Assembly (NCBI RefSeq): GCF_019844075.1
Contig: NZ_CP081964.1
Span: 1,674,001 to 1,738,000, forward strand
Length of the DNA: 64,000 nucleotides
Source of the DNA: Curtobacterium sp. TC1
GTDB lineage: Bacteria > Actinomycetota > Actinomycetes > Actinomycetales > Microbacteriaceae
Direction: 5' to 3'
Of the stretch, positions 1 through 64,000 are shown in pieces. Every line of letters begins with the position of its first letter. Position 1 is the first letter of the stretch. Made by a program: the position numbers and the translations under genes. A model generated the notes under the pieces. The model did no database searches. It had not been told where the DNA came from and worked only from the letters and a program-made list of their open reading frames with translations.

Positions 1-1233
1 TTCTCCGACTACGCGTTCAACAAGGCGCACTCCGCCGCGTACGGCGTCGTGTCGTTCTGGACCGCGTACCTGAAGGCGCACTACCCGGCCGAGTACATGG
101 CGGCGCTCCTCACCTCGGTGGGCGACGCCCGCGACAAGCTCGCGTTGTACCTGAACGAGTGCCGCCGCATGGGCATCAAGGTCATGCCGCCGGACGTCAA
201 CGAGTCGATCGGCTTCTTCGCGGCCGTCGGTGAGGACATCCGTTTCGGCATGGGCGCGATCCGCAACGTGGGGTTCAACGTCGTCGACGACATCGTGAAG
301 GCCCGCACCGAGAAGGGTGCGTTCGAGTCGTTCCACGACTTCCTGCGCAAGATCCCGATCTCGTCGGCGAACAAGCGCACGGTCGAGTCGCTCATCAAGG
401 CAGGTGCGTTCGACGAGTTCGGCGACTCCCGCCGCGCCCTGGTCGAGATCCACGAGGGCGCGGTCGAGGGCGCCGTCAAGGTCAAGCGCGACGAGGCCCA
501 CGGCAACGTCGGCTTCGACTTCGACTCCCTCTTCGCCGAGGTCGCCGAGGAGTCGCCGGCCACCGGTCCGGTGTCGCAGGTGCCCGACCGTCCGGAGTGG
601 TCCAAGCGCGACAAGCTCGCGTTCGAGCGCGACATGCTCGGGCTCTACGTCTCCGATCACCCGCTCGCGGGGCTCGAGATCGAGCTCGCGAAGCACCAGT
701 CGATCACCATCGCCGACCTCATCGCGGCCGACGACTCGATCGAGGGGGAGACCGTCACGGTCGCGGGGCTGCTGACGAGTGTGCAGCACCGGGTGGCGAA
801 GACGAGCGGCAACCCGTACGGCATCGTCGACATCGAGGACTTCGGCGGCCAGATCGGCGTGATGTTCCTCGGCAAGACCTACCAGGAGTTCGGGCCGTCG
901 CTCGTGGCCGACTCGATCGTGGTCCTGCGCGGTCGTGTGAACGTCCGCGACGACGGCAAGGCCCTGCACGCGGTGAGCATGTTCCAGCCGGCGATCGGCG
1001 ATGCGATGGGCTCCGGCCCGCTCACGTTGTCGCTGCCGGAGCGGCAGGCGACCACGTCCACCGTGACGGAGCTCGCAGCCGTGCTCGGACGGCACCAGGG
1101 GGAGACCGAGGTCCGGCTGAAGCTGCTCAAGGACGACGTCGCGCGCACGTTCGAGCTGCCGTTCCCGGTGAACCTGACACCCGACCTGTTCGGCGAGCTG
1201 AAGAGCCTGCTCGGGCCGCGGTGCCTGGTGTAG
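1..1233 (+). CDS. dnaE: DNA polymerase III subunit alpha, C-terminal part
   Basis: This is the 3' end of the replicative polymerase catalytic subunit gene; the window opens inside it, in frame from base 1, and it ends at TAG 1231-1233. The first residues FSDYAFNKAHSAAYG match the conserved fingers-domain motif of DnaE. They are followed by the helix-hairpin-helix region (about residues 60-140) and the SDHPLAGLE motif near residue 218. An OB-fold that contacts single-stranded DNA follows (about residues 250-330, VTVAGLLTS onward). About 410 residues are present of a protein usually near 1,150-1,180 residues. The subunit polymerises DNA in the cytoplasmic holoenzyme; holA, encoding the clamp-loader delta subunit, lies elsewhere in this window at 53473. 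The polymerase (PHP and palm) catalytic residues lie upstream of the window and cannot be checked. Confidence 0.97.
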   Translation, partial: FSDYAFNKAHSAAYGVVSFWTAYLKAHYPAEYMAALLTSVGDARDKLALYLNECRRMGIKVMPPDVNESIGFFAAVGEDIRFGMGAIRNVGFNVVDDIVKARTEKGAFESFHDFLRKIPISSANKRTVESLIKAGAFDEFGDSRRALVEIHEGAVEGAVKVKRDEAHGNVGFDFDSLFAEVAEESPATGPVSQVPDRPEWSKRDKLAFERDMLGLYVSDHPLAGLEIELAKHQSITIADLIAADDSIEGETVTVAGLLTSVQHRVAKTSGNPYGIVDIEDFGGQIGVMFLGKTYQEFGPSLVADSIVVLRGRVNVRDDGKALHAVSMFQPAIGDAMGSGPLTLSLPERQATTSTVTELAAVLGRHQGETEVRLKLLKDDVARTFELPFPVNLTPDLFGELKSLLGPRCLV

Positions 1234-1240
1234 CAGGGGT

Positions 1241-1597
1241 GTGACCGTGGCCGGGCACCGGATCTTCGGGACGCCCTTCGCGGAGGTCTACCCGCACTAC
1301 CTCGCGAAGGTGGAGCGGAAGGGCCACACGAAGGCCGAGCTCGACACCGTCATCCGGTGGCTGACCGGCTTCGACGAGGCGGCGCTCGCGCGACACCTTG
1401 CCGACGAGACCACGTTCGAGGACTTCTTCGCCGCCGCGCACGTGCACCCGAACGCGCCGCTGATCACCGGCGTGATCTGCGGTGTGCGCATCGAGGAACT
1501 CGACGACCCGCTCATGCGGCAGATCCGGTACCTCGACAAGCTCGTCGACGAGGTCGCGAGAGGCCGCCCGAAGACGAAGGTGCTGCGGAGCGCGTGA
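1241..1597 (+). CDS. DUF2200 family protein
   Basis: This encodes a 118-residue soluble protein starting at GTG 1241, seven bases after the dnaE stop. It matches the small DUF2200 family along its whole length: a motif HRIFGTPFAEVYPHYLAKVE at residues 6-25, then the DTVIRWLTGF segment and a C-terminal helix DPLMRQIRYLDKLVDEVARG. The family has no established biochemical role, and no signal peptide or membrane segment is visible. Its GTGA stop/start overlap with the next gene (1594-1597) shows translational coupling to the phosphotransferase-like gene. The family assignment is secure from the pattern; the function is unknown. Confidence 0.85.
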   Translation: MTVAGHRIFGTPFAEVYPHYLAKVERKGHTKAELDTVIRWLTGFDEAALARHLADETTFEDFFAAAHVHPNAPLITGVICGVRIEELDDPLMRQIRYLDKLVDEVARGRPKTKVLRSA

Positions 1598-2406
1598 ACG
1601 GCACCGAGCTGGGCGCTCCCGACGCCGTGGCGCTGCACGCGTTCGGTGTGGGAGCGTCCACGCCGGTACGGCTCACGGGCGGGCGCGGACTGACCTGGCG
1701 CGCGGGCGGCGTCGTGCTCCGTCCGCACGACGGCCCGGCGGTGACCGACTGGCGTGCCGACCTCCTGGCCGAGCTCGAGCACTCGGCCGGATTCCGCACA
1801 CCCAGCCCGGTGGCCACCGATGACGGGAGCTGGCGGTCGGGGGACTGGGAGGCCTGGGAGTTCGTCGCCGGTCGAGCCGACGAGTCCCGCGTCGAGGACG
1901 TGATCCAGGCAGCCCGTGCCTTCCACCGCGCGGTCGCCGGCGTCGACCGACCAGCGTTCATCGGCACGGCGTCCACCACCGGAGCCGCCACGGACCCGTG
2001 GGCCCGTGCCGACCGGATGGCGTGGGGCGAGGAACCGCTGCCGACGGCCCCCACCCTCGACCGGCTCGCGGCGTCGTTCCGTCCGGTCCACTCGCCGCCG
2101 CAGCTGGTCCACGGCGACTTGCTCGGCAACGTGCTGTTCGCCGACGGGCACGCACCGACGATCATCGACTGGCCGCCGTACTGGCGTCCGGCGGCGTTCG
2201 GCACCGCGATCGCGGCCGTCGACGCGGTGTGCTGGCACGGGGTCCCGGTCGATCGGCTCGACGCACTCGGCGCCGACGAGCCGGAATGGCGTCAGCTGCT
2301 GGTCCGGGCGCTCGTGTTCCGCATCGCGACGCTGCACCTGTTGGGTGCGTGGGACGCGACGAGCGTCGGACGCCACCGTCCGGTCATCGACGCGGTCGTC
2401 GTCTGA
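1594..2406 (+). CDS. Aminoglycoside-phosphotransferase-fold protein (TIGR02569-like)
   Basis: This 270-residue protein starts at GTG 1594, overlapping the previous stop by 4 nt. Near residues 171-190 it shows the kinase-like signature LVHGDLLGNVLF followed by IIDWPPYWRP. These correspond to the catalytic HGD.xxN loop and the metal-binding D of the APH/choline-kinase fold. Length and the DWPPYWRP motif resemble the actinobacterial family TIGR02569 of unknown role. The N-terminal half lacks a clear glycine-rich loop, so kinase activity is unproven. A strong hairpin follows directly and overlaps the TGA stop. Confidence 0.75.
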   Translation: MNGTELGAPDAVALHAFGVGASTPVRLTGGRGLTWRAGGVVLRPHDGPAVTDWRADLLAELEHSAGFRTPSPVATDDGSWRSGDWEAWEFVAGRADESRVEDVIQAARAFHRAVAGVDRPAFIGTASTTGAATDPWARADRMAWGEEPLPTAPTLDRLAASFRPVHSPPQLVHGDLLGNVLFADGHAPTIIDWPPYWRPAAFGTAIAAVDAVCWHGVPVDRLDALGADEPEWRQLLVRALVFRIATLHLLGAWDATSVGRHRPVIDAVVV

Positions 2407-2445
2407 CGGGAGGCCCGTGGCGGGGCCGCCACGGGCCTCCCGTCA
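2404..2445. terminator. Perfect 20-bp hairpin between convergent genes
   Basis: Left arm 2404-2423 and right arm 2426-2445 are perfect reverse complements, with only GG between them. The hairpin sits between two convergent genes (stops at 2406 and 2460), so it probably terminates both. There is no long T tract, which is usual in high-GC actinobacteria. Its arms begin TGACGGGAGGC, a core shared with the hairpins at 26188-26229 and 33980-34023. Confidence 0.85.
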
Positions 2446-2459
2446 GCAGGGGCGTCGTC

Positions 2460-3914
2460 TCAGGCGCCGCGCCCGGAGATCGCGCGGATCCGCGCGACGA
2501 TGCGTGGGTTCCGGGCCCCGAAGCTCAGGGCCGTGAGCCGGCGGAGTGACACGGTCGCCCGGTGGACGAGCAGGCCCGTCGCCTCGGCGATGTCCGAGAC
2601 GGCGTGCCAGCGCGCTCGGAGCGACGCGGGGTCGATCTCGGTGTCGGCCGCCATCCGGATCAACTCGACGAGCCCGTCGCCACCGCGCCAGGACGTGCTC
2701 TGGTTCTCGAAGCGACGGAGGATGCGGTCGATCGCCGACGCACGGTGGTTCGCGACCGCGTGCGACCAGCGGATGTCGTGGGAGACCGGGTCGACGAGGA
2801 TCCAGCGCGGCGCGTTGGCGTTGAGCGCGGACAGCTGCGCGAAGGTCGTCAACGCCCCGAGCGCGACGGCCACGTCGAAGATCTGGCGAGGACGTCCGCC
2901 GACGGCGATGAGGGCTCCGGGGAACGCCTGCCGTGCCGGCCGGATCTGGGCCTTCGAGACGATGACCGTGACGACCACGTCGTCCGCCGCGCACGCGAGG
3001 GTGTCACGGACACGTGCCACGACCTCCGGGGTGATCTCCGTCGGCAGGTGCAGGGCCACGCGTACGACGTCGTCGTCGGGCAGGAACGCGTCGGCGAACA
3101 CGTCGACGGCGTCGCGGTAGCGGGCGAGGAACAGGGCGACGGCGCCGGCGTAGAACGGGTACCGCTCGAGCAGGATGCGCTCGTGCTCCAGGCGGAGCGA
3201 GGGGCCGCGGTCGCCGCTGAAGCTCGTCGAGCCGGTGTGCAGGACGAGCGCGCGGTTCGCCAGCACCGACGTGTAGCCGTGCTCGTTGATGCGCAGGCAG
3301 AAGTCGTTCTCCTCGCCGTAGCCGGGGGAGAACACCTCGTCGAACAGGCCGAACCGGTCGATCACCTCGCGCCTGATGAGGAAGCAGAAGCCCATCGCCA
3401 CGGGCGAGACCGTGTGCCGGGGGAGCAGGTACTTCGTCCGGCCGTGGAGCTCGCGCGTGCGGCGCGGGGGCAGCGTCGCCCGGGGGTTGCGCCGGGCGTA
3501 GGGGAACGACGCGATGGTCGCGTTGTCGCTCCGCGCGCACACCACCCCGATCGCGTCGTCGGACGCCAGCACGGCGGTCATCTCGTCGAGGAAGCCGGGC
3601 ATCGGGACCGTGTCGCTGTTGAGCAGCAGGACGTCGTTGCCGGTCCGGTCGAGTTCGAGCACGGCGCGGTTGCAGTTGCCGACGAACCCGAGGTTGCGCG
3701 GGTTGCGGGTGTACTCGAAGCCGGGGTGCTCACCGACGAGCTCGAGGACGCGGGCCTCGATGGCGTCGACGTGGGGTCCGACGTCGTTGGCCAGCAGGAC
3801 CCGGTCGACCGAGAAGTCGACGGTCTCCAGCAGTGTCTGGATGCAGCGCTCGAGGCCGGGGAGGTCGTCGTAGATCGGGACGACGATCGTCACCGGACGC
3901 CGGTCGCGGCTCAT
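2460..3914 (-). CDS. Glycosyltransferase family 2 protein with C-terminal extension
   Basis: This 484-residue GT-A fold glycosyltransferase transfers a sugar from a nucleotide donor during surface-glycan assembly. The GT2 domain spans about residues 5-290. It has VTIVVPIYDD at the start, the DxD-type metal/donor motif LLLNSDTVP (residues 97-104), MGFCFLIRREV (about 174-184) and the acceptor-side GYGEENDFCLR (198-208). About 190 further residues form an extension with no recognisable motif. The ATG at 3914 overlaps the upstream GT4 stop by 4 nt, so the two are translationally coupled. A close paralogue lies at 20185-21645, at the other end of the cluster; both share NATIAS(F/I)PY and VAMGFCFL. 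Sugar specificity cannot be read. Confidence 0.9.
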   Translation of the reverse strand: MSRDRRPVTIVVPIYDDLPGLERCIQTLLETVDFSVDRVLLANDVGPHVDAIEARVLELVGEHPGFEYTRNPRNLGFVGNCNRAVLELDRTGNDVLLLNSDTVPMPGFLDEMTAVLASDDAIGVVCARSDNATIASFPYARRNPRATLPPRRTRELHGRTKYLLPRHTVSPVAMGFCFLIRREVIDRFGLFDEVFSPGYGEENDFCLRINEHGYTSVLANRALVLHTGSTSFSGDRGPSLRLEHERILLERYPFYAGAVALFLARYRDAVDVFADAFLPDDDVVRVALHLPTEITPEVVARVRDTLACAADDVVVTVIVSKAQIRPARQAFPGALIAVGGRPRQIFDVAVALGALTTFAQLSALNANAPRWILVDPVSHDIRWSHAVANHRASAIDRILRRFENQSTSWRGGDGLVELIRMAADTEIDPASLRARWHAVSDIAEATGLLVHRATVSLRRLTALSFGARNPRIVARIRAISGRGA

Positions 3915-5281
3915 CGGCGCACCAGCTTCCGTGCGACCACCCCCGGTCGGGCGAGGAGTCGGCCGACTGTCCCGGAGCGGGCGCGAACACGGTTCGCGAG
4001 CAGGCCGAGCGCGGCGCGCGCACTCGTGGCGCCGAGCGAGGCGTACGCACCGGGGAGCTCGAACCAGTACCGCGCAGCCTGGGGGAGTCGGTAGCCCTCG
4101 GTGCCGACCAGCGCGACCAGACGTGCGATCGCCGCCGCGTTGTCGTGACCCGCGCCGGTGACCGACGCGAGCCGGTCCGGAGCAGCCGCGCCGTGCCTCC
4201 TGGCCGTCTCCGGCTCCGCCGCGTACGTCGCGAGCGCGTCCGTGAGCGCCGTGACGTCGTCGGCGTCCACGAGCACGCCGGTGACGCCGTCGTCGACGAG
4301 CTCGGCGCTCCCGCCCTGGCGGGTCGCGACGACCGCCTTGCCCAGGGTCATGTACTCGGCCGTCGTGCGACCGAAGGCCTCGATCGTCGACGGGGTGATG
4401 CAGACGTCCGCAGCCTCGATGAACGGGGCGGGCGTGTGCTGCTCGCCCGCGAACACGACACGGTCGGCGACACCGAGCGCGCGGGCGCGCTCGGTCAGGC
4501 GCTGGTCCTCGCCGGGGTGCTTCCAACTGCCGACGAAGCAGACGCTCGCGGCGACCCCGCGCTCGTGCAGCGCACCCAGGGCGTCCACGACACGGTGCTG
4601 GCCCTTCGACTCCTCGACACGGCCGAGGACCGTGATCCGGAGGCCGGGCTCGGCCTGCGGGAACGGCGCCACCGCCGGCGTCTCGTCCTTCGAGGCCAGG
4701 AGTCGCTCGGTGTCGACCGTCGGGTACGCGACGGAGAGCTTGTCGGCGGGGATGTACTGCGCCAGGTGCTCGCGCATCGCCTCGGAGTTGGTCACGACGG
4801 CACCGGACAGCAGGCCGATGTCCCCGAGGACACCCGCGCGCCCGGTCTGGAACTGCAGCCCGTGGTCGAGGTCGCCGTACTCGCGGACGAACCACGCCTG
4901 CGGGATCCCGAGGACCGCGGCGGCGAAGGACGCCCACGGTGCGACGAGGGTGTTCGTGACCACGAGGTCCGGGCGCTGCCGCTCGTACAGGCGGATGATC
5001 GCGTTCACCGCGGCGTAGTCGACGGTGGCGAACGCCGCGCGTTCCGCGGCCGGAGCCGGCTGCGGGCTCGGCAGCGCCCACCCGCGGAACCGCAGGGCGT
5101 CGTAGGACCAGCCGCGGTCGTCGAGCGCCTCGATGAACTTGCCCTTCGGGGCCTTCGTGACGAAGGTCGGGGTCATCGTCGGGTCGATCGCCAGCCAGTC
5201 CTCGACGAACCGGAGGAGGGACCGCTCCGCGCCGCCGAGGTTGACGGGCGCCGTCGAGTGGTTGGCGAAGCTGACGATCAC
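3911..5281 (-). CDS. Glycosyltransferase family 4 (GT-B fold)
   Basis: This is a 456-residue cytoplasmic or membrane-associated glycosyltransferase. The N-terminal acceptor domain begins MIVSFANHSTAPVNLGGAER, with the GGAE loop typical of GT4. The donor-binding domain carries VLGRVEESKGQH (residues 218-229) and the E-x7-E-like motif EAFGRTTAEYM (301-311), where nucleotide sugar is held. The start is GTG 5281. It is divergent from the ABC exporter permease gene at 5450, with 168 bp between, and is coupled by a 4-nt overlap to the GT2 gene downstream. It probably adds a sugar to the exported glycan; donor and linkage are unknown. Confidence 0.9.
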   Translation of the reverse strand: MIVSFANHSTAPVNLGGAERSLLRFVEDWLAIDPTMTPTFVTKAPKGKFIEALDDRGWSYDALRFRGWALPSPQPAPAAERAAFATVDYAAVNAIIRLYERQRPDLVVTNTLVAPWASFAAAVLGIPQAWFVREYGDLDHGLQFQTGRAGVLGDIGLLSGAVVTNSEAMREHLAQYIPADKLSVAYPTVDTERLLASKDETPAVAPFPQAEPGLRITVLGRVEESKGQHRVVDALGALHERGVAASVCFVGSWKHPGEDQRLTERARALGVADRVVFAGEQHTPAPFIEAADVCITPSTIEAFGRTTAEYMTLGKAVVATRQGGSAELVDDGVTGVLVDADDVTALTDALATYAAEPETARRHGAAAPDRLASVTGAGHDNAAAIARLVALVGTEGYRLPQAARYWFELPGAYASLGATSARAALGLLANRVRARSGTVGRLLARPGVVARKLVRR

Positions 5282-5449
5282 CCACCAACCCTACTCACGA
5301 TTCTCCAAGGATTCGCCCTCCGGCCACTCGCCACGCGCCGAGGTCACCGCGTCGAACATGCGTTGTGCAACCGGTGTGCGAGAATGCCTCGTCCCCGATT
5401 CCCTGTGAGGAGCGCTCCGCTGCGCCCCGGAGGAGCCTGCACCCGAAGC

Positions 5450-6271
5450 ATGACGTACCTGAACGAGCTCATGTCGTCGCGCGAGTTGCTGGCGAACCTC
5501 ACTGCGCGCGAGGTCAAGGGCAAGTACCGCCGCACGGTCTTCGGACAGCTGTGGTCCCTGATCAACCCACTCGCGACGATGCTGATCTACACGATCGTGT
5601 ACTCGTTCATCTTCCGGGCGCGTCTCGAGGTCGGTGACCCCAGCGGACTGAACATCTACCCGCTCTGGCTCATGTGCGGCCTGCTGCCGTGGATCTTCGC
5701 GCGCAACGTCATCAACTCGGGGATGACCTCGATCGTGGCCAACGGGTCGCTGATCAAGAAGGTGTACTTCCCGCGGATGACGCTGCCCCTCGCAGCGGTC
5801 GGATCGTTCGGGTTCACCTGGCTGGTCGAGATGGGCGTGCTGCTGATCGCACTCGCCATCGCTGGGTCGAACTTCTGGATCTACCTGCCGGTGATCGCGC
5901 TGACGATGGTGTTCCTCGCCATGTTCGCCGCCGGCCTCGGGTTGATCCTGTCGATCATCAACGTGCACTTCCGCGACATGCAGCACCTCGTCGGCATCGG
6001 CCTGCAGATGTGGATGTACCTGTCGCCGATCATCTACCCGCTGTCGCTCGTCGAGGACGCTGCGAACAAGGCCGGACACCCGTGGATCATCCACGTCTAC
6101 AAGCTCAACCCGATCGAGCGGTTCTCCGAGGTCTTCCGGAACCTCATGTACGACAACCGTCTCCCGAACTGGACCGACCTGGTCGCGTGCGCCCTCGCAG
6201 GATGCGTGTCGCTCGCACTCGGCTACTTCGTGTTCTCCCGCAACGAGAAGAAGCTGGCTGAACTCCTGTGA
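5450..6271 (+). CDS. Polysaccharide ABC exporter permease (Wzm/TagG type)
   Basis: This 273-residue integral membrane protein has about six hydrophobic segments and belongs to the ABC-2 family that exports lipid-linked polysaccharides or teichoic acids. Diagnostic features are the N-terminal amphipathic stretch with VKGKYRRTVFGQLWSLINP and the later NVHFRDMQHLVGIGLQMWMY and YLSPIIYPLSLV segments. ATG 5450 was chosen; GGAGGAG at 5429-5435 is 14 nt upstream, which is long, and ATG 5471 is an alternative. The stop overlaps the ATPase gene GTG by 4 nt. Together they form a complete two-gene exporter in the middle of the glycosyltransferase genes, so the cluster product is probably assembled on the cytoplasmic face and then flipped. 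Confidence 0.92.
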   Translation: MTYLNELMSSRELLANLTAREVKGKYRRTVFGQLWSLINPLATMLIYTIVYSFIFRARLEVGDPSGLNIYPLWLMCGLLPWIFARNVINSGMTSIVANGSLIKKVYFPRMTLPLAAVGSFGFTWLVEMGVLLIALAIAGSNFWIYLPVIALTMVFLAMFAAGLGLILSIINVHFRDMQHLVGIGLQMWMYLSPIIYPLSLVEDAANKAGHPWIIHVYKLNPIERFSEVFRNLMYDNRLPNWTDLVACALAGCVSLALGYFVFSRNEKKLAELL

Positions 6272-6996
6272 CCGATGCTGCCGTCTCCGTCGAACACATC
6301 TCAAAGCGGTTCCGCATGTACCACGAGCGGAACGACTCGCTGAAGAGCATGGTCATGCGTGGGAAGAAGTCCGTGCACGAGGACTTCTGGGCGCTCAAGG
6401 ACGTCTCGTTCGAAGTGCCGCACGGATCGACATTCGGACTCATCGGCAAGAACGGGTCCGGCAAGTCCACGCTGCTGAAGTGCCTGGCGAAGATCCTCTG
6501 GCCGGAAGAGGGCTCGATCACCGCCCGCGGCAAGCAGGCGTCGTTGCTCGAGGTCGGCTCCGGGTTCCACCCCGAGCTCTCCGGTCGGGAGAACGTCTTC
6601 CTGAACGGCTCCATCCTCGGGATGAGCCGCAAGGAGGTGGCGCGGAAGTTCGACGACATCGTGTCGTTCTCCGGTGTCGGCAACTTCATCGACCAGCCGG
6701 TGAAGAACTACTCGTCCGGAATGTACGTCCGACTCGGGTTCTCCGTGGCCGTCGCCGTCACCCCGGACATCCTCGTCGTGGACGAGGTGCTGGCAGTGGG
6801 TGACGCGACGTTCCGCAAGCGGTGCCAGACGAAGTTCAAGGAGATGAAGGACGAGGGCCGCACGGTCATCCTCGTCTCCCACTCGATGGGAACCGTCAAG
6901 GACATGTGCGATCAGGTCGCCTGGCTCAACGAGGGCGAGCTCAAGATGATCGGTCCGACCAAGAAGGTCGTGTCGGCCTACGAGGCCACCGTCTGA
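6268..6996 (+). CDS. Polysaccharide ABC exporter ATPase (Wzt/TagH type)
   Basis: This 242-residue ATPase powers the partner permease at 5450. Walker A is GKNGSGKST (residues 60-68), the signature is YSSGM (148-152), and Walker B plus catalytic Glu lie in ILVVDEVLAVGD (168-179); the H-loop is SHSMG. KRFRMYHERNDSLKSMVMRG near the N-terminus and ASLLEVGSGFHPELSGREN are typical of teichoic acid and O-antigen exporters. It lacks the C-terminal carbohydrate-binding domain that some Wzt proteins use to read chain-end modifications, so chain length is probably not sensed here. The GTG start overlaps the permease stop (GTGA). Confidence 0.94.
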   Translation: MTDAAVSVEHISKRFRMYHERNDSLKSMVMRGKKSVHEDFWALKDVSFEVPHGSTFGLIGKNGSGKSTLLKCLAKILWPEEGSITARGKQASLLEVGSGFHPELSGRENVFLNGSILGMSRKEVARKFDDIVSFSGVGNFIDQPVKNYSSGMYVRLGFSVAVAVTPDILVVDEVLAVGDATFRKRCQTKFKEMKDEGRTVILVSHSMGTVKDMCDQVAWLNEGELKMIGPTKKVVSAYEATV

Positions 6997-7010
6997 CCCC
7001 ACGCTGCCCC

Positions 7011-7016
7011 TAAGGT
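7011..7016 (+). promoter_or_regulatory. Probable -10 element, leaderless start of the acyltransferase gene
   Basis: TAAGGT lies exactly 6 nt before GTG 7023 with no purine-rich Shine-Dalgarno sequence between. Transcription would then begin at or next to the start codon. The same TANNNT-6/7-start layout recurs at six other genes in this window. Confidence 0.5.
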
Positions 7017-7022
7017 TGATCC

Positions 7023-7721
7023 GTGCAAACGGATGTTGAGGAGCTGTCGGCGTACTCGGACGAGCGGGGCAACCGGATCGAGTACAGCGGCCCCAAGCGG
7101 GGCAACGTCAAGATCACGTTCCGCGGCTCGAACAACGTGATCCGGGTCCACGAACGTGCTCGCCTCGGGCGGATCGTGGTGAGCATGGACTGCGACAACG
7201 GCGTGTTCGAGATCGCGGAGAACCACGGCGCGCCGGCGTTCGTCGCGAACATCCGGATCGGCCAGGACTCGTCCGTACTCGTCGGGGCCAACTCCTCGAC
7301 AACCGCGAACTGCGTCATCTCGGCGACCGAGGGGACGACCGTGCGCATCGGCGACGACGTCATGATCGCCTCGCACGTGCAGATCCGGGCGGACGACGCG
7401 CACCCGATCTTCGACGTGCGCACGGGCAAGCGGGTCAACGTCTCGAAGTCGATCGAGATCGGTGACCACGTCTGGCTCGCGCTCGGGGTGACGGTCCTCG
7501 GCGGCACCACGATCGGACGTGGCTCGGTCGTGGGCACGGGGTCGATCGTGACCAGCCGGGTCCCGAACAACTGCATCGCCGTCGGGACGCCGGCCAAGGT
7601 CGTCCGGCGGGACGTCGCCTGGGAGCGGCCTCACCTGTCGCTGAAGGAGCCCTTCTACAAGCCGGACGCCTCCACCGTCGAGCGTTCGCCCTTCTGGGAG
7701 CTGACGGACTCCGACGACTGA
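7023..7721 (+). CDS. Left-handed beta-helix acyltransferase
   Basis: This 232-residue protein is built of hexapeptide repeats: examples are IRIGQDSSVLVGANSST, VRIGDDVMIASHVQIRADD and IEIGDHVWLALGVTVLGGT. It has the C-terminal capping motif RVPNNCIAVGTPAKVVRRD of the maltose/xenobiotic acetyltransferase class (LbH_XAT-like). The histidine in MIASHVQIR (around residue 118) is the likely catalytic base. Such enzymes transfer acetyl or succinyl groups from CoA to sugars. It follows the exporter genes by 26 bp. Its last 67 bp (7655-7721) overlap the 3' end of the opposite-strand fusion gene. Acceptor and acyl donor are unknown. Confidence 0.85.
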   Translation: MQTDVEELSAYSDERGNRIEYSGPKRGNVKITFRGSNNVIRVHERARLGRIVVSMDCDNGVFEIAENHGAPAFVANIRIGQDSSVLVGANSSTTANCVISATEGTTVRIGDDVMIASHVQIRADDAHPIFDVRTGKRVNVSKSIEIGDHVWLALGVTVLGGTTIGRGSVVGTGSIVTSRVPNNCIAVGTPAKVVRRDVAWERPHLSLKEPFYKPDASTVERSPFWELTDSDD

Positions 7722-10384
7722 GCGTCGGCGATCGGTTCCGCCTCGGGCTCGTCCGCTCGCGGTCCCCCCGTCAGCCACTCCATCATCTGGATCACGCGCT
7801 CCGAGTTGCGACCGTCGCGCGTGACGAACGTCCGTCGTGCCCGCTCCCGGAACGTGGCCGACGGTCGGAAAGCTGCCTCGGCGATCCGCTCGATCGCACG
7901 TTCGACTTCCGCAACGGACCCGGTGACCTCGCCGAACCCGGCCTCGTCGTAATCGAAGTAGCCGCGACGACCGCTGTGCGAGCCGCCGAAGAACTCTCGG
8001 AGGTCGAAGTGGAAGTACACGACGGGGACGTCGATGAACGCTGCGTCGAACGCCAGCGACGAGAAGTCGGTCACGAACGCAGCGCTCCGCGCGAGGACGT
8101 CCTGCACGCCGTCCACGGCGAAGTCGAGGATCTCGACGTCGTCAGGCAGGTGGAAGTCCGTCAGGTACGGACGCAGGAGAGGGTGCGGCATGAGTGCGAG
8201 ACGCTTTCCGGTCCGCTTCGCGAGCGCGCGGAGCTCCGGCGATGACATCAGCGCCGTGTACTCCTTCGCGAACCGGCTCTCCATGAACCGATCGTCACGC
8301 TCCCACGCACCGGAACCGGCGACTTGCGCGCCCACGAGGTAGTGGCGCCAGGTGGGCATCACGAGGATGAGGTCTCGTTCCGCCTCCTGCTTCGACTGGC
8401 TCTTCTCGAGCAGGGCATCGAAGCGCGGCAATCCGGTGAGGACGACCTCGTGCTCAGAGAAGATCCACTGGCCGTGGCCCGCGATCGCCTCCCGCTCCTG
8501 CGGGGTCGAGACCACGAACAAGTCCGGTCGCTTCGAGTTGAGCCACCGCGAGAGGTCGTAGTTGATCACGCCGTGCTGGAGGAACGTGAAATGGAATCGA
8601 GGATGGCCGAACTTCGACACCGGCAGGGGCTTCGTGACGAAGTCCGCGATGTGCGACGAAGCGACGTGTTCGGCGTGCAGCATGAGCTGCACCCACTCGA
8701 GCGACCGGAACGCGACCATCCGGAACCCCTCGCGCTGCAGCCGGTCCCAGTCCTTCGAGTCACGGTTCAGCACGAAGAACGCGTTGATGTCCGGGCGGTG
8801 CCGGAGCACGTACCGGTACGCGTGCTCCGCGTTGTCGTTCGCATCCGTGTCCCGGTCGATGAAGACCCATGCGCCCTCGAACCTGACACGGGCGCGCCGC
8901 GAGCGGGCGAGTGCCGGCGCGACGGCGTTCCGGATGGCGGTCTTGCGCAAGGAGTTCCTCGTGCTGATCGCACGCTCACGCACCGCCCGCCAGACGTGCT
9001 GCTTGTTCGTCAGTTCCACCTCGTTCGGATCGACCACCCTCCGGCGCTGCGCGAGGATCTGCGGCTCGAGCTGACGTCGGGTCAGTGTCGCGTAGTGGTT
9101 CGGCACCTCACCTCGAGCGAAGACGACCTGTTGATCATCGACGTGCATCTCGGTGACGAAGCCGCGCGGGATCCACAGGACACGTCGTCGGACCAACGGG
9201 CGCCCGTAGAAGACGAAGTCCTGCACCGTCTCGAACTCCGGGGTGACCTCGTGGCCGTCGACCGTGATCCGTTCGGTTGGGATGTCCCTGGTGAACCAGT
9301 ACTGCAGCTGGACGAGCTGATGGGCCTCGTCCACTCGAGCGAGGTTGACGGTGCTCGGGCGGTCGGCATCGGCCTGGTAACCCACGAGCATCGCCCGCCG
9401 GACCGCGAACTCGACCGGGAGCAGATCGAAGGAGCGCACCGCCTCGGACCCGACCCGGTCGAGGACCGCTGCCGCCAGTTCGTGGAACTCGTCGAAGGCG
9501 TCGACCGGAGCGAGCGCGGAGGGGGAGCGGATCGCACGTTCGCGCCGGAAGTACCCGACGAGGTCGTAGAGGACCGTGTTGGCGACCCAGCGATCGACGG
9601 CCCCGATCTCCGAAGCCTCCTCGAGGAGGCCGAGGTGGCCGTGTCGGAGCACGTCGGTGTACTTCCGTCGGTCATCGTGGCTCGTCTGCATCGTCGAGGT
9701 CCCGTCACCGCGCTGGCGGTACCGGTACTTCGCGGAGGCCATCAGACCGATCTTGTGCAGGTGGTTCCGCAACAGGTAGCGGGCGACGAAGTGCGCGTCT
9801 TCGAACGTCGGGCGGACCCGTTCGTCGAACTCGAGCCCGGAGGCCTCGATGAGGTCGCGTCGCATGAACGCCGCGTTCACTCCGGTCTGCACGATCGGGT
9901 CCAATCGCATGTCGACGATGCGCGAGCCCTTCTCGAATCGCTTGCGCGACGGGTGGCCGTCCGTGACCGTGCCCTCGTCGTCCAGCAGGAGCAGGTGCGC
10001 AGCGAGGAGGGCGACCTCGTCGGAGGCGTGCAGATCGATGAACTTCGCGACCTCCTCGAAGTAGCGCTCGTCCAGCTCGTCGTCTGCGTCGACGAACGTG
10101 ACCCACTGTCCGGTGGCCTGCGCCAGTCCGACGTTCCTCGCGCCGGCGATCCAGGTGTTGCTCTGGTGGACCACGGTCACGTCGGCGCCGGAGGACCGAC
10201 TCCACTCGTCCAGTCGGGAGCCGGTCGAGTCCGTCGAACCGTCGTCCACGAACACGAACTGCAGGAGATCCCTGTCGACCGTCTGCCGCTCGAACGAACG
10301 GAGGAGTGTGGGCAGGTACCGTTCGACGTCGTACGCGGCGACGACGACGGAGATGAGTGGTGTTGTCCGGGTCCCTGAGTCCAT
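7655..10384 (-). CDS. GT2 glycosyltransferase fused to a CDP-glycerol glycerophosphotransferase-like domain
   Basis: This is a 909-residue bifunctional-looking protein. Residues 9 to about 240 form a GT2 domain (ISVVVAAYDVERYLPTLLRS, FVDDGSTDSTGS, then FVDADDELDERYF at 97-109). Residues from about 530 to 870 match the TagB/TagF glycerophosphotransferase family (Pfam Glyphos_transf). Key motifs are FLQHGVINYDLS near 600, LALMPHPLLRPYL near 730, VTDFSSLAFDAAFIDVPV near 768 and FFGGSHSGRRGYFDYDE. In known enzymes the two histidine motifs bind CDP-glycerol phosphate. The fusion could therefore add a sugar and a glycerol- or ribitol-phosphate unit, making a teichoic-acid-like polymer; this is inference. 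The ATG at 10384 has GGAAG about 14 nt upstream. No gene making CDP-glycerol is in the window. Confidence 0.88.
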   Translation of the reverse strand: MDSGTRTTPLISVVVAAYDVERYLPTLLRSFERQTVDRDLLQFVFVDDGSTDSTGSRLDEWSRSSGADVTVVHQSNTWIAGARNVGLAQATGQWVTFVDADDELDERYFEEVAKFIDLHASDEVALLAAHLLLLDDEGTVTDGHPSRKRFEKGSRIVDMRLDPIVQTGVNAAFMRRDLIEASGLEFDERVRPTFEDAHFVARYLLRNHLHKIGLMASAKYRYRQRGDGTSTMQTSHDDRRKYTDVLRHGHLGLLEEASEIGAVDRWVANTVLYDLVGYFRRERAIRSPSALAPVDAFDEFHELAAAVLDRVGSEAVRSFDLLPVEFAVRRAMLVGYQADADRPSTVNLARVDEAHQLVQLQYWFTRDIPTERITVDGHEVTPEFETVQDFVFYGRPLVRRRVLWIPRGFVTEMHVDDQQVVFARGEVPNHYATLTRRQLEPQILAQRRRVVDPNEVELTNKQHVWRAVRERAISTRNSLRKTAIRNAVAPALARSRRARVRFEGAWVFIDRDTDANDNAEHAYRYVLRHRPDINAFFVLNRDSKDWDRLQREGFRMVAFRSLEWVQLMLHAEHVASSHIADFVTKPLPVSKFGHPRFHFTFLQHGVINYDLSRWLNSKRPDLFVVSTPQEREAIAGHGQWIFSEHEVVLTGLPRFDALLEKSQSKQEAERDLILVMPTWRHYLVGAQVAGSGAWERDDRFMESRFAKEYTALMSSPELRALAKRTGKRLALMPHPLLRPYLTDFHLPDDVEILDFAVDGVQDVLARSAAFVTDFSSLAFDAAFIDVPVVYFHFDLREFFGGSHSGRRGYFDYDEAGFGEVTGSVAEVERAIERIAEAAFRPSATFRERARRTFVTRDGRNSERVIQMMEWLTGGPRADEPEAEPIADAQSSESVSSQKGERSTVEASGL

Positions 10385-10504
10385 TGGGTGGATCGGCTTC
10401 CTGTCTTCGTGCGGCACGTGCTGCGATAGTTTAGGGCGGAAGTCGAGGGCTGCTCGTCGCGGGCTCGGCAACTCGAACGTGATGAACTCCTGGAGAACAG
10501 CCCT

Positions 10505-12070
10505 GTGACCGGACCCCTGCCCGTGCTGTCGGTCGTCGTGCCGGTGGGAACCGTCGACCACCGGTTCGACCTCGCGCTCGAGGCACTGCGGTCCCAGAGC
10601 CACACCCGGCTCGAGATCATCCTGGTACTGGACGGGCTCGACCCCGACGCTCGAGCTGCAGTTCACGACGTCGCCGCACGAGATCCTCGGGTGGTCGTGG
10701 TGGAGAACAACGAGCGGCTCGGCGCGGGGAACGCGCGCAACGTCGGGCTCCGCACCGCGACTGGCGAGTACGTTGCGTTCGCGGACGCCGATGACGTCGT
10801 GCCCGCGGACGCCTACCGTCGATTGCTCGGCGTCTTCGCTCAGTCCGCCCCCGACGTCGTGAGCGGACGGGCCGAGCAGTTCACCGCAGACGGCCGGGAG
10901 GTGACCTACTGGACGGTCGACGATCCGCTCTGGACCACCGGAGGACGCGGTCTGCGTCTGTCGGACACCCCACCGCTCGCGTTCGACCACACACCGTGGA
11001 ACAAGGTCTTCAACCGGACGTGGCTGTGCGAGACCGGCGTCGAGTTCGCCACGCACACCACGTGCGAAGACGTCTCGTGGTGGGCGCGGCTCGTGGTCCG
11101 GGCAACGGTTGATGTCCTTCCGGAGGTCGTGTACCGCCATCGTCGACACGACGGTTCGGTGACGGCGGGCATCGGTCGTGGTGACGACCTGAGCGACTGG
11201 GTCGTGCAGACCAGAGCAGCCGTCGAGACGTACGAAGCGCACGGTGCACGCGAAGCCCGTGCTGCACTGGGCAGGCGGTTGATCCGCCGAGAAGCCTGGA
11301 CACGGGTCCGGGCGATCGATGCGCTCAGCCCATCGGATGCACAGGTGCTCGCTGACTTCGTGGCCTGGATCGGATCGTGGGCAGAGCCGAACGACTTCGA
11401 GCAGCTCAGCGCGTTCCCCGGGACCGCGTACGCGCTGCTCCGGCAGCGCGAGACCCACCTCGTCGCTGCTTTCATCAGGGCGTTCGACCAACCCGCAGAC
11501 GACGCCGTCGAGCGATGGCGCCGCCTTGCCCCTGAAGTCGGCCGCGCGATCGCACCCGGTCGCGACTTGGCTACCGACCTCTGGCGTGAGCGCATGTTCC
11601 GGCCGGTCGTGGACGCGGCGCAGCGGCGTGAGGTGCTCCCGATCCGCCCTGAGACCGTCGTGGAGTTCTGGGAGGCGTTCGTGGGTGACGGGTTGGACGA
11701 CAACGAACAGCGGGTCCTCTCGGCTCTGCGCGACGGAGCAGTGGAGGATGTCGCGTTCCTGCGTCGGAACCGGCGTGTCCACCCCGTCGCCGATCGCCGC
11801 CTCGGTGCACTCAGGATCAGCTTCGAGGGCCTCGAGGGCTCCGCACCGGGGCGCATCCTCCGCGATCGCGACGGGGTGACCACGGTCGTCCACCAGGGAT
11901 TGCTGTCCTCCGACACGGTCGTCGCGTCGTCCGCCCGCCCCGGTGACCTGTGGTCCGTCGAGTTCGAGTTGAGCGGTGGTCGCCGGCACCGGGTCGAGGT
12001 CGCAGCGGCCCCGTCGGGGATCACCCGGGTCAGGAACGCCATCCGAGCGCGGAGTGGGCGACTTCGTTGA
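10505..12070 (+). CDS. Glycosyltransferase family 2 protein
   Basis: This encodes a 521-residue protein starting at GTG 10505, with GGAG 9 nt upstream. The GT2 domain covers about residues 5-230: LSVVVPVGTVDHRFDLALEA, IILVLDGLD, GAGNARNVGL and the metal/donor motif FADADDVVP (92-100). It is followed by TPWNKVFNRTWL and a conserved CEDVSWWARL acceptor motif. The remaining 280 residues are mostly helical and end in a short beta-rich segment. The gene is divergent from the fusion gene (120 bp between) and overlaps the next GT2 gene by a TTGA junction. It is probably an inner enzyme of the glycan cluster. Confidence 0.88.
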   Translation: MTGPLPVLSVVVPVGTVDHRFDLALEALRSQSHTRLEIILVLDGLDPDARAAVHDVAARDPRVVVVENNERLGAGNARNVGLRTATGEYVAFADADDVVPADAYRRLLGVFAQSAPDVVSGRAEQFTADGREVTYWTVDDPLWTTGGRGLRLSDTPPLAFDHTPWNKVFNRTWLCETGVEFATHTTCEDVSWWARLVVRATVDVLPEVVYRHRRHDGSVTAGIGRGDDLSDWVVQTRAAVETYEAHGAREARAALGRRLIRREAWTRVRAIDALSPSDAQVLADFVAWIGSWAEPNDFEQLSAFPGTAYALLRQRETHLVAAFIRAFDQPADDAVERWRRLAPEVGRAIAPGRDLATDLWRERMFRPVVDAAQRREVLPIRPETVVEFWEAFVGDGLDDNEQRVLSALRDGAVEDVAFLRRNRRVHPVADRRLGALRISFEGLEGSAPGRILRDRDGVTTVVHQGLLSSDTVVASSARPGDLWSVEFELSGGRRHRVEVAAAPSGITRVRNAIRARSGRLR

Positions 12071-13770
12071 CGGTCCAGCTCTCCGTCGTCATGCCGGTGC
12101 ACGACGTTGCTCCGTGGATCGAGGAGCAACTCGACTGCGTCCTGCGTCAGGACGTCGATCTCGAGGTCATCGTCATCGACGACCGGTCGAGCGACGACAC
12201 CTTCGCGCTGGTGGAGCGAGTCGCATTGCGTGACGAGCGGGTGCGACTCCACCGGTCCGGATCAGCGGGCGGCGGCGCCGCTCGCAACCAGGGGCTCGAC
12301 CTCGCGCAGGGCGAGTACCTGGTGTTCGCCGATGGGGACGATCTCGTGCCCGACGGCGCGTACCGATGCCTCGTCGAGGCAGCTGAATCGAGCAACGCGG
12401 CGATCGCGCTGGGCCGGCACCTCAAGTTCAGCTCGGGGGCAACGTGGGAACCGATGGCGTCGTGGTACGACGTCCACACTGCTTCCACCACCGATCTCGA
12501 GACCATGCCGGAGCTCTTGGCAAACCGAGCGTGTTGGAACCGTGTGTTCCGGACCGACTTCCTGCGTACGGAGGGGATCCGGTTCCCGGACGTGGCCCGC
12601 TCGAACGACATCGTCCCCATGGTCCGTGCGTACGTCGGGGCCGACCGGATCGCCGTCGTCCCGGAGGTCGTCTACCTCTACCGGGAACGCCCGGGCACGT
12701 CCTCCATGACCGCACGAGCGTCGAGCGTCGACGGCGTGATCAGCTACTTCGGACAGGAGACGGAGGTGGCATCGTTGCTCGAGGATGCCGCGCCCGACGT
12801 CCGTCGTGCCCATGCCGAAGTCGTCCTCGGCGCCGACGGGTACGTCCACCTCGACCGGTTCTTCCGCGGGCAGCCGACGGAGCAGGAGCTGGACCTCGTC
12901 ACCAGCGCGGTGCAGCGGTTGTTGGGCGTCATCCCAGGGGTCGATCGGGAAGGGCTCCGCGCGGAACGTCGAACCCTCTGGTTCCTGGTCGCGAACGGTG
13001 CGGCGGACGTCGCTGTGCGGTTTGCGTCGGCGATGCACGAGGGCCAGGGTCACCACGGTGTTCCGCTGCCGCTCGTCCGTGCCTGGGCGGCGGTGGTCCG
13101 CTCAGTCGACGCACTCGGCCGGCAAGCGGAGTTCGCGCTCGATCGCGAGAACCTGGTGAACGACGGGCCGTTGGTCCTCCTGGCAAACCGCGCCGAACAC
13201 ACCGACGTGTCGGTCCTCGAGGCCGCTGTGACGGACCTCTCGGCGGTGATCGCCGATGTCGCGGGCCGTTCCGAGGTCCTCCGGGCCGTGGCAGGGGCCG
13301 TGCGTGCGCTCGACCCGGTCGGCGTCGGACTCGTGTCGGGAGCGCGCCACCTGGCACCCCTCGTGGTGGACCAAGCCCGCCCCGGGGTCGGAAGACTGAC
13401 CCTCTCGGGACCGTTGGGAACGGAGGTTCCCGAGGGGGCGTCCCTGGAGCTGACGGTCACCGGTGCCGGGGGAGTCGAGACCCGGCTCGGGCTCGACCAC
13501 GAGGGAGATCGCTGGTGGCTCGGCGTCGAGGACGACGACGTGCGCGTGGGCAGGCACCGGACGACGTTCCGGATCGCGTTCCGCGGTCGCCACCTCGAGT
13601 TGCCGGTCGTGACCGCGCGGATGCCGCTGCCGCCCGTCCCGGCCGACGTGCAGCTCCAGCCCCTGGCCGATCGAGCTGACGGGTGGCGCTTCCTCATCGA
13701 CCGTCGTGCGCCGAGCCCGTCGGTCGCGCGACGACTGCTCCGAGCAGCGCGAGCCGCCCTCGGACGCTGA
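12067..13770 (+). CDS. Glycosyltransferase family 2 protein, TTG start
   Basis: This 567-residue protein has a GT2 domain in the first 230 residues: VQLSVVMPVHDVAPWIEEQL, VIVIDDRSSDDT, GGGAARNQGLDLA and the DGDD donor motif (89-92). ACWNRVFRTDFL and RSNDIVPMVRAYV follow. The C-terminal 330 residues have no recognised motif but include a beta-rich region after residue 430, as in the upstream neighbour, so the pair may be old duplicates. TTG 12067 was chosen because it overlaps the preceding TGA (TTGA) and no ATG or GTG exists in frame between there and the first GT2 strand. The gene converges with the DUF6270 gene, leaving 21 bp. Confidence 0.85.
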   Translation: MTVQLSVVMPVHDVAPWIEEQLDCVLRQDVDLEVIVIDDRSSDDTFALVERVALRDERVRLHRSGSAGGGAARNQGLDLAQGEYLVFADGDDLVPDGAYRCLVEAAESSNAAIALGRHLKFSSGATWEPMASWYDVHTASTTDLETMPELLANRACWNRVFRTDFLRTEGIRFPDVARSNDIVPMVRAYVGADRIAVVPEVVYLYRERPGTSSMTARASSVDGVISYFGQETEVASLLEDAAPDVRRAHAEVVLGADGYVHLDRFFRGQPTEQELDLVTSAVQRLLGVIPGVDREGLRAERRTLWFLVANGAADVAVRFASAMHEGQGHHGVPLPLVRAWAAVVRSVDALGRQAEFALDRENLVNDGPLVLLANRAEHTDVSVLEAAVTDLSAVIADVAGRSEVLRAVAGAVRALDPVGVGLVSGARHLAPLVVDQARPGVGRLTLSGPLGTEVPEGASLELTVTGAGGVETRLGLDHEGDRWWLGVEDDDVRVGRHRTTFRIAFRGRHLELPVVTARMPLPPVPADVQLQPLADRADGWRFLIDRRAPSPSVARRLLRAARAALGR

Positions 13771-13791
13771 CGCAGGATCCCTGGGTACGGG

Positions 13792-14637
13792 TCAGGTCCC
13801 CGCGCCTGCCAGGGCTGCTGCTCGCGTGCCGATCACCGTGTCGTCGAGGACCATCCGGTCGAGGTCGGCCATGAAGTCCTGGAAGAAGGGCCGACCGAAG
13901 TGCCACGGTGAGATGCCGTAGGGGTGGTCTCCGTCTGAATGGTACGAGCGGTCCCGGTTGTCGATCGTCCTGAGGTCGTGTCGGGCGGTGATCGAGCGGT
14001 ACAGGGAGTCGTAGCGGTCGTTCTCCCGGAGGAGACGGCGGTAGAGGTCGTCTCGCTTCTGGTCCCCGCGGTACTTCACGAAGTTGAGGTCGCCGGTACT
14101 CGTCCGGTAGTAGGAGCTGTACCGGAAGCAGTTCAGCACGAGGGTCGTCTGTGGCAGCGCTCGTCGCTGCCACTCGACCAGTTCGTCGACGGCGGCTTCG
14201 ACGAGCGGCACGTACTCCGCGCTCGCGTTCGCCATGTGGAGGGTGGTGAAGCCGTTGCCTGCGGCGAAGTAGTCGGTCTTGCGGAAGCTGTTCGGGTTGT
14301 TCGTGATGGTCGCGTCCCCGATGCGCGCGAGCCCGTAGCGCACGTCGGAGTAGAGGTCGAAGAGCAGGTAATCGGGAGCGAACGCCTCGAGGTCCGCGCG
14401 GTCGGTCTTCGCGATGTCGCGTGCCATGGTCCGCGCGCCGTGTTCGTTGACCTTCGTCCCGGGCTCGATGGACGCGGCGACGTCAGCGGCGACCGGATTC
14501 GACAGGAAGCTCACGAGACCTGTCTGCCAGGCGAGCGGGCCGAGATCGTAGATGTCCTTGTACTGCGGGTTGTTCCGGGTGATGAAGGCCTCTCGCGTGA
14601 CGCACGAGCCGATGATCCCGACCTTGATCCGTGACAC
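13792..14637 (-). CDS. DUF6270 domain protein, possible Cys-type SGNH hydrolase relative
   Basis: This is a 281-residue protein without signal peptide. It matches the DUF6270 family found in surface-polysaccharide loci. The N-terminus KVGIIGSCVTREAF (about residues 5-18) sits where SGNH enzymes have G-D-S, and DGDHPYGISPWHFG near the C-terminus resembles the D-x-x-H block. A Cys or Ser nucleophile plus Asp/His is therefore possible, but this is inference. GTG 14637 was preferred because GGAG lies 6 nt upstream; TTG 14661 would add eight residues. It is in an operon with the GT4 gene upstream (44 bp). The role is probably glycan acyl or phosphodiester modification, unproven. Confidence 0.75.
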   Translation of the reverse strand: MSRIKVGIIGSCVTREAFITRNNPQYKDIYDLGPLAWQTGLVSFLSNPVAADVAASIEPGTKVNEHGARTMARDIAKTDRADLEAFAPDYLLFDLYSDVRYGLARIGDATITNNPNSFRKTDYFAAGNGFTTLHMANASAEYVPLVEAAVDELVEWQRRALPQTTLVLNCFRYSSYYRTSTGDLNFVKYRGDQKRDDLYRRLLRENDRYDSLYRSITARHDLRTIDNRDRSYHSDGDHPYGISPWHFGRPFFQDFMADLDRMVLDDTVIGTRAAALAGAGT

Positions 14638-14681
14638 CTTGTTCTCCGTCCAGTCGGGCAATGGTGCGCGACGAGGATCGA

Positions 14682-15797
14682 TTATGCCTCAGGATCGGGC
14701 CGGACCGGATGCGGCGAGAGCACGACCGCTCGGAGGAGGGCGTCGTAGCGTCGCGAAACGGTGAACGGGGCGAGCCTGGCGCTGAAGTCCCGCGCTGTTC
14801 CTCGTGCGGGCAACGGCTCCGACAGCACGTGCGCGAGCGCAGCGGCGTTGCCCGGCTCGAACCAGCGAACCCAGGGCTCGTCGCCGAAGTCGCGCCGCAG
14901 GTGTTGTTCGTCGGGGAGCACGGTGGGCACGTCGAAGGTGCCGGCGAGGTGGAGACTGCCGGAGTTCAGGATCCGCCGGTAGGGCAGCACCGAGACGTCC
15001 GCTGCGTCGAACCACTGCTTCACGTCCGCATCGTCGACGTAACCGTGGTGTCGAACCGTCCGCAGGCCGCGGGGCAACAGTCGGTCGATGGTCGCCTCGT
15101 CCTCCTGACTCGTCTTGCCGGCGAGCAGCAGGACGAAGCGGTCCGGCTGCTCAGCCCGTTCCAGCGCCTCGATCAGCAGGTCGACGCCCTTGTACGGCCG
15201 GATCTGACCGAAGAAGAGGACCGCGAGGTCTTCTGCACCGAGACCGAACCGGGCTCGTGCTTCCGCTCGCGTTCCGCTGCCGTCGTAGACACCCCGGTAG
15301 CTCGGGTGCGGGATGTGCGAGACGACTCGCCCCGAGAGGTCGTAGTGGGGAGCCACCACGTTGCTCGTGTCCGAGTTCATGACGTGGACCACGTCGGCCG
15401 TCGCGGAGAGGTACCTGTTGAGTGTGATCTCGAGGTCTTCATGGCGCACGTCGTGTGGGAGTGTGTTGTGGACGGTCCAGATGACCTTCGCTCCGCGCCC
15501 TCGTGCCGTGTCGACGGCTGCTCGGAATCGACCGAGTCGCTCGCTCGCCTCGTCAGCCCCGTCGGCTCGTTGCACGATCGGCGCCGTCCAGTGGACGTGC
15601 ACCACGTCGCCGGCGCCGAGGTGTTCGAGGTCCCGCTCGAAGCGCTCGAGCCTCGCCGACTCGACCACGTCCCACCCCGAAGCGCGTGGTGCCAGGAGCA
15701 TGAGGTTCAGGTAGGGGTTGTCGCGGTAGACGGGGAAGACCGCGAGTCGCGGAGGACGCTCGGCGTCCCGAGGGCGCGCACGCTCTGTTGCTGCCAC
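14682..15797 (-). CDS. Glycosyltransferase family 4 (GT-B fold)
   Basis: This is a 371-residue GT-B glycosyltransferase. It has VVHVHWTAPIVQ and VIWTVHNTLPHD in the N-terminal acceptor domain. The donor domain has LFFGQIRPYKGVDLLIEAL, with the K of R-x-x-K-G contacting the diphosphate, and SVLPYRRILNSGSLHLAGTF. The second conserved Glu of the classical E-x7-E motif is not obvious: the loop reads ILNSGSLHLA, as in the GT4 subgroup with an NSG loop. GTG 15797 starts 6 nt after TAGGAT on the minus strand, suggesting a leaderless mRNA. It heads a two-gene operon with the DUF6270 gene and is divergent from the SGNH hydrolase gene. Confidence 0.87.
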   Translation of the reverse strand: MAATERARPRDAERPPRLAVFPVYRDNPYLNLMLLAPRASGWDVVESARLERFERDLEHLGAGDVVHVHWTAPIVQRADGADEASERLGRFRAAVDTARGRGAKVIWTVHNTLPHDVRHEDLEITLNRYLSATADVVHVMNSDTSNVVAPHYDLSGRVVSHIPHPSYRGVYDGSGTRAEARARFGLGAEDLAVLFFGQIRPYKGVDLLIEALERAEQPDRFVLLLAGKTSQEDEATIDRLLPRGLRTVRHHGYVDDADVKQWFDAADVSVLPYRRILNSGSLHLAGTFDVPTVLPDEQHLRRDFGDEPWVRWFEPGNAAALAHVLSEPLPARGTARDFSARLAPFTVSRRYDALLRAVVLSPHPVRPDPEA

Positions 15798-15803
15798 AGA
15801 GCG

Positions 15804-15809
15804 ATCCTA
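15804..15809 (-). promoter_or_regulatory. Probable -10 element, leaderless start of the GT4 gene
   Basis: On the minus strand TAGGAT (15809 down to 15804) precedes GTG 15797 by exactly 6 nt. No Shine-Dalgarno sequence is present. The 71-bp divergent region to the SGNH gene at 15869 must hold both promoters. Confidence 0.5.
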
Positions 15810-15868
15810 CGAGGGCCGAGGGCCGGCCTCGGACACGTCGTCAGCGGAGGATCGTGGAGGATGGTGGT

Positions 15869-16549
15869 GTGCGTGTGGTTCGAGCCCTCTTCGTCGTGGT
15901 GATCGTGATCGCGGCCCTCGCGGTGTCGGCACGGACCCTCGACGGCTCTCAGCCGCAGGCGGTCGGAACGGCGGTGTCCTCTCCGGTCCGGCTCGCGGTC
16001 GTCGGTGATTCGCTCAGCGCCGGAGCAACCCGGTACCTCGGCAACGGTCTCGACGACGGGACGTGGATCACGTCCGCTGTGGGCGACGACGTCGAGTTCG
16101 TCGTCGGCTGGGCCCGCTCCGGAGCGACCCCGGAGCAGATGGCGCGACATGTACGACCCGTTCCGGACGTCGATGTCCTGGTGATCCTCGCCGGGACGAA
16201 CGCGGTTCGCCTGCACCGAACCCTCGCCGACGAAGCAAGTGCCTACCGCGACATCGTGCGTACCGTCCGCCCGCACTCCGTCCTCATCGCGGCGCTCCCG
16301 CCGTACGACTGGCAGCCCGATGCCGCTGCAGCGTACAACCGAGCGCTGCGCGAGCTGGCGGTGGCCGAGGGGTGGCACTGGGGTGACCCGTGGGGATTCG
16401 CGCGCGACGGGTCCACCTGGGTCGACGGGGTCAGCGCGGACGGCACGCATCCGGCCGGGCCCGCCCAGTACCGTCGACTCGGTGACGCGATGCGCGAACT
16501 CATCCTGCGCGTCCACGACGACCAAGTGCTCACGCTCGCCTCGGAGTGA
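15869..16549 (+). CDS. Membrane-anchored SGNH/GDSL hydrolase
   Basis: This is a 226-residue protein with an N-terminal hydrophobic segment (residues 4-21, VRALFVVVIVIAALAVSA). It is a signal anchor or signal peptide, so the enzyme acts outside the membrane. SGNH blocks: VVGDSLSAGA near 49-58 holds the nucleophile Ser; VILAGTNAVRLH near 110-121 holds the Asn block; SADGTHPAGPAQY near 188-200 holds the catalytic Asp and His. Such enzymes hydrolyse or transfer O-acyl esters on carbohydrates. GTG 15869 has GGAGG 8 nt upstream. The gene is next to a second, shorter SGNH copy at 16602. It is probably an editing esterase or transferase for the glycan. Confidence 0.85.
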   Translation: MRVVRALFVVVIVIAALAVSARTLDGSQPQAVGTAVSSPVRLAVVGDSLSAGATRYLGNGLDDGTWITSAVGDDVEFVVGWARSGATPEQMARHVRPVPDVDVLVILAGTNAVRLHRTLADEASAYRDIVRTVRPHSVLIAALPPYDWQPDAAAAYNRALRELAVAEGWHWGDPWGFARDGSTWVDGVSADGTHPAGPAQYRRLGDAMRELILRVHDDQVLTLASE

Positions 16550-16589
16550 GCGCACGTGCCGGAGCACGGCGCCGGGGTGCCGTGGTCGG

Positions 16590-16595
16590 TAGCAT
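16590..16595 (+). promoter_or_regulatory. Probable -10 element, leaderless start of the second SGNH gene
   Basis: TAGCAT is 6 nt upstream of ATG 16602 and there is no ribosome-binding sequence in between. It suggests that the second SGNH copy has its own promoter rather than being read only through from the first. Confidence 0.45.
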
Positions 16596-16601
16596 CGTCG
16601 G

Positions 16602-17209
16602 ATGTTCAGAGCTCGTGCCAAGATCACCCCGGATTCATCGATGACCTTCGCCGTGTCGGGAGACTCCGTGACGGCCAGACCGGACTCGTGGCGGGATCAG
16701 CTCGGAGACCGCCGTCTCCGACTGGTGGGCGGCTTCGCGGAAGACGGCGCGACATCGGAACGGGCGTTCGGGCAGGTCCGTCGATCGTTGGCCGACGTCC
16801 TCGTGGTGATGCTCGGGATGAACGACGTCCGCGAGGGTGTCCCCTTCGAGGAGATGACGGCGAACATCGAGAAGATCGTCCGGTTCGCCGAGTGCCAGAC
16901 CGCACTCCTGTGTCTGGTTCCCCCGAGCAACCACAGTGACGGGGCGGTGAACCAGCGAGCGCTCGGTGTCGTGGCCAACCGGCACCTCTTCGACCTCGGT
17001 GCGCGGCGGGGATGGATCGTCGCGGACCCCTTCGCCTTCGCCCGTGCGTCGAACAACTCGTGGGGCGGGGATCGAGCGACGACGGCACGCACCCGCTGCC
17101 GCACGTCTCCGCCGAGGCTGCGGTCCGCATGCGTCTGTTCATCCGGCAGGCCGTAGCGACGTCCGGACTGAACCAGAAGGCAGCCGAGGTACCTGCGCAC
17201 GCCGGGTGA
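16602..17209 (+). pseudogene. Second SGNH hydrolase, frameshifted in a G run
   Basis: From ATG 16602 the frame encodes an SGNH-like protein (FAVSGDSVTARPDSWRDQL, then VVMLGMNDVREGVP) up to ADPFAFARASNNSW. After the run TGGGGCGGGGATC (17061-17073) it turns into arginine-rich non-protein-like sequence ending at 17156. In the +2 frame relative to it, the catalytic motif SSDDGTHPLPHVS and a plausible helix (AAVRMRLFIRQAV) continue to TGA 17207-17209. Inserting one G in the run joins the two parts into about 202 residues that align with the neighbouring SGNH gene (ADPFAFAR/GDPWGFAR, then DGTHP). Without the motif the protein would be inactive. No signal peptide is visible. It is either a disrupted gene or a base-call error. 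Confidence 0.75.
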
Positions 17210-17218
17210 TCCGGCGTG
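17198..17218. terminator. Hairpin between convergent genes
   Basis: CACGCCGG (17198-17205) and CCGGCGTG (17211-17218) pair perfectly around a 5-nt loop. The loop contains most of the stop codon of the repaired SGNH frame. It lies between that gene and the convergent small protein gene at 17256. Confidence 0.5.
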
Positions 17219-17255
17219 AGCGCCGTGGGTGAGAGAGGGTCCGCGGTCTACGGCG

Positions 17256-17411
17256 TCAGTCGAGCGTCGCGACGATGTACTCGGCCTCGTGCAGGACCGA
17301 GCAGAACGCCTGGCCCTCGTGGTCGAGCGCATCGCGCTTCAGGATGACTGCACCGCACACCGAGCACTTTGTCGTGAAGGTCGACCGCACGACGTCTGAG
17401 ATGAGCGACAT
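17256..17411 (-). CDS. Small zinc-ribbon-like protein, 51 residues
   Basis: This is a very short gene read from ATG 17411 to TGA 17256. The product has a C-x2-C pair in TKCSVCGAVILKRD and a second FCSVLHEAEY element (Cys and His), a spacing that could bind one zinc ion. No Shine-Dalgarno sequence is clear. Protein-like composition and the regular Cys pattern argue that it is real. It sits alone between a convergent SGNH pseudogene and the large GT2 gene upstream (101 bp away). Function is unknown; it could be a regulator or a small adaptor. Confidence 0.6.
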   Translation of the reverse strand: MSLISDVVRSTFTTKCSVCGAVILKRDALDHEGQAFCSVLHEAEYIVATLD

Positions 17412-17512
17412 GGGACCATGCTGCGCGCCGAAGGTGAACAACGGGGAGCGATCGCCTCGGAAGCGGGTGAACGAGCCCGATGAAACCGCCTGGGAGACGA
17501 CGAAGGCTCGGG

Positions 17513-20185
17513 TCAGAGCGCCCGGACGACCCGCTCGGCTCCGGCATCCGCCGAAACCACCTCGGCGAAGTCCCCGTCCGCCACGACCTGCCCCGCCGCG
17601 AGCCACACGACGTTCCGCGCGCCCGGTTGCGGCACGAACGACGGGACTCCCGCTCCCGAACCGCCAGCGACCAGCACCGTGACGTCGTCCAGTCCGCTCG
17701 ACCCCCGGTACCAGGACGTCGACAGGTCGACCTGCACGAAGTGACCGGCGGCCTCGAGCGCAGACACGAGCGCGCTGACGTCCGCCACCCGGGTCCCGTC
17801 GTGCTTCACCGCGACCCGGAGACCGGAAGCACCGGAAGCACCGGAAGCGCCGGCAGCACCGGAAGCGCCGGCAGCACCGGAAACCCCGGCAGCACCCGCC
17901 CGCTCCCGCACGACGATCGGCCGCGACGACCGCACCATCACGGCGTGCCCCTTCGGCAGCCCCGGCTCGACCCCGAGCCACCGCAGTCCGGCGGCCGCGT
18001 AGTGTCCTGCTGCGTCCGCCGCCGGGTACCGCCCGCGCCAGCGCTCGTCGAACACGCGCCGATTGTCCACGCGGGCGTCGTCGCGACCGGGGGTGCGGCT
18101 CTCGTGGTGCACGACGACCGAGGACGGCACGACGGCGAAGGCCGAGCCGTCCGGTGACGCGGCGAGGGCCCGGAGGCACAGGTCGACGTCCTCGAGCCCG
18201 TTCGCGAACACCGGGTCGAACCCTTGCCAGCGGATCAGGTCGACGGCCCGGAACGCAGCGGCAGCAGCGGTGATCGCCGAGAAGCGGCGACCACCGGCAG
18301 CACCCGGCCGGGCGGTGTCGGTCCCGGCACCCGCCAACGCCCGCGAAGCGTCGTACCGCGGGTGGTCGCCGAGGAAGTGCCATGGCAGCACCTTGTCCCC
18401 GCCGAACACCGTGCCCGCTGCCTGCACGACCCCGTCCGGGTACACGAGCAGCGGTTGCGCGCCGAGCACCGTCGGGTCGTCCAGCGCGGCGACGAGCGGC
18501 CGCAGCCACCCGGTCGTGACCTCGGTGTCGTTGTTGAGCATGACGACGGTGCCGCCGGTGGACCGGGCCAGGCCGAGGTCGCTGCCCAGCCCGAAGTTCC
18601 GGTTCCGGTCCTCGCGCTGCAGCAGGACCCGCGGCTCGTCGCCGAACCAGGCTCCGAGCACGGCGGACACCGAGCGGGGGGACCCGTTGTCGATCAGCAC
18701 GACCTCGACCCGGTCGCCCTCGTGGTCGGCGGCGTGCAGCACGGCGTCCACGGCGCGCCGGGTCATCGTCCAGTCGCGGAACACCGGCACGACGACGGAG
18801 ACCAGCTCGGCGTCGCGCGCCGGTACCGCGTCGGCGAGGGCGTCCCAGTCGATGCGGTGGCGGGCGAGGGCGACCTCCTGCCACGATGCGGGCTGCGCGG
18901 AGGAGAGCCGTCGGGGGTCGCGGACGTTGTCGTAGTCGACACCGATGACGGGCACGTACGCGGGCACGCCGGAGCGCTTCCCGATGCGCAGCAGCCACTC
19001 CCAGTCGATCCAGCGGCGCAGGGTCTCGTCGAACGGCCCGGCGGCGGCGGCGACGTCACGACGGACGACGAGCGCGTTCAGGTCGATGAAGTTGCCGGCG
19101 AGGAGGTCGTCGAGCGTGCCGTCCTCGCCGCGGTACGTCTCGGCGGGCGCGGTGGAGTCGTCGGCGTTGTTCGCGCCGGTCATCCGGACGCCGGTGTGCA
19201 CGCCGGGTCCGTCCGTCTCGAGCAGCCCGGCGAGTGCGGCGGACAGGTGCTCGGGCCGCCAGGTGTTGTCGGCGTCGAGGAACGCGACGAAGTCGCCGCG
19301 GGCGGCCGCGAGTCCGGTGTTCCGCGCGGCTCCGGCCCCGCCGTTCTCCCGCTCGACCAGACGGACGCGCAGCTCGTCGGCGGCGATGCGCCGCACGACG
19401 TCGGCGGTCTCGTCGCCGGATCCGTCGTCGACGACGAGGAGCTCCCAGTTCGCGTGCTGCTGCGCGCGCACCGAGGCGATCGCCGCGCCGACCACGTCGG
19501 CACGCCGGTACACCGGCATCACGACCGACACGAGCGGTTGCTCCGCGTCACGCCGTGCGACACCACGCGGGTACCGGGCGAGTGCCTCGGCGACGTCGGG
19601 TCCGCCCCACGTGGCCCGGTAGCGGCGCCGGGTCCGGTGCTGCGCGTCGGCGAAGGCGCGGGCAGCGGAGACGGCTGCGTCGCGTGCGGCGCCCCAGGTG
19701 GGTGCGTGGCCACGGCGGCCGGGAGGCACGGGGAGCGTGGTCGCGTCGGTCGCGTTCCGCAGGAAGTCACGGAGCGCATCGAGCGTGGACGCCGGGCGGT
19801 CGGCTTCCGACACCGAGGCGGCGTACACGCCGGCGTCGAAGAGCGGTCCGGTCTGGAAGAGCTCCGGGCCCTCCTGGTGGAGGGCGTCGTACCAGGACAT
19901 CGTGGGGACGGGCTGGTGCTCGCGCATCCACTCGTGCTCGATGAGCGGGTGCAGCGAGAGCCCCCGCTGCCCGTCGTTGTGCACGTAGAAGGCGATGGCC
20001 TCGGCGTCGCTGTCGAACGTCCGTCCGGTCTGTGCTTCGAGGTACGCGCGGTCGAGGACACCGAACTCGGCGATCCGCCGGGCCCAACGGTCGAGCCGGT
20101 CCGTGACGGTCAACGGCTTCTCGGGGCCACGGAACGGACGCGCCAGGCGTCGCGCGACGCGCCCGAGGCCCTTCGCCTCGGCCAT
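17513..20185 (-). CDS. Large glycosyltransferase with two GT2 domains
   Basis: This encodes 890 residues. An N-terminal helical region (1-210) precedes GT2 domain one: LVSVVMPVYRRADVV at 218-232, VVDDGSGDETADV and the LDADN donor motif at 303-307. GT2 domain two follows: LVSVVVPVFRDWTMTRRAVD at 461-480 and VVMLNNDTEVTTGW at 547-560, with FANGLEDVDLCLRAL as acceptor motif. Two GT-A domains allow processive addition of a two-sugar repeat, as in O-antigen and rhamnan polymerases (known for the architecture; inferred here). A Gly/Ala/Ser linker at about residues 761-788 comes from 9- and 18-bp DNA repeats. The ATG overlaps the upstream stop (TGATG). Confidence 0.88.
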   Translation of the reverse strand: MAEAKGLGRVARRLARPFRGPEKPLTVTDRLDRWARRIAEFGVLDRAYLEAQTGRTFDSDAEAIAFYVHNDGQRGLSLHPLIEHEWMREHQPVPTMSWYDALHQEGPELFQTGPLFDAGVYAASVSEADRPASTLDALRDFLRNATDATTLPVPPGRRGHAPTWGAARDAAVSAARAFADAQHRTRRRYRATWGGPDVAEALARYPRGVARRDAEQPLVSVVMPVYRRADVVGAAIASVRAQQHANWELLVVDDGSGDETADVVRRIAADELRVRLVERENGGAGAARNTGLAAARGDFVAFLDADNTWRPEHLSAALAGLLETDGPGVHTGVRMTGANNADDSTAPAETYRGEDGTLDDLLAGNFIDLNALVVRRDVAAAAGPFDETLRRWIDWEWLLRIGKRSGVPAYVPVIGVDYDNVRDPRRLSSAQPASWQEVALARHRIDWDALADAVPARDAELVSVVVPVFRDWTMTRRAVDAVLHAADHEGDRVEVVLIDNGSPRSVSAVLGAWFGDEPRVLLQREDRNRNFGLGSDLGLARSTGGTVVMLNNDTEVTTGWLRPLVAALDDPTVLGAQPLLVYPDGVVQAAGTVFGGDKVLPWHFLGDHPRYDASRALAGAGTDTARPGAAGGRRFSAITAAAAAFRAVDLIRWQGFDPVFANGLEDVDLCLRALAASPDGSAFAVVPSSVVVHHESRTPGRDDARVDNRRVFDERWRGRYPAADAAGHYAAAGLRWLGVEPGLPKGHAVMVRSSRPIVVRERAGAAGVSGAAGASGAAGASGASGASGLRVAVKHDGTRVADVSALVSALEAAGHFVQVDLSTSWYRGSSGLDDVTVLVAGGSGAGVPSFVPQPGARNVVWLAAGQVVADGDFAEVVSADAGAERVVRAL
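17821..17900. repeat. Short tandem repeats coding a Gly-Ala-Ser linker
   Basis: Units close to GGAAGCACC and GGAAGCGCCGGCAGCACC repeat about nine times in 9-bp steps. On the minus strand they encode a flexible Gly/Ala/Ser linker between the second GT2 domain and the C-terminal domain. Because the period is a multiple of three, copy-number change would keep the frame. Confidence 0.8.
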
Positions 20186-21645
20186 CAGCGGCGACCCGGC
20201 AGTCGTGCGGCGACCTTGGCGATCGCCTGGCCGGTGCGGAACGAGCGGCTCGCGCGCAGGTCGTCGAGCTCGCGGCGGAGCCGGGTGACCTCGTCGGAGG
20301 CGTTCCCCGCCGCGACCTCGGCGGCGGTGAGGTCGAGGGGGAGCAGCGCTGCCCAGCGGCCCTCGAGGGCCTCGGAGCGCGACGCGAGCGGCCCGGTCAG
20401 GCGACGGTCGAGCTGCTCGCGCGCCGCGACGAGTCCGCCGCGGTCCGTGGCGACGACGTGCGGGTCCAGCAGGGCGGCGACCTGGTCGGCTCCGGCCCGT
20501 TCCGCTCGTGACGACCACGGTGTCGCGGCCTGCTCGGTCCGGACGACGACGAGCTCGAGCGACCGCCGGTTGGCGGCGACGACCTCGGCGGGCGTGGGGT
20601 CCACGAGGACGGTGACGGTGACGAGGTCGTCCGGGTTCGGGGCGTCGGAGGTGACCGTCCACCCGCCGGGGGCCGACGTGCCGGGGGCGAGCCGGGCCTC
20701 CAGGTCGAAGCCGTCCGCGAAGGCCGCGTCGATCTCGCCGACCAGGCCACCGGCGTCCGCGACGTGCCGCAGGTCGACGGCGAGGCGGGGCGGGGGACCC
20801 GCGGGCACCAGGGCGTCGGCGAAGCGCTCCGTCGCCGTCGAGCCGTGCCGCTGGTAGGCGGCGACGGCGTCCGGCAGGAACGGGTAGCGGCGCTCGAGTT
20901 CGCGCTGGTGCGCAGCACGGAGGGCGTTGCGGTTGCCCGAGAAGCTCTTGCCGCCGGCGTGCAGGACCAGCGCGCGGTTGGCGATCCGCGACGTCCAGCC
21001 GTGCTCGGCGAGGCGCAGGCAGTAGTCGTTCTCCTCGCCGTACCCGGGGGCGAAGGCGTCGTCGAACAGCCCGTGCTCCGCGATCAGCTCACGGCGGGTG
21101 AGGAAGCAGAAGCCCATCGCGACCGGCAGCACCTGCGAGACCTGCAGGAGCGGGGCGACCGCGCCCCAGACGGCCCGCGTGCGCTCCTCGGTGCGTGCGG
21201 CGCCGCGGTTCGTCAGGCGGTAGGGGATGCTCGCGATCGTGGCGTTGTCGCTGCGCGCGGTGACGACGCCGGTGCGGTCCTCGTCGAGCACGTCGAGCAT
21301 GGCGTCCAGGAAGCCCGCGGTGGGGACGGCGTCGCTGTTGAGCAGCAGGACTGCCTCGCCGGCGTCGTCGGTGCCGTCGGTGCCGCGGTCGAGTTCGAGG
21401 ACGGCGCGGTTGCAGGTGCCCACGAACCCGAGGTTGCGGTCGTTGCGCTCGTACCGGAACCCGGGGCGGCCGTCGATCCGCTCGAGCAGGGCGCGCTCGA
21501 TCGCGTCGGCGTCGGGGCCGCAGTCGTTGACGAGGAGCACCCGGTGCACGGACGTGTCGAGGTGCTCGACGAGCCCGTCCACGCAGCGCAGCAGGGACTC
21601 GAGGTCCCCGTAGACGGGGACGACGACGAGGGTGGTGCGGGTCAT
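20185..21645 (-). CDS. Glycosyltransferase family 2 protein with C-terminal extension
   Basis: This is a 486-residue paralogue of the 2460-3914 protein. The GT2 domain shows LVVVPVYGDLESLLRCVDGL, NLGFVGTCNRAVLELD, the donor motif LLLNSDAVP, VAMGFCFLTRREL and GYGEENDYCLRLAEHGW. The roughly 200-residue C-terminal part differs from the paralogue and ends in a helical, possibly coiled-coil segment (VTRLRRELDDLRASRSFRTG). It overlaps the WsaF-like gene upstream by 4 nt (ATGA) and the double-GT2 gene downstream by 1 nt, so three glycosyltransferases are made from one coupled mRNA. Specificity is unknown. Confidence 0.9.
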   Translation of the reverse strand: MTRTTLVVVPVYGDLESLLRCVDGLVEHLDTSVHRVLLVNDCGPDADAIERALLERIDGRPGFRYERNDRNLGFVGTCNRAVLELDRGTDGTDDAGEAVLLLNSDAVPTAGFLDAMLDVLDEDRTGVVTARSDNATIASIPYRLTNRGAARTEERTRAVWGAVAPLLQVSQVLPVAMGFCFLTRRELIAEHGLFDDAFAPGYGEENDYCLRLAEHGWTSRIANRALVLHAGGKSFSGNRNALRAAHQRELERRYPFLPDAVAAYQRHGSTATERFADALVPAGPPPRLAVDLRHVADAGGLVGEIDAAFADGFDLEARLAPGTSAPGGWTVTSDAPNPDDLVTVTVLVDPTPAEVVAANRRSLELVVVRTEQAATPWSSRAERAGADQVAALLDPHVVATDRGGLVAAREQLDRRLTGPLASRSEALEGRWAALLPLDLTAAEVAAGNASDEVTRLRRELDDLRASRSFRTGQAIAKVAARLPGRR

Positions 21646-23018
21646 CGGGTGGACTCCTCGTGGTGGTGCTGGCCGTCGTGCTCGATCGCGGTGGCGAGTG
21701 CGTCGACTGCTGCGTCGAGCGGACCGCCGAGCGCGTGCTCCGCGAGCGGGGCGAAGCCGGTGGGGCCCTCGGCCGCGGCGCGGCGGACGGCGTCGGCCAC
21801 GGCCAGGCCGAGCGACCGGGCGTCGGCAGGGACCGCTGCCAGGTTGGGGTGCAGGTGCTCCCGGGTGCCGCGGAACTCGTTCGTGACCACGCGGGCACCG
21901 GAGATCGCGCCGTCGAACGGCGGGTGGCTCGGGTGTGGGCTGTGCTGCAGCGAGAGCACGACGTTGGTCGAGGCGATGAAGCGGAAGTAGTCGTCCCACG
22001 GCATCGTGCCGTGGCTCACGAGCTTGACGTCGCCGCGCCCGCCGTCGAGCTCGACGTCGCCGTGCTGCTCGCCGGCCGAGTGGAACTCCACCCGGATGCC
22101 GTCGGCCGCGAGCTCCTGCACCGCGACGCGCAGGGCGGCGACGCCGAGCCGGAACAGGTTGCGGTGCTTGCTCGGGCGTCCGTAGAACAGCACCCGGACC
22201 ACGTCCTCGTGCTGCCGGGCCGCCGCGACGCGCTCGAGCAGCTCGACGTCCAGGTGCGGTGCGAAGGTGCGCTCCGGCGGCACGTCCAGGTCCTCGACGT
22301 CGGCCAGGTACTTCCGCAGGGGTTCCGAGTTGACGAGCATGCGGAAGCCGGCGCGGTAGGTCGAGGCGGCCACGGCGTACTCGGTCGACCACGGGCTGAA
22401 GCCGGGCTCGTAGTCCTGCACCAGGTACGCCACCCGGTCGTGGGGGACGACCCCGGCGGTGACCGCGACGTCGAGCGGGTGCGCGGTCTTCCAATGCGTG
22501 GCGATCCAGACGTCGTCGCGGCCGAACTCGGTCTCCAGGACGTCCTCGCGACGGACGACGCGGACGCCCGGGCGGCCGTCGACCCGCGACTCCGGGAACC
22601 GGTCCGCCACGAGGGCCTCGGCCGCGGCGGCACTGTTGCCCGGCGTGGTCCAGCGGACCATGACCACCCGGACCGACCGGCCCAGTCGCGCACCGAGGGC
22701 GAGCGCGACGGCCAACGCCGTCTGGACCCCAGCGAACGCCGCGCCCTCGCGGAGCTCGTCCACCACGAGCACCACCTCGGGCTCGCGGTCGACGGTCCGG
22801 ATGCCCGCCAGGGCGAGGCTCGTCTCGACCAGCCCCTCGAACGGACGGGCGGCCAGTGGTGCTCGCTCGCGCTCGCGCCGGGCCACGCCGACGTCCACGC
22901 GGGACACCGTCCGCCCCAGCCGCTCGCGGACGTCGTTGCGGTAGTGGCCGTCCCGCGCGTACCGCTCGTTCACCCGGACGAGGTCGCTGACGAGGCGCCG
23001 TGCCTTCTCGAAGTTCAT
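21642..23018 (-). CDS. WsaF-like rhamnosyltransferase family glycosyltransferase
   Basis: This is a 458-residue GT-B protein and the first gene of the minus-strand operon that runs down to 17513. Motifs WIATHWKTAHPLDVAV and YLVQDYEPGFSPWSTEY, then RVLFYGRPSKHRNLFRLGV and SLQHSPHPSHPPFDGAISG, match the WsaF family. WsaF is a rhamnosyltransferase of S-layer glycan synthesis, related to GT4. Rhamnose as donor is a reasonable inference but not proven; no dTDP-rhamnose synthesis genes lie in this window. ATG 23018 is 52 bp from the divergent hisD start, and the promoter must lie in that gap. Confidence 0.82.
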   Translation of the reverse strand: MNFEKARRLVSDLVRVNERYARDGHYRNDVRERLGRTVSRVDVGVARRERERAPLAARPFEGLVETSLALAGIRTVDREPEVVLVVDELREGAAFAGVQTALAVALALGARLGRSVRVVMVRWTTPGNSAAAAEALVADRFPESRVDGRPGVRVVRREDVLETEFGRDDVWIATHWKTAHPLDVAVTAGVVPHDRVAYLVQDYEPGFSPWSTEYAVAASTYRAGFRMLVNSEPLRKYLADVEDLDVPPERTFAPHLDVELLERVAAARQHEDVVRVLFYGRPSKHRNLFRLGVAALRVAVQELAADGIRVEFHSAGEQHGDVELDGGRGDVKLVSHGTMPWDDYFRFIASTNVVLSLQHSPHPSHPPFDGAISGARVVTNEFRGTREHLHPNLAAVPADARSLGLAVADAVRRAAAEGPTGFAPLAEHALGGPLDAAVDALATAIEHDGQHHHEESTR

Positions 23019-23055
23019 CGACCCTCACGTTACTGGGCGTGGGGGTGCACCTCGG

Positions 23056-23061
23056 TAGGCT
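23056..23061 (+). promoter_or_regulatory. Probable -10 element of hisD
   Basis: TAGGCT lies 9 nt before ATG 23071 in the 52-bp divergent region. The transcript would start about 3 nt before the ATG, so it would have almost no leader. Confidence 0.4.
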
Positions 23062-23070
23062 TGTCCCCTG

Positions 23071-24378
23071 ATGATGCAGCGAATCGACCTCCGTGGTGGC
23101 CTGCCCGCCCGTGCCGAACTCCTCCGACTCATGCCGCGCGCCGTGGGCGACGTCTCGCACGCGGTCGACGCCGCCCGCGAGCTCGTCGAGGACGTCCGAC
23201 ACCGCGGAGCGGACGCGCTGCACGACCAGGCCGAACGCTTCGACGGCGGCGCCCCTGCGAACGTCCGGGTGCCGGTCGCCGAGATCGCGGCAGCCGTCGC
23301 CGGGCTGACCCCCGAACTGCGGGACGCGCTCGACGAAGCCATCCGTCGCGTCCGTGCCGCGAGCGCTGCGCAGGTACCCGCCGGCTCCGTCACCACGCTC
23401 GCCGACGGCGCCGAGGTGCACCAGCGCTGGCAGCCGATGCGCCGCGTCGGGCTCTACGTGCCCGGCGGCAAGGCCGTCTACCCGTCGAGCGTCGTCATGA
23501 ACGTCGTCCCCGCCCAGGTCGCCGGTGTGCGGTCGATCGCGCTCGTGTCCCCGCCGCAGCGCGACCACGGCGGTGCGGTCCACCCGACCATCCTGGCCGC
23601 GGCCGGGCTGCTCGGCATCGACGAGGTCTACGCGATGGGCGGTGCCGGCGCGGTCGGCGCGCTGGCGTACGGCGTCCCCGCGATCGACCTCGAGCCCGTC
23701 GACCTGGTCACGGGTCCGGGCAACAACTACGTGGCCGCGGCGAAGCGCCTGGTGCGCGGGGTCGTCGGCATCGACGCCGAGGCCGGCGCCACCGAGATCC
23801 TCGTGATCGCCGACGAGACCGCCGACCCCGGGTTCGTCGCCGCCGACCTCATCAGCCAGGCCGAGCACGACGAGCAGGCCGGCAGTGTGCTGGTGACGAC
23901 GTCGGCGACGTTCGCCGATGCGGTGGAAGCCGCCATCCCGGAGCGCACGGCGGTGCTCGGGACGGCTGCGCGCCTCCAGACCGCCCTGGACGGACCGCAG
24001 TCCGCGATCGTGCTGGTGGACTCGCTCACCGACGCCGCGACCGTGAGCAACGCGTACGGACCGGAGCACCTGGAGATCCAGACCGCCGACGACGACGCGG
24101 TGCTCGCCGACATCGACGCCGCCGGAGCGGTGTTCGTCGGACCGAGCACGCCCGTCAGCCTGGGGGACTACCTGGCCGGGTCGAACCACGTGCTGCCGAC
24201 CGGTGGTCAGGCGCGCTTCGGGTCCGGCCTGTCCGCGTCCACGTTCCTGCGGCCGCAGCAGGTCATCCGCTACTCGGCGTCGGCGCTCGACGGGGTCGCC
24301 GCGCACATCGTCGCCCTGTCGACCGAGGAGCAGCTCCCCGCGCACGGTGCCGCCGTGACGGAGCGCACGAACCGATAG
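23071..24378 (+). CDS. hisD: Histidinol dehydrogenase
   Basis: This 435-residue enzyme catalyses the last two NAD-dependent oxidations of histidine synthesis, L-histidinol to L-histidine, in the cytoplasm. Family motifs are present in order: [51 protein letters not shown], and near residues 260-268 SQAEHDEQ, which supplies the zinc-binding Gln and His. [10 protein letters not shown] and [19 protein letters not shown] follow. Length is normal for the family. ATG 23071 or 23074 could be used. No other his gene is adjacent; the next genes are nrdR and pyrD. A -10-like TAGGCT precedes it. Confidence 0.97.
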
Positions 24379-24391
24379 CCTGGGCGACGAC

Positions 24392-24934
24392 ATGTTCTGC
24401 CCCTTCTGCCGCCACCCGGACTCCCGCGTCGTCGACTCACGGACGAGCGACGACGGAACCTCCATCCGCCGCCGTCGACAGTGCCCGAACTGCGGACGAC
24501 GCTTCTCGACCACCGAGACCGCGTCGCTCAACGTCGTCAAGCGCAACGGCGTCACCGAACCCTTCAGCCGCGACAAGATCGTCTCCGGCGTCCGCAAGGC
24601 CTGCCAGGGGCGCCCGGTCACCGACGGCGACCTGGCCGTGCTCGCGCAGCGCGTCGAGGAGACCGTGCGGTCGTCCGGCTCGAGCCAGATCGACGCCAAC
24701 GACATCGGGCTCGCGATCCTCGCGCCGCTCCGGGAGCTCGACGAGGTCGCCTACCTGCGGTTCGCCAGCGTCTACCAGGCGTTCGACTCGCTCGAGGACT
24801 TCGAGGACGCCATCGGCCAGCTCCGCCGTGACCACCACGCTGCGGGCGCGTCGGCGGGTGCCGCGGGGTCGTCCGCGGGTGCCGCCGGTTCGCCTGCGGG
24901 TGCCGCCGGCTCGTCGGCCGGTGCCGGCGCGTGA
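24392..24934 (+). CDS. nrdR: Transcriptional repressor NrdR with Gly/Ala/Ser tail
   Basis: This is a 180-residue repressor of ribonucleotide reductase genes that senses ATP/dATP. The N-terminal zinc ribbon has CPFC (3-6) and CPNC (31-34) in [16 protein letters not shown] and [15 protein letters not shown]. The ATP-cone spans about residues 46-138 ([37 protein letters not shown]). The usual protein ends near residue 150. Here about 30 extra residues of Gly/Ala/Ser repeats follow, encoded by tandem repeats. The gene starts 13 bp after hisD and its stop overlaps the pyrD GTG. A TAGCCT hexamer at the hisD stop could act as its own -10. Confidence 0.95.
24840..24930 (+). repeat. Tandem repeats coding the NrdR tail
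   Basis: About five imperfect 18- to 21-bp units of the type GCGGGTGCCGCCGGTTCGCC encode an A-G-A-A-G-S-S/P pattern. They resemble the Gly/Ala/Ser linker repeat in the large GT2 gene at 17821-17900. The unit length keeps the frame. Confidence 0.75.
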
Positions 24935-26007
24935 GCGGCATCGCGGAAGGCCTGGTCCGCTCCGGGTACGCCGTCGTCTTCCGGTCGGTCTTCGCCAAGA
25001 TGGACCCCGAGCGGGCCCACCACCTGGCGTTCGCCGTCATCAAGGCCCTGCCGCACGTGCCGTTCGTGGGAGGTTTGGTCGAGCGCTACTCCCGGCCCTC
25101 GGCGGCCGACGGCATCACGACGATGGGCATCCACTTCCCGTCCCGCTTCGGCCTCGCCGCCGGGTTCGACAAGGACGCCCGCGGCATCGGCGGCCTCGGC
25201 CTGCTCGGCTTCGGGCACGTCGAGGTCGGCACGATCACCGCGAAGCCCCAGCCGGGCAACGAGCGTCCGCGCCTGTTCCGGCTCATCGAGGACCGCGCGC
25301 TCATCAACCGGATGGGCTTCAACAACCACGGCGCCGGTGCTGCGGCCCGACGTCTCGAGCGCGCCCGCCGCAACCCGGGGCGGCCCGTCATCGGCGTGAA
25401 CATCGGCAAGAGCCGCGTCGTCGCCGTCGAGGACGCCATCGACGACTACCTGGAGTCGACGCGTCGGCTCGCCCCGTTCGCCGACTACCTGGCCGTCAAC
25501 GTCAGCTCCCCGAACACGCCCGGCCTGCGCGGCCTGCAGGAACTCGACCAGCTCCGCCCGCTGCTGTCCGCCGTCCGCGACGCCGCCGGTGACACGCCCG
25601 TGCTGGTGAAGATCGCGCCGGACCTGACCGACGAGCAGGTCGACGCCATCGCCGGCCTCGCGGTGTCGCTCGGGCTGTCCGGCATCATCGCCAACAACAC
25701 GACGATCTCCCGTGAGGGGCTCACCGCGGACCCGGCCGACGTCGAGGCCATGGGTGCCGGGGGACTCTCCGGCGCGCCCGTCGCAGCGCGTTCGCTCGAG
25801 GTGCTGCGTCGCGTCCGTGCCGCGGTGCCGGCCGAGTTCTGCGTCATCGCCGTCGGCGGTGTGACGACCGAGCAGGACGTGCAGGACCGCATCGACGCCG
25901 GGGCCACCCTGGTGCAGGGCTACACGGCGTTCCTCTACGAGGGGCCGAGCTGGGCCACCCGCATCAACCGCTTGCGCCGCAAGCGGCTGCGCCGCGCCGC
26001 GCGCTGA
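24931..26007 (+). CDS. pyrD: Dihydroorotate dehydrogenase (quinone), class 2
   Basis: This 358-residue FMN enzyme oxidises dihydroorotate to orotate in pyrimidine synthesis and passes electrons to quinone at the membrane. The N-terminal helical extension (residues 1-50, [20 protein letters not shown]) is the class 2 membrane-docking part. Motifs: [12 protein letters not shown] (74-85), [10 protein letters not shown] (126-135), the catalytic loop [11 protein letters not shown] (190-200, Ser near 193), [29 protein letters not shown] and [10 protein letters not shown] for FMN phosphate. GTG 24931 overlaps the nrdR stop (GTGA). It ends at TGA 26005-26007 and a 485-bp gene-free region follows. Confidence 0.96.
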
Positions 26008-26131
26008 GCGCGGGGGCGCGGGCGTGCCCGCCCGCCCGACTCCGCCGTCCCGACCCCGACTCCGTCGTCCCGACCCCGGCGTCCTTCCAGGTTCCAAAAT
26101 CTCGGCATCTCGCGGCCTGCAGCGGACGTTC

Positions 26132-26370
26132 GTGGAACCCCGGCGACACGCACGCGGCGAGTCGTGGAACCTCGCCGACCACCCCTGGGACGGGAGGCAC
26201 GGTGCGACCCCGCCCCGTGCCTCCCGTCCGCCGGTGCGTCGCCACGCCCGGATGCGGCCGGCGAGTGTCCGAGACTTCGGAACCTCGCCGCGCCTGCGGG
26301 GCCGCTGTGGAACCTCGGCGGCACGCACGCGGCGGGTCGTGGAACCTCGGCGGCACGCACGCGGCGAGTC
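26132..26370. repeat. Intergenic 32-bp repeats
   Basis: The 485-bp stretch 26008-26492 has no credible gene. It holds two adjacent 32-bp units, 26307-26338 and 26339-26370, differing at one base. They begin GTGGAACCTCGGCGGCACGC. A diverged copy lies at 26132-26163, followed by a truncated one at 26164. A G+C-rich repeat of purely intergenic type is likely; no transposase or spacer pattern was seen. Confidence 0.8.
26188..26229. terminator. Hairpin of the GACGGGAGGC family, within the intergenic repeats
   Basis: Arms 26188-26202 and 26215-26229 are perfect 15-bp complements with a 12-nt loop. The arms carry GGACGGGAGGCACGG, the same core as the hairpins at 33980-34023 and, in part, 2404-2445. 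It lies 180 bp after pyrD and could end that operon. Confidence 0.65.
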
Positions 26371-26442
26371 GCGGAGCCCCGAGCCCCGAGCCCCGAACCC
26401 CAACCCGAGCGTGGGCCACGGAGCCGCGCGCTCCGGAACGAC

Positions 26443-26475
26443 GAAGCGCCGCCCGGCGAGGCCGGACGGCGCTTC
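26443..26475. terminator. Terminator of the DUF3043 gene
   Basis: GAAGCGCCGCCCGGC (26443-26457) pairs with 26461-26475 through one G-T wobble and a 3-nt loop. It sits 17 bp beyond the minus-strand stop at 26493, the normal place for that gene's terminator. Confidence 0.75.
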
Positions 26476-26492
26476 GGACAGCGGCGCTGGGG

Positions 26493-27068
26493 TCAGAGGG
26501 CGGGGTACTGCCCGCGCTTGACCTGGGGCTTCGGCAGGCGCAGGAACCGCAGCTGCCACGCCCGCGTCAGGATGTAGAGGAACGTGCCACGCTGCATCTC
26601 GCCGAACTTGGTGGTGAGCTTGCGGCGCATCGAGAGCCAGAGCACCACGCAGTCGAGCACGAACAGGGCCACGAACGCCCAGACGAGCAGGAGCGAGTAC
26701 GACGCGATCGCGGTCTGCGAGGCGGCGAACCCGACGATCAGGAACAGCACGAGCACCGGCATCATGATCTCGCCGACGTTCCAGCGCGCGTCGATCCAGT
26801 TGCGGACGAAGCGACGCTGCTCACCGCGGTCCTTCGCCGGCAGGTAGCGCTCCTCGCCGTTGGCCATGCCGACCCGGGCACGCTCGCGCTCGGAGTTGAG
26901 ACGCGCGCGGGCGGCCTTCTTGTCGACCGGCGTGTTGCCGACGAGGGGACGGCGGTTCGCGGCCTCGCGCTCACGGCGGGACGGCGTCGGGCGGCCCTTG
27001 CCCTGCTCGAGGAGTTCTTCCTCGGTCGGGTTCACGGTCGTGTTGGTCTTGGGGGCTGCCTTCGCCAC
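26493..27068 (-). CDS. DUF3043 membrane protein
   Basis: This is a 191-residue actinobacterial protein. The N-terminal half is charged and basic (SRREREAANRRPL, KKAARARLNSERERAR), with RRFVRNWIDARWNVGEIMMP near 85-104. Two hydrophobic segments follow (about 100-118, VLVLFLIVGFAASQT, and about 124-145, YSLLLVWAFVALFVLDCVVL), then a basic cytoplasmic tail. This order is that of the DUF3043 family, whose function is unknown. GTG 27068 is 53 bp from the divergent M20 peptidase gene, with no Shine-Dalgarno sequence; TAGGAA lies 6 nt upstream of it. Confidence 0.85.
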   Translation of the reverse strand: MAKAAPKTNTTVNPTEEELLEQGKGRPTPSRREREAANRRPLVGNTPVDKKAARARLNSERERARVGMANGEERYLPAKDRGEQRRFVRNWIDARWNVGEIMMPVLVLFLIVGFAASQTAIASYSLLLVWAFVALFVLDCVVLWLSMRRKLTTKFGEMQRGTFLYILTRAWQLRFLRLPKPQVKRGQYPAL

Positions 27069-27086
27069 GGTGCGTTCCTAACGGCG

Positions 27087-27114
27087 TTGTGCGTGCGGGA
27101 TCGTCCTCTAGATT
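27087..27114 (+). promoter_or_regulatory. Probable promoter of the M20 peptidase gene, leaderless
   Basis: A -35-like TTGTGC (27087-27092) and a -10-like TAGATT (27109-27114) are separated by 16 bp. The -10 ends 7 nt before ATG 27122 and there is no ribosome-binding site, so the transcript should be leaderless. Confidence 0.55.
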
Positions 27115-27121
27115 ACCGGGC

Positions 27122-28567
27122 ATGACCGACACCGCACAGCCCAGCTCCGCGACCGACCCCGCGCTCCTCGACGCCCTGCGCGAACAGGTGCAGGGTGCAC
27201 TGCCCACGACGATCGCCGATCTGTCGGCCCTGGTGCGTCTGCCGTCGGTGTCGTGGTCGGCGTTCGACCCGGCGAACGTGCGGGCGAGCGCCGAGGCCGT
27301 GGCGGACCTGGCTCGGTCCACCGGTGTGTTCGGCGCCGACGACGTGCGGATCGTGCGGTCGGCCGTCGACGGTGACACGGCCGACGCCGAGACCTCCGGC
27401 GCTGAGCTCGGCCAGCCCGCGGTGCTCGCCGTCCGCCCAGCCCGGAACGGCAAACCGACCGTGATGCTCTACGCCCACCACGACGTGCAGCCGCAGGGCG
27501 ACGACGCACTCTGGGAGACCCCGCCGTTCGAGCCGACCCTCCGTGGCGATCGTCTGTACGGGCGCGGCGCCTCGGACGACAAGGCCGGCGTGATGACCCA
27601 CATCGCGTCGCTGCGGGCGATCCACGCGCAGTTCGGTGACGACCTCGACCTCGGCGTCGTGCTGTTCGTCGAGGGCGAGGAGGAGTTCGGCTCCCGGTCC
27701 TTCCGCACCTTCCTGCGCGAGCAGAAGGAGCACCTGGCCGCCGACGTCATCGTGGTGGCCGACAGCGACAACTGGTCGGTGGACGTGCCGTCGATCACGG
27801 TCTCGCTCCGTGGCAACGTCACGTTCAAGCTCACCCTGACGACCCTCGAGCACGCGAGCCACAGCGGCATGTTCGGGGGAGCGGCCCCGGACGCGATGAT
27901 CCCGATGGTGAAGCTGCTCGCGTCGCTGCACGACGACGCCGGTTCCGTCGCGGTGGAGGGACTCACCTCGTACGAGGCCGACGTCCCGTCGCGCACCGAC
28001 GACGAGCTCGCCGTCGACGCGGCCCTCGTTGCGGGCGTCCGGCCGATCGGCACCGGCGAGGTCCTGTCCCGCATGTGGTTCCAGCCGTCGATCACCGTGA
28101 CCGGCATGGACGTGCCGAGCGTCGCGAACGCCTCGAACACGCTGCTGCCGTCCGTCTCGGCCCGCGTCTCGGTCCGGGTCGCGCCCGGCCAGGACGCGCG
28201 CGAGGCGTACGCCGCCGTCGAGCGGCACCTGCGGGCACACGTGCCCTTCGGTGCGCGCATGGAGATCACCGAACCGGACAGCGGCGACGGTTTCCTCGTC
28301 GACACGGCCGGTTGGGCCGTCCAGGAGGCACGCACGGCCATGCGGGAGGGCTGGGGGGCCGAGGCGGTCGAGCAGGGCATCGGCGGCTCGATCCCGTTCG
28401 TCTCGGACCTCGCCGCGGAGTTCCCGGAGGCCCAGATCCTGGTCACCGGGGTCGAGGACCCGGACACCCGCGCCCACAGCCCGAACGAGTCGCAGCACCT
28501 CGGCGTCCTGCACCGGGCCATCGCGTCCGAGGCGATCCTGCTCGCCAGGCTCGCGACGCGCAGCTGA
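27122..28567 (+). CDS. M20 family metallopeptidase (dipeptidase)
   Basis: This is a 481-residue cytoplasmic zinc exopeptidase of the M20 family. Metal and catalytic motifs are MLYAHHDVQPQGDD (first zinc His and the Asp two residues later), LYGRGASDDKAG (bridging Asp), FVEGEEEFGSRSF (catalytic Glu and metal Glu), VVADSDNW (metal Asp) and, near the end, the final metal His in GVEDPDTRAHSPNES. The lid domain between includes LTTLEHASHSGMFGGAAPDAM. Such enzymes cleave dipeptides or amino-acid conjugates; the exact substrate is unknown. ATG 27122 is supported by the -10 hexamer 7 nt upstream. Confidence 0.93.
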   Translation: MTDTAQPSSATDPALLDALREQVQGALPTTIADLSALVRLPSVSWSAFDPANVRASAEAVADLARSTGVFGADDVRIVRSAVDGDTADAETSGAELGQPAVLAVRPARNGKPTVMLYAHHDVQPQGDDALWETPPFEPTLRGDRLYGRGASDDKAGVMTHIASLRAIHAQFGDDLDLGVVLFVEGEEEFGSRSFRTFLREQKEHLAADVIVVADSDNWSVDVPSITVSLRGNVTFKLTLTTLEHASHSGMFGGAAPDAMIPMVKLLASLHDDAGSVAVEGLTSYEADVPSRTDDELAVDAALVAGVRPIGTGEVLSRMWFQPSITVTGMDVPSVANASNTLLPSVSARVSVRVAPGQDAREAYAAVERHLRAHVPFGARMEITEPDSGDGFLVDTAGWAVQEARTAMREGWGAEAVEQGIGGSIPFVSDLAAEFPEAQILVTGVEDPDTRAHSPNESQHLGVLHRAIASEAILLARLATRS

Positions 28568-28574
28568 CGGTGCT

Positions 28575-28580
28575 TACAAT
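28575..28580 (+). promoter_or_regulatory. Probable -10 element of the erpA-like gene
   Basis: TACAAT lies 8 bp after the M20 stop and 45 bp before ATG 28626. It is one of the best -10 matches in the window. No convincing -35 was found. Confidence 0.45.
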
Positions 28581-28625
28581 CGACGCCAGGCGCGGTGAAC
28601 CGCACCGCCCGGAGGGAGACGCGCG

Positions 28626-28997
28626 ATGAGCGACACCATCACCACCGACGCACCGGCGACCGAGGCAGCCTCGCACGGCGTCCTCCTGAGCGACGCCGCG
28701 GCCGGCAAGGTGGCGAGTCTCCTCGAGCAGGAGGGCCGCGACGACCTCCGCCTGCGCCTCGCCGTCCAGCCCGGGGGCTGCTCGGGCCTGATCTACCAGC
28801 TGTACTTCGACGAGCGCCTGCTCGACGGTGACGTCACCGCCGAGTTCGACGGGGTCGAGGTCGTCGTCGACAAGATGAGCGTCCCGTACCTGGACGGCGC
28901 GACGATCGACTTCGAGGACACCATCCAGAAGCAGGGCTTCACGATCGACAACCCCAACGCGCAGGGCAGCTGCGCGTGCGGTGACAGCTTCCACTGA
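28626..28997 (+). CDS. erpA: A-type iron-sulfur carrier protein (HesB/IscA/ErpA family)
   Basis: This 123-residue protein delivers Fe-S clusters to target enzymes. The three cluster cysteines are visible: one in LAVQPGGCSGLIYQLYF and the C-x-C pair in GSCACGDSFH at the C-terminus. VLLSDAAAGKVASLLEQEG and DKMSVPYLDGATIDFEDTI complete the family pattern. A strong GGAGG lies 11 nt before ATG 28626. It stands immediately before the cytochrome c oxidase genes but is separated from them by a terminator, so it is probably an independent transcript. The symbol erpA follows the usual actinobacterial naming. Confidence 0.92.
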   Translation: MSDTITTDAPATEAASHGVLLSDAAAGKVASLLEQEGRDDLRLRLAVQPGGCSGLIYQLYFDERLLDGDVTAEFDGVEVVVDKMSVPYLDGATIDFEDTIQKQGFTIDNPNAQGSCACGDSFH

Positions 28998-29016
28998 TCA
29001 CCAGCCGATCCGACAC

Positions 29017-29055
29017 GCGAGCGGGGAGCGACCGACACGGTTGCTCCCCGCTCGC
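29017..29055 (+). terminator. Terminator after the erpA-like gene
   Basis: GCGAGCGGGGAGC (29017-29029) and GCTCCCCGCTCGC (29043-29055) form a perfect 13-bp stem with a 13-nt loop, 19 bp past the erpA stop. The 267-bp gap 28998-29264 otherwise holds the ctaC promoter region, in which TAAGCT at 29164-29169 is a weak -10 candidate. Confidence 0.8.
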
Positions 29056-29264
29056 ATTCGTCGGTGCAACTGGTCGCAGCGTGACCGGGGAAAACGGCCG
29101 GTCAGGAGTGCGGATCGCGGCGATGAGCGTGTCGGGTGTGCACGAGCGGTGGCGAGCTGCGAGTAAGCTAGGAGTGTTCCAATCAAGCTGGGAGCCAGCC
29201 AAGTGTCGCCTTCGTGCGGCTCGGCGGGTTCGGCTCCGAGCTCACGTCTTTGCGAGAGGTAACA

Positions 29265-30167
29265 GTGCGTTCGAATCGCCGTATACGTTGGGCGGCCGTC
29301 CCGGTGGCCGTCGGTCTGGTCATCGCACTGGCTGGCTGCACGCAGCAGCAGATGAACGGATGGCTCCCCGGCACGGAGGAGACGAAGAACGTCACCAACC
29401 ACACGAGCCGCATCGTCGGCCTGTGGACCACCAGCTGGGTGGTGCTCCTCGCCGTCGGTCTCATCGTCTGGGGCCTGATCATCTGGGCCGCCATCGTGTA
29501 CCGCCGCCGGAAGGGCCAGACCGGCCTGCCCGTGCAGATGCGCTACAACATGCCGCTCGAGATCTTCTACACGATCGTGCCGCTCATCCTGGTGCTCGGC
29601 TTTTTCGCCTTCACCGCGAAGGACCAGGCCGCGATCGAGAAGCCGTTCGACGACCCCGACGCCACCGTGCACGTGTACGGCAAGCGCTGGGCGTGGGACT
29701 TCAACTACATCAACAAGGACAACCCCGAGGACAGCGTCTACTACCAGGGCATCCAGGCCCAGGAAGAAGAGAACGCCAAGGGCGCCATCGACGAGTCGCA
29801 GCTGCCGACCCTCTACCTGCCGCAGGGCAAGAAGGTCGCGATCGAGCTCTCCTCGCGCGACGTCGACCACTCCTTCTGGATCATCGACTTCCTGTACAAG
29901 AAGGACATGCTCCCCGGCAAGACGAACTGGGAGTACTTCATCCCGGAGAAGCTCGGGACGTACCAGGGCAAGTGCGCAGAGCTCTGCGGTGAGTACCACT
30001 CGCTCATGCTCTTCCAGGTGAAGGTCGTCACGCCGGCGCAGTACCAGGACTACCTCGACACCCTGAAGGACCAGGGCAAGGTCGGGCTCCTCGGCGACGA
30101 GTACAACACCAACACGAACGAACCGAACAACAAGGCGCCGGTCGAGGCGTCCAGCGAGAACAAGTAG
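29265..30167 (+). CDS. ctaC: Cytochrome c oxidase subunit II
   Basis: This is a 300-residue lipoprotein subunit of the aa3 terminal oxidase; its CuA centre takes electrons from cytochrome c. The N-terminus is a lipoprotein signal peptide with lipobox LAGC ([12 protein letters not shown]). Two membrane helices follow ([19 protein letters not shown] and [17 protein letters not shown]), then the periplasmic cupredoxin domain with [20 protein letters not shown] and the CuA ligands C-x3-C-x3-H-x2-M in [15 protein letters not shown] 29265 has GAGAGG 5 nt upstream. It is the first gene of ctaC-ctaD-ctaF. Confidence 0.96.
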
Positions 30168-30178
30168 GGGCTCGTCAG

Positions 30179-31915
30179 ATGACAACGTCTTTCGTCGGCC
30201 AACCGACCCAGACTGCTTCGCCGGACTTCCAGGCGTCGAAGGTGGGCCGGAAGGGCAACATCATCGTCCGGTGGATCACCTCCACCGACCACAAGACCAT
30301 CGGGTACATGTACCTGATCGCGTCGTTCGTCTTCTTCCTGCTCGCAGGTGTGATGGCCCTGGTCATCCGCGCCCAGCTGTTCGAGCCCGGCCTGCACGTG
30401 GTCGCGACGAAGGAGCAGTACAACCAGCTCTTCACGATGCACGGCACGATCATGCTGCTGATGTTCGCGACGCCGCTGTTCTCGGGCTTCGCGAACGCGA
30501 TCATGCCGCTCCAGATCGGTGCTCCCGACGTCGCCTTCCCGCGACTCAACGGCTTCGCGTTCTGGCTCTACCTGTTCGGCTCGCTCATCGCGGTCGGTGG
30601 CTTCCTCACCCCGCAGGGTGCGGCCTCATTCGGGTGGTTCGCCTACGCGCCACTGAGTGACACGACGTTCACACCAGGGCTCGGCGGCACACTCTGGGTC
30701 TTCGGACTCGGCATGACCGGCTTCTCGACGATCCTCGGCGCGGTGAACTTCATCACCACCATCATCACGATGCGTGCGCCGGGTCTGACCATGTTCCGCA
30801 TGTCGATCTTCACCTGGAACACCCTCGTGACGGCCCTGCTCGTCCTGATGGCCTTCCCGGTGCTCGCCACCGCGCTGTTCGGGCTCGGCCTCGACCGCGT
30901 GTTCGACGCGCAGATCTTCAACCCGGCCAACGGCGGTGCCCTGCTCTGGCAGCACCTGTTCTGGTTCTTCGGGCACCCCGAGGTGTACATCATCGCGCTG
31001 CCGTTCTTCGGCATCGTGTCCGAGGTCTTCCCGGTCTTCAGCCGCAAGCCGATCTTCGGGTACAAGACCCTCGTCTACGCGACCATCGCGATCGCGGCCC
31101 TGTCGGTCACGGTCTGGGCGCACCACATGTACGTCACGGGTGGCGTCCTGCTGCCCTGGTTCTCGCTCATGACGATGCTCATCGCGGTCCCGACCGGCGT
31201 GAAGATCTTCAACTGGGTCGGCACCATGTGGCGCGGTTCGGTGACCTTCGAGACCCCGCTGCTGTGGGCCGTCGGCTTCCTCATCACGTTCACGTTCGGT
31301 GGCCTCACCGGTGTGATCCTGGCGTCGCCGCCGCTCGACTTCCACGTGTCCGACTCGTACTTCGTCGTCGCGCACTTCCACTACGTGGTCTTCGGGACCG
31401 TCGTCTTCGCGATGTTCTCCGGCTTCTACTTCTGGTGGCCGAAGTGGACGGGCAAGATGCTCAACGAGCGCCTCGGCAAGATCCACTTCTGGCTCCTGTT
31501 CATCGGGTTCCACACCACGTTCCTCATCCAGCACTGGCTGGGCGTCATCGGCATGCCGCGTCGTTACGCGACCTACCTGCCGAACGACGGTTTCACCTGG
31601 ATGAACCAGCTGTCGACGATCGGCTCGATGATCCTCGCGATCTCGTTCCTGCCGTTCATCTTCAACGTCTACGTGACGGCCCGGAACGCACCGAAGGTCG
31701 CCGTGAACGACCCGTGGGGCTACGGCCGCTCGCTCGAGTGGGCCACCAGCTGCCCGCCGCCCCGCCACAACTTCACGTCGATCCCGCGGATCCGTTCCGA
31801 GTCCCCGGCCTTCGACCTGAACCACCCCGAGGCAGGTGTGCCGATCGGTGTCGGCCCCGCGAAGGACGCCCCGGATGCCCCGACCTACGACGCCGCGAAG
31901 GGCGAGGTGAAGTAA
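30179..31915 (+). CDS. ctaD: Cytochrome c oxidase subunit I
   Basis: This 578-residue twelve-helix core subunit of the aa3 oxidase reduces oxygen to water while pumping protons. It holds haem a and the haem a3-CuB centre. Visible motifs: [15 protein letters not shown] at the N-terminus; the haem a His in [12 protein letters not shown]; the CuB/Tyr motif [22 protein letters not shown]; the two CuB histidines in [20 protein letters not shown]; and [11 protein letters not shown] with the haem a3 and haem a ligands. The ATG lies 11 bp after ctaC. The cytoplasmic tail ends without a fused subunit III, which must be encoded elsewhere. Confidence 0.98.
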
Positions 31916-31919
31916 GCCG

Positions 31920-32336
31920 ATGCGCGCGAACACCAACCTGTTCTGGATCCTCTTCGGGTTCTTCATCCTCGCGGACGCCGCGTACACGATCTGGGCGCTG
32001 CTCTACTACGGGCGCCCGGAGTGGGTCGGTACCGTTGCGATCGGCCTGACCGGCATCATGTCGGCGTTCATCGCCTTCTACCTCGGCAAGGTCATGGCGT
32101 CCCAGGGCGGCGTGCTGCCCGAGGACCGCCCCGACGCCAACATCGAGGACGGCGACGCTGAGCTCGGGCACTTCAGCCCCTGGTCGTGGTGGCCGATCCT
32201 GCTGGCAGCAGCGGTCGCCGTCTGCTTCCTCGGCGTCGCAGCCGGACTGTGGATCGTTCCGATCGGCCTCGCCCTGGTGGCGGTCACCCTGGTCGGCTGG
32301 GTCTACGAGTACTACCGCGGCAACTTCGGGCACTGA
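31920..32336 (+). CDS. ctaF: Cytochrome c oxidase subunit IV, actinobacterial type
   Basis: This is a 138-residue small subunit found only in actinobacterial cytochrome oxidases. It has four hydrophobic helices: LFWILFGFFILADAAYTIWA, VAIGLTGIMSAFIAFYLGKV, and after a loop with DAELGHFSPWSWWPILLAA two more (ILLAAAVAVCFLGVAAGLWI and IGLALVAVTLVGWVYEYY). The C-terminal WVYEYYRGNFGH is typical. It starts 4 bp after ctaD, so it is co-transcribed. It probably stabilises the cytochrome bcc-aa3 supercomplex. Confidence 0.94.
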   Translation: MRANTNLFWILFGFFILADAAYTIWALLYYGRPEWVGTVAIGLTGIMSAFIAFYLGKVMASQGGVLPEDRPDANIEDGDAELGHFSPWSWWPILLAAAVAVCFLGVAAGLWIVPIGLALVAVTLVGWVYEYYRGNFGH

Positions 32337-32358
32337 TTTGACGCTGCAACGCACCTGA

Positions 32359-32396
32359 CACTTCGGGCGGCACCACATCCGGTGCCGCCCGAAGTG
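32359..32396 (+). terminator. Terminator of the cta operon
   Basis: CACTTCGGGCGGCACC (32359-32374) pairs perfectly over 16 bp with 32381-32396, with loop ACATCC. It lies 22 bp after the ctaF stop. Confidence 0.88.
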
Positions 32397-32423
32397 CGTC
32401 CAGGCGGTGCACACAGCAGCACC

Positions 32424-32468
32424 CGACCCGGCGCTGCACACCGCAACACACGACCCGGCGCTGCACAC
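32424..32468. repeat. Short direct repeat upstream of zwf
   Basis: CGACCCGGCGCTGCACAC occurs at 32424-32441 and again at 32451-32468, with related fragments on either side. It lies in the 233-bp gap between the cta terminator and zwf, about 100 bp before the zwf start. Its role is unknown. Confidence 0.6.
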
Positions 32469-32569
32469 GCAGCGCCCCACGAACTCCGGTCCCCGATCCG
32501 GAACAAACGGGCCCGCCCGCGGCTTGACTGGAGCGGACCTCCCCACCACAGCGAAAGGAGTCACCTCAG

Positions 32570-33943
32570 GTGACCGACAAGCGCACCCTCATCATCTTCG
32601 GCGCGACGGGCGACCTCGCCTCCCGCCTGCTGCTGCCGGGCCTCGGCACGTTCCTGCAGAGCGGTCGAGCGGTTCCCGTCCAGCTCATCGGCACGGGCCG
32701 CAGCGCCCGCAGCGAGGAGCAGTGGAAGGACATCGTCACGAAGTCCTTCGCGTCGCAGGACGTCAAGGGACCCGAGGTCGACGCCACGCTCGCGTCGACC
32801 CAGTTCATCCAGGGCGACCCCACCGACCCGGAGCACCTCAAGGCCCTGCTGGACGCGGCCGAGGCCGAGCCGATCCTGTACTTCGCCCTGCCGCCGCAGA
32901 TCGCCTCCGACATCTGCGAGGCGCTCGAGCACGTGGAGCTCCCCGCGGGCACCACTTTGGCCTTCGAGAAGCCGTTCGGCACCGACGTCGCGAGCGCCAG
33001 GGCCCTCAACGAGACCGTGCTGAAGCTCGTCCCCGAAGAGCGTGTGCACCGCACCGACCACTTCCTCGGACGCACCACGGTCCTCAACATCATCGGTCTG
33101 CGCTTCGCGAACCGCCTGTTCGAGCCGATCTGGAACGCCGACAACATCGAGAAGGTCGACGTCTTCTACGACGAGACCCTCGGGCTCGAGAACCGCGCCC
33201 AGTACTACGACGAGGCCGGCGCGATGGTCGACATGATCCAGTCGCACCTGCTGCAGATCCTCGGCATCGTGACGATGGACGCCCCGGCGGACATCGATTC
33301 GGTCGAGTTCCGCTCGTCCCTGGCCCGGGTGCTCCGTTCGACCGAGCTCAAGGGCGGCGACCCGAAGATCGCGTCGCGTCGCGCCGTCTACACGGCCGGC
33401 ACGATCGACGGCAAGGAGCTGCCGTCCTACCAGGACGAGGACGGCGTCGACAAGTCGCGGAGCACCGAGACGCTCGCCGAGATCTCGGTCGAGGTCGACA
33501 CCGCCCGCTGGAAGGGCGTCCCGTTCACGTTGCGGTCCGGCAAGGCACTCGGCAACAGCCGGAAAGAGGTGCTGATCACCTTCAAGCCGGTGACCCGACT
33601 GCCCTCCGGCCTGAGCGGTCGCCCGAAGGCGGACACGCTGCGCATCGTCCTGAACCCGGACGAGATCGAGCTGACCGTGTCGGCCAACGGCGGTGGCAAC
33701 CCGTTCGAGATGGGCCAGGTCACTCTGTCGTCGTCGTTCAGCGACGGCGAGCTGACCCCCTACGGCGAGGTCCTGAACGGCATCTTCCACGACGACCCGC
33801 TGCTCTCGATCCGCGGCGACGTGGCCGAGCGCTGCTGGGAGATCGTCGAGCCGGTCGTCAAGGCCTGGAAGGCCGACGAGGTCCCGCTCGAGGAGTACCG
33901 CGCCGGTTCGCGCGGGCCGGCGGACTGGGAGTCGTCGTCCTGA
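32570..33943 (+). CDS. zwf: Glucose-6-phosphate dehydrogenase
   Basis: This 457-residue enzyme oxidises glucose 6-phosphate with NADP to 6-phosphogluconolactone. The Rossmann motif IIFGATGDLASRLLLPGL is at residues 8-25. AFEKPFGTD follows, and the substrate motif RTDHFLGRTT (about 161-170; the usual form is RIDHYLGK) retains the Asp-His. Later motifs include VPFTLRSGKAL and the ITFKP segment. The protein is shorter than the common actinobacterial zwf product (about 510 residues). It is not next to tal, opcA, pgl or gnd, so it may be a second, divergent copy. GTG 32570 has AAAGGAG 9 nt upstream. It has its own terminator. Confidence 0.9.
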   Translation: MTDKRTLIIFGATGDLASRLLLPGLGTFLQSGRAVPVQLIGTGRSARSEEQWKDIVTKSFASQDVKGPEVDATLASTQFIQGDPTDPEHLKALLDAAEAEPILYFALPPQIASDICEALEHVELPAGTTLAFEKPFGTDVASARALNETVLKLVPEERVHRTDHFLGRTTVLNIIGLRFANRLFEPIWNADNIEKVDVFYDETLGLENRAQYYDEAGAMVDMIQSHLLQILGIVTMDAPADIDSVEFRSSLARVLRSTELKGGDPKIASRRAVYTAGTIDGKELPSYQDEDGVDKSRSTETLAEISVEVDTARWKGVPFTLRSGKALGNSRKEVLITFKPVTRLPSGLSGRPKADTLRIVLNPDEIELTVSANGGGNPFEMGQVTLSSSFSDGELTPYGEVLNGIFHDDPLLSIRGDVAERCWEIVEPVVKAWKADEVPLEEYRAGSRGPADWESSS

Positions 33944-33979
33944 CGGACGTGACCGTCGCGCCCTGAACGGGCGGAACGG

Positions 33980-34023
33980 CGGACGGGAGGCACGGTGCCA
34001 GCTGGCACCGTGCCTCCCGTCCG
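33980..34023. terminator. Perfect 44-bp palindromic hairpin between convergent genes
   Basis: 33980-34001 and 34002-34023 are perfect 22-bp reverse complements without a spacer, followed by TTT on the plus strand. It separates zwf from the convergent GH15 gene. The arms contain CGGACGGGAGGCACGGTGCC, sharing the core of 26188-26229. Confidence 0.88.
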
Positions 34024-34045
34024 TTTCGTGGTCAGGACCACCGCA

Positions 34046-35983
34046 TCAGGCGGGCCCGCCGGCGCGCTCGCCTTCGCCGGTCCACGAGCGGGTGCCACCG
34101 TCGTGCACGGGCAGCCGCGTGCGGTGCCCGGTCGAGGCGCCCCGCGCCCGGGCGATGGCGTCCGACGCGGACACGAGCGTCAGGTGCGACAGCACCTGCG
34201 GCGTGTTGCCGACGTGGTGGCCGGTGGTGACGTCGACCTCCTCGGACAGGATCCCGACGTCGTTCGCGTACCCGACGAGCACGTCCATGAGGCGTTCGGC
34301 GTCGTCGATCCGTCCCGAGGCCGCGTACTGCTCGACCAGCCAGAACGAGCACGCCAGGAACGGGTGCTCCGCGCCGGTGAGGCCGTCGAACCCGGACGAC
34401 GTCCGGTACCGCAGCACGAGGCCGTCGGAGCCGGTCGACAGGTCCTGCTCGATGGCGGCGACGGTGCCTGCCATCCGGGCGTCGTGGGCGGAGACGTACC
34501 CGATCTGCGGCAGCACGAGCAGGCTCGCGTCGACCTCGTCGGTGTCGTAGTGCTGCCGGTAGCTGCCACGGGCGGCGTTCCAGCCGTGGTCCTCGATCTC
34601 GGCCCGCACCTGGTCGCGCAGGGTGCGCCAGCGGTCGACGGGCCCTTCGAGACCGAACTCCTCGACCGCCGCGACCCCACGGTCGAACGCGGCCCAGATC
34701 ATGGCGCGCGAGTGCGTGAAGTGCCGTCGCGGGCCGCGCATCTCCCAGATGCCGTTGTCGGGCTCCTGCCAGTGCTCCTCGACGTAGCCGAGCAGGGCGC
34801 GCTGCAGGGCCCACGAGTCGGCGTTCTCCTCGACCCCGAGCTCGCGGGCGTCGTGCAGCGCTGCCAGGACCTCGCCGAACACGTCGCCCTGGTACTGCGT
34901 GTACGCGCCGTTGCCGACCCGGACGGGCGTCGAGCCGGCGTACCCGGGCAGGTGCGGGAGTTCGCGTTCCGGCAGTTCGCGCTCCCCGGCGATGCCGTAC
35001 ATGATCTGCACGTCGGCGGGGTCGCCGGCGATGGCGCGGAGCAGCCAGCCGCGCCAGTGTGCCGCCTCGTCGCGGTAGCCGTGCGCGATGAGGGAGGCGA
35101 GTGCGAGGGAGGCGTCGCGGAGCCACACGTAGCGGTAGTCCCAGTTGCGTTCGCCTCCCGGGTCCTCCGGCAGGCTGGTGGTCACGGCGGCCACCACGCC
35201 GCCGGTCTCGCCGTGGGTCATGGCGCGGAGCAGCAGGAGGGAGCGGCGGGCGGCGCCGGCGTAGCGACCCTCGGTGCGCGCCGTCGCCATCCAGTCCGTC
35301 CACCACGTCACGGTGCGGTGGAGTTCGGCGTCGACGTCGACGGGCGCCGGGGGCTCGCGGTGCGAGGGGTACCAGGTGAGGACGGTGTCCAGCACGTCGC
35401 CGTCGTGGATGGTCGCGGTGGCCGTGTGCCGGTGGTCCGATGCCCGGAACCGCGGGCCGCGCACGATGACCGACCCGGGGCCGGCGGTGGCGAGCAGTGC
35501 CGGGTCCTCGTCGCCGCCGATCTGGCGCACCCACGGCAGGGCGAGGGCGTAGTCGAACCGGATCCGCAGGGTCTGCTGCACCTCGACCGTGCCGCTCAGC
35601 CCGCGGACACGGCGGACGATGGACGGCCGGTGCGCGCCGACGGGCATGAACTCGGTCACCTCGACGACGCCGTCGGCCGTGGTCCAGACCGTCGACAGGA
35701 CGAGCGTGTCGCCGTGGTACTTCCGGTGCGCGGTCGCCGTGGGGTCGGTCGGGCGGAGCGTCCAGTGCCCGTGATCCTCGGTGCCGAGCAGCGAGGCGAA
35801 CGTCGCGGTGCTGTCGAAGCGCGGCAGGCACGTCCAGTCGATCGTGCCGTCGCGGCCGACGAGCGCGGCGGTCGAGGTGTCGCCGATGACGGCGTGGTCC
35901 TCGATGCGGTTCAGGGGAGTCGAGGGGGTCGCTGGTGGACGTTCGGCGTCGGCGGTCCGGTCCGGGTCCGTGTCGGTGCTCAT
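34046..35983 (-). CDS. Glycoside hydrolase family 15 protein (glucoamylase or trehalase type)
   Basis: This is a 645-residue GH15 enzyme without signal peptide, so cytoplasmic. An N-terminal beta domain (about residues 20-240, GDTSTAALVGRDGTIDWTCL) precedes the (alpha/alpha)6 barrel. Conserved sites: NWDYRYVWLRDASLAL (substrate Arg/Asp), QEPDNGIWEMRG with the general-acid Glu, and ILSEEVDVTTGHHVGNTPQ with the catalytic-base Glu. The closest remembered relatives act on trehalose or alpha-glucosides; the substrate is not decided by sequence. ATG 35983 was chosen; GTG 35998 would add five residues. It is followed by the shared terminator with zwf. Confidence 0.9.
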   Translation of the reverse strand: MSTDTDPDRTADAERPPATPSTPLNRIEDHAVIGDTSTAALVGRDGTIDWTCLPRFDSTATFASLLGTEDHGHWTLRPTDPTATAHRKYHGDTLVLSTVWTTADGVVEVTEFMPVGAHRPSIVRRVRGLSGTVEVQQTLRIRFDYALALPWVRQIGGDEDPALLATAGPGSVIVRGPRFRASDHRHTATATIHDGDVLDTVLTWYPSHREPPAPVDVDAELHRTVTWWTDWMATARTEGRYAGAARRSLLLLRAMTHGETGGVVAAVTTSLPEDPGGERNWDYRYVWLRDASLALASLIAHGYRDEAAHWRGWLLRAIAGDPADVQIMYGIAGERELPERELPHLPGYAGSTPVRVGNGAYTQYQGDVFGEVLAALHDARELGVEENADSWALQRALLGYVEEHWQEPDNGIWEMRGPRRHFTHSRAMIWAAFDRGVAAVEEFGLEGPVDRWRTLRDQVRAEIEDHGWNAARGSYRQHYDTDEVDASLLVLPQIGYVSAHDARMAGTVAAIEQDLSTGSDGLVLRYRTSSGFDGLTGAEHPFLACSFWLVEQYAASGRIDDAERLMDVLVGYANDVGILSEEVDVTTGHHVGNTPQVLSHLTLVSASDAIARARGASTGHRTRLPVHDGGTRSWTGEGERAGGPA

Positions 35984-36080
35984 GCCCCGATCGAACACCC
36001 GGTGGCCGAGCGCGGGGGATGAGCGGCCGGGTCGCCGGCCGTCTGCCGGCCGCGTGCCGTCGGTGTGCCTGAAACCTCGC

Positions 36081-37145
36081 TCAGGCCGGGTCGGAGGCGT
36101 CCGCCTCGGCGAGGCCGACGCGTGCGAGCTCGGACCAGAGTCCGGCGCCGTCCGGTGCGTAGACCCACGGCGCCGAGGTGTCGCGGGAGCGCTCCTGCGC
36201 TCGGGAGCGTCCACCGGCGAGGACCGCCTCGCTCGTGGACAGCTGTCGGATCGCGACGCCCGCGACGTTCTCGGGGTGTTCGCGGGCGAACTCGCCGTAC
36301 AGCGACTCGTCGTGCTGGCCGTCGTCGCCCACGAGCAGCCACTGGACGTCCGGGAAGTCCTTCGCCAGACGTCGGAGGTTCTGCTGCTTGTGCAGTTGCC
36401 CGCTCCGGAAGAAGCGGTCGTGCGTGGGGCCCCAGTCGGTGAGCAGGAGTGTGCCCGACGGGTACATGTTGCGGGTCAGGAAGCGCTGCAGCGTCGGGGC
36501 GACGTTCCAGGCACCGGTGGACAGGTACACCGTCGGGGAGCCGGGGTGCTGCGCCTGCACGCGTTCGTACAGCACGGACATGCCCGGCACCGGGCGGCGG
36601 GCGTGCTCGGTGAGGACGAACGAGTTCCAGGCGGCCAGCATCGGGCGGGGGAGCGAGGTGACCATCACCGTGTCGTCGATGTCGGACAGCAGGCCGAAGC
36701 GGGTGTCGGGGTGCACGACGAACACGTCGGCCTCGACGTCGCGGCCGCCGCCGGCCGACAGGCGCACGGTGCGCCAGCCCGGTTCGAGGTCGATCGGCAC
36801 GATGGTGTCGACGACCCCACCGCGGTCGGTCTCGACGACGTGCGAGACCCCGCCGGCGGTGACGGTGACCTCGGCGTGGTCGACCGCGACGCTCGTGAAG
36901 CTCTTCCACCCACGGACGCCGGCGTAGGAGACGTCGGAGGCGAGACCGCGGCGGGTCAGCAGCACACGGCACAGGATCCGGACCCATCCGGGGGCGCCGT
37001 AGCCCGTGTAGGGGACGACGGTCGGGACCAGGCCACGGCTGCGGGCACGGTGCTCGCGGAACTCCTGGACGGCGTCCTCGATGCGGGCCGCGCGGTGCAG
37101 GAGCGGCTCGGCCAACGACGGCTCGTGGGGCGTCGGGTCGGGCAT
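36081..37145 (-). CDS. App1-family phosphatase (DUF2183)
   Basis: This 354-residue protein matches the App1/DUF2183 phosphatidate phosphatase family. It has the HAD-type motif SDIDDTVMVTSL (D155, D157, T159) at the start of the phosphatase half and VYLSTGAWNVAPTLQRFL, then LLLTDWGPTHDRFFRSG. A late motif WLLVGDDGQHDESLYGEF supplies the metal aspartates. The N-terminal 150 residues form a beta-rich domain typical for the family. Yeast App1 dephosphorylates phosphatidate; the bacterial role is unknown. There is no signal peptide. It lies 97 bp upstream of, and co-oriented with, GH15, and is divergent from the TetR gene. Confidence 0.9.
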   Translation of the reverse strand: MPDPTPHEPSLAEPLLHRAARIEDAVQEFREHRARSRGLVPTVVPYTGYGAPGWVRILCRVLLTRRGLASDVSYAGVRGWKSFTSVAVDHAEVTVTAGGVSHVVETDRGGVVDTIVPIDLEPGWRTVRLSAGGGRDVEADVFVVHPDTRFGLLSDIDDTVMVTSLPRPMLAAWNSFVLTEHARRPVPGMSVLYERVQAQHPGSPTVYLSTGAWNVAPTLQRFLTRNMYPSGTLLLTDWGPTHDRFFRSGQLHKQQNLRRLAKDFPDVQWLLVGDDGQHDESLYGEFAREHPENVAGVAIRQLSTSEAVLAGGRSRAQERSRDTSAPWVYAPDGAGLWSELARVGLAEADASDPA

Positions 37146-37284
37146 CGCCCCATCATCCCATGCACGACCCGGAAGTCCACGTCCCAGGGTGCCTGTGGTG
37201 AGTCGCAGCCATGTTCCAGCCGGTCTCTGCGAAAATCGTCCTCGTCACACCAACCAACCGCGCTGGAGCGCAAGAGGAGAACAC

Positions 37285-37932
37285 GTGCTCGTCACCGAGG
37301 TAACGAACGCTCTGCCGGGGGGATCATCACTGCTCAGGAACGAGCCGGTCCAAGCCCGCAGTTCGGCGCGCCTCGCGGGTCTGCTCGACGCTGCTGCCGC
37401 GGTGATCGACGAGATCGGTTTCGAACGACTCACGACCGCGATGGTCGCCGAACGGGCCGGGGCGTCCATCGGTACCGTCTACCGGTACTTCCCGGACCGC
37501 ATCGCCGTGGTCGAGGCACTCGCCATCCGCTGCACGCAGCGCCTCGCGGCGCGCTTCGTCGCGGCGCTCGACGCGAGTGGCGCGGAGACCTGGCAGCAGG
37601 CCTGCGATGCGCTGATCGACGAGACGGCGGAGCTCTACCGCACCGAGCCGGGCTTCCGCGCGATCCGCTTCGGCGACACCGCGGACACCGGGACCGGTGA
37701 CGCCGAAGACCGCATGGGGGCGCTCGGTGCCGCCGTCGGGCAGATCATGCGCGACCGGTTCGGTCTGCCCGACGACGAGCGCATCGCGCGGGCCTGGGTG
37801 GTGCTGGCCGAGTCCGGACACGCCGTGCTCGCACGGGCGCACCGCGACCGGGCGAACCCCGACACCGCGCTCATCGCCGAGTACCGCGCGATGAGCCGTG
37901 CGCACATGGAGTCGGTGGTCGCCGCCGGCTGA
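37285..37932 (+). CDS. TetR-family transcriptional regulator
   Basis: This is a 215-residue one-component repressor. The DNA-binding helix-turn-helix is at about residues 28-75: AAAAVIDEIGFERLTTAMVAERAGASIGTVYRYFPDR, quoted here in two parts, AAAAVIDEIGFERL and VAERAGASIGTVYRYFPDR. It is followed by a C-terminal ligand domain with no diagnostic motif. GTG 37285 has GAGGAG 5 nt upstream. The 139-bp divergent region to the App1 gene is the natural place for its operator, but no clear palindrome stood out there. Regulated genes might be the App1-GH15 pair; this is inference. Confidence 0.9.
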   Translation: MLVTEVTNALPGGSSLLRNEPVQARSSARLAGLLDAAAAVIDEIGFERLTTAMVAERAGASIGTVYRYFPDRIAVVEALAIRCTQRLAARFVAALDASGAETWQQACDALIDETAELYRTEPGFRAIRFGDTADTGTGDAEDRMGALGAAVGQIMRDRFGLPDDERIARAWVVLAESGHAVLARAHRDRANPDTALIAEYRAMSRAHMESVVAAG

Positions 37933-38148
37933 ACCCGGCGCGGAACCCGCCCCCATCCGACCCGCCCGTGCTCTCCGAACAGGAGGCGCGGGCGTCGTCG
38001 TCCGCGCTGGTCCCGTCGTGCGCTCGGTCCTGTCCACAGCGGTGCGCACCTGTCCGGGACGCGCCGCGTGCCGGAACGGGTGAACCACTGTCGGACCTGG
38101 CGGGTACTCTCATCCGGAGTCGGGCTACCTCCGAACAGAAGGGCACCC

Positions 38149-39072
38149 ATGATCGAGTTCCGCTCGGTTCGCAAGACCTACCCGGACGGCACCACCGCGG
38201 TCGACGACTTCGACCTCGTGATCCCGTCCCGGACCACCACCGTCTTCGTCGGTTCGAGCGGGTGCGGCAAGACGACGCTGCTGCGCATGATCAACCGGAT
38301 GGTCGACCCCACCTCGGGTTCTGTGCAGATCGACGGCTCCGACGTCTCCGGCGTCGACCCGGTCAAGCTCCGTCGGAGCATCGGGTACGTCATGCAGAAC
38401 TCCGGTCTGCTGCCGCACCGCAAGGTCGTCGACAACATCGCGACCGTGCCCCTGCTGACGGGGGCGTCGAAGGCCGACGCCCGCGCTCGTGCGCTCGAGC
38501 TCATGGACACCGTGGGACTCGACCGGGCGTTCGCCGACCGGTACCCGTCCCAGCTGTCCGGCGGGCAGCAGCAGCGTGTCGGTGTGGCCCGCGGGCTGGC
38601 CGTCGACCCGAACATCCTGCTCATGGACGAGCCCTTCGGCGCCGTCGACCCGCTGGTCCGCAACGACCTGCAGGACGAGCTCATCCGCCTGCAGCGCGAA
38701 CTCGGCAAGACCGTCGTGTTCGTCACGCACGACATCGACGAGGCGTTCAAGCTCGGCGACCAGGTCGTCATCCTGAAGAAGGGCGGCGAGATCGCCCAGC
38801 AGGGCACGCCGTCCGAGATCCTTGCCGAGCCGGCCGACGACTTCGTCGCGAACTTCATCGGCGTGGGTCGTGGGCGTCGGTCGCTGCGGGTCGAGCACAC
38901 CCCCACGGGCCCGATCGTCGTCGACGGTGACGGGCGCGCCGCCGGGGTCCTCACCGGACCGGTCAACGTCGTCGACGCCGCCGCCGCGGTGCAGGCCGAC
39001 CCCACCTCGAACCAGGCCGGAGCGTCGCAGGACGCCCCGGGTGCTCCGGCGCAGGGTGGAGGCACCCGGTGA
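38149..39072 (+). CDS. Osmoprotectant-type ABC importer ATPase (OpuCA/ProV-like)
   Basis: This 307-residue ATPase drives uptake of a quaternary amine such as glycine betaine, choline or carnitine. Walker A GSSGCGKTT (35-43), signature LSGGQ (136-140) and Walker B ILLMDE (156-161) are intact, with QNSGLLPHRKVVDNIATVPL typical of the OpuC/ProV branch. The usual C-terminal CBS pair is missing or degenerate: after residue 240 there is a tail rich in Ala, Gly and Pro. ATG 38149 has AGAAGGG about 6 nt upstream. The four genes overlap or abut and form one operon; TACTCT at 38105-38110 is a weak -10. Confidence 0.92.
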   Translation: MIEFRSVRKTYPDGTTAVDDFDLVIPSRTTTVFVGSSGCGKTTLLRMINRMVDPTSGSVQIDGSDVSGVDPVKLRRSIGYVMQNSGLLPHRKVVDNIATVPLLTGASKADARARALELMDTVGLDRAFADRYPSQLSGGQQQRVGVARGLAVDPNILLMDEPFGAVDPLVRNDLQDELIRLQRELGKTVVFVTHDIDEAFKLGDQVVILKKGGEIAQQGTPSEILAEPADDFVANFIGVGRGRRSLRVEHTPTGPIVVDGDGRAAGVLTGPVNVVDAAAAVQADPTSNQAGASQDAPGAPAQGGGTR

Positions 39073-39785
39073 AGTGGGTGCTGGCGAACCTCGACACGAT
39101 CCGTGACGCCACAGTCGCGCACCTGGCGATCGCCATCCCGCCGATCATCATCGCCTTCCTGCTGTCCATCCCCATCGGCTGGCTCGTCGTCCGGCTCCAG
39201 CGCCCCGGTGGATCGCGGTTCGCCTCCGGCGTCGGCAGCGGCATCGTGACGTTCGCCGGACTCCTCTACGCGATCCCGTCGCTGGCGCTGTTCGTGGCAC
39301 TGCCGGGCATCATCGGCACCGGTCTGCAGAGCCCGGTCAACGTGGTGATCGGCCTGACGCTGTACGGCCTCGCCCTCATGGTCCGGTCGACGGTCGACGG
39401 GCTCACGTCGGTGGACTCCGGGACGAAGTCGGCATCGACCGCCATGGGGTACTCGTCGGCGCAGCGGTTCTTCCGCGTCGAACTGCCGCTCGCCGGGCCG
39501 GTGCTCCTCGCCGGGCTGCGGGTGGTGTCGGTCTCCACCATCTCGCTCACCACCGTCGGCGCGGTCCTCGGCATCCAGAGCCTCGGGTCGCTGTTCACGG
39601 ACGGACTCGGCCGGGGCATCTACGAGGAGATCATCTCCGGCATCGTCATGGTCCTCGTGCTGGCGTTCGTGCTCGACGGTCTCCTCGTGCTGCTCGGCCG
39701 CATCGTGATGCCGTGGACCCGGACGGCCTCGGTGTCGCGCCGACAGACCCGTCGCGTGCTGCAGACCGCGGAGGTCTCCTCGTGA
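39069..39785 (+). CDS. Osmoprotectant ABC importer permease (OpuCB-like)
   Basis: This is a 238-residue permease with about five membrane helices. The inner-membrane coupling motif of this importer class is visible: MVRSTVDGLTSVDSGTKSAS and AMGYSSAQRFFRVELPLAGP, the EAA-type loop that docks on the ATPase. GTG 39069 overlaps the ATPase stop by 4 nt, and the GTGA at 39782-39785 overlaps the next permease. It is a half-transporter pairing with that second permease. Confidence 0.92.
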   Translation: MKWVLANLDTIRDATVAHLAIAIPPIIIAFLLSIPIGWLVVRLQRPGGSRFASGVGSGIVTFAGLLYAIPSLALFVALPGIIGTGLQSPVNVVIGLTLYGLALMVRSTVDGLTSVDSGTKSASTAMGYSSAQRFFRVELPLAGPVLLAGLRVVSVSTISLTTVGAVLGIQSLGSLFTDGLGRGIYEEIISGIVMVLVLAFVLDGLLVLLGRIVMPWTRTASVSRRQTRRVLQTAEVSS

Positions 39786-40510
39786 TCATCGGACAGGCCT
39801 TCGCCTGGGTCTTCGACCCCACCAACTACTCCGGCTACAACGCGATCCCCGGACGGCTCTGGGAGCACGTCTGGATCACCCTGCTCGCCGTCGTGATCGC
39901 CTCGGTGATCGCGGTGCCGATCGGGTACGCCATCGGCCACACACGCCGCGCACGGGGCTTCTCGATCGCCGTGTCCGGGGGGATCCGGGCACTGCCGACG
40001 CTCGGTGTGCTCTCCCTGTTCGGACTCCTGCTCGGCATCGGACTGCAGGCGCCGCTCCTGGCGCTCGTCGTGCTGGCGATCCCCTCGGTGCTGGCCGGCG
40101 CCTACTCGGGGATCGAGTCGGTCGAACCCGTGACCGTCGACGCCGCGAAGGCGCAGGGCATGACGGGCTGGCAGATCCTGTGGAAGGTCGAGGTCCCGCT
40201 CGGCCTGCCCTTGCTGATCGGCGGGTTCCGCGCGGCCGTGCTGCAGGTCGTCGCGACGGCCACGCTCGCCGCCTACGTCGGTGCCGGCGGCCTCGGCGGC
40301 TACTTCTTCCTCGGTCTGAAGACCCAGGACTACGCCGAGATGCTCGGCGCCTCCATCCTCGTGATCGCACTCGCGATCGCGTTCGAGATCGTGTTCGCCG
40401 TGCTGCAGCGTGCGTCGGTGCCCAAGGGCACCGCCGACCCGTCGGCCCGGCAGCGCCAGGGATCGCGCGAGCGAGCCCGCAATCCCATCCCGGAAGGAAA
40501 TCCATCGTGA
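39782..40510 (+). CDS. Osmoprotectant ABC importer permease (OpuCD-like)
   Basis: This 242-residue second permease starts at GTG 39782 inside the previous stop. Hydrophobic helices include VWITLLAVVIASVIAVPIGY and LLALVVLAIPSVLAGAYSGI, and the coupling loop reads VDAAKAQGMTGWQILWKVEV. It ends in a basic Arg-rich tail (SARQRQGSRERARNP). The stop overlaps the binding-protein GTG at 40507. Two non-identical permeases are the OpuC arrangement. Confidence 0.92.
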   Translation: MIIGQAFAWVFDPTNYSGYNAIPGRLWEHVWITLLAVVIASVIAVPIGYAIGHTRRARGFSIAVSGGIRALPTLGVLSLFGLLLGIGLQAPLLALVVLAIPSVLAGAYSGIESVEPVTVDAAKAQGMTGWQILWKVEVPLGLPLLIGGFRAAVLQVVATATLAAYVGAGGLGGYFFLGLKTQDYAEMLGASILVIALAIAFEIVFAVLQRASVPKGTADPSARQRQGSRERARNPIPEGNPS

Positions 40511-41427
40511 TCACAGCAAAGATCCGTGCGGGCGTCGCAGCAGCGCTCGCACTGGGCGTCGCCGCCGCCCTGACCGGCTGCGCGTCGAGCGACCCGCTCG
40601 ACAGCGGCTCCAGTGCGTCGTCCGACTCGAAGACGATCGTCGTCGGCTCGCAGCAGTACTACTCGAACGAGATCATCGCCGAGCTCTACGCACAGGTCCT
40701 CGAGAAGAATGGCTTCGAGGTCGAGCGCAACTTCAACATCGGGCAGCGCGAGGTCTACATCCCGCAGCTCGAGAAGGGCGCAATCGACGTCATGCCCGAG
40801 TACAGCGGCAACCTGCTGCAGTACTTCGACAAGGACTCCAAGGCGAAGACCGCCGACGAGATCGACGAGGGCCTCGAGACGGCGCTGCCGAAGGGCCTCC
40901 GGGTCCTCGACGAGGCCGAGGCGACCGACCAGGACAGCTACACCGTCACGAAGCAGTTCTCCGAGGACAACGACGTGACGAGCCTGGCCGACCTGAAGGA
41001 CGTCAAGTCCAAGCTCACGGTCGGCGCGAACTCCGAGTTCCAGACCCGTCCGTACGGTCCGAAGGGCTTGAAGTCGGTCTACGGCGTCGACGTCGACTTC
41101 AAGGCGGTCGAGGACTCCGGCGGAGCCCTGACGGTCAAGGCGCTGAAGGACGGCACCGTCCAGCTCGCCGACATCTACAGCGCCGACCCGAGCATCAAGG
41201 CGAACGACTTCGTCACGCTCGAGGACCCGGAGAACCTCATCCTGCCGCAGAACGTCATCCCCGTCGTCTCCGACAAGGTGAACGACAAGGCCGCGGACGC
41301 GATCGACTCGGTCAACGAGAAGCTGACCCCCGAGGCCCTGATCGAGCTCAACACCAAGAGCACGGCGGACAAGGAGAAGGCGTCCACCATCGCCAAGGAG
41401 TTCCTGACGGACGAGGGCCTGCTGTAA
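40507..41427 (+). CDS. Osmoprotectant-binding lipoprotein (OpuCC/ProX-like)
   Basis: This is a 306-residue lipoprotein that captures the substrate outside the membrane. The signal peptide runs to the lipobox LTGC (ALALGVAAALTGCASSD), followed by a Ser-rich linker and TIVVGSQQYYSNEIIAELYA at the start of the OpuAC-type domain. Further motifs are EVYIPQLEKGAIDVMPEYSG, TVGANSEFQTRPYGPKGL and QLADIYSADPSIKANDFVTL, typical of glycine betaine/carnitine/choline binding proteins. The aromatic cage cannot be assigned without alignment. GTG 40507 has AAGGA upstream. A strong terminator follows. Confidence 0.93.
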   Translation: MITAKIRAGVAAALALGVAAALTGCASSDPLDSGSSASSDSKTIVVGSQQYYSNEIIAELYAQVLEKNGFEVERNFNIGQREVYIPQLEKGAIDVMPEYSGNLLQYFDKDSKAKTADEIDEGLETALPKGLRVLDEAEATDQDSYTVTKQFSEDNDVTSLADLKDVKSKLTVGANSEFQTRPYGPKGLKSVYGVDVDFKAVEDSGGALTVKALKDGTVQLADIYSADPSIKANDFVTLEDPENLILPQNVIPVVSDKVNDKAADAIDSVNEKLTPEALIELNTKSTADKEKASTIAKEFLTDEGLL

Positions 41428-41446
41428 CAGCAGTCTCCGCGAGTTA

Positions 41447-41484
41447 GACGACAGGCGTCGGGCAACTGCCCGGCGCCTGTCGTC
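41447..41484 (+). terminator. Terminator of the osmoprotectant operon
   Basis: Arms 41447-41464 and 41467-41484 pair over 18 bp with one G-T wobble and are followed by CGTTTCC. It lies 20 bp past the TAA at 41425-41427. Confidence 0.85.
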
Positions 41485-41499
41485 GTTTCCGGCACCGCC

Positions 41500-41556
41500 G
41501 ATCGGCACATTCGTGCCGCACGGTTGTGCCGATCACTGCCATTGCACGTTCGTGCA
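41500..41556. promoter_or_regulatory. Nested palindromes upstream of cydA, candidate operators
   Basis: Three inverted repeats lie within 57 bp: CGGCAC-ATTC-GTGCCG (41503-41518), GATCGGCAC (41500-41508) paired with GTGCCGATC (41526-41534), and TGCACG-TT-CGTGCA (41543-41556). They stand just upstream of the likely cyd promoter, where redox or oxygen regulators act in other bacteria. No known consensus (Rex, CRP, ArcA) was matched. Confidence 0.45.
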
Positions 41557-41573
41557 CGGGACATTTCTACAAG

Positions 41574-41603
41574 TTGTCGAAGTGGGTGGTGGCGCGGTAC
41601 GGT
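41574..41603 (+). promoter_or_regulatory. Probable cydA promoter
   Basis: TTGTCG (41574-41579) and TACGGT (41598-41603) are separated by 18 bp. The transcript would have a leader of roughly 90 nt before ATG 41702, which is preceded by GGAAG. Confidence 0.45.
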
Positions 41604-41701
41604 TGAAGAGTCCCAACGGCTGTGACATCTGATGTATCCGTTCCACAGGAAGACACTGACGTGCACCGACTGCGCGCGGCGACCCGACTGGGAAGTGCCG
41701 C

Positions 41702-43114
41702 ATGACCGACCTCCTCGATCCGCTCATCCTGTCGCGGTGGCAGTTCGGTCTGACGACCATCTACCACTTCCTCTTCGTCCCGTTGACGATCGGCATGGCC
41801 GCCGTGGTGGCCGTGTTCCAGACCGCCTGGTACCGGACCGGTCGAGCGCACTACCTGCAGCTGACTAGGTTCTTCGGGCGGATCTTCCTCATCAACTTCG
41901 CGATGGGCGTCGTGACGGGCATCGTGCAGGAGTTCCAGTTCGGCATGAACTGGTCGAACTACTCGCGCTTCGTCGGTGACGTCTTCGGGGCGCCCCTCGC
42001 GCTCGAGGGGATCCTGGCGTTCTTCTTCGAAGCGGCGTTCATCGGCGTGTGGATCTTCGGCTGGGACCGTCTGCCGAAGGGGCTGCACCTGGCGAGCATC
42101 TGGTGCGTCAGTGCGGGCACGATCATGTCGGCGTACTTCATCATCGCCGCGAACGCGTTCATGCAGCACCCGGTCGGGTTCTCGATGAACGAGGCCAAGG
42201 GGCGCGCGGAGCTCACCGACATCTGGGCGGTCCTGGGCAACAAGGTCGCCCTCGCGGCGTTCCCGCACACGCTGTTCGCGTGCTTCATGGTCGCCGCGGC
42301 GGTCATCATCTCGGTCGCCGCGTACCACCTGGCGCGCAACCAGAACCTCGAGACGATGATGCCGGCGTTGAAGTTCGGCATGTGGACCATGGTCGCTGCG
42401 GGTGCCCTGACCGTGCTCACCGGCGACCAGCTCGGCCTGACGATGGTCGACACCCAGCCGATGAAGATGGCTGCGGCCGAGGCGCTGTACAACACGGCGA
42501 CCGGCAAGGACGCCTCGTTCTCGATCTTCACCCTCGGCACCCCCGACGGCGTGCACGAACTGTTCTCGATCCGGGTGCCCTACCTGCTGTCGTTCCTGTC
42601 GACGCACACCTTCAACGGCACGGTCGAGGGCATCAACGACCTGCAGGCCCAGTACACGCAGGTGTACGGGCCCGGCGACTACAAGCCGATCATCTGGGTG
42701 ACCTACTGGTCGTTCCGCTGGATGATCGCGCTCGGCGTCGGTGCGGTCGTGGTGTCGCTCGCCGGCCTCTGGCTGACCCGCAAGGGCCGCTTCCCGACGA
42801 AGCGCTGGATCTGGCGCGTCGCCACCTGGACCGTCCCGCTCCCGATGGCCGCGATGATCGTCGGCTGGATCTTCACCGAGATGGGTCGCCAGCCGTGGCT
42901 CGTGTTCGGGCTGCTCAAGACCAGCGATGGCGTCTCGCCGAACGTGACCGGGCTCGAGGTCCTCATCTCGCTCATCGTGTTCACCGTGATCTACGGCTCG
43001 CTGGCGGTGGTCGAGTTCAAGCTCATCAAGAAGGTCGCGCAAGAGGGCCCTGCCGCTCCGGCAGCGGTCGACGAGGAGACCGGCGAGGTCAAGCACGAAG
43101 TGACGGTGTACTGA
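41702..43114 (+). CDS. cydA: Cytochrome bd ubiquinol/menaquinol oxidase subunit I
   Basis: This 470-residue membrane subunit carries the three haems of the bd oxidase, which reduces oxygen with high affinity without pumping protons. The N-terminal SRWQFGLTTIYHFLFVPLTI holds the haem b595 His (H22). GILAFFFEAAFIGVWIFGWD, FIIAANAFMQHPVGF and the C-terminal GRQPWLVFGLLKTSDGVSPN motif follow. The quinol-binding Q-loop is short, as in most Gram-positive bd oxidases. GGAAG lies 7 nt before ATG 41702. It is the first gene of cydABDC. Confidence 0.97.
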   Translation: MTDLLDPLILSRWQFGLTTIYHFLFVPLTIGMAAVVAVFQTAWYRTGRAHYLQLTRFFGRIFLINFAMGVVTGIVQEFQFGMNWSNYSRFVGDVFGAPLALEGILAFFFEAAFIGVWIFGWDRLPKGLHLASIWCVSAGTIMSAYFIIAANAFMQHPVGFSMNEAKGRAELTDIWAVLGNKVALAAFPHTLFACFMVAAAVIISVAAYHLARNQNLETMMPALKFGMWTMVAAGALTVLTGDQLGLTMVDTQPMKMAAAEALYNTATGKDASFSIFTLGTPDGVHELFSIRVPYLLSFLSTHTFNGTVEGINDLQAQYTQVYGPGDYKPIIWVTYWSFRWMIALGVGAVVVSLAGLWLTRKGRFPTKRWIWRVATWTVPLPMAAMIVGWIFTEMGRQPWLVFGLLKTSDGVSPNVTGLEVLISLIVFTVIYGSLAVVEFKLIKKVAQEGPAAPAAVDEETGEVKHEVTVY

Positions 43115-43115
43115 G

Positions 43116-44120
43116 ATGGATCTGCCTGTCCTCTGGTTCGCGATCGTCGGCGTGTTCTTCGTCGGCTACTTCGTCCTCGACGGCTTCGACTTCGGTGTCG
43201 GCATGTCCCTGCCCTTCCTCGGCAAGGACGACACCGACCGCCGGGTGCTCATCAACACGATCGGCCCGGTCTGGGACCTCAACGAGACCTGGGTCATCGT
43301 CGCGGGCGCCTGCCTGTTCGCGGCGTTCCCCGAGTGGTACGCGACGATGTTCTCCGGCTTCTACCTGGCGCTGCTGCTCATCCTGGCGGCGTTGATCCTG
43401 CGCGGCGTCTCGTTCGAGTACCGGCACCAGAACAAGCACCTCGAGTGGAAGCGCCGCTTCGACCTGATGATCATCGTCGGGTCCGCCGTGCCGTCGTTCC
43501 TCTGGGGCGTCGCGTTCGGCAACGTGGTGCGCGGGATCCCGATGGACTCCGGCCACAACTACACGGGCACGCTGTTCGACCTGCTCAACCCGTTCGCACT
43601 GCTCACCGGCGTGGCCACGCTGCTGGTGTTCTTCACCCACGGCGTCGTGTTCGTCGCGCTGAAGACCGAGGGCGAGATCCGCGAGCGCGCCAAGCGACTG
43701 GCGACCCGGGCCGGCATCCTGACGATCCTCGTCGGCGCCGCGTTCCTGGTCTGGATGGCGTTCGTCCGGGCGACCCCGGCCTCGCTCGTGCTCTCCGTGG
43801 TCGCGGCGCTCGCGCTGGTCCTGGCCGTGCTGTGCAACGCCTGGGGCAAGGAGGGCCGTGCGTTCACGCTGATGGCCGTCACCATCGCCGCGATCGTGCT
43901 CGCCATGTTCACGGCGGTCTTCCCGGACGTCATGCCCGCCACCAACGACCCGGCGAACAGCCTGAACGTGTACAACGCCTCGAGCGGCTCGTACACGCTG
44001 ACGGTGATGAGCTGGGTGGCGCTGATCTTCGTCCCCCTCGTGTTCGCCTACCAGGCCTGGACCTACTGGGTGTTCCGCAAGCGTGTCTCGCGGGCCCAGG
44101 TCACCCAGGCCGCGCACTAG
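43116..44120 (+). CDS. cydB: Cytochrome bd oxidase subunit II
   Basis: This 334-residue partner of CydA starts one base after its stop. It opens with LPVLWFAIVGVFFVGYFVLD and GFDFGVGMSLPFLG, then NTIGPVWDLNETWVIVAGAC and EWYATMFSGFYLALLLILAA, the standard CydB motifs. About eight membrane helices are visible. It is required for stable haem assembly of the complex. Confidence 0.97.
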   Translation: MDLPVLWFAIVGVFFVGYFVLDGFDFGVGMSLPFLGKDDTDRRVLINTIGPVWDLNETWVIVAGACLFAAFPEWYATMFSGFYLALLLILAALILRGVSFEYRHQNKHLEWKRRFDLMIIVGSAVPSFLWGVAFGNVVRGIPMDSGHNYTGTLFDLLNPFALLTGVATLLVFFTHGVVFVALKTEGEIRERAKRLATRAGILTILVGAAFLVWMAFVRATPASLVLSVVAALALVLAVLCNAWGKEGRAFTLMAVTIAAIVLAMFTAVFPDVMPATNDPANSLNVYNASSGSYTLTVMSWVALIFVPLVFAYQAWTYWVFRKRVSRAQVTQAAH

Positions 44121-44130
44121 GCAGGCGACG

Positions 44131-45807
44131 GTGAAGCCGCTCGACCCGCGACTCCTGCGCCTGTCGCGGACGGCGCGCGGCTTCATCGTCGCGGCCGCCG
44201 GCACCGGCGTCCTCCGCACGGTCGCGACCATCGCGATCGCCTGGGGGATCGCCGCCGCCGTGACGCTCGGCATCGACGCGGTCCACGTCGGCCGTGTCCC
44301 GGACGCCCTCGGGCAGGCCCTCGCACTGCTCGGCGGAGCGTTCGTGCTCCGTGCCGTCGCGGCATGGGCGACCGACGACCTGGCGGCACGCGCCGCGGCG
44401 AAGGTGAAGAGCGAGATGCGCACGACGGTGCTCGCCCGCGCGGCCGAGCGCGGTCCGTCCTGGCTGGCGGGCCGCTCGAGTGCGGGGTTCGCCACCACCC
44501 TCGGGCCGGGGCTCGACGCGCTCGACGCCTACTTCGGCCGCTACCTGCCGCAGCTCGCGCTGACCGCGATCGCCACGCCGCTGCTGCTGGTCGCGATCGG
44601 CCTCGGTGACCTGACGAGCGGGCTGATCATCCTGTTCGCCCTGCCGGTCATCCCGGTGTTCATGATCCTGATCGGGCTCGCGACCCAGGCGCTGCAGCGG
44701 AAGCAGTCCGACGCCCTCGCGAAGCTCGGCGGCGCCTTCCTCGAGGCCGTCGAGGGCCTGTCCACGCTCAAGGTCTTCGGTCGTGCCCGCCGCCAGGTCG
44801 GCCGCATCGGTGTCGTCACGGACGAGTACCGTCGCGGCACGCTCGGGGTGCTCCGGCTGTCCTTCGTGAGCGGGTTCGCCCTCGAGCTCGCTGCGAGCCT
44901 GTCCGTCGCCCTCGTCGCGGTGTCGATCGGCATCCGGTTGGTCGACGGCTCGCTCGGGCTCGGGGCGGCGATGTTCGTCCTGGTCCTCGCTCCCGAGGCG
45001 TTCGCCCCCATCCGTCAGGTCGGTGCGGACTTCCACGCCGCCCAGGACGGCGTCGAGGCATCGGCAGCGGTCCTCGACGTGCTCGCCGACGACACGGACC
45101 CCGCGCCGCACGACGGTCCGGACACCATCGGCAGGCAGGCCGCGGGCGCGGACAGCGCGGCGGCGACGGCGTTGGCCGTGCACGGACTGACCGTCCGCCG
45201 GCCGGACGTGGTGATCGGCCCGCTCGACCTGCACGCCGGTCCCGGCACCGTCGTCGTCCTCGCCGGGCCGAGCGGCTCCGGCAAGTCGAGCCTGATCGCC
45301 GCGCTCCGCGGCGTCCTGCCGCACGACGGCACCGTCGTCGTGCCCGGTGCCGCCGGTACGACCGTCACCGAGCGCACCACCTGGGCCGACCAGCGCCCCC
45401 GCCTCGTGCGCGGGACCGTCGCCGAGAACGTCGCGCTCAGCGCGACCCCCGACGCCGCGGACGTGCGGACCGCGTTGCGCGACGCCGGGCTGGAGGTCGA
45501 CCCGGGCCTCCCGATCGGCGCCGGGGGCAGCGGCCTGTCCGGCGGGCAGGCGCAGCGCGTCGCCGTCGCGCGGGCGCTGTACCGCGCCCGCCGGGTCGGC
45601 ACGCCGTTGGTGCTGCTCGACGAGCCCACGTCGGCGCTCGACGCCGAGGCCGAGGCCCGTGTCGTCGCCGCGCTCCGCGGCCTCGCAGCCGACGGAGCCG
45701 TCGTCGTGGTCGCCAGCCACCGACCGGCGGTCGTCGCCGCGGCCGACGTCCGCGTCGACATCGGCACCGGCGGCTCGGTCACCGTCCGGACGGGGGCGCG
45801 CGCATGA
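44131..45807 (+). CDS. cydD: CydD-type ABC exporter half, thiol reductant transport
   Basis: This 558-residue half-transporter has a membrane domain (about residues 1-290) and an ATPase domain (about 335-558). The CydDC heterodimer is required to assemble cytochrome bd. Walker [10 protein letters not shown] is near residue 380, [18 protein letters not shown] carries the signature, and [14 protein letters not shown] is Walker B. GTG 44131 lies 10 bp after cydB. The stop overlaps the cydC ATG by 4 nt. Its role is known for the family: export of cysteine or glutathione, or haem-linked function. Confidence 0.94.
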
Positions 45808-47564
45808 GCCGGCAGTGGGGGTCGTCCCGGCAGCGGGCGCTGTCCCGGCAGCGGGCGCTGTCCCGGCAGCGGGCGCTGTCCCGGGAGGCCCGTGGGGGCT
45901 CCGTCCTGCGCCTCGCGTTGCCGCACGGGTCGGGATGGGCGAAGGCCGTCGCCGCCGGCGCGCTCAGCGCGGTCTGCGCCGTGGCACTCCTCGCCGCGAG
46001 CGGCTACCTCATCACCCGTGCCGCCGAGCACCCGCCGATCCTGTACCTGACCCTCGTGATGGTGGGCGTCCGGGCGTTCGCCCTCGGCAGGGCGGCGCTG
46101 CGCTACGTCGACCGGCTCGCCGGGCACGACGCGTCCTTCCGGCAGCTCGCGGTGGTGCGGACCGAGATGTACCGGCGGCTCGCCTCGGTCGCGCCGGCGG
46201 GATTGGGGAGCACCGGCCGCGGCGACCTGATGACCCGACTGGTCACCGACACGGACCGGCTGCAGGACCTGCCCATCCGCGTCGTCGGACCGCTGGTGTC
46301 CGCCGGGGTCGTCGCCGTGCTGTCCGTCGTCGCCGTGGCGTGCGTGTCGGTGCCGGCAGCCGTCGTGCTCGTGCTGGCCCTGGCGGTCGCGGCGCTGCTC
46401 GGGTCGGTCGTGACACGCTCGATCGCCGAGCGCTCCGATCGCGAGACCGCGGCGGACCGCGGCCGGGTCGCCGACCTCGTGCTCGACACCGTCCGGACGC
46501 TCGACGTCTTCGCCGCCTACGGCACCCTCGACGAGCGGCTGGCGCACATCGCCCGCCTCGACGCCGGCGTCACCCGAGCGGTGCGTCGTCGCGGCACGGT
46601 CGAGTCGCTCGTCGGCGCCCTGGTCGGGCTGCTCGGCGGCGCGGCGGTCATCGGGATCCTGGCCGTCGGTGCACCAGCCGTGGTGGCCGGGGCGCTCGAC
46701 GGTCCACTCTGGGCGCTGACGGTGTTCGTGCCGCTCGCCCTGTTCGAGGTCATCGGGGGCGTACCGCTCGCCGTCCTCACGCTCCGCCGGGTGCGTGCCG
46801 CCGCCGAGCGGGTCGAGCAGGTCGTCCCGGCAGAGGTACCCGCGGGCATCGTGCCGGAACCCGAGCAGGACGCCGACCCCGCCGAACTGGCGGTGTCCGG
46901 GCCGGTCACCGTGGCGCTGCGCAACCTGACCGTGCAGTGGCCAGGAGCGCCGGCACCCGCGGTCGACGGGGCCTCGCTCGACCTGCGACCCGGCGAGGTC
47001 GTCGTGCTCGAGGGGCCGAGCGGCGCGGGGAAGTCCACCCTCGTCGACGCGCTCGTCCGGTTCGTCGACCACCGGGGCTCGTACACGCTCGACGGGACCT
47101 CGGCGAAGGACATGCACCCCGACGCCGTCCGTGCCCGCATCGGGCTCATCGAGCAGGATCCGTTCGTCTTCGACCAGTCCGTGCGGCAGAACCTGCTGTT
47201 CGCCCGCGAGACCGCCACCGACGACGAGCTGCTCGCGGTGCTCGACCGGGTCGGCCTCGGCGAGTGGGTCGGGCGTCGCGGTGGGCTCGACGCGTCGGTG
47301 GGGGAGCGCGGCGGTCTGGTGTCCGGCGGCCAGGCGCACCGCCTCGCCCTGGCCCGCGCCCTCCTGCACGCGTTCCCGGTGCTGGTGCTCGACGAACCCA
47401 CGGCGGACATCGACCCGGACCTCGGCGACGCCGTCCTGCGCGACCTCGTGACGACGGCCCGCGCAGCGGGCCGCACGATCGTGATCGTGTCGCACGTGCC
47501 GGTCAGCACGGACCTGGTCGACCGCACCCTGCGGATGCGGGACGGGCGCCTGCTCGCAGGGTGA
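45804..47564 (+). CDS. cydC: CydC-type ABC exporter half with repeated N-terminus
   Basis: This is a 586-residue half-transporter and the partner of CydD. After ATG 45804 the first 30 residues are unusual: an S-R-Q-R-A-L motif repeated three times, coded by three identical 18-bp units. The membrane domain follows (about 35-310), then the ATPase with Walker [10 protein letters not shown], signature [17 protein letters not shown] and Walker [17 protein letters not shown]. An alternative start further down would remove the repeats; no strong ribosome site decides it. The stop TGA 47562-47564 is 50 bp before leuS. Confidence 0.93.
45825..45878 (+). repeat. Three perfect 18-bp tandem repeats at the cydC 5' end
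   Basis: TCCCGGCAGCGGGCGCTG occurs at 45825-45842, 45843-45860 and 45861-45878 without a mismatch, with a partial fourth copy after. Each unit codes S-R-Q-R-A-L. Slippage would add or remove six residues without breaking the frame. Confidence 0.95.
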
Positions 47565-47600
47565 GCCGGCGGGCGGACGCGGGACGGGCCTCCCGGCTTG

Positions 47601-47606
47601 TATCGT
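47601..47606 (+). promoter_or_regulatory. Probable -10 element of leuS
   Basis: TATCGT lies 8 nt before GTG 47615. No Shine-Dalgarno sequence separates them, so a leaderless or very short-leader mRNA is likely. No T-box leader fits in the 50-bp gap. Confidence 0.4.
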
Positions 47607-47614
47607 TGACGACC

Positions 47615-50155
47615 GTGACCACCGAGCAGCACGCCGAGGACCCGAACGCCTACGACTTCCGTCGTATCCAGGAGAAGTGGCAGCCCCGCTGGGAAGAGCT
47701 CGGGCTCTTCACCACCGACCTCGACGACACCCGTCCGCGCAAGTACATCCTCGAGATGTTCCCGTACCCGTCCGGCGACCTCCACATGGGGCACGCCGAG
47801 AACTGGGCGCTCGGTGACTTCGTCGCGCGCTACTGGCGCCAGCAGGGCTTCAACGTCCTGCACCCCATCGGCTGGGACTCGTTCGGCCTGCCCGCCGAGA
47901 ACGCCGCGATCAAGCGCGGGGTGGACCCGAAGGACTGGACCTACGCGAACATCGCGCAGCAGAAGGCGTCCTTCAAGCGCTACGCGCCGTCGTTCGACTG
48001 GAGCACCGAGATCCACACCTCGGACCCCGAGTACTACAAGTGGAACCAGTGGCTGTTCCTGAAGATGTACGAGAAGGGCCTGGCGTACCGCAAGGACAGC
48101 TGGGTCAACTGGGACCCGGTGGACCAGACCGTGCTCGCGAACGAGCAGGTCCTGCCGGACGGCACCTCGGACCGCTCCGGTGCCGTCGTCGTCAAGAAGA
48201 AGCTCACGCAGTGGTACTTCAAGATCACGGAGTACGCCGACCGCCTGCTCGACGACCTCAACCAGCTCGAGGGCCGGTGGCCCGCCAAGGTCATCGCGCA
48301 GCAGCGGAACTGGATCGGTCGCTCGGTCGGTGCCGACGTCGATTTCGTCATCGAGGGCCGGGACGAGCCCGTCACGGTCTTCACGACGCGACCCGACACG
48401 ATCCACGGCGTGACGTTCCTGGTCGTCGCGCCGGATTCCGACCTGGCGGCTGAGCTCGTCTCGTCTGCTCCGGACGACGTCCGGGCTGCGTTCGATTCGT
48501 ACCTGGTCGCCACCCAGAAGACCTCGGAGATCGACCGGCAGAACGCCGACCGGCCGAAGACCGGTGTGCCGCTCGGCCGCTTCGCGATCCACCCGCTCAC
48601 GGGTGAGCGCCTGCCGATCTGGGCCGCCGACTACGTGCTCGCCGACTACGGTCACGGCGCGGTCATGGCCGTCCCGGCGCACGACCAGCGCGACCTCGAC
48701 TTCGCGCGGGCGTTCGACCTGCCGGTGAAGGTCGTCGTCGACACCAACGCCGCCGTCACCGGTGCGATCCCGGTGATCACCGAGGACACCGAGCTGCCCG
48801 ACCGCAACCCGGCCACGACCGGCGAGGCCCTGACGGGGCAGGGCCGGATGATCAACTCCGGGCCGCTCGACGGCATGTCGAAGCAGCACGCGATCACCGC
48901 CGCGATCTCGCTGCTCGAGGAGCGCGGGACCGGCCGCGCCGCCAAGACCTACCGCCTGCGCGACTGGCTCATCTCGCGCCAGCGCTTCTGGGGTACGCCG
49001 ATCCCGATCATCCACGGTGCCGACGGCAGCGAGCACCCCGTGCCGCTCGACCAGCTGCCGGTGCGACTGCCCGACACCGACGGGCTCGACCTCAAGCCGA
49101 AGGGCACCTCGCCGCTCGGCGGCGCGACCGACTGGGTCAACGTGCCGAACCCGGTCGACGGCACGCCCGCGCTCCGTGACACCGACACGATGGACACCTT
49201 CGTCGACTCGTCGTGGTACTTCCTGCGCTTCCTGGCGGCGAACGACGACACCCAGGCGTTCGACCCCGCGATCGCCCGCAAGTGGGCGCCGGTCGACCAG
49301 TACATCGGCGGGATCGAGCACGCGATCCTGCACCTGCTGTACGCACGCTTCGTCACCAAGGTGCTGTTCGACCTCGGCTACCTCGACTTCACCGAGCCGT
49401 TCTCGGCGCTGCTCAACCAGGGCATGGTGCTGTCCGGTGGCTCGAAGATGTCGAAGTCCAAGGGCGGCGTCTCGCTCGGGGACGAGCTCGACGCGAACGG
49501 CGTCGACGCGATCCGTCTGGTGATGGGCTTCGCCGGGCCGCCGGAGGACGACATCAACTGGGAGGACGTCTCCCCGTCCGCCTCGGCACGCTTCCTGGCT
49601 CGCGCCTACCGCCTGGCGACCGACGTCACGTCGACTCCCGACGTCGTCTGGGCCGAGGGTGACCGCGCCCTGCGCCAGGTGACGCACCGGTTCCTGGCCG
49701 ATGCGCCCGGACTGATGGAGTCGTTCAAGTTCAACGTCGTGATCGCGCGGCTCATGGACCTGGTGAACGTGACCCGCAAGGCGATCGACAGCGGCCCCGG
49801 TGCCGCCGACCCCGCCGTGCGCGAAGCCGTCGAGACCGTCACGCTCGGCCTCGCCGTGTTCGCGCCGTACACCGGCGAGGAGATGTGGGAGCAGCTCGGG
49901 TACGAGGCCACCGTCGCGCTGCACGGCTGGCGGAAGGCCGACCCGACGCTGCTCGTGCAGGAGACCCTGACGGCCGTCGTGCAGGTCAACGGCAAGGTGC
50001 GCGACTCGTTCGAGGTGTCGAAGTCGATCGAGCCGTCGGAGCTCGAGGCGCTCGCGCGGGCCTCCGCGAACGTGCAGCGGTACATCGGTGACCGCGAGAT
50101 CGTGAAGGTCATCGTGCGGGCGCCGAAGCTCGTGAACATCGCGATCAAGGGGTAG
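47615..50155 (+). CDS. leuS: Leucyl-tRNA synthetase
   Basis: This 846-residue class I synthetase charges tRNA-Leu with leucine in the cytoplasm. The HIGH motif is HMGH in [12 protein letters not shown] (about residues 49-60) and the KMSKS motif is KMSKSKGG (about 611-618). The CP1 editing domain lies between, with [20 protein letters not shown] and [20 protein letters not shown]. The C-terminal anticodon-binding domain ends [15 protein letters not shown]. Length is normal. GTG 47615 was chosen; TTG 47606 would add three residues. A palindromic terminator lies 66 bp downstream. Confidence 0.97.
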
Positions 50156-50220
50156 TCGGAGCGCGTCGCTGGCCGCCCACAGGGTGGACGGCCGGCACGC
50201 CTGTCCACAGACCAGCACTC

Positions 50221-50248
50221 CGGAGCCCGGCCGATCGGCCGGGCTCCG
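50221..50248 (+). terminator. Terminator of leuS, perfect 28-bp palindrome
   Basis: CGGAGCCCGGCCGATCGGCC (50221-50240) continues to 50248 as one perfect palindrome with GATC at the centre. It ends 13 bp before the comEA ATG. Confidence 0.7.
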
Positions 50249-50261
50249 TAGCGTTCCGGGC

Positions 50262-51056
50262 ATGTCGTCGCCCTCGTCGCCCTCGTCGCCGGAACCGCGG
50301 TCACCGCACGGCGCGCCGTCGTCGGGACGCGTGCCGTGGTCACGGTTGGCGCTGTCGCCGCGGGCCGCGGTGGTGCTGGCCGGGGTCGTCGTGGCGGTCG
50401 CGCTCGTGGTGGTCCTGGTCGGGTCGTTGTCGGGGCGCGGTGGTGCCGGAGCGGGCGGGGTCGTGGTCAACGGGGCTCCGACCGTGTCGCCGACCGCCGG
50501 TCCGCCGGACGCCGGTTCGCCGACCGCAGACCCGGCAGCCGGTGAGGGGACGGCCACCACGGGCACGGCGGGTGTCGTGGTGCACGTGCTCGGGGCGGTC
50601 GAGCGCGACGGTGTGGTGCGCCTGGCGCCGTCGAGCCGGGTCACGGACGCGATCGAGCGAGCCGGCGGGGCGACGGCGGACGCCGACCTCGCTCGGTTGA
50701 ACCTGGCCCGGGTGCTGACCGACGGGGAGCGGTTGTACGTGCCGCGGGTGGGCGAGGGCGAGGTCCCGTCGGCGCTCGATCCGGTGGACGGTGGCGCGGC
50801 CGCAGCGACCGGGGGCGGCGGGAGCGCGGACGACGGCGCGGGTGCGGCGGGACCCGGCGGCGCCGCCGTCGTCGACCTGAACAGTGCCGACCAGGCTGCG
50901 CTCGAGACCCTGCCCGGCATCGGTCCGGGGTTGGCCGGCCGGATCCTGGCCTGGCGCGACGAACACGGTCGGTTCACCGCGGTCGAGGACCTGCTCGACG
51001 TCAGCGGCATCGGCGACGTCCGGTTCGCCGAGCTCCGCGATCGTGTGCGGGTGTGA
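50262..51056 (+). CDS. comEA: ComEA-family DNA-binding protein
   Basis: This is a 264-residue protein with a short Ser/Pro-rich cytoplasmic N-terminus and one membrane anchor (about residues 38-58, AVVLAGVVVAVALVVVLVG). A Thr/Pro/Gly linker leads to an SLBB-like domain (VVHVLGAVERDGVVRL) and a C-terminal helix-hairpin-helix DNA-binding domain. The last contains VVDLNSADQAALETLPGIGP and FTAVEDLLDVSGIGDVRFAE. In competent bacteria ComEA binds incoming DNA outside the membrane. ATG 50262 was chosen. comEC follows after 3 bp, so the two are co-transcribed. Confidence 0.93.
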   Translation: MSSPSSPSSPEPRSPHGAPSSGRVPWSRLALSPRAAVVLAGVVVAVALVVVLVGSLSGRGGAGAGGVVVNGAPTVSPTAGPPDAGSPTADPAAGEGTATTGTAGVVVHVLGAVERDGVVRLAPSSRVTDAIERAGGATADADLARLNLARVLTDGERLYVPRVGEGEVPSALDPVDGGAAAATGGGGSADDGAGAAGPGGAAVVDLNSADQAALETLPGIGPGLAGRILAWRDEHGRFTAVEDLLDVSGIGDVRFAELRDRVRV

Positions 51057-51059
51057 GCG

Positions 51060-53413
51060 GTGCCGGTCACGATGCCCGTACCCGTACAGCTGCGGCCGAG
51101 CGCGGCGGACCTGCGGGTGGCAGCGCCCGTCGTGACGGCCTGGATCGCCACGGCCGTGCTCGTCGGGGGACCGGGAGCGGCTCCCGTCGTCGCTGCCGTG
51201 GCCGCCGTGCTGGCCGGAGGGAGCGCGCTCGTGGCCGGCCGTCGTCGGCGGACGGCGTCTGCCTGCGCCGGCCCCGTGCTCCTCGCGGCAGGGCTGACCG
51301 CGCTGCTGGCGGTCTCGGTCGCCGTGGGGGAGACCCGCCGTGCACCGGAGCCGCTCCGGGCTCTCGCCTCCGGCTCGGGTGCCGTCCCGTTCGACGCGGT
51401 CCTGTCGCGCGACCTGGGCCCGGGTGACCGATCCGTGGTCGCGACGCTCGAGCGCGCCGACACCCTGGGCGCGCTCCGGGCACCGGTCCGGCTCGTGCCG
51501 GCGGGTGACGACCACGACAGGGTGCTGGCCGCGGGCACGCGGGTGACCGGTACCGGGACTCTCGAACCCGATGCCCCCGGAGCCGCGACCGCGTTCGTGC
51601 TCTTCGTCCGGGGTGCGCCGACCACTGAGCCTCCCGGCGGACTGCTCGGAGCGACCGACGTCGCTCGCCAGGCCTTCGTCCGCGCGACGGCCGGTCTGCC
51701 CGAGCCGGGGGCCGCGCTCCTGCGCGGCCTGGCGATCGGTGACCGTTCCGGCCTCGACCCGGAGACCGAGGCGGCCATGGAGACGTCGGCGCTGACCCAC
51801 CTGACCGCGGTGTCCGGGTCGAACTGCGCCGTGGTGGTCGGCCTGGTGGTGGTGGTCGGGCGGCTCTGCGGTGCTCCCCGTGGCATCCGGGCGGCGTCGG
51901 CCGTCGCCGTCCTGCTCGCCTTCGTGGTGCTCGTCCGGCCCGACCCGTCGATCGTCCGGGCCACGGTGATGGCGGTCGTCGTGCTGGTCGTGCACCTGTC
52001 CGGCCGCCCCGTGCGCGGTGTGCCGCTCGTCGCACTGGCCGCGATCGGCATGCTCGTGGTGGACCCCTGGTTCGCGCGATCGTTCGGGTTCGCGCTGTCC
52101 GTGCTCGCCACGTCCGGCATCGTGGTGCTCGGACCACCGCTCACAACGCTGTTCGCCCGACGGCTGTGGGCGCCGATCGCCGTGTCACTGGCGGTGCCGG
52201 TGGCGGCGCAGGTCGAGTGCTGGCCCGTGACGATCCCGCTGTCGGCGGCCCTGCCGACCTACGCGGTGCCGGCGAACCTGCTGGCCGAGCCCCTGGCGCC
52301 GATCGTCACCGTCGTCGGCCTCGGTGCGTGTCTGCTCGCGCCGGTCTGGCCGTGGGGCGGGTCGGTGCTCGCAGCCGTCGCCTGGGTGCCCGCATCGGCG
52401 GTCGGTGGCATCGCCCACGGCGCCGCAGGACTGCCGTACGCGTCGGCTCCCTGGCCGGGCGGCACGGTCGGCGTGGGCGGCGCGGTGCTCGTCAGCGCGT
52501 GCCTCGCGGTCGCCGTGCTGAGCACACCGACGGTCAGGAACCGCCTGCTGCTCGTCGCGGGCGTGGTCGTCGTGGTCGGTGTCGCCGCCGTCGCGGTCCC
52601 GGTGCTGGTCGTGCGCGGCACCGTTCCGCGGGACTGGGCGGTCGCTGCGTGCGACGTCGGACAAGGGGACGCCGTGCTGGTCCGCGGCGGCACCCGCACG
52701 GCGTTGATCGACACCGGGGACGACCCGGAGCGCCTACGCGCCTGCCTCGAGCTGCTGCGGATCAGCAGGATCGACCTGCTCGTCCTCACGCACTTCGACC
52801 GCGACCACGTCGGTGCGGTGGACGAGGTCGCGGGCATGGTCGACACGGCACTGGTCGGACCCGTCGGTCGCGCATCGGACACCCGCGTCGTGCGGGACCT
52901 GCAGCGCGGTGGCGTCGACGTCCGGCGGGCCGACGACCGGGTGTCCGGTGTGCTCGGGCCGCTCAGCTGGCGCGTCGTGTGGCCGCGTGCGGGCGATCCG
53001 GACGCGGGCAACGACGCCAGCATCGTGCTCGTGACCGAGCCAACGCCGGGCGACGGCTGCTCCACGTGCCTGTCCGGGGTGTTCCTCGGCGACCTGGGCG
53101 AGACCGCGCAGCGTCGACTCCGTTCCGGTGGCGGGCTGCCCGCCGGCCCGCTCGACGTCGTGAAGGTCTCGCACCACGGTTCGGCGGACCAGGACCCGCT
53201 GCTGTACCGACAGCTCGCGGCCCGTGTCGGACTCGTCGGCGTCGGCGCGGACAACACCTACGGCCACCCGACACGCTCGGCGCTGTCGATGCTCGCGTCG
53301 GCGGGGACCGCGGCGTACCGGACCGACGAACTCGGCACCGTCGTGGTCGGTCGGACGGGCGCGGACGACCTGCGGGTGTGGACGGAGCGCACGCCGTCGG
53401 CGGCCGCCCGTAG
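51060..53413 (+). CDS. comEC: ComEC/Rec2-family DNA channel; no in-frame stop
   Basis: This is a polytopic DNA-uptake channel of about 784 recognisable residues. N-terminal helices precede an OB-like domain, then the Competence domain (LPEPGAALLRGLAIGDRSGL, LTHLTAVSGSNCAVVVGLVV). The C-terminal metallo-beta-lactamase domain has ACDVGQGDAVLV, THFDRDHVG and KVSHHGSADQDPLLY. The likely end is near 53413, where TAG 53411-53413 lies in another frame. The comEC frame has no stop there and stays open, through holA, until 54344. Codon use becomes poor after about 53413. A 1-nt deletion near the end is the simplest explanation; a true 870-bp overlap is unlikely. GTG 51060 is 3 bp after comEA. Confidence 0.85.
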
Positions 53414-53472
53414 GATCGTCGGAGCACTCGTCGCACCGGCACCGTCCGGGGCGGCACCACCGGAAGGACCGC

Positions 53473-54492
53473 ATGCCCGCCAAGAAGCCCGCGCGCGCCG
53501 CAGCGAAGATCGACCAGGTGCCCTGGTCGGGGATCCGACCGGCTCCCGTCGTGCTCGTGACCGGACCCGAGGCGTTCCTGGCGGACCGTGCCAGCAGCGT
53601 GCTCAAGGACCTGCTCGTGGGCGAGGACCCGGCGCTCGAGGTGCACGACCTCGAAGCCGACCAGTACGCCCCCGGCCTGCTCGCGACGCTCGCGAGCCCC
53701 TCGCTGTTCGGCGAGCCGCGACTGGTGCGGGTCACCAACGTCGAGAAGTGCACCGACGCCTTCATCACCGAGACCATCTCGTACCTGCAGGCTCCAGCCG
53801 ACGACGTCACCCTGGTGCTCCGGCACGGCGGCGGCGTACGCGGCAAGAAGCTCCTCGACACGATCCGCAGCGGCGTCGGCGGTGGCGTCGAGGTCCTGTG
53901 CGACGAGCTCAAGCGCGAGACCGACCGCATCGACTTCGTGAACGCCGAGTTCCGCGCCGCCCGACGCAAGATCGCGCCCTCGGCGGTCCGCACCCTCGTG
54001 GTGGCCTTCGCCGACGACCTGGCCGAACTCGCCGCCGCGTGCCGGCAGCTCCTGGCGGACGAGGCGCAGGAGATCACCGACAAGGTCGTCGACAAGTACT
54101 ACGGCGGTCGCGTCGAGACGAACGCGTTCAAGGTGGCCGACATCGCCCTGGCCGGACGCTCCGCCCCGGCGATCGTCGAGCTGCGGCACGCACTGACCAC
54201 CGGCGAAGCGCCCGTGCCGATCGTCGCCGCGTTCGCGAGCAAGATCCGCACGATGGCGAAGGTCAGCGCGTTCCGCGGGCCGAGCGGCCAGGCGGCGTCG
54301 GCGCTCGGCATGGCGCCGTGGCAGGTGCAGCGCGCGCAGCGTGACGTCGCCGGGTGGTCCGAAGCCGGACTCGCGAATGCGATCACGAGCATCGCCGAGG
54401 CGGACACCGCGGTGAAGGGCGGCTCGCGCGACGCGCACTACGCGCTCGAGGTCATGGTCCGCACCATCGCCCGACGCGGCGAGGCGCGCTGA
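53473..54492 (+). CDS. holA: DNA polymerase III subunit delta
   Basis: This is a 339-residue clamp-loader subunit that opens the sliding clamp. Order of motifs: PVVLVTGPEAFLADRASSVL in the N-terminal AAA+ like fold, TLASPSLFGEPRLVRVTNVE, DVTLVLRHGGGVRGKKLLDT, and the collar domain with VDKYYGGRVETNAFKVAD and KIRTMAKVSAFRG. It lacks the Walker A of the gamma subunit, as expected. ATG 53473 has GGAAGGA 4 nt upstream. It directly follows comEC, a conserved actinobacterial gene order. Confidence 0.94.
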   Translation: MPAKKPARAAAKIDQVPWSGIRPAPVVLVTGPEAFLADRASSVLKDLLVGEDPALEVHDLEADQYAPGLLATLASPSLFGEPRLVRVTNVEKCTDAFITETISYLQAPADDVTLVLRHGGGVRGKKLLDTIRSGVGGGVEVLCDELKRETDRIDFVNAEFRAARRKIAPSAVRTLVVAFADDLAELAAACRQLLADEAQEITDKVVDKYYGGRVETNAFKVADIALAGRSAPAIVELRHALTTGEAPVPIVAAFASKIRTMAKVSAFRGPSGQAASALGMAPWQVQRAQRDVAGWSEAGLANAITSIAEADTAVKGGSRDAHYALEVMVRTIARRGEAR

Positions 54493-54555
54493 GGCGACCC
54501 GCGTCTCCCGGTCGTCGAGCGGTCGTCGAGCGGTCGTCGTGCGCCCACACCCGCG

Positions 54556-54618
54556 CGCTTGGTGAGCAGCAATGGTCGAGTGCCGACCTGCCACCCGACC
54601 ATTTCTGCTCACGAAGCG
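54556..54618. repeat. Long imperfect inverted repeat between holA and rpsT
   Basis: CGCTTGGTGAGCAGCAATGG and the following TCG (54556-54578) pair with 54596-54618 at 21 of 23 positions, with a 17-nt loop. It lies inside the 244-bp gene-free gap 54493-54736, 64 bp beyond the holA stop and separate from the rpsT terminator. It could terminate holA or be a mobile or binding element; no coding sequence is associated. Confidence 0.75.
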
Positions 54619-54687
54619 TGCGGCCCGCGACGCAGGCCGCACACCCCGCCCACCCCGCCCACGCCCCCCGAAGCCCCCGCGCACGAC

Positions 54688-54719
54688 GAAGGCCCCGCAC
54701 CGAACGGTGCGGGGCCTTC
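54688..54719 (-). terminator. rpsT terminator
   Basis: GAAGGCCCCGCACCG (54688-54702) pairs perfectly over 15 bp with 54705-54719, separated by AA. It is 17 bp beyond the rpsT stop on the minus strand. Confidence 0.88.
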
Positions 54720-54736
54720 GTGCAGCACTCAGGAGA

Positions 54737-54997
54737 TCAGAGCGATGCAACCTTCTTCGCGATGGCCGACTTGCGGTTCGCGGCCTGGTTGCGGTGGATG
54801 ACACCCTTGCTCACGGCCTTGTCGAGCTTCTTCGACGCGGTGGCCAGGGCGGCAACGGCCTTGTCCTTGTCGCCAGCGGCAACGGCCTCGTTGGTGTGAC
54901 GGATGAACGTCTTGAGCTCCGACTTGTAGGCCTTGTTGCGCTCGGTGGCCTTGAGGTTGGTCTTGATGCGCTTGATCTGCGACTTGATGTTCGCCAT
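54737..54997 (-). CDS. rpsT: 30S ribosomal protein S20
   Basis: This is an 86-residue, lysine-rich helical protein of the small ribosomal subunit that binds 16S rRNA early in assembly. [20 protein letters not shown] at the N-terminus and [19 protein letters not shown] near the C-terminus are the S20 signatures. ATG 54997 has CAGGAG 7 nt upstream on the minus strand. The upstream 110 nt hold a promoter and two leader hairpins, suggesting post-transcriptional control. rpsT stands alone, as usual. Confidence 0.97.
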
Positions 54998-55030
54998 GTG
55001 TAGCTCCTGCTTCGTCTCGTACGGGTGGGC

Positions 55031-55090
55031 GCGACCGCGGGGTAGAGGGGCCCTCGGTCGCATCGCGTTCCACCCGTGGGCGGGGAACGC
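55031..55090 (-). promoter_or_regulatory. rpsT mRNA leader with two hairpins
   Basis: In the untranslated leader, GCGACCG (55031-55037) pairs with CGGTCGC (55055-55061) and GCGTTCC (55065-55071) with GGAACGC (55084-55090). The two stems are 3 bp apart and lie between the promoter and the ATG. They could be an S20 autoregulatory site or a stability element. Confidence 0.45.
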
Positions 55091-55105
55091 GCAAGCCAGC
55101 CACCA

Positions 55106-55134
55106 ACATTACCAGGCGAACGGCCCGCCACCAA
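55106..55134 (-). promoter_or_regulatory. Probable rpsT promoter
   Basis: On the minus strand TTGGTG (55134-55129) and TAATGT (55111-55106) are separated by 17 bp. The spacing is ideal and the -10 is one of the most A/T-rich in the window. The leader would be about 100 nt. Confidence 0.6.
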
Positions 55135-55184
55135 AGCACGAAACACCGCCGGATCGGCGTGATCTCGCGGCAACATGCACCGGA

Positions 55185-55190
55185 TACGGT
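55185..55190 (+). promoter_or_regulatory. Probable -10 element, leaderless start of the aminotransferase gene
   Basis: TACGGT lies 7 nt before ATG 55198 with no ribosome-binding site. It is the leaderless layout seen at six other genes here. Confidence 0.5.
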
Positions 55191-55197
55191 GACGGAC

Positions 55198-56364
55198 ATG
55201 CCATCCCTCGCACCTCGGATCGACACCGTGCCCGCCTCCGGCATCCGGAGGGTCTTCGAGCAGGCAGCGCTGCTGCAGTCCGCCGGGACCGCGGTCACGA
55301 TGCTCGTGATCGGCGAACCCGACGTCCCGGTGGCACCGCACATCGGCGACGCCGCCCGTCGCGCCTGGACCGAGGACCGCACCGACTACACGCCGAACGG
55401 CGGCATCGCACCCCTGCGCGAAGCGGTCCGCGACAAGCTCCGCCGCGAGAACCGCATCGAGGCCGACCTCGAACAGATCTGGATGACGATCGGCGCGACC
55501 CAGGCGCTGTTCCAGGCGATGACGCTGACGCTGAGCCCCGGCGACGAGGTCCTGGTGCCGGACCCGGGCTACACGACCTTCACGATGAACGCGCACATCC
55601 TGGGGGCGACGCCGGTGCCGTACCGGCTCGAGCCGCAGCACGGGTTCGAACCCGACCTCGAGGCGCTCGAGGCGAGCATCACCGAGCGAACCCGCGTGCT
55701 CGTCGTGAACTCCCCGTCGAACCCGCTCGGCGCGGTGTTCGGCGAGGACACCCTCCGCGCGCTCCTGGCCTTCGCGAAGCGCCACGACCTGTGGGTCATC
55801 AGCGACGAGGTCTACGAGTACTTCACCTACGGCACCCGCCACGTCAGCCTGGCCGCGCTCGACGAGGACGACCGGGTGTTCTCCGCGTTCTCGCTCAGCA
55901 AGACCTACGCCATGACGGGTGTCCGTGTCGGGTACCTCGTCACCCCGAAGGGCCTCGGGCCGACGATGCGCACGACGCAGGAGGCGATGATCAGCTGCGT
56001 CGCTGAACCGGACCAGTACGCGGCACTGGCGGCGATCGTGGGGGACCACTCCGCGGTGCGCGACGCCCGCGAGCACTACCGCGCGAACCTCGAGGTCGCG
56101 AAGCAGGTGCTGGACACCGCCGGCATCCGGTACCTCGACCCGCGTGGCGCGTTCTACCTGTGGATCGACGTGTCGCACGCCTCGGACGGCGACGTCGCGG
56201 CGTGGGCGCTCGGCCTCCTGCAGCGCGAGGCCGTCGCGGTCGCGCCGGGCAGCGCCTTCGGCCGCTCCGGCGAGGGCTGGATCCGCGTGTGCCTGGCCGC
56301 CACCCCCGACGACCTGCGGCGCGGCCTGGGTGCGCTGCCCGCACCGGCGCACGCCTCCGTCTGA
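55198..56364 (+). CDS. PLP-dependent class I/II aminotransferase
   Basis: This is a 388-residue cytoplasmic aminotransferase of fold type I, aspartate-aminotransferase family. The PLP lysine is in SLSKTYAMTGVRVGYLV (about residues 236-252). Phosphate- and ring-contacting motifs are TIGATQALFQAMTLTLSPGD, VPDPGYTTF, VVNSPSNPLGAVF (Asn) and ISDEVYEYFTYG (Asp/Tyr). The carboxylate Arg is in GWIRVCLA. Substrate is undecided; kynurenine-oxoglutarate, aspartate and arogenate types share this pattern. ATG 55198 is supported by the -10 hexamer. lepA follows after 276 bp. Confidence 0.92.
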   Translation: MPSLAPRIDTVPASGIRRVFEQAALLQSAGTAVTMLVIGEPDVPVAPHIGDAARRAWTEDRTDYTPNGGIAPLREAVRDKLRRENRIEADLEQIWMTIGATQALFQAMTLTLSPGDEVLVPDPGYTTFTMNAHILGATPVPYRLEPQHGFEPDLEALEASITERTRVLVVNSPSNPLGAVFGEDTLRALLAFAKRHDLWVISDEVYEYFTYGTRHVSLAALDEDDRVFSAFSLSKTYAMTGVRVGYLVTPKGLGPTMRTTQEAMISCVAEPDQYAALAAIVGDHSAVRDAREHYRANLEVAKQVLDTAGIRYLDPRGAFYLWIDVSHASDGDVAAWALGLLQREAVAVAPGSAFGRSGEGWIRVCLAATPDDLRRGLGALPAPAHASV

Positions 56365-56640
56365 CGGGCGGTCGCGGCCAGGAGGCCCGGTGCCGGTCGG
56401 CGCGACAGCGCACGGTGCGCAGTCCTCCACCTGGTGCGAGGATGCTCGCCCCGTGCCGCGCAGCATCCGGTCACGGGGCGGTCAACCGCGCACGGGCCCG
56501 CCGACCTCGCACCGTGCGGGGCCGGCACAACGGCGCGAGGGCGCACCAAGCGCGCATCGCACGTCGCCCAGTCGCGCCGTGCCTCCAGAGCCGGTGAAGC
56601 ATGGGAGACTGGGCCGACCGTCCGACCCACCTGAGGAACC

Positions 56641-58488
56641 GTGAGCCCACAAGCATCCGCTCCGCTCGAGCCCGCCGCGACCCCGGCCGGCGCGATCCGC
56701 AACTTCTGCATCATCGCGCACATCGACCACGGCAAGTCCACGCTGGCCGACCGCATGCTGCAGATGACCGGCGTCGTCGAGGAGCGCGCGATGCGCGCGC
56801 AGTACCTCGACCGCATGGACATCGAGCGCGAGCGCGGCATCACGATCAAGTCGCAGGCCGTGCGCATGCCGTGGGAACTCGACGGTGAGACCTTCGCGCT
56901 CAACATGATCGACACCCCCGGACACGTCGACTTCTCGTACGAGGTCTCCCGTTCCCTGGCGGCGTGCGAGGGCGCGATCCTGCTCGTCGACGCCGCCCAG
57001 GGCATCGAGGCGCAGACGCTGGCCAACCTGTACCTGGCGCTCGAGAACGACCTCGAGATCATCCCGGTGCTCAACAAGATCGACCTGCCGGCAGCGGAAC
57101 CCGAGAAGTACGCGGCCGAGCTCGCGCAGCTCATCGGCGGCAAGCCGGAGGACGTCCTGCGCGTCTCCGGCAAGACCGGTGTCGGCGTGCCCGAACTCCT
57201 CGACCTGGTGGTCCGGCGTGTGCCGGCCCCCGTCGGCGACGTCGAGGCTGCGCCCCGCGCGATGATCTTCGACTCGGTCTACGACAGCTACCGCGGCGTC
57301 GTGACGTACATCCGGATGATCGACGGCTCCATCAAGCCGCGCGAGAAGGTCCAGATGATGTCGACGAAGTCGACGCACGAGATCCTCGAGATCGGGGTGT
57401 CGAGCCCCGAGCCGATCCCGACGAAGGGGCTCTCCGTCGGCGAGGTCGGGTACCTCATCACCGGCGTCAAGGACGTCCGCCAGTCCAAGGTCGGCGACAC
57501 CGTCACGAGCGCGCAGAAGCCCGCGACCGACGCGCTGCCCGGCTACACGGACCCGAAGCCGATGGTGTTCTCGGGCCTGTACCCGATCGACGGGTCGGAC
57601 TACCCGGACCTCCGCGACGCGCTCGACAAGCTCAAGCTCTCCGACGCGGCCCTCGTCTACGAACCCGAGACGTCGGTGGCGCTCGGCTTCGGCTTCCGCT
57701 GCGGGTTCCTCGGCCTGCTGCACCTCGAGATCATCACCGAGCGGCTCTCGCGCGAGTTCGGGCTCGACCTCATCACGACCGCGCCCAGCGTGATCTACGA
57801 GGTCACGAACGAGGACAACTCCGTGACCGAGGTCACGAACCCGTCCGAGTTCCCCGGCGGCCGCATCGTCGAGGTCCGCGAACCCATGGTCCGCGCAGCG
57901 ATCCTCGCCCCGAAGGACTACGTCGGCGCGATCATGGAGCTGTGCCAGTCGCGGCGCGGCTCCCTGCTCGGCATGGAGTACCTCGGCGAGGACCGCGTCG
58001 AGATCCGCTACGAGATGCCCCTCGGCGAGATCGTGTTCGACTTCTTCGACCAGCTGAAGAGCAAGACGCAGGGCTATGCCTCGCTCGACTACGAGCCCAT
58101 CGGCGACCAGGCGGCCGACCTCGTCAAGGTCGACATCCTGCTGCAGGGCGACCAGGTCGACGCGTTCAGCGCGATCGTGCACCGCGACAAGGCGTACGCC
58201 TACGGCACCCTGATGACCGAGCGGCTGCGCAAGCTCATCCCGCGCCAGCAGTTCGAGGTGCCGATCCAGGCGGCCATCGGTGCCCGCATCATCGCCCGCG
58301 AGAGCATCCGCGCGATGCGCAAGGACGTCCTGGCGAAGTGCTACGGCGGTGACATCACCCGCAAGCGCAAGCTCCTCGAGAAGCAGAAGGAGGGCAAGAA
58401 GCGCATGAAGACCATCGGTCGGGTCGAGGTCCCGCAGGAGGCCTTCATCGCCGCGCTGTCCGGCGACGTCGAGGAAAAGAAGAAGTAG
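56641..58488 (+). CDS. lepA: Elongation factor 4 (LepA)
   Basis: This is a 615-residue ribosome-associated GTPase that can back-translocate the ribosome. GTPase motifs: [19 protein letters not shown] (G1), RGITIKS (G2), [14 protein letters not shown] (G3), VLNKIDLP (G4). The C-terminal LepA-specific domain has the segment [20 protein letters not shown] and ends [20 protein letters not shown] with the basic tail. GTG 56641 has GAGGA 4 nt upstream. The 276-bp upstream gap 56365-56640 shows no convincing gene or strong hairpin. Confidence 0.97.
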
Positions 58489-58495
58489 CGACGGG

Positions 58496-58987
58496 TCAGC
58501 GGGCCCGTGCGGCCCGCGCCCGCAGCACGGCCAGGCAGAGGGCCGGGAGGCTCGCAGCGGCCAGTCCCGCCAGTGCGGTCCGCAGGATGACCAGCCCGGC
58601 GGCCGCACCGAAGTCGGTCTGCTGGGTCGCGGCGACGCCGGACACCACGGCCCCGAGGGCCAGGACGACCGTCACGGCGCCGAGCCACTGCGGCATCCTC
58701 GTGGCCCGGTGCCGCCGGACCGCGGACACGAGGGTGGCCCCGAACAGCAGGACCCCCGCTCCGGCGCAGCACGCACCGACCGCCGCGATCGCGTTCGCGG
58801 TGTCGAAGGCGTCCCACTGTGCCGGTGGCACCGCGACGTATCGTGCGGACGAGCCGATGCCGGCGGTCGTCGCGTCGACCAGGACACGCGCGAGCGCGGC
58901 GGCGCCGAAGGCGACGAGCGTGAGCGCGGCGAGGGTCGCGGTCCGACGGTCGACGGACCGCCAGGGCGCGGGGGTGGAGCGGGGCAC
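58496..58987 (-). CDS. Small four-helix membrane protein of unknown function
   Basis: This 163-residue protein has four hydrophobic segments (about 18-38, LAALTLVAFGAAALARVLV; 63-86; 100-121; 130-155) and a basic tail. It belongs to no family that can be named from sequence. GTG 58987 reads toward lepA and the two genes end 7 bp apart. A short G/C stem at 58499-58517 inside its last codons may terminate both. Confidence 0.7.
   Translation of the reverse strand: MPRSTPAPWRSVDRRTATLAALTLVAFGAAALARVLVDATTAGIGSSARYVAVPPAQWDAFDTANAIAAVGACCAGAGVLLFGATLVSAVRRHRATRMPQWLGAVTVVLALGAVVSGVAATQQTDFGAAAGLVILRTALAGLAAASLPALCLAVLRARAARAR
58499..58517. terminator. Possible hairpin at the lepA convergent junction
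   Basis: GCGGGCC (58499-58505) pairs with GGCCCGC (58511-58517) through a 5-nt loop. It lies in the 3' coding end of the minus-strand gene and 10 bp after lepA. Confidence 0.35.
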
Positions 58988-59115
58988 GTTGCAACGATAG
59001 GGGCGTGGCGGCCGCGGGTCGGGCCTCCAGTTCGGGGTGCACGTGAACCGGACGACGCGGCCCGGGCGACGCGACCTGAGCGGTGATCGGTTCGATCCGA
59101 CCGGGCAGGCGCAAG

Positions 59116-59121
59116 TAGGCT
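59116..59121 (+). promoter_or_regulatory. Probable -10 element, leaderless start of the DUF1990 gene
   Basis: TAGGCT lies 6 nt before ATG 59128 and no Shine-Dalgarno sequence is present. Confidence 0.5.
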
Positions 59122-59127
59122 GGCGGC

Positions 59128-59775
59128 ATGAGCATCCGCGGGAGCTACCGGACCGCCCTGACCTACGGCGCGGTGGGGGCGACCCAGGCGTCGGACCTCA
59201 TGACGTACCCGCCCGAGGGGTTCACCCCCAGTGAATCGCGTGCGCGGATCGGGCACGGCGACCAGCGGTTCGAGACCGCGGTGACGCAGGCCCTGACGTG
59301 GCAGATCCAGGAGCGCAGCGGGATCCGCGTGCGTGTCGAGGAACAGCCCGACGACGACGAGGTCCGGTACAACCCGGTGACCTTCGACGACGACGGCGTC
59401 CCGATCGCCCCGGCCTCGATCGGCACGCCCCGGGTCGAGAAGTTCGCGCCGGACGGCACTCCGCTGGTGACCGCGGGCACCTCGGCGACCCTCACGATGC
59501 ACGCCTTCGGCCGGACCGTGCAGGCGCCCGTCCGGGTCGTGTCGATCATCGACGAGCACGACCGCAAGGGCTTCGCGTACGGCACGCTCGAGGGGCACCC
59601 GCTCTCCGGCGAGGAGTCGTTCGTCGTCGAACGCACGTCGGACGGCTCCGTGTGGCTGCAGATCCGGCAGTTCTCGCAGCCGTCGAGCCGGAAGTGGCGG
59701 TTCGTCGCGCCGCTGCTGCGTCGCCAGCAGAAGGTGATGGCGGAGCAGTACCTGGCGGCGCTGCGGGGCGACTAG
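59128..59775 (+). CDS. DUF1990 family protein
   Basis: This is a 215-residue protein of the DUF1990 family. YGAVGATQ near the N-terminus, PPEGFTPSESRARIGHGDQR and FETAVTQALTWQIQERSGIR are the defining motifs; FAYGTLEGHPLSGEESFVVE and VWLQIRQFSQPS follow. A SRPBCC-like lipid- or ligand-binding fold has been proposed for such families; the role here is unknown. No membrane segment is present. Confidence 0.9.
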   Translation: MSIRGSYRTALTYGAVGATQASDLMTYPPEGFTPSESRARIGHGDQRFETAVTQALTWQIQERSGIRVRVEEQPDDDEVRYNPVTFDDDGVPIAPASIGTPRVEKFAPDGTPLVTAGTSATLTMHAFGRTVQAPVRVVSIIDEHDRKGFAYGTLEGHPLSGEESFVVERTSDGSVWLQIRQFSQPSSRKWRFVAPLLRRQQKVMAEQYLAALRGD

Positions 59776-59867
59776 CGGCGCGGGCGCGGGCGTGGGCGTG
59801 CGTGTGCGCGCCTGGGCGTGTGCGTGCCCGTTCGTACGCGTGCCCGCTAGCGCGCTTGTGCGCGTGG
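59776..59867. repeat. GCGTG/GCGCG low-complexity tract
   Basis: Most of this 92-bp convergent spacer is alternating purine-pyrimidine sequence (GGGCGTGGGCGTGCGTGTGC and similar). It is almost only G, C and T and could adopt left-handed DNA. No gene or clear hairpin terminator is seen. Confidence 0.6.
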
Positions 59868-60572
59868 TCAGCGCAACGGGGGCAGTGCCGCGATGGCGTC
59901 CTCGATCAGGCCGGCGTCGACCCGGCAGTCCCGCGCGACCGTGACCGCGTTCGTCGCTCGCAGGGCCTCGACGTCGAACACCCCGGTGGCGACCGCCAAG
60001 AAGGGGATGCCGGCGGCGTCCGCGGCCTCGCCGTCACGCGGGGTGTCGCCGACGATCACGGCCCGGGTGCCGGCGAGTTCCGCCGCCGCACGGGTGGTGA
60101 CGTCGGCGCGCTCGACCTCGGTGTCGCCGAAGTAGGAATGGTCCCAGTCGAACAGGCCCTCGTCGAACCCGGCACCGGCCAGCTTGACGCGGGCTCGGTA
60201 CTCGGAGTTGCCGGTGAGCAGGCCGTTCCGCCAGCCCAGCTCCGCGAACCGGGTGAGGAGCGCGGTGGCGCCGGGGACGGGTGAGCGGTGGTCGCCCGAG
60301 GCGTGCCGCTCGGCGGTGAGGTCGCGCAGGTGGCCGCTCACCGTCGGGATGATGGTGTCGTCGAACGCGTGGGCGCGGACGTGCTCGGCGATGAGCCCGG
60401 CGTCCGTTCGACCGTGCTGGTGTCCGACGCGCAGGGTGAGGTCACGGCCGACCGCCCGCTCGAGCGCGAGGTGGTAGAGGTTGCCCGGGGACGACGCGTT
60501 CATCACGAGGGTGCCGTCGATGTCCCACAGGACCGTGGTGGGGACGGGATGGTGCTCCATGACTCCCATCAT
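59868..60572 (-). CDS. HAD-family hydrolase
   Basis: This is a 234-residue phosphatase of the HAD superfamily with an alpha-helical cap like phosphoglycolate phosphatase. The motifs are VLWDIDGTLVMNASSPGN (nucleophile D-x-D), NGLLTGNSEYRARVKL (Thr motif II, then Lys) and VIVGDTPRDGEAADAAGIPF (acidic motif). Substrate is unknown. ATG 60572 was chosen; ATG 60560 is also possible. It is only 8 bp from the divergent hemW start, so promoters must overlap coding sequence. Confidence 0.9.
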   Translation of the reverse strand: MMGVMEHHPVPTTVLWDIDGTLVMNASSPGNLYHLALERAVGRDLTLRVGHQHGRTDAGLIAEHVRAHAFDDTIIPTVSGHLRDLTAERHASGDHRSPVPGATALLTRFAELGWRNGLLTGNSEYRARVKLAGAGFDEGLFDWDHSYFGDTEVERADVTTRAAAELAGTRAVIVGDTPRDGEAADAAGIPFLAVATGVFDVEALRATNAVTVARDCRVDAGLIEDAIAALPPLR

Positions 60573-60580
60573 GACGGAGA

Positions 60581-61831
60581 ATGGAGCCCATGCCGAGTGC
60601 TCTCCCGATCGCCGATCCAGCCCCCGCGGACGGCCTGATCACGCCGTGGGCGGCGGCGGGGTCCGACGGTGCTCCCGCTGCCGGCGACGTCCCCTTCGGC
60701 CTGTACGTGCACGTGCCGTTCTGCCGGGTGCGCTGCGGCTACTGCGACTTCAACACCTACACGGCGTCCGAGCTCCGCGGCGTCCGTCGCGACGACTACG
60801 CCGGGCACGCCGTGCGGGAGATCGAGTGGGCCGCGACCGTGCTCGACCGCTCCGGTGTGCCGCGTCGGCCGGTGTCGACGGTCTTCTTCGGCGGCGGGAC
60901 CCCGACCATGTTGCCGGCGTCCGACCTGGCGATGATCCTGCGGGCCATCGACGACACGTGGGGGATCCTGCCCGGCGCCGAGGTCACGACCGAGGCGAAC
61001 CCGGACTCGGTCGACGCGTCGTCGTTGCAGACCCTGCGCGAGGGCGGCTTCAACCGGATCAGCTACGGCATGCAGTCCGCCGTTCCGCACGTGCTCGCGA
61101 CGCTGGACCGCACCCACGACCCGCTGCGCGTGCCCGTCGTCGTCGACCTCGCGAAGCAGCAGGGCCTCGACGTCTCGCTCGACCTCATCTACTCGACGCC
61201 GGGGGAGTCCCTCGCCGACTGGCGGACCTCGCTCGACGCCGCGATCGCCTGCGAGCCCGACCACGTGTCGGCGTACTCGCTCATCGTCGAGGACGGCACC
61301 GCGATGGGCCGCATGGTCGCCCGCGGCGAGCTCCCCGCCCCCGACGACGACCTGGCCGCCGACATGTACGAGCTCGCCGACCAGGTGCTCGGCGACGCCG
61401 GGTACTCCTGGTACGAGGTGTCGAACTGGGCACGCGGCGACACGCACGCGAGTCGCCACAACCTGTCGTACTGGAAGGGCCACGACTGGTGGGGCGTCGG
61501 CCCCGGCGCCCACTCCGCCGTCGCCGGCACGCGGTGGTGGAACGTGAAGCACCCGGCCGCGTACGCGAACCGGGTGCTGTCCGGCGACTCGCCGGCCGCC
61601 GGGCGCGAGGTCATCGACGACGAGACCCGGTACGTCGAGCGGCTGCTCCTCGCCGCCCGCGTCCGCGGGGAGCTCGCGACGAGCGAGATCCGTCAGGAGG
61701 CCCGTGGCCGGGTCGCGGGGCTCATCGCACGGGGTCTCGTGGACGGGTCGGCCGCGGTGCGGGGACGCATCGACCTGACCCTGCAGGGTCGCCTGCTCGC
61801 CGACGCGGTGGTGCGGGAGCTGCTCGACTGA
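60581..61831 (+). CDS. hemW: HemW, radical SAM haem chaperone
   Basis: This 416-residue radical SAM protein binds haem and is thought to insert it into respiratory enzymes. The cluster motif is C-x3-C-x2-C in FCRVRCGYCDFNTY (Cys 48, 52, 55). The form CGYCDF, rather than the C-x-C variant of the oxidase HemN, marks HemW. FFGGGTPTMLPA, RISYGMQSAVPHVL and VSAYSLIVEDGT follow, with a C-terminal winged-helix domain. Location near haem-dependent oxidase genes is not close. ATG 60581 or 60590 could be used; GGAG 60576-60579 suits the second. Confidence 0.94.
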   Translation: MEPMPSALPIADPAPADGLITPWAAAGSDGAPAAGDVPFGLYVHVPFCRVRCGYCDFNTYTASELRGVRRDDYAGHAVREIEWAATVLDRSGVPRRPVSTVFFGGGTPTMLPASDLAMILRAIDDTWGILPGAEVTTEANPDSVDASSLQTLREGGFNRISYGMQSAVPHVLATLDRTHDPLRVPVVVDLAKQQGLDVSLDLIYSTPGESLADWRTSLDAAIACEPDHVSAYSLIVEDGTAMGRMVARGELPAPDDDLAADMYELADQVLGDAGYSWYEVSNWARGDTHASRHNLSYWKGHDWWGVGPGAHSAVAGTRWWNVKHPAAYANRVLSGDSPAAGREVIDDETRYVERLLLAARVRGELATSEIRQEARGRVAGLIARGLVDGSAAVRGRIDLTLQGRLLADAVVRELLD

Positions 61832-61858
61832 CCGGCGGCCGCCGGTCGCCGGCGGGTC

Positions 61859-62266
61859 CTACTGCTTGATGAACTCGATCGACAGCGGGTAGCGGTAGAA
61901 CTGGCCCTGGTTCGCGGCGACGGCCGCCAGGATGCCGAAGACGATCGTCAGCACGGCCACGATCGGGAGCAGCAGGGCTCCGATGAACACCACGGTCAGG
62001 ATGCCGCACGCGACGTAGGCGATCGCCACGGTGATGTGGAAGTTCAGCGCGACCCGGGTGTGCTCGCGGATGAAGCCGCCGCGGTCCCGGAGCACCAGGT
62101 ACGCCACGAGCGGGGCGACGAAGCTGAAGAAGATCCCGCCGATGTGCGTGAGCGTTGCCCAGAGGCGCTGGTCCTCCGGGCTCATCGGCTGCGGCGGGGT
62201 GTACCCGCTCGGGTACTGGGGTCCGTTCGGGTTCTGCGGGCCACCGGGCTGCTGTCCGTAGGTCAT
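61859..62266 (-). CDS. DUF4870 membrane protein
   Basis: This 135-residue protein has a Pro/Gly/Gln-rich cytoplasmic N-terminus (about 1-25) and three hydrophobic helices. The motif RLWATLTHIGGIFFSFVAPL and HTRVALNFHITVAIAYV are typical of DUF4870. On the minus strand TACGCT (62278-62273) lies 6 nt before ATG 62266, another leaderless layout. Function is unknown. It converges with hemW; only a 16-bp palindrome (61831-61846) lies between. Confidence 0.88.
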   Translation of the reverse strand: MTYGQQPGGPQNPNGPQYPSGYTPPQPMSPEDQRLWATLTHIGGIFFSFVAPLVAYLVLRDRGGFIREHTRVALNFHITVAIAYVACGILTVVFIGALLLPIVAVLTIVFGILAAVAANQGQFYRYPLSIEFIKQ

Positions 62267-62272
62267 GCCGGA

Positions 62273-62278
62273 AGCGTA
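62273..62278 (-). promoter_or_regulatory. Probable -10 element, leaderless start of the DUF4870 gene
   Basis: TACGCT on the minus strand precedes ATG 62266 by 6 nt. The hrcA promoter faces the other way only 24 bp further on. Confidence 0.4.
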
Positions 62279-62301
62279 TCGGGGGTGCAGTCACGCGGGC
62301 G

Positions 62302-62307
62302 TAGGAT
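62302..62307 (+). promoter_or_regulatory. Probable -10 element of hrcA-dnaJ
   Basis: TAGGAT overlaps the first base of the CIRCE-like element. A repressor bound there would block RNA polymerase. Confidence 0.45.
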
Positions 62308-62333
62308 CAGCAGTCGACACGTCCGAGTGCCAG
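62307..62333 (+). promoter_or_regulatory. CIRCE-like HrcA operator
   Basis: TCAGCAGTC (62307-62315), a 9-nt spacer and GAGTGCCAG (62325-62333) match the CIRCE consensus TTAGCACTC-N9-GAGTGCTAA at 14 of 18 positions. The exact spacer length and the position over the hrcA promoter support autoregulation by HrcA. The right half is the stronger. Confidence 0.65.
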
Positions 62334-62354
62334 ATCGACCAGGAAGGAGCGCTC

Positions 62355-63377
62355 GTGGTCAGTGAACGCAGCCTCGAGGTCCTGAAGGCGATCGTGCGCG
62401 ACTACGTGGCGTCCCGCGAACCGGTCGGCTCGAAGACGATCGTCGAGCGACACGCCTTCGGTGTCAGTGCCGCCACGATCCGCAACGACATGGCCCTGCT
62501 CGAGGACGAGCAGCTCATCGTCGCCCCGCACACCTCGTCCGGTCGTGTGCCGACCGACAAGGGCTACCGCCTCTTCGTCGACCACCTGGCCGCGGCCCGG
62601 CCGCTGACGAGCGCCCAGCGGCACGCCATCGAGACCTTCCTCGGCGCCCCGAACGACCTCGACGAGGTCCTCGGCCGCACCGTGCGCCTGCTCAGCCAGC
62701 TCACGAACCAGGTCGCCCTGGTGCAGTACCCGTCGATGGTGCGCGCCCGGGTGCAGCACGTCGAACTCGTGCGACTCGGCGACGCCCGGCTGATGGTGGT
62801 GCTCATCACCGACACCGCCCGGGTCGAGCAGCGCGTCGTCGAGACCGACGTCGCGCTCGACGAGCCGCTGCTGACCGAACTCCGCACCGTGCTGAACGGT
62901 GCGGCCGTGGGGCTCCTGCTGCAGGACGTGCCCACCGCGCTCCGTGCGGTGCCGCAACAGCTCCGCCCCGAGGCCCAGACGCTCGGCGGGGTCGTCGTGG
63001 CGACCCTCATCGAGCAGGTCGCGGCGAACCGACAGGACCGCCTGCTGATGGCCGGCGCCGCGAACCTGGCGAAGAGCGAGCAGGACTTCTCCGGCGGCCT
63101 CTTCCCGGTGCTCGAAGCGATCGAGGAACAAGTCACCCTGCTCCGCTTGTTCGGGGAGATGCAGGTGGACGACATCGCGGTGGCGGCCAGCATCGGTGTC
63201 GAGAACGCCGAGTACGGACTCGACGCCACGAGCATCGTCGCCGGCGGGTACCTCGCCGGTGGCGGCGAGGTGGCACGCCTGGGCGTCCTCGGACCGACCC
63301 GGATGGACTACGGCACGAACATGGCGGCCGTCCGGGCCGTCGCACGGTACCTGTCCAAGCTCCTGGGCGAACACTGA
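62355..63377 (+). CDS. hrcA: Heat-inducible transcription repressor HrcA
   Basis: This 340-residue repressor of chaperone genes binds CIRCE operators when GroE is available. The N-terminal winged helix has [20 protein letters not shown] and the recognition segment [18 protein letters not shown]. The dimerising GAF-like domain follows ([31 protein letters not shown]). The C-terminus has [23 protein letters not shown] 62355 has GGAAGGAG 5 nt upstream. It is followed by dnaJ after 49 bp; a CIRCE-like site lies over its promoter. Confidence 0.96.
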
Positions 63378-63426
63378 TCGACTGCAACACCGACCGACCG
63401 ACCGAACACAACCGACTGAGGGATAC

Positions 63427-64000
63427 GTGGCAGACCACTACGACGTCCTCGGCGTCCAGCGAGACGCCTCCGATGCCGACATCAAGAAGGCCTACCGCCG
63501 CCTGGCGCGTGAGCTCCACCCGGACGTGAACCCGGCCCCCGAGGCCGCCGAGCGGTTCAAGGACGTCACGCACGCGTACGACGTCCTGAGCGACCCCGAG
63601 CAGCGGCGCCGGTACGACGCCGGGCCACAGGCCGACAGCCCCTTCGGTGGCGGCGCCGGCGGGTTCAGCGACATCTTCGACGCCTTCTTCGGCGGCGGCG
63701 GTGGCGGCGGTGGCCGGGGCAGCGGTCCGCGCAGCCGTGCCGAGCGGGGGCAGGACGCCCTGCTCCGCATCGACGTCGACCTCGACGAGGTCGTCTTCGG
63801 GACCCACAAGGACGTCGAGGTCGACACCGCCGTCCTCTGCGAGACCTGTCACGGATCGTGCTGCGCACCGGGCACGAGCCCGCGCACCTGCGACATCTGC
63901 GGCGGCTCCGGCAGCATCCAGCGCCAGGTCCGCTCGCTCCTGGGCAACGTCGTGACGAGCGCCCCGTGCGGCACCTGCCGCGGGTACGGCACCGTCATCC
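63427..64000 (+). CDS. dnaJ: Chaperone DnaJ, N-terminal part
   Basis: This is the start of the Hsp40 co-chaperone gene; it runs off the end of the window after 191 complete codons. The J domain covers residues 1-70 with the HPD motif in [15 protein letters not shown] Gly/Phe-rich linker ([16 protein letters not shown]) follows. The zinc domain has CETC, then CDIC and CGTC, giving three of the four C-x2-C pairs before the end. GTG 63427 has GAGGG 6 nt upstream. It is the DnaJ paired with HrcA in actinobacteria, so heat-shock control is likely. Confidence 0.96.

Follow-up and report, generated by a model that had tools for sequence, protein, structure and literature searches.

What does the 20-kb block of surface-glycan genes between dnaE and hisD of Curtobacterium sp. 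TC1 make, and is it a system that has been described before? An earlier sequence-only reading of this DNA (a stretch of 64,000 nucleotides, referred to below as the window) had proposed a glycopolymer made inside the cell, exported by an ABC transporter and carrying polyol-phosphate and acyl groups. Our analysis suggests that a serotype-like locus for a surface polymer occupies a fixed dnaE-hisD site of Curtobacterium, working through a conserved frame and an exchanged core as proposed below; we give this reading a probability of about 0.65. Two facts that the single sequence could not reveal tell most: relatives in which the site is empty, and a core that is exchanged.

A Pfam scan confirmed the gene inventory of positions 2460–23018 (Table 1), namely an ABC2 permease with an ABC ATPase, the fusion, a hexapeptide acyltransferase, a DUF6270 protein and two Lipase_GDSL_2 genes. 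It also agreed with the earlier count of eight stand-alone glycosyltransferase genes (gt2A, gt4A, gt2B, gt2C, gt4B, gt2D, gt2E and wsaF, the last encoding both WsaF domains). In line with the earlier claim, no Wzx/Wzy or sugar-nucleotide genes were found among the locus proteins and 33 other window proteins, nor was any LCP family. These 33 proteins cover the window outside the locus except for ORFs 52734–53267, 54737–54997, 58496–58987 and 63427–63999 and the stretch at about 51–52.7 kb. The 51-aa ORF is a locus member absent from the earlier reading, and the C-terminal part of SGNH2 reads as though out of frame.

Table 1. Genes of the locus and its two flanking anchors, with positions in the window.
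Feature	Position	Strand	Basis
dnaE C-terminal part, left flank anchor	1..1233	+	PF14579
gt2A, GT2 glycosyltransferase, left frame gene	2460..3914	-	PF00535, E 4.8e-14
gt4A, GT4 glycosyltransferase, left frame gene	3911..5281	-	PF00534, E 2.4e-27
ABC-2 permease (Wzm/TagG-like), frame gene	5450..6271	+	PF01061, E 2.8e-18
ABC ATPase (TagH/Wzt-like NBD, 242 aa), left border gene of exchanged core	6268..6996	+	PF00005, E 1.6e-21
Hexapeptide (left-handed beta-helix, LbH) O-acetyltransferase, core gene	7023..7721	+	PF00132, E 1.9e-8
GT-A/TagF-like fusion, 909 aa, proposed polymerase, core gene	7655..10384	-	GT2 + Glyphos_transf
gt2B, GT2 glycosyltransferase, core gene	10505..12070	+	PF00535, E 3.4e-23
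gt2C, GT2 glycosyltransferase, core gene	12067..13770	+	PF00535, E 1.8e-25
DUF6270 protein, proposed acyltransferase or esterase, core gene	13792..14637	-	SGNH-like fold, GSC motif
gt4B, GT4 glycosyltransferase, right border gene of exchanged core	14682..15797	-	PF13692, E 1.8e-12
SGNH1, GDSL/SGNH hydrolase-like, N-terminal hydrophobic stretch	15875..16549	+	PF13472, E 3e-15
SGNH2, GDSL/SGNH hydrolase-like	16641..17156	+	PF13472, E 8.6e-11
Small cysteine-bearing ORF, 51 aa, frame	17256..17411	-	no Pfam family
gt2D, tandem GT2 glycosyltransferase, right frame gene	17513..20185	-	PF00535 twice, E 1.9e-50
gt2E, GT2 glycosyltransferase, right frame gene	20185..21645	-	PF00535, E 1.4e-12
wsaF, WsaF-type (rhamnosyl)transferase, right frame gene	21642..23018	-	PF22772 + PF21374
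hisD, right flank anchor	23071..24378	+	PF00815, E 7e-144

Among 60 Curtobacterium genomes, counted here as species, the island lies between dnaE and hisD in 18, and 42 lack the locus. The two anchor genes share a contig in 59 genomes, with a gap of 27–2391 bp in 42 of them and of 18.2–27.1 kb in 17. In the 60th (G031) dnaE stops 92 bp short of the contig end; 17 islands were located directly and this eighteenth was inferred across the contig break. The fusion is present in 17 of the island genomes, the other being G021. A search of 40 of the 42 empty sites (all but those of G058 and G059) found no island-gene remnants, as its 89 matches all came from three ORFs on the hisD/nrdR side. In the 27 empty sites with hyp3, the end of the hyp3 match lies 30–134 bp from hisD in 25 cases and 1571 and 1582 bp from it in G002 and G013.

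On a tree of dnaE and hisD, in which 21 of the 57 inner branches are weak, island presence needs at least 14 changes, 6 of them forced by starred branches. As few changes were needed in 104 of 500 shuffles of presence: the island is spread across the tree much as a random draw would be. This flank tree would be affected if dnaE and hisD are exchanged together with the island, which could be the case.

All 18 islands share the order gt2A-gt4A-permease-ATPase and gt2E-wsaF (pieced together from several comparisons for G025 and G031). The genes gt4B and gt2D each occur in 17 of them, the exception being G021, which carries another protein at the gt2D position. The gene for gt2E was called in every island, the 51-aa ORF in 16 (not in G021 or G046), and a wsaF orthologue is on site in all 18 with 58–93% identity (the G025 copy is in pieces). 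Single-gene absences are uncertain for any one island because the gene caller missed genes, among them gt2B in the window and gt2C of G052. That the block recurs in other Curtobacterium genomes places it beyond chance. The comparison of gene order put forward by the sequence-only reading thus yields a fixed site, a conserved frame and an exchanged core within Curtobacterium, and the left half of the frame in Frondihabitans and Frigoribacterium.

The outer frame is conserved and mostly follows the flanks, and the core from the ABC ATPase to gt4B is exchanged. We correlated identities in the 15 intact islands with the fusion, setting aside G021 (no fusion), G025 (broken frames, 65% complete) and G031 (cut); the pairwise-identity comparison set aside G025 and G031, and its averages G021 as well. 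Identity tracks that of the flanks for gt2A (rho 0.57), gt4A (0.69), the permease, gt2D (0.47) and wsaF (0.69), the five spanning 0.47–0.74 with no more than 5 of 999 permutations; for gt2E the link is weak (0.29; 27 of 999). The flanks are not tracked by the fusion (−0.04), gt2C (0.03), the ATPase (0.15) or gt4B (0.20). Instead, the ATPase, gt4B and gt2C track the fusion, with partial correlations of 0.35, 0.36 and 0.43 (at most 8 of 999). Frame and core do not separate sharply, since smaller positive partial correlations with the fusion were also seen for gt2A (0.33), gt4A (0.28) and the permease (0.23; 19, 20 and 45 of 999, respectively). At 70% identity the fusion falls into nine types among 15 genomes. 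The window gt2A is 83–92% identical to that of the 14 other intact fusion-bearing islands and 70% to that of G021; gt2C shows a mean pairwise identity of 48% among islands, and gt2B was called outside the window only in G003 (71%) and G046 (59%).

The GT2/glycerophosphotransferase-like fusion noted earlier is indeed present (Pfam GT2 and Glyphos_transf), and its extent is corrected to the 909-aa ORF of Table 1. A mechanical reading of 1444 aa was rejected: its N-terminal third overlaps gt2B on the opposite strand, and the 20 nearest relatives are 894–911 aa long. In the N-terminal GT-A half (PF00535), D99 and D101 are kept in at least 90% of the aligned sequences and D102 in 42 of 42. The TagF-like half keeps two catalytic histidines; from the five active-site motifs of the TagF family, the check covered these and the TDxSS stretch. 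As modelled, the GT-A half matches the fold of the wall teichoic acid glycosyltransferases TarS, TarP and RmlT, and the TagF-like half that of TagF, TarL and two capsule multienzymes, which are 14% identical to the fusion. The part in between (model residues ~345–425) is predicted to be rich in beta-strands.

The island is not the sole place for phosphopolymer genes, as strong PF04464 matches occur outside it in one island genome (two in G031) and three island-less ones (two in G057, one each in G040 and G035). Weak matches of 22–32 bits are found in 58 of the 60 genomes, all but G040 and G057. Elsewhere in its genome G031 has a stand-alone PF04464 gene besides a TagF-like/GT4 fusion, G028 contains a second fusion, and in G035 a TarI-like gene is lined up with GT4 genes and a stand-alone PF04464 gene.

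Where the phosphate comes from separates two readings of the fusion. In a strict wall teichoic acid system, the TagF-like half would take a polyol-phosphate (glycerol-, ribitol- or other) from a CDP-polyol and transfer it, leaving the product to be glycosylated by the GT-A half. The best fold matches of the GT-A half, TarS, TarP and RmlT, act on poly(ribitol phosphate), which speaks for polyol phosphate. However, TagD, the enzyme of CDP-glycerol synthesis, was over the cut-off in none of the 60 Curtobacterium genomes, against 8 of 150 Microbacteriaceae taken as a control (48 of 150 at E 1e-15), and the window genome's weak TagD matches proved to be two HldE-type proteins. For IspD, a single strong match (111–189 bits) turned up per island genome, in all 18, and the next one reaches at most 42 bits in matches sorted down to about 23 bits, which leaves no second strong match as a TarI-like candidate for CDP-ribitol synthesis in any of them; in the window genome this second match is GlmU. 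The search does detect a TarI-like gene, at 139 bits in the island-less G035 only, where it adjoins a PF04464 gene. Other CDP-polyol routes are possible despite these absences, yet we consider the strict teichoic acid reading unlikely and find no support for polyol phosphate as such, which the sequence-only reading had suggested. Most likely, the phosphate of the polymer would come from the sugar-1-phosphate of a nucleotide sugar. Polymerisation from nucleotide donors has been demonstrated for TagF-like polymerases with GT-A domains, and the available passages of PMC5974469 assign to TagF-like domains the transfer of hexose-phosphate as well as that of glycerol-phosphate.

The ABC pair bears on the remaining alternatives. 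Synthesis inside the cell followed by ABC export, as first proposed, is supported by inference: the curated models nearest to the ATPase are TagH exporters and galactan Wzt, all below cut-off, with teichoic-acid exporter models as the best NCBIfam matches (E 1.8e-67, under their cut-offs). Permease copies of at least 69% identity are limited to the 18 island genomes of the 60, other matches reaching at most 37% once a repeated record end in G028 is disregarded. The island ATPase has no Wzt_C domain, the only Wzt_C match of the window genome being at C3:2646921. A loosely attached capsule or exopolysaccharide, exported in this way and not linked to the wall, would be in line with the below-cut-off resemblance of the permease to KpsM as well. 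Gram-positive ABC-exported phosphopolymers are wall-linked as a rule, though, and no capsule-anchoring family was found by Pfam among the locus proteins scanned; we regard this option as improbable, even if Gram-negative TagF-like polymerases make capsules, as stated in the passages available from PMC5974469. We hold it rather doubtful that the product is a strain-variable phosphopolysaccharide ligated, as in the enterococcal polysaccharide EPA, to a core rhamnan from an rml locus 0.95 Mb away. The same genome does have a second Wzm/Wzt pair with rmlC, rmlD and an RmlB-like gene close by (C3:2.64–2.66 Mb), rhamnan is reported for the walls of some Curtobacterium (through a citation in the part of PMC9862828 available), and EPA itself combines rhamnan with a variable teichoic-acid decoration. 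Against this, the island brings an ABC exporter and a WsaF-type transferase of its own, whereas the EPA decoration is, in the available text of PMC7188991, proposed to depend on Wzx/Wzy-like proteins, none of which is among the island proteins. Finally, scattered presence and a variable core might also mark an insertion hot spot gathering unrelated glycosyltransferase genes without a common product, but the gene order and near-constant gt4B, gt2D and fusion described above, together with the left frame half in Frondihabitans and Frigoribacterium, leave this idea disfavoured and very improbable.

Several origins of the DNA were also considered and rejected. A plasmid or mobile-element source found no backing, as the fusion DNA had no match in 72,556 plasmid records and no integrase or transposase was detected by Pfam among the locus proteins. 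Five proteins compared with PHROGs matched only unnamed families and generic ones for glycosyltransferases and ABC proteins, and a phage origin was dropped. GC content is 65–70% in the core and 74% on the right side, a difference of little weight because other windows are equally low.

The acyl groups of the earlier proposal are plausible. The window carries the LbH acetyltransferase (94% identical in G003 and 83% in G046, and not found in the other 15 islands), and at least 10 other islands have an AT3 or AT3-SGNH gene, identified by Pfam in four representatives and by clustering in the remainder. SGNH1 relatives were called in 6 of the 18 islands, the window included; in G003 and G046 the relatives of SGNH2 can be aligned along just 74% and 71% of their length. 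The hallmarks of SGNH enzymes are a nucleophilic Ser in block I and, in block V, a DxxH motif. The DUF6270 protein models as an SGNH fold and has invariant D235 and H238, but its block I reads GSC, with an invariant Cys12 where the Ser would be expected. Because of this Cys variant, we speak of SGNH likeness and not of full membership. A WcbI-like assignment was set aside, as WcbI is not among the fold-comparison matches listed, which is no proof of absence.

The serotype-like reading can be put together as follows. From the frame (gt2A-gt4A and gt2D-gt2E-wsaF together with the ABC permease) would come a shared portion of the polymer, probably a lipid-linked and rhamnose-containing primer or backbone, as well as the export of the completed chain. 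The exchanged core would set the repeating unit: the fusion may act as a polymerase that alternates sugar transfer with phosphodiester-forming transfer, gt2B and gt2C may add further sugars, and the LbH, DUF6270 and SGNH proteins may put on or remove acyl groups. The phosphate would most likely be brought as sugar-1-phosphate from a nucleotide sugar, and the chain presumably be wall-linked by LCP enzymes encoded elsewhere. What the analysis documents is the gene content, the fixed site with its presence and absence, the frame and swapped core, the retained catalytic residues and the folds as predicted; the reactions, the origin of the phosphate, export of this particular product, attachment to the wall and the cause of the variation are proposals. 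As a tentative extension, possible though not one we would bet on, the one-protein GT-A/TagF polymerases of Curtobacterium (and Frondihabitans) might make poly(glycosyl 1-phosphate) wall polymers from nucleotide sugars without CDP-polyol. The cassettes would be exchanged between species and the whole locus lost repeatedly without a scar; one cassette would include DUF6270 as an SGNH acyltransferase with a Cys nucleophile.

Curtobacterium includes crop pathogens, and Gram-positive surface polymers are common phage receptors, according to the passages available from PMC9862828. In the genome set of that paper, as the same passages state, 32 loci with wall-polysaccharide genes (TagF and rml included) were taken for prophages by PHASTER; these may include loci like the island or the rml locus. 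Lectin-guided toxins respond to surface type in Streptomyces, as the available part of PMC13274773 states. If the locus sets the surface polymer, strains of a common surface type can be predicted from its sequence. Because close relatives differ in having the island, there are natural pairs, such as the window strain and the island-less G006 (99% identical over dnaE and hisD), with which the question of what drives actinobacterial surface-glycan turnover could be put to the test. If true, the poly(glycosyl 1-phosphate) cassette reading would describe a way of varying the surface that combines on/off switching with swapping.

Among known systems, those of wall teichoic acid keep their sugar transferases as separate proteins and include CDP-polyol synthesis. 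Compared with TagF, TarL, TarS, TarP and RmlT, the island has one protein and no TagD over the cut-off. The fusion resembles the Group 2 TagF-like capsule polymerases CslB, Cps12B, Cps1B and Ccs2, which, in the passages available from PMC5974469, likewise join an N-terminal GT-A to a C-terminal TagF-like domain and share with it an acidic GT-A motif and two catalytic histidines; their structures are not among the fold-comparison matches listed. It differs from them in its Gram-positive actinobacterial context and its beta-strand-rich middle, and its activity is a prediction. The hypervariable teichuronic-acid-like (TUA) loci of Streptomyces are, in the available text of PMC13274773, also actinobacterial wall-glycan loci with core genes and extensive gene variation; they involve a TarS-like enzyme and O-acetylation and, like the island, are missing in some species. 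Unlike the island, they contain the sugar-nucleotide genes utrA, B, D, E, H and J and are placed by the L21/L27 ribosomal protein genes, and that text mentions no ABC pair or GT-A/TagF fusion. The EPA locus of enterococci, in the part of PMC7188991 available, combines a conserved region, comparable to the frame of the island, with a variable one, comparable to its core, that makes the teichoic-acid decoration; this decoration is proposed to use CDP-ribitol made in-locus besides the Wzx/Wzy-like proteins, and both the organism and the genes are unrelated.

Hence the claim of an undescribed system stands in part: the kind, a serotype-like variable surface-polymer locus as in EPA and Streptomyces TUA, is known, and the open-access full texts searched contained neither a description of this locus nor any serotype locus in print for Curtobacterium. 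Fixed-site serotype loci such as pneumococcal cps have fixed neighbours, conserved ends and an exchanged centre, and are rarely absent as a whole. The island shares their fixed neighbours, conserved ends and exchanged centre, but is missing from 42 of the 60 species.

Sixty Curtobacterium genomes, one per species and drawn evenly from a larger group with that of the window included, were searched with hisD, dnaE and the fusion gene. In 59 of them dnaE and hisD share one contig, and the gap between the two genes is either 27–2391 bp (42 genomes, empty site) or 18.2–27.1 kb (17 genomes, island), with no intermediate values among the 59. In the remaining genome, G031, dnaE ends 92 bp before the contig end, and the island and hisD lie on a separate contig. 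This gives 18 island genomes, all of which have the fusion except G021. The site is empty in G006, the closest relative of the window (99% identity over dnaE and hisD). The gene next to the island, hyp3, is present in 27 of the 42 empty sites; from the end of its match to hisD there are 30–134 bp in 25 of these, 1571 bp in G002 and 1582 bp in G013. No remnants of island genes were seen in the 40 empty sites (of 42) that were searched. In record CP018783 (Curtobacterium pusillum AA3), both ends carry the island start, dnaE and hyp3, and the two copies have equal or almost equal identities, as if the overlap of a circular chromosome had not been trimmed.

Island presence is scattered over the genus tree. 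A tree built from dnaE (C-terminal 410 aa) and hisD (60 rows, 845 columns, 21 of 57 inner branches weak) requires at least 14 changes in presence, six of them forced by starred branches; counts as low came from 104 of 500 shuffles of the labels (mean 15.7). A single gain followed only by losses needs 18 losses, or 14 once weak branches are collapsed, and a gains-only model needs 17 gains. These counts are only indicative, because the tree is short and its genes flank the island.

The source genome comprises 4.16 Mb in three contigs, and the window corresponds to C3:1674001-1738000. The gene list that a sequence-only reading had given for 2460–23018 held with two corrections: the fusion is indeed present, but its extent had to be revised, and gt2B had to be found by eye because the codon-usage gene caller skipped it, preferring a false long frame. 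That reading had also seen no Wzx/Wzy or sugar-nucleotide genes nearby, and none were found among the locus proteins and 33 other scanned proteins of the window; the same set contained no LCP family protein. All named relatives of the fusion above 80% identity come from Curtobacterium. SGNH2 apparently runs out of frame at its 3′ end: its last part is unlike the G003 and G046 relatives, whose alignments cover only 74% and 71% of their length, and decay or a sequencing error may be the cause.

Features of the window with corrected or discussed extents
Feature	Position	Strand	Length	Remark
hyp3	1594-2406			next to island
fusion	7655-10384		909 aa	extent corrected
gt2B	10505-12070	+		recovered by eye
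SGNH2	16641-17156	+		3′ end apparently out of frame

The gene-order comparison suggested by the same reading revealed a fixed plan in the 18 Curtobacterium islands and parts of the frame in Frondihabitans and Frigoribacterium. When the genes of each island were called and matched to the proteins of the window, the common order was gt2A-gt4A (leftward), permease-ATPase (rightward), a variable stretch, gt4B (leftward), gt2D-gt2E-wsaF (leftward) and hisD. Permease, ATPase and gt2E were called in all 18 islands, and gt2A, gt4A and wsaF in 17 each; the first two were seen for G031, whose stretch is cut, in another record (L130), and the wsaF of G025 is in pieces. Only G021 lacks gt4B and gt2D. Its frame is divergent (permease 69%), and in its fusion-less core lie two AT3-SGNH genes together with genes for a UDP-sugar dehydrogenase and a GT2-methyltransferase protein. 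Separately, in CP121450 (Curtobacterium flaccumfaciens) the island, dnaE and hisD are all in many broken frames, probably through read errors, since the genome is rated 65% complete.

The window-type core (LbH, a fusion more than 80% identical, gt2B, DUF6270, SGNH2) is common only to G003 and G046. Fusions of other cores, on either strand, are 46–55% identical to the window's, and G009, G017 and G033 have two each. At 70% identity, the longest fusions of 15 genomes form nine types, with ten pairs above the line. Core families were defined by clustering, and a single member of each was scanned (three in the case of AT3 proteins). They include AT3-SGNH proteins (eight genes in seven islands, counting the pair in G021), more AT3 proteins, one GT61 family and, in 9 of 18 cores, an FN3 plus exo/endonuclease/phosphatase-like protein, assigned from one representative with both matches just below cut-off. 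The last (L010:12207-13817, with relatives in eight other islands) has a signal-like N terminus; cleavage of the polymer's phosphodiester bonds is a possible role. A PMT_2-type GT-C family lies left of gt2A in 7 of 18 islands.

Co-variation was assessed in the 15 genomes whose fusion islands are intact (105 pairs, 91 for gt2C; 999 label permutations). Protein identity followed flank identity for gt2A (rho 0.57), gt4A (0.69), permease (0.74), gt2D (0.47) and wsaF (0.69), with at most 5 of 999 permutations as high, and more weakly for gt2E (0.29; 27/999). The flanks were not tracked by the fusion (−0.04), gt2C (0.03), ATPase (0.15; 144/999) or gt4B (0.20; 98/999). After correction for the flanks, the fusion correlated with ATPase (0.35; 6/999), gt4B (0.36; 8/999) and gt2C (0.43; 1/999), more weakly with gt2A (0.33; 19/999), gt4A (0.28; 20/999) and permease (0.23; 45/999), and not clearly with gt2D (0.01), gt2E (0.18) or wsaF (0.20). 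G007 and G034 are 98% identical in their flanks, 99% in permease and 94% in wsaF, yet only 50% in the fusion. The plain reading of these values would be an exchanged core whose left border lies in or near the ATPase gene and whose right border lies between gt4B and gt2D. Alternatively, ATPase and gt4B may track the fusion through co-adaptation to the polymer.

Among named genomes, the permease profile found 24 loci: 16 in Curtobacterium (one a repeated record end), two in Frondihabitans (76–77%), two in Frigoribacterium (70–71%) and four in metagenome-assembled genomes (36–54%). In Frondihabitans, gt2A-gt4A-permease-ATPase is accompanied by fusions. Frigoribacterium has the same four genes plus gt2E-wsaF, with no fusion within the 20.8 kb seen; a fusion-less version of the locus thus exists there, as in G021. 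No dnaE was found in about 7 kb left of gt2A in these four loci, so the frame is not bound to the dnaE-hisD site.

The sequence-only reading had proposed a polyol phosphate, and the GT-A half of the fusion has a predicted fold resembling poly(ribitol phosphate) glycosyltransferases. However, TagD (TIGR01518) exceeded its cut-off in none of the 60 genomes. Matches below it occur in 57 (best 38.7 bits); in the source genome they are two HldE-type proteins whose second domains exceed the cut-off of a heptose-1-phosphate adenylyltransferase model, and these genes may account for the weak matches in general. As the TagD model passed its cut-off in 8 of 150 Microbacteriaceae (a few Curtobacterium among them) and reached E 1e-15 in 48, it detects TagD in the family. 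IspD matches, sorted by E-value and listed down to about 23 bits, gave one strong match in each of the 18 island genomes (111–189 bits; that of G025 in pieces), no second one, and nothing else above 42 bits among those listed; the next in the source genome is GlmU. The only second strong IspD among the 60 genomes belongs to island-less G035 (139 bits), where it adjoins a stand-alone PF04464 (TagF-like) gene and also matches, below cut-off, a ribitol-5-phosphate cytidylyltransferase subfamily model. An apparent conventional locus in the genus was therefore visible to our search. As these searches of the island genomes did not find the usual CDP-glycerol and CDP-ribitol routes (TagD, TarI-like), the phosphate donor is more likely a nucleotide sugar, and we consider a polyol phosphate unlikely. 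A poly(diglycosyl 1-phosphate), the PDP of S. coelicolor, is known from an actinobacterial wall (PMC7831098).

Several side loci were also recorded. In G035, TarI-like, PF04464 and GT4 genes follow one another (C1:565501-574500), an arrangement that resembles a conventional polyol-phosphate locus. Beyond the island, strong PF04464 genes (220–261 bits) occur in G031 (L145:2444-6951, contig C25; one is a TagF-like/GT4 fusion), G057 (C22:84403-86928) and G040 (C2:262707-263846), genomes with neither TagD over cut-off nor a second strong IspD match. G028 has a second GT-A/TagF-like fusion (C1:1467407-1470016; 48% identity) about 1.4 Mb from its island. Of the 60 genomes, 58 have weak PF04464 matches, many of which share a contig with the third-ranked permease match and lie within a few kb of it; in the source genome, about 1.5 kb separates one such match (23 bits) from an ABC permease match (C3:1130562-1133287). 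Such pairs are perhaps a core phosphopolymer exporter. The two HldE-type genes (L111:3326-4891 and 8541-9959; source genome C3:2081-2088 kb) adjoin ORFs resembling, by eye, SIS-domain and GT9-type proteins, and a heptose pathway in this Gram-positive genus is possible. Additionally, the region C3:2.64-2.66 Mb of the source genome contains a second Wzm/Wzt pair (with Wzt_C) close to rmlC, rmlD and an RmlB-like gene. WsaF is a rhamnosyltransferase, and these rml genes could supply dTDP-rhamnose to the WsaF-type enzyme.

From the observed site, presence/absence, frame and core plan and catalytic residues, together with the predicted folds, we infer all of the following reaction steps. On a lipid carrier, frame transferases would assemble a shared primer or backbone. 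The fusion, as core polymerase, would elongate it, transferring in turn a sugar and a sugar phosphate (or polyol phosphate), and the remaining core transferases, with the acyl enzymes, would vary the repeating unit. The ABC pair would export the polymer, and LCP enzymes would attach it to the wall. If the locus were lost or its core exchanged, a putative surface receptor would be removed or changed.

The suggestion of an undescribed system stands in part: we found no published description of the Curtobacterium locus in the open-access papers searched, but its kind is known. It is particular in its combination of traits: 17 of the 18 islands encode a one-protein GT-A/TagF fusion, an ABC exporter is present, neither TagD nor a TarI-like gene was found in the island genomes, and 42 of 60 genomes lack the locus entirely. 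As a serotype-like wall-polymer locus, the island can be likened to EPA of enterococci (PMC7188991) and the TUA loci of Streptomyces (PMC13274773).
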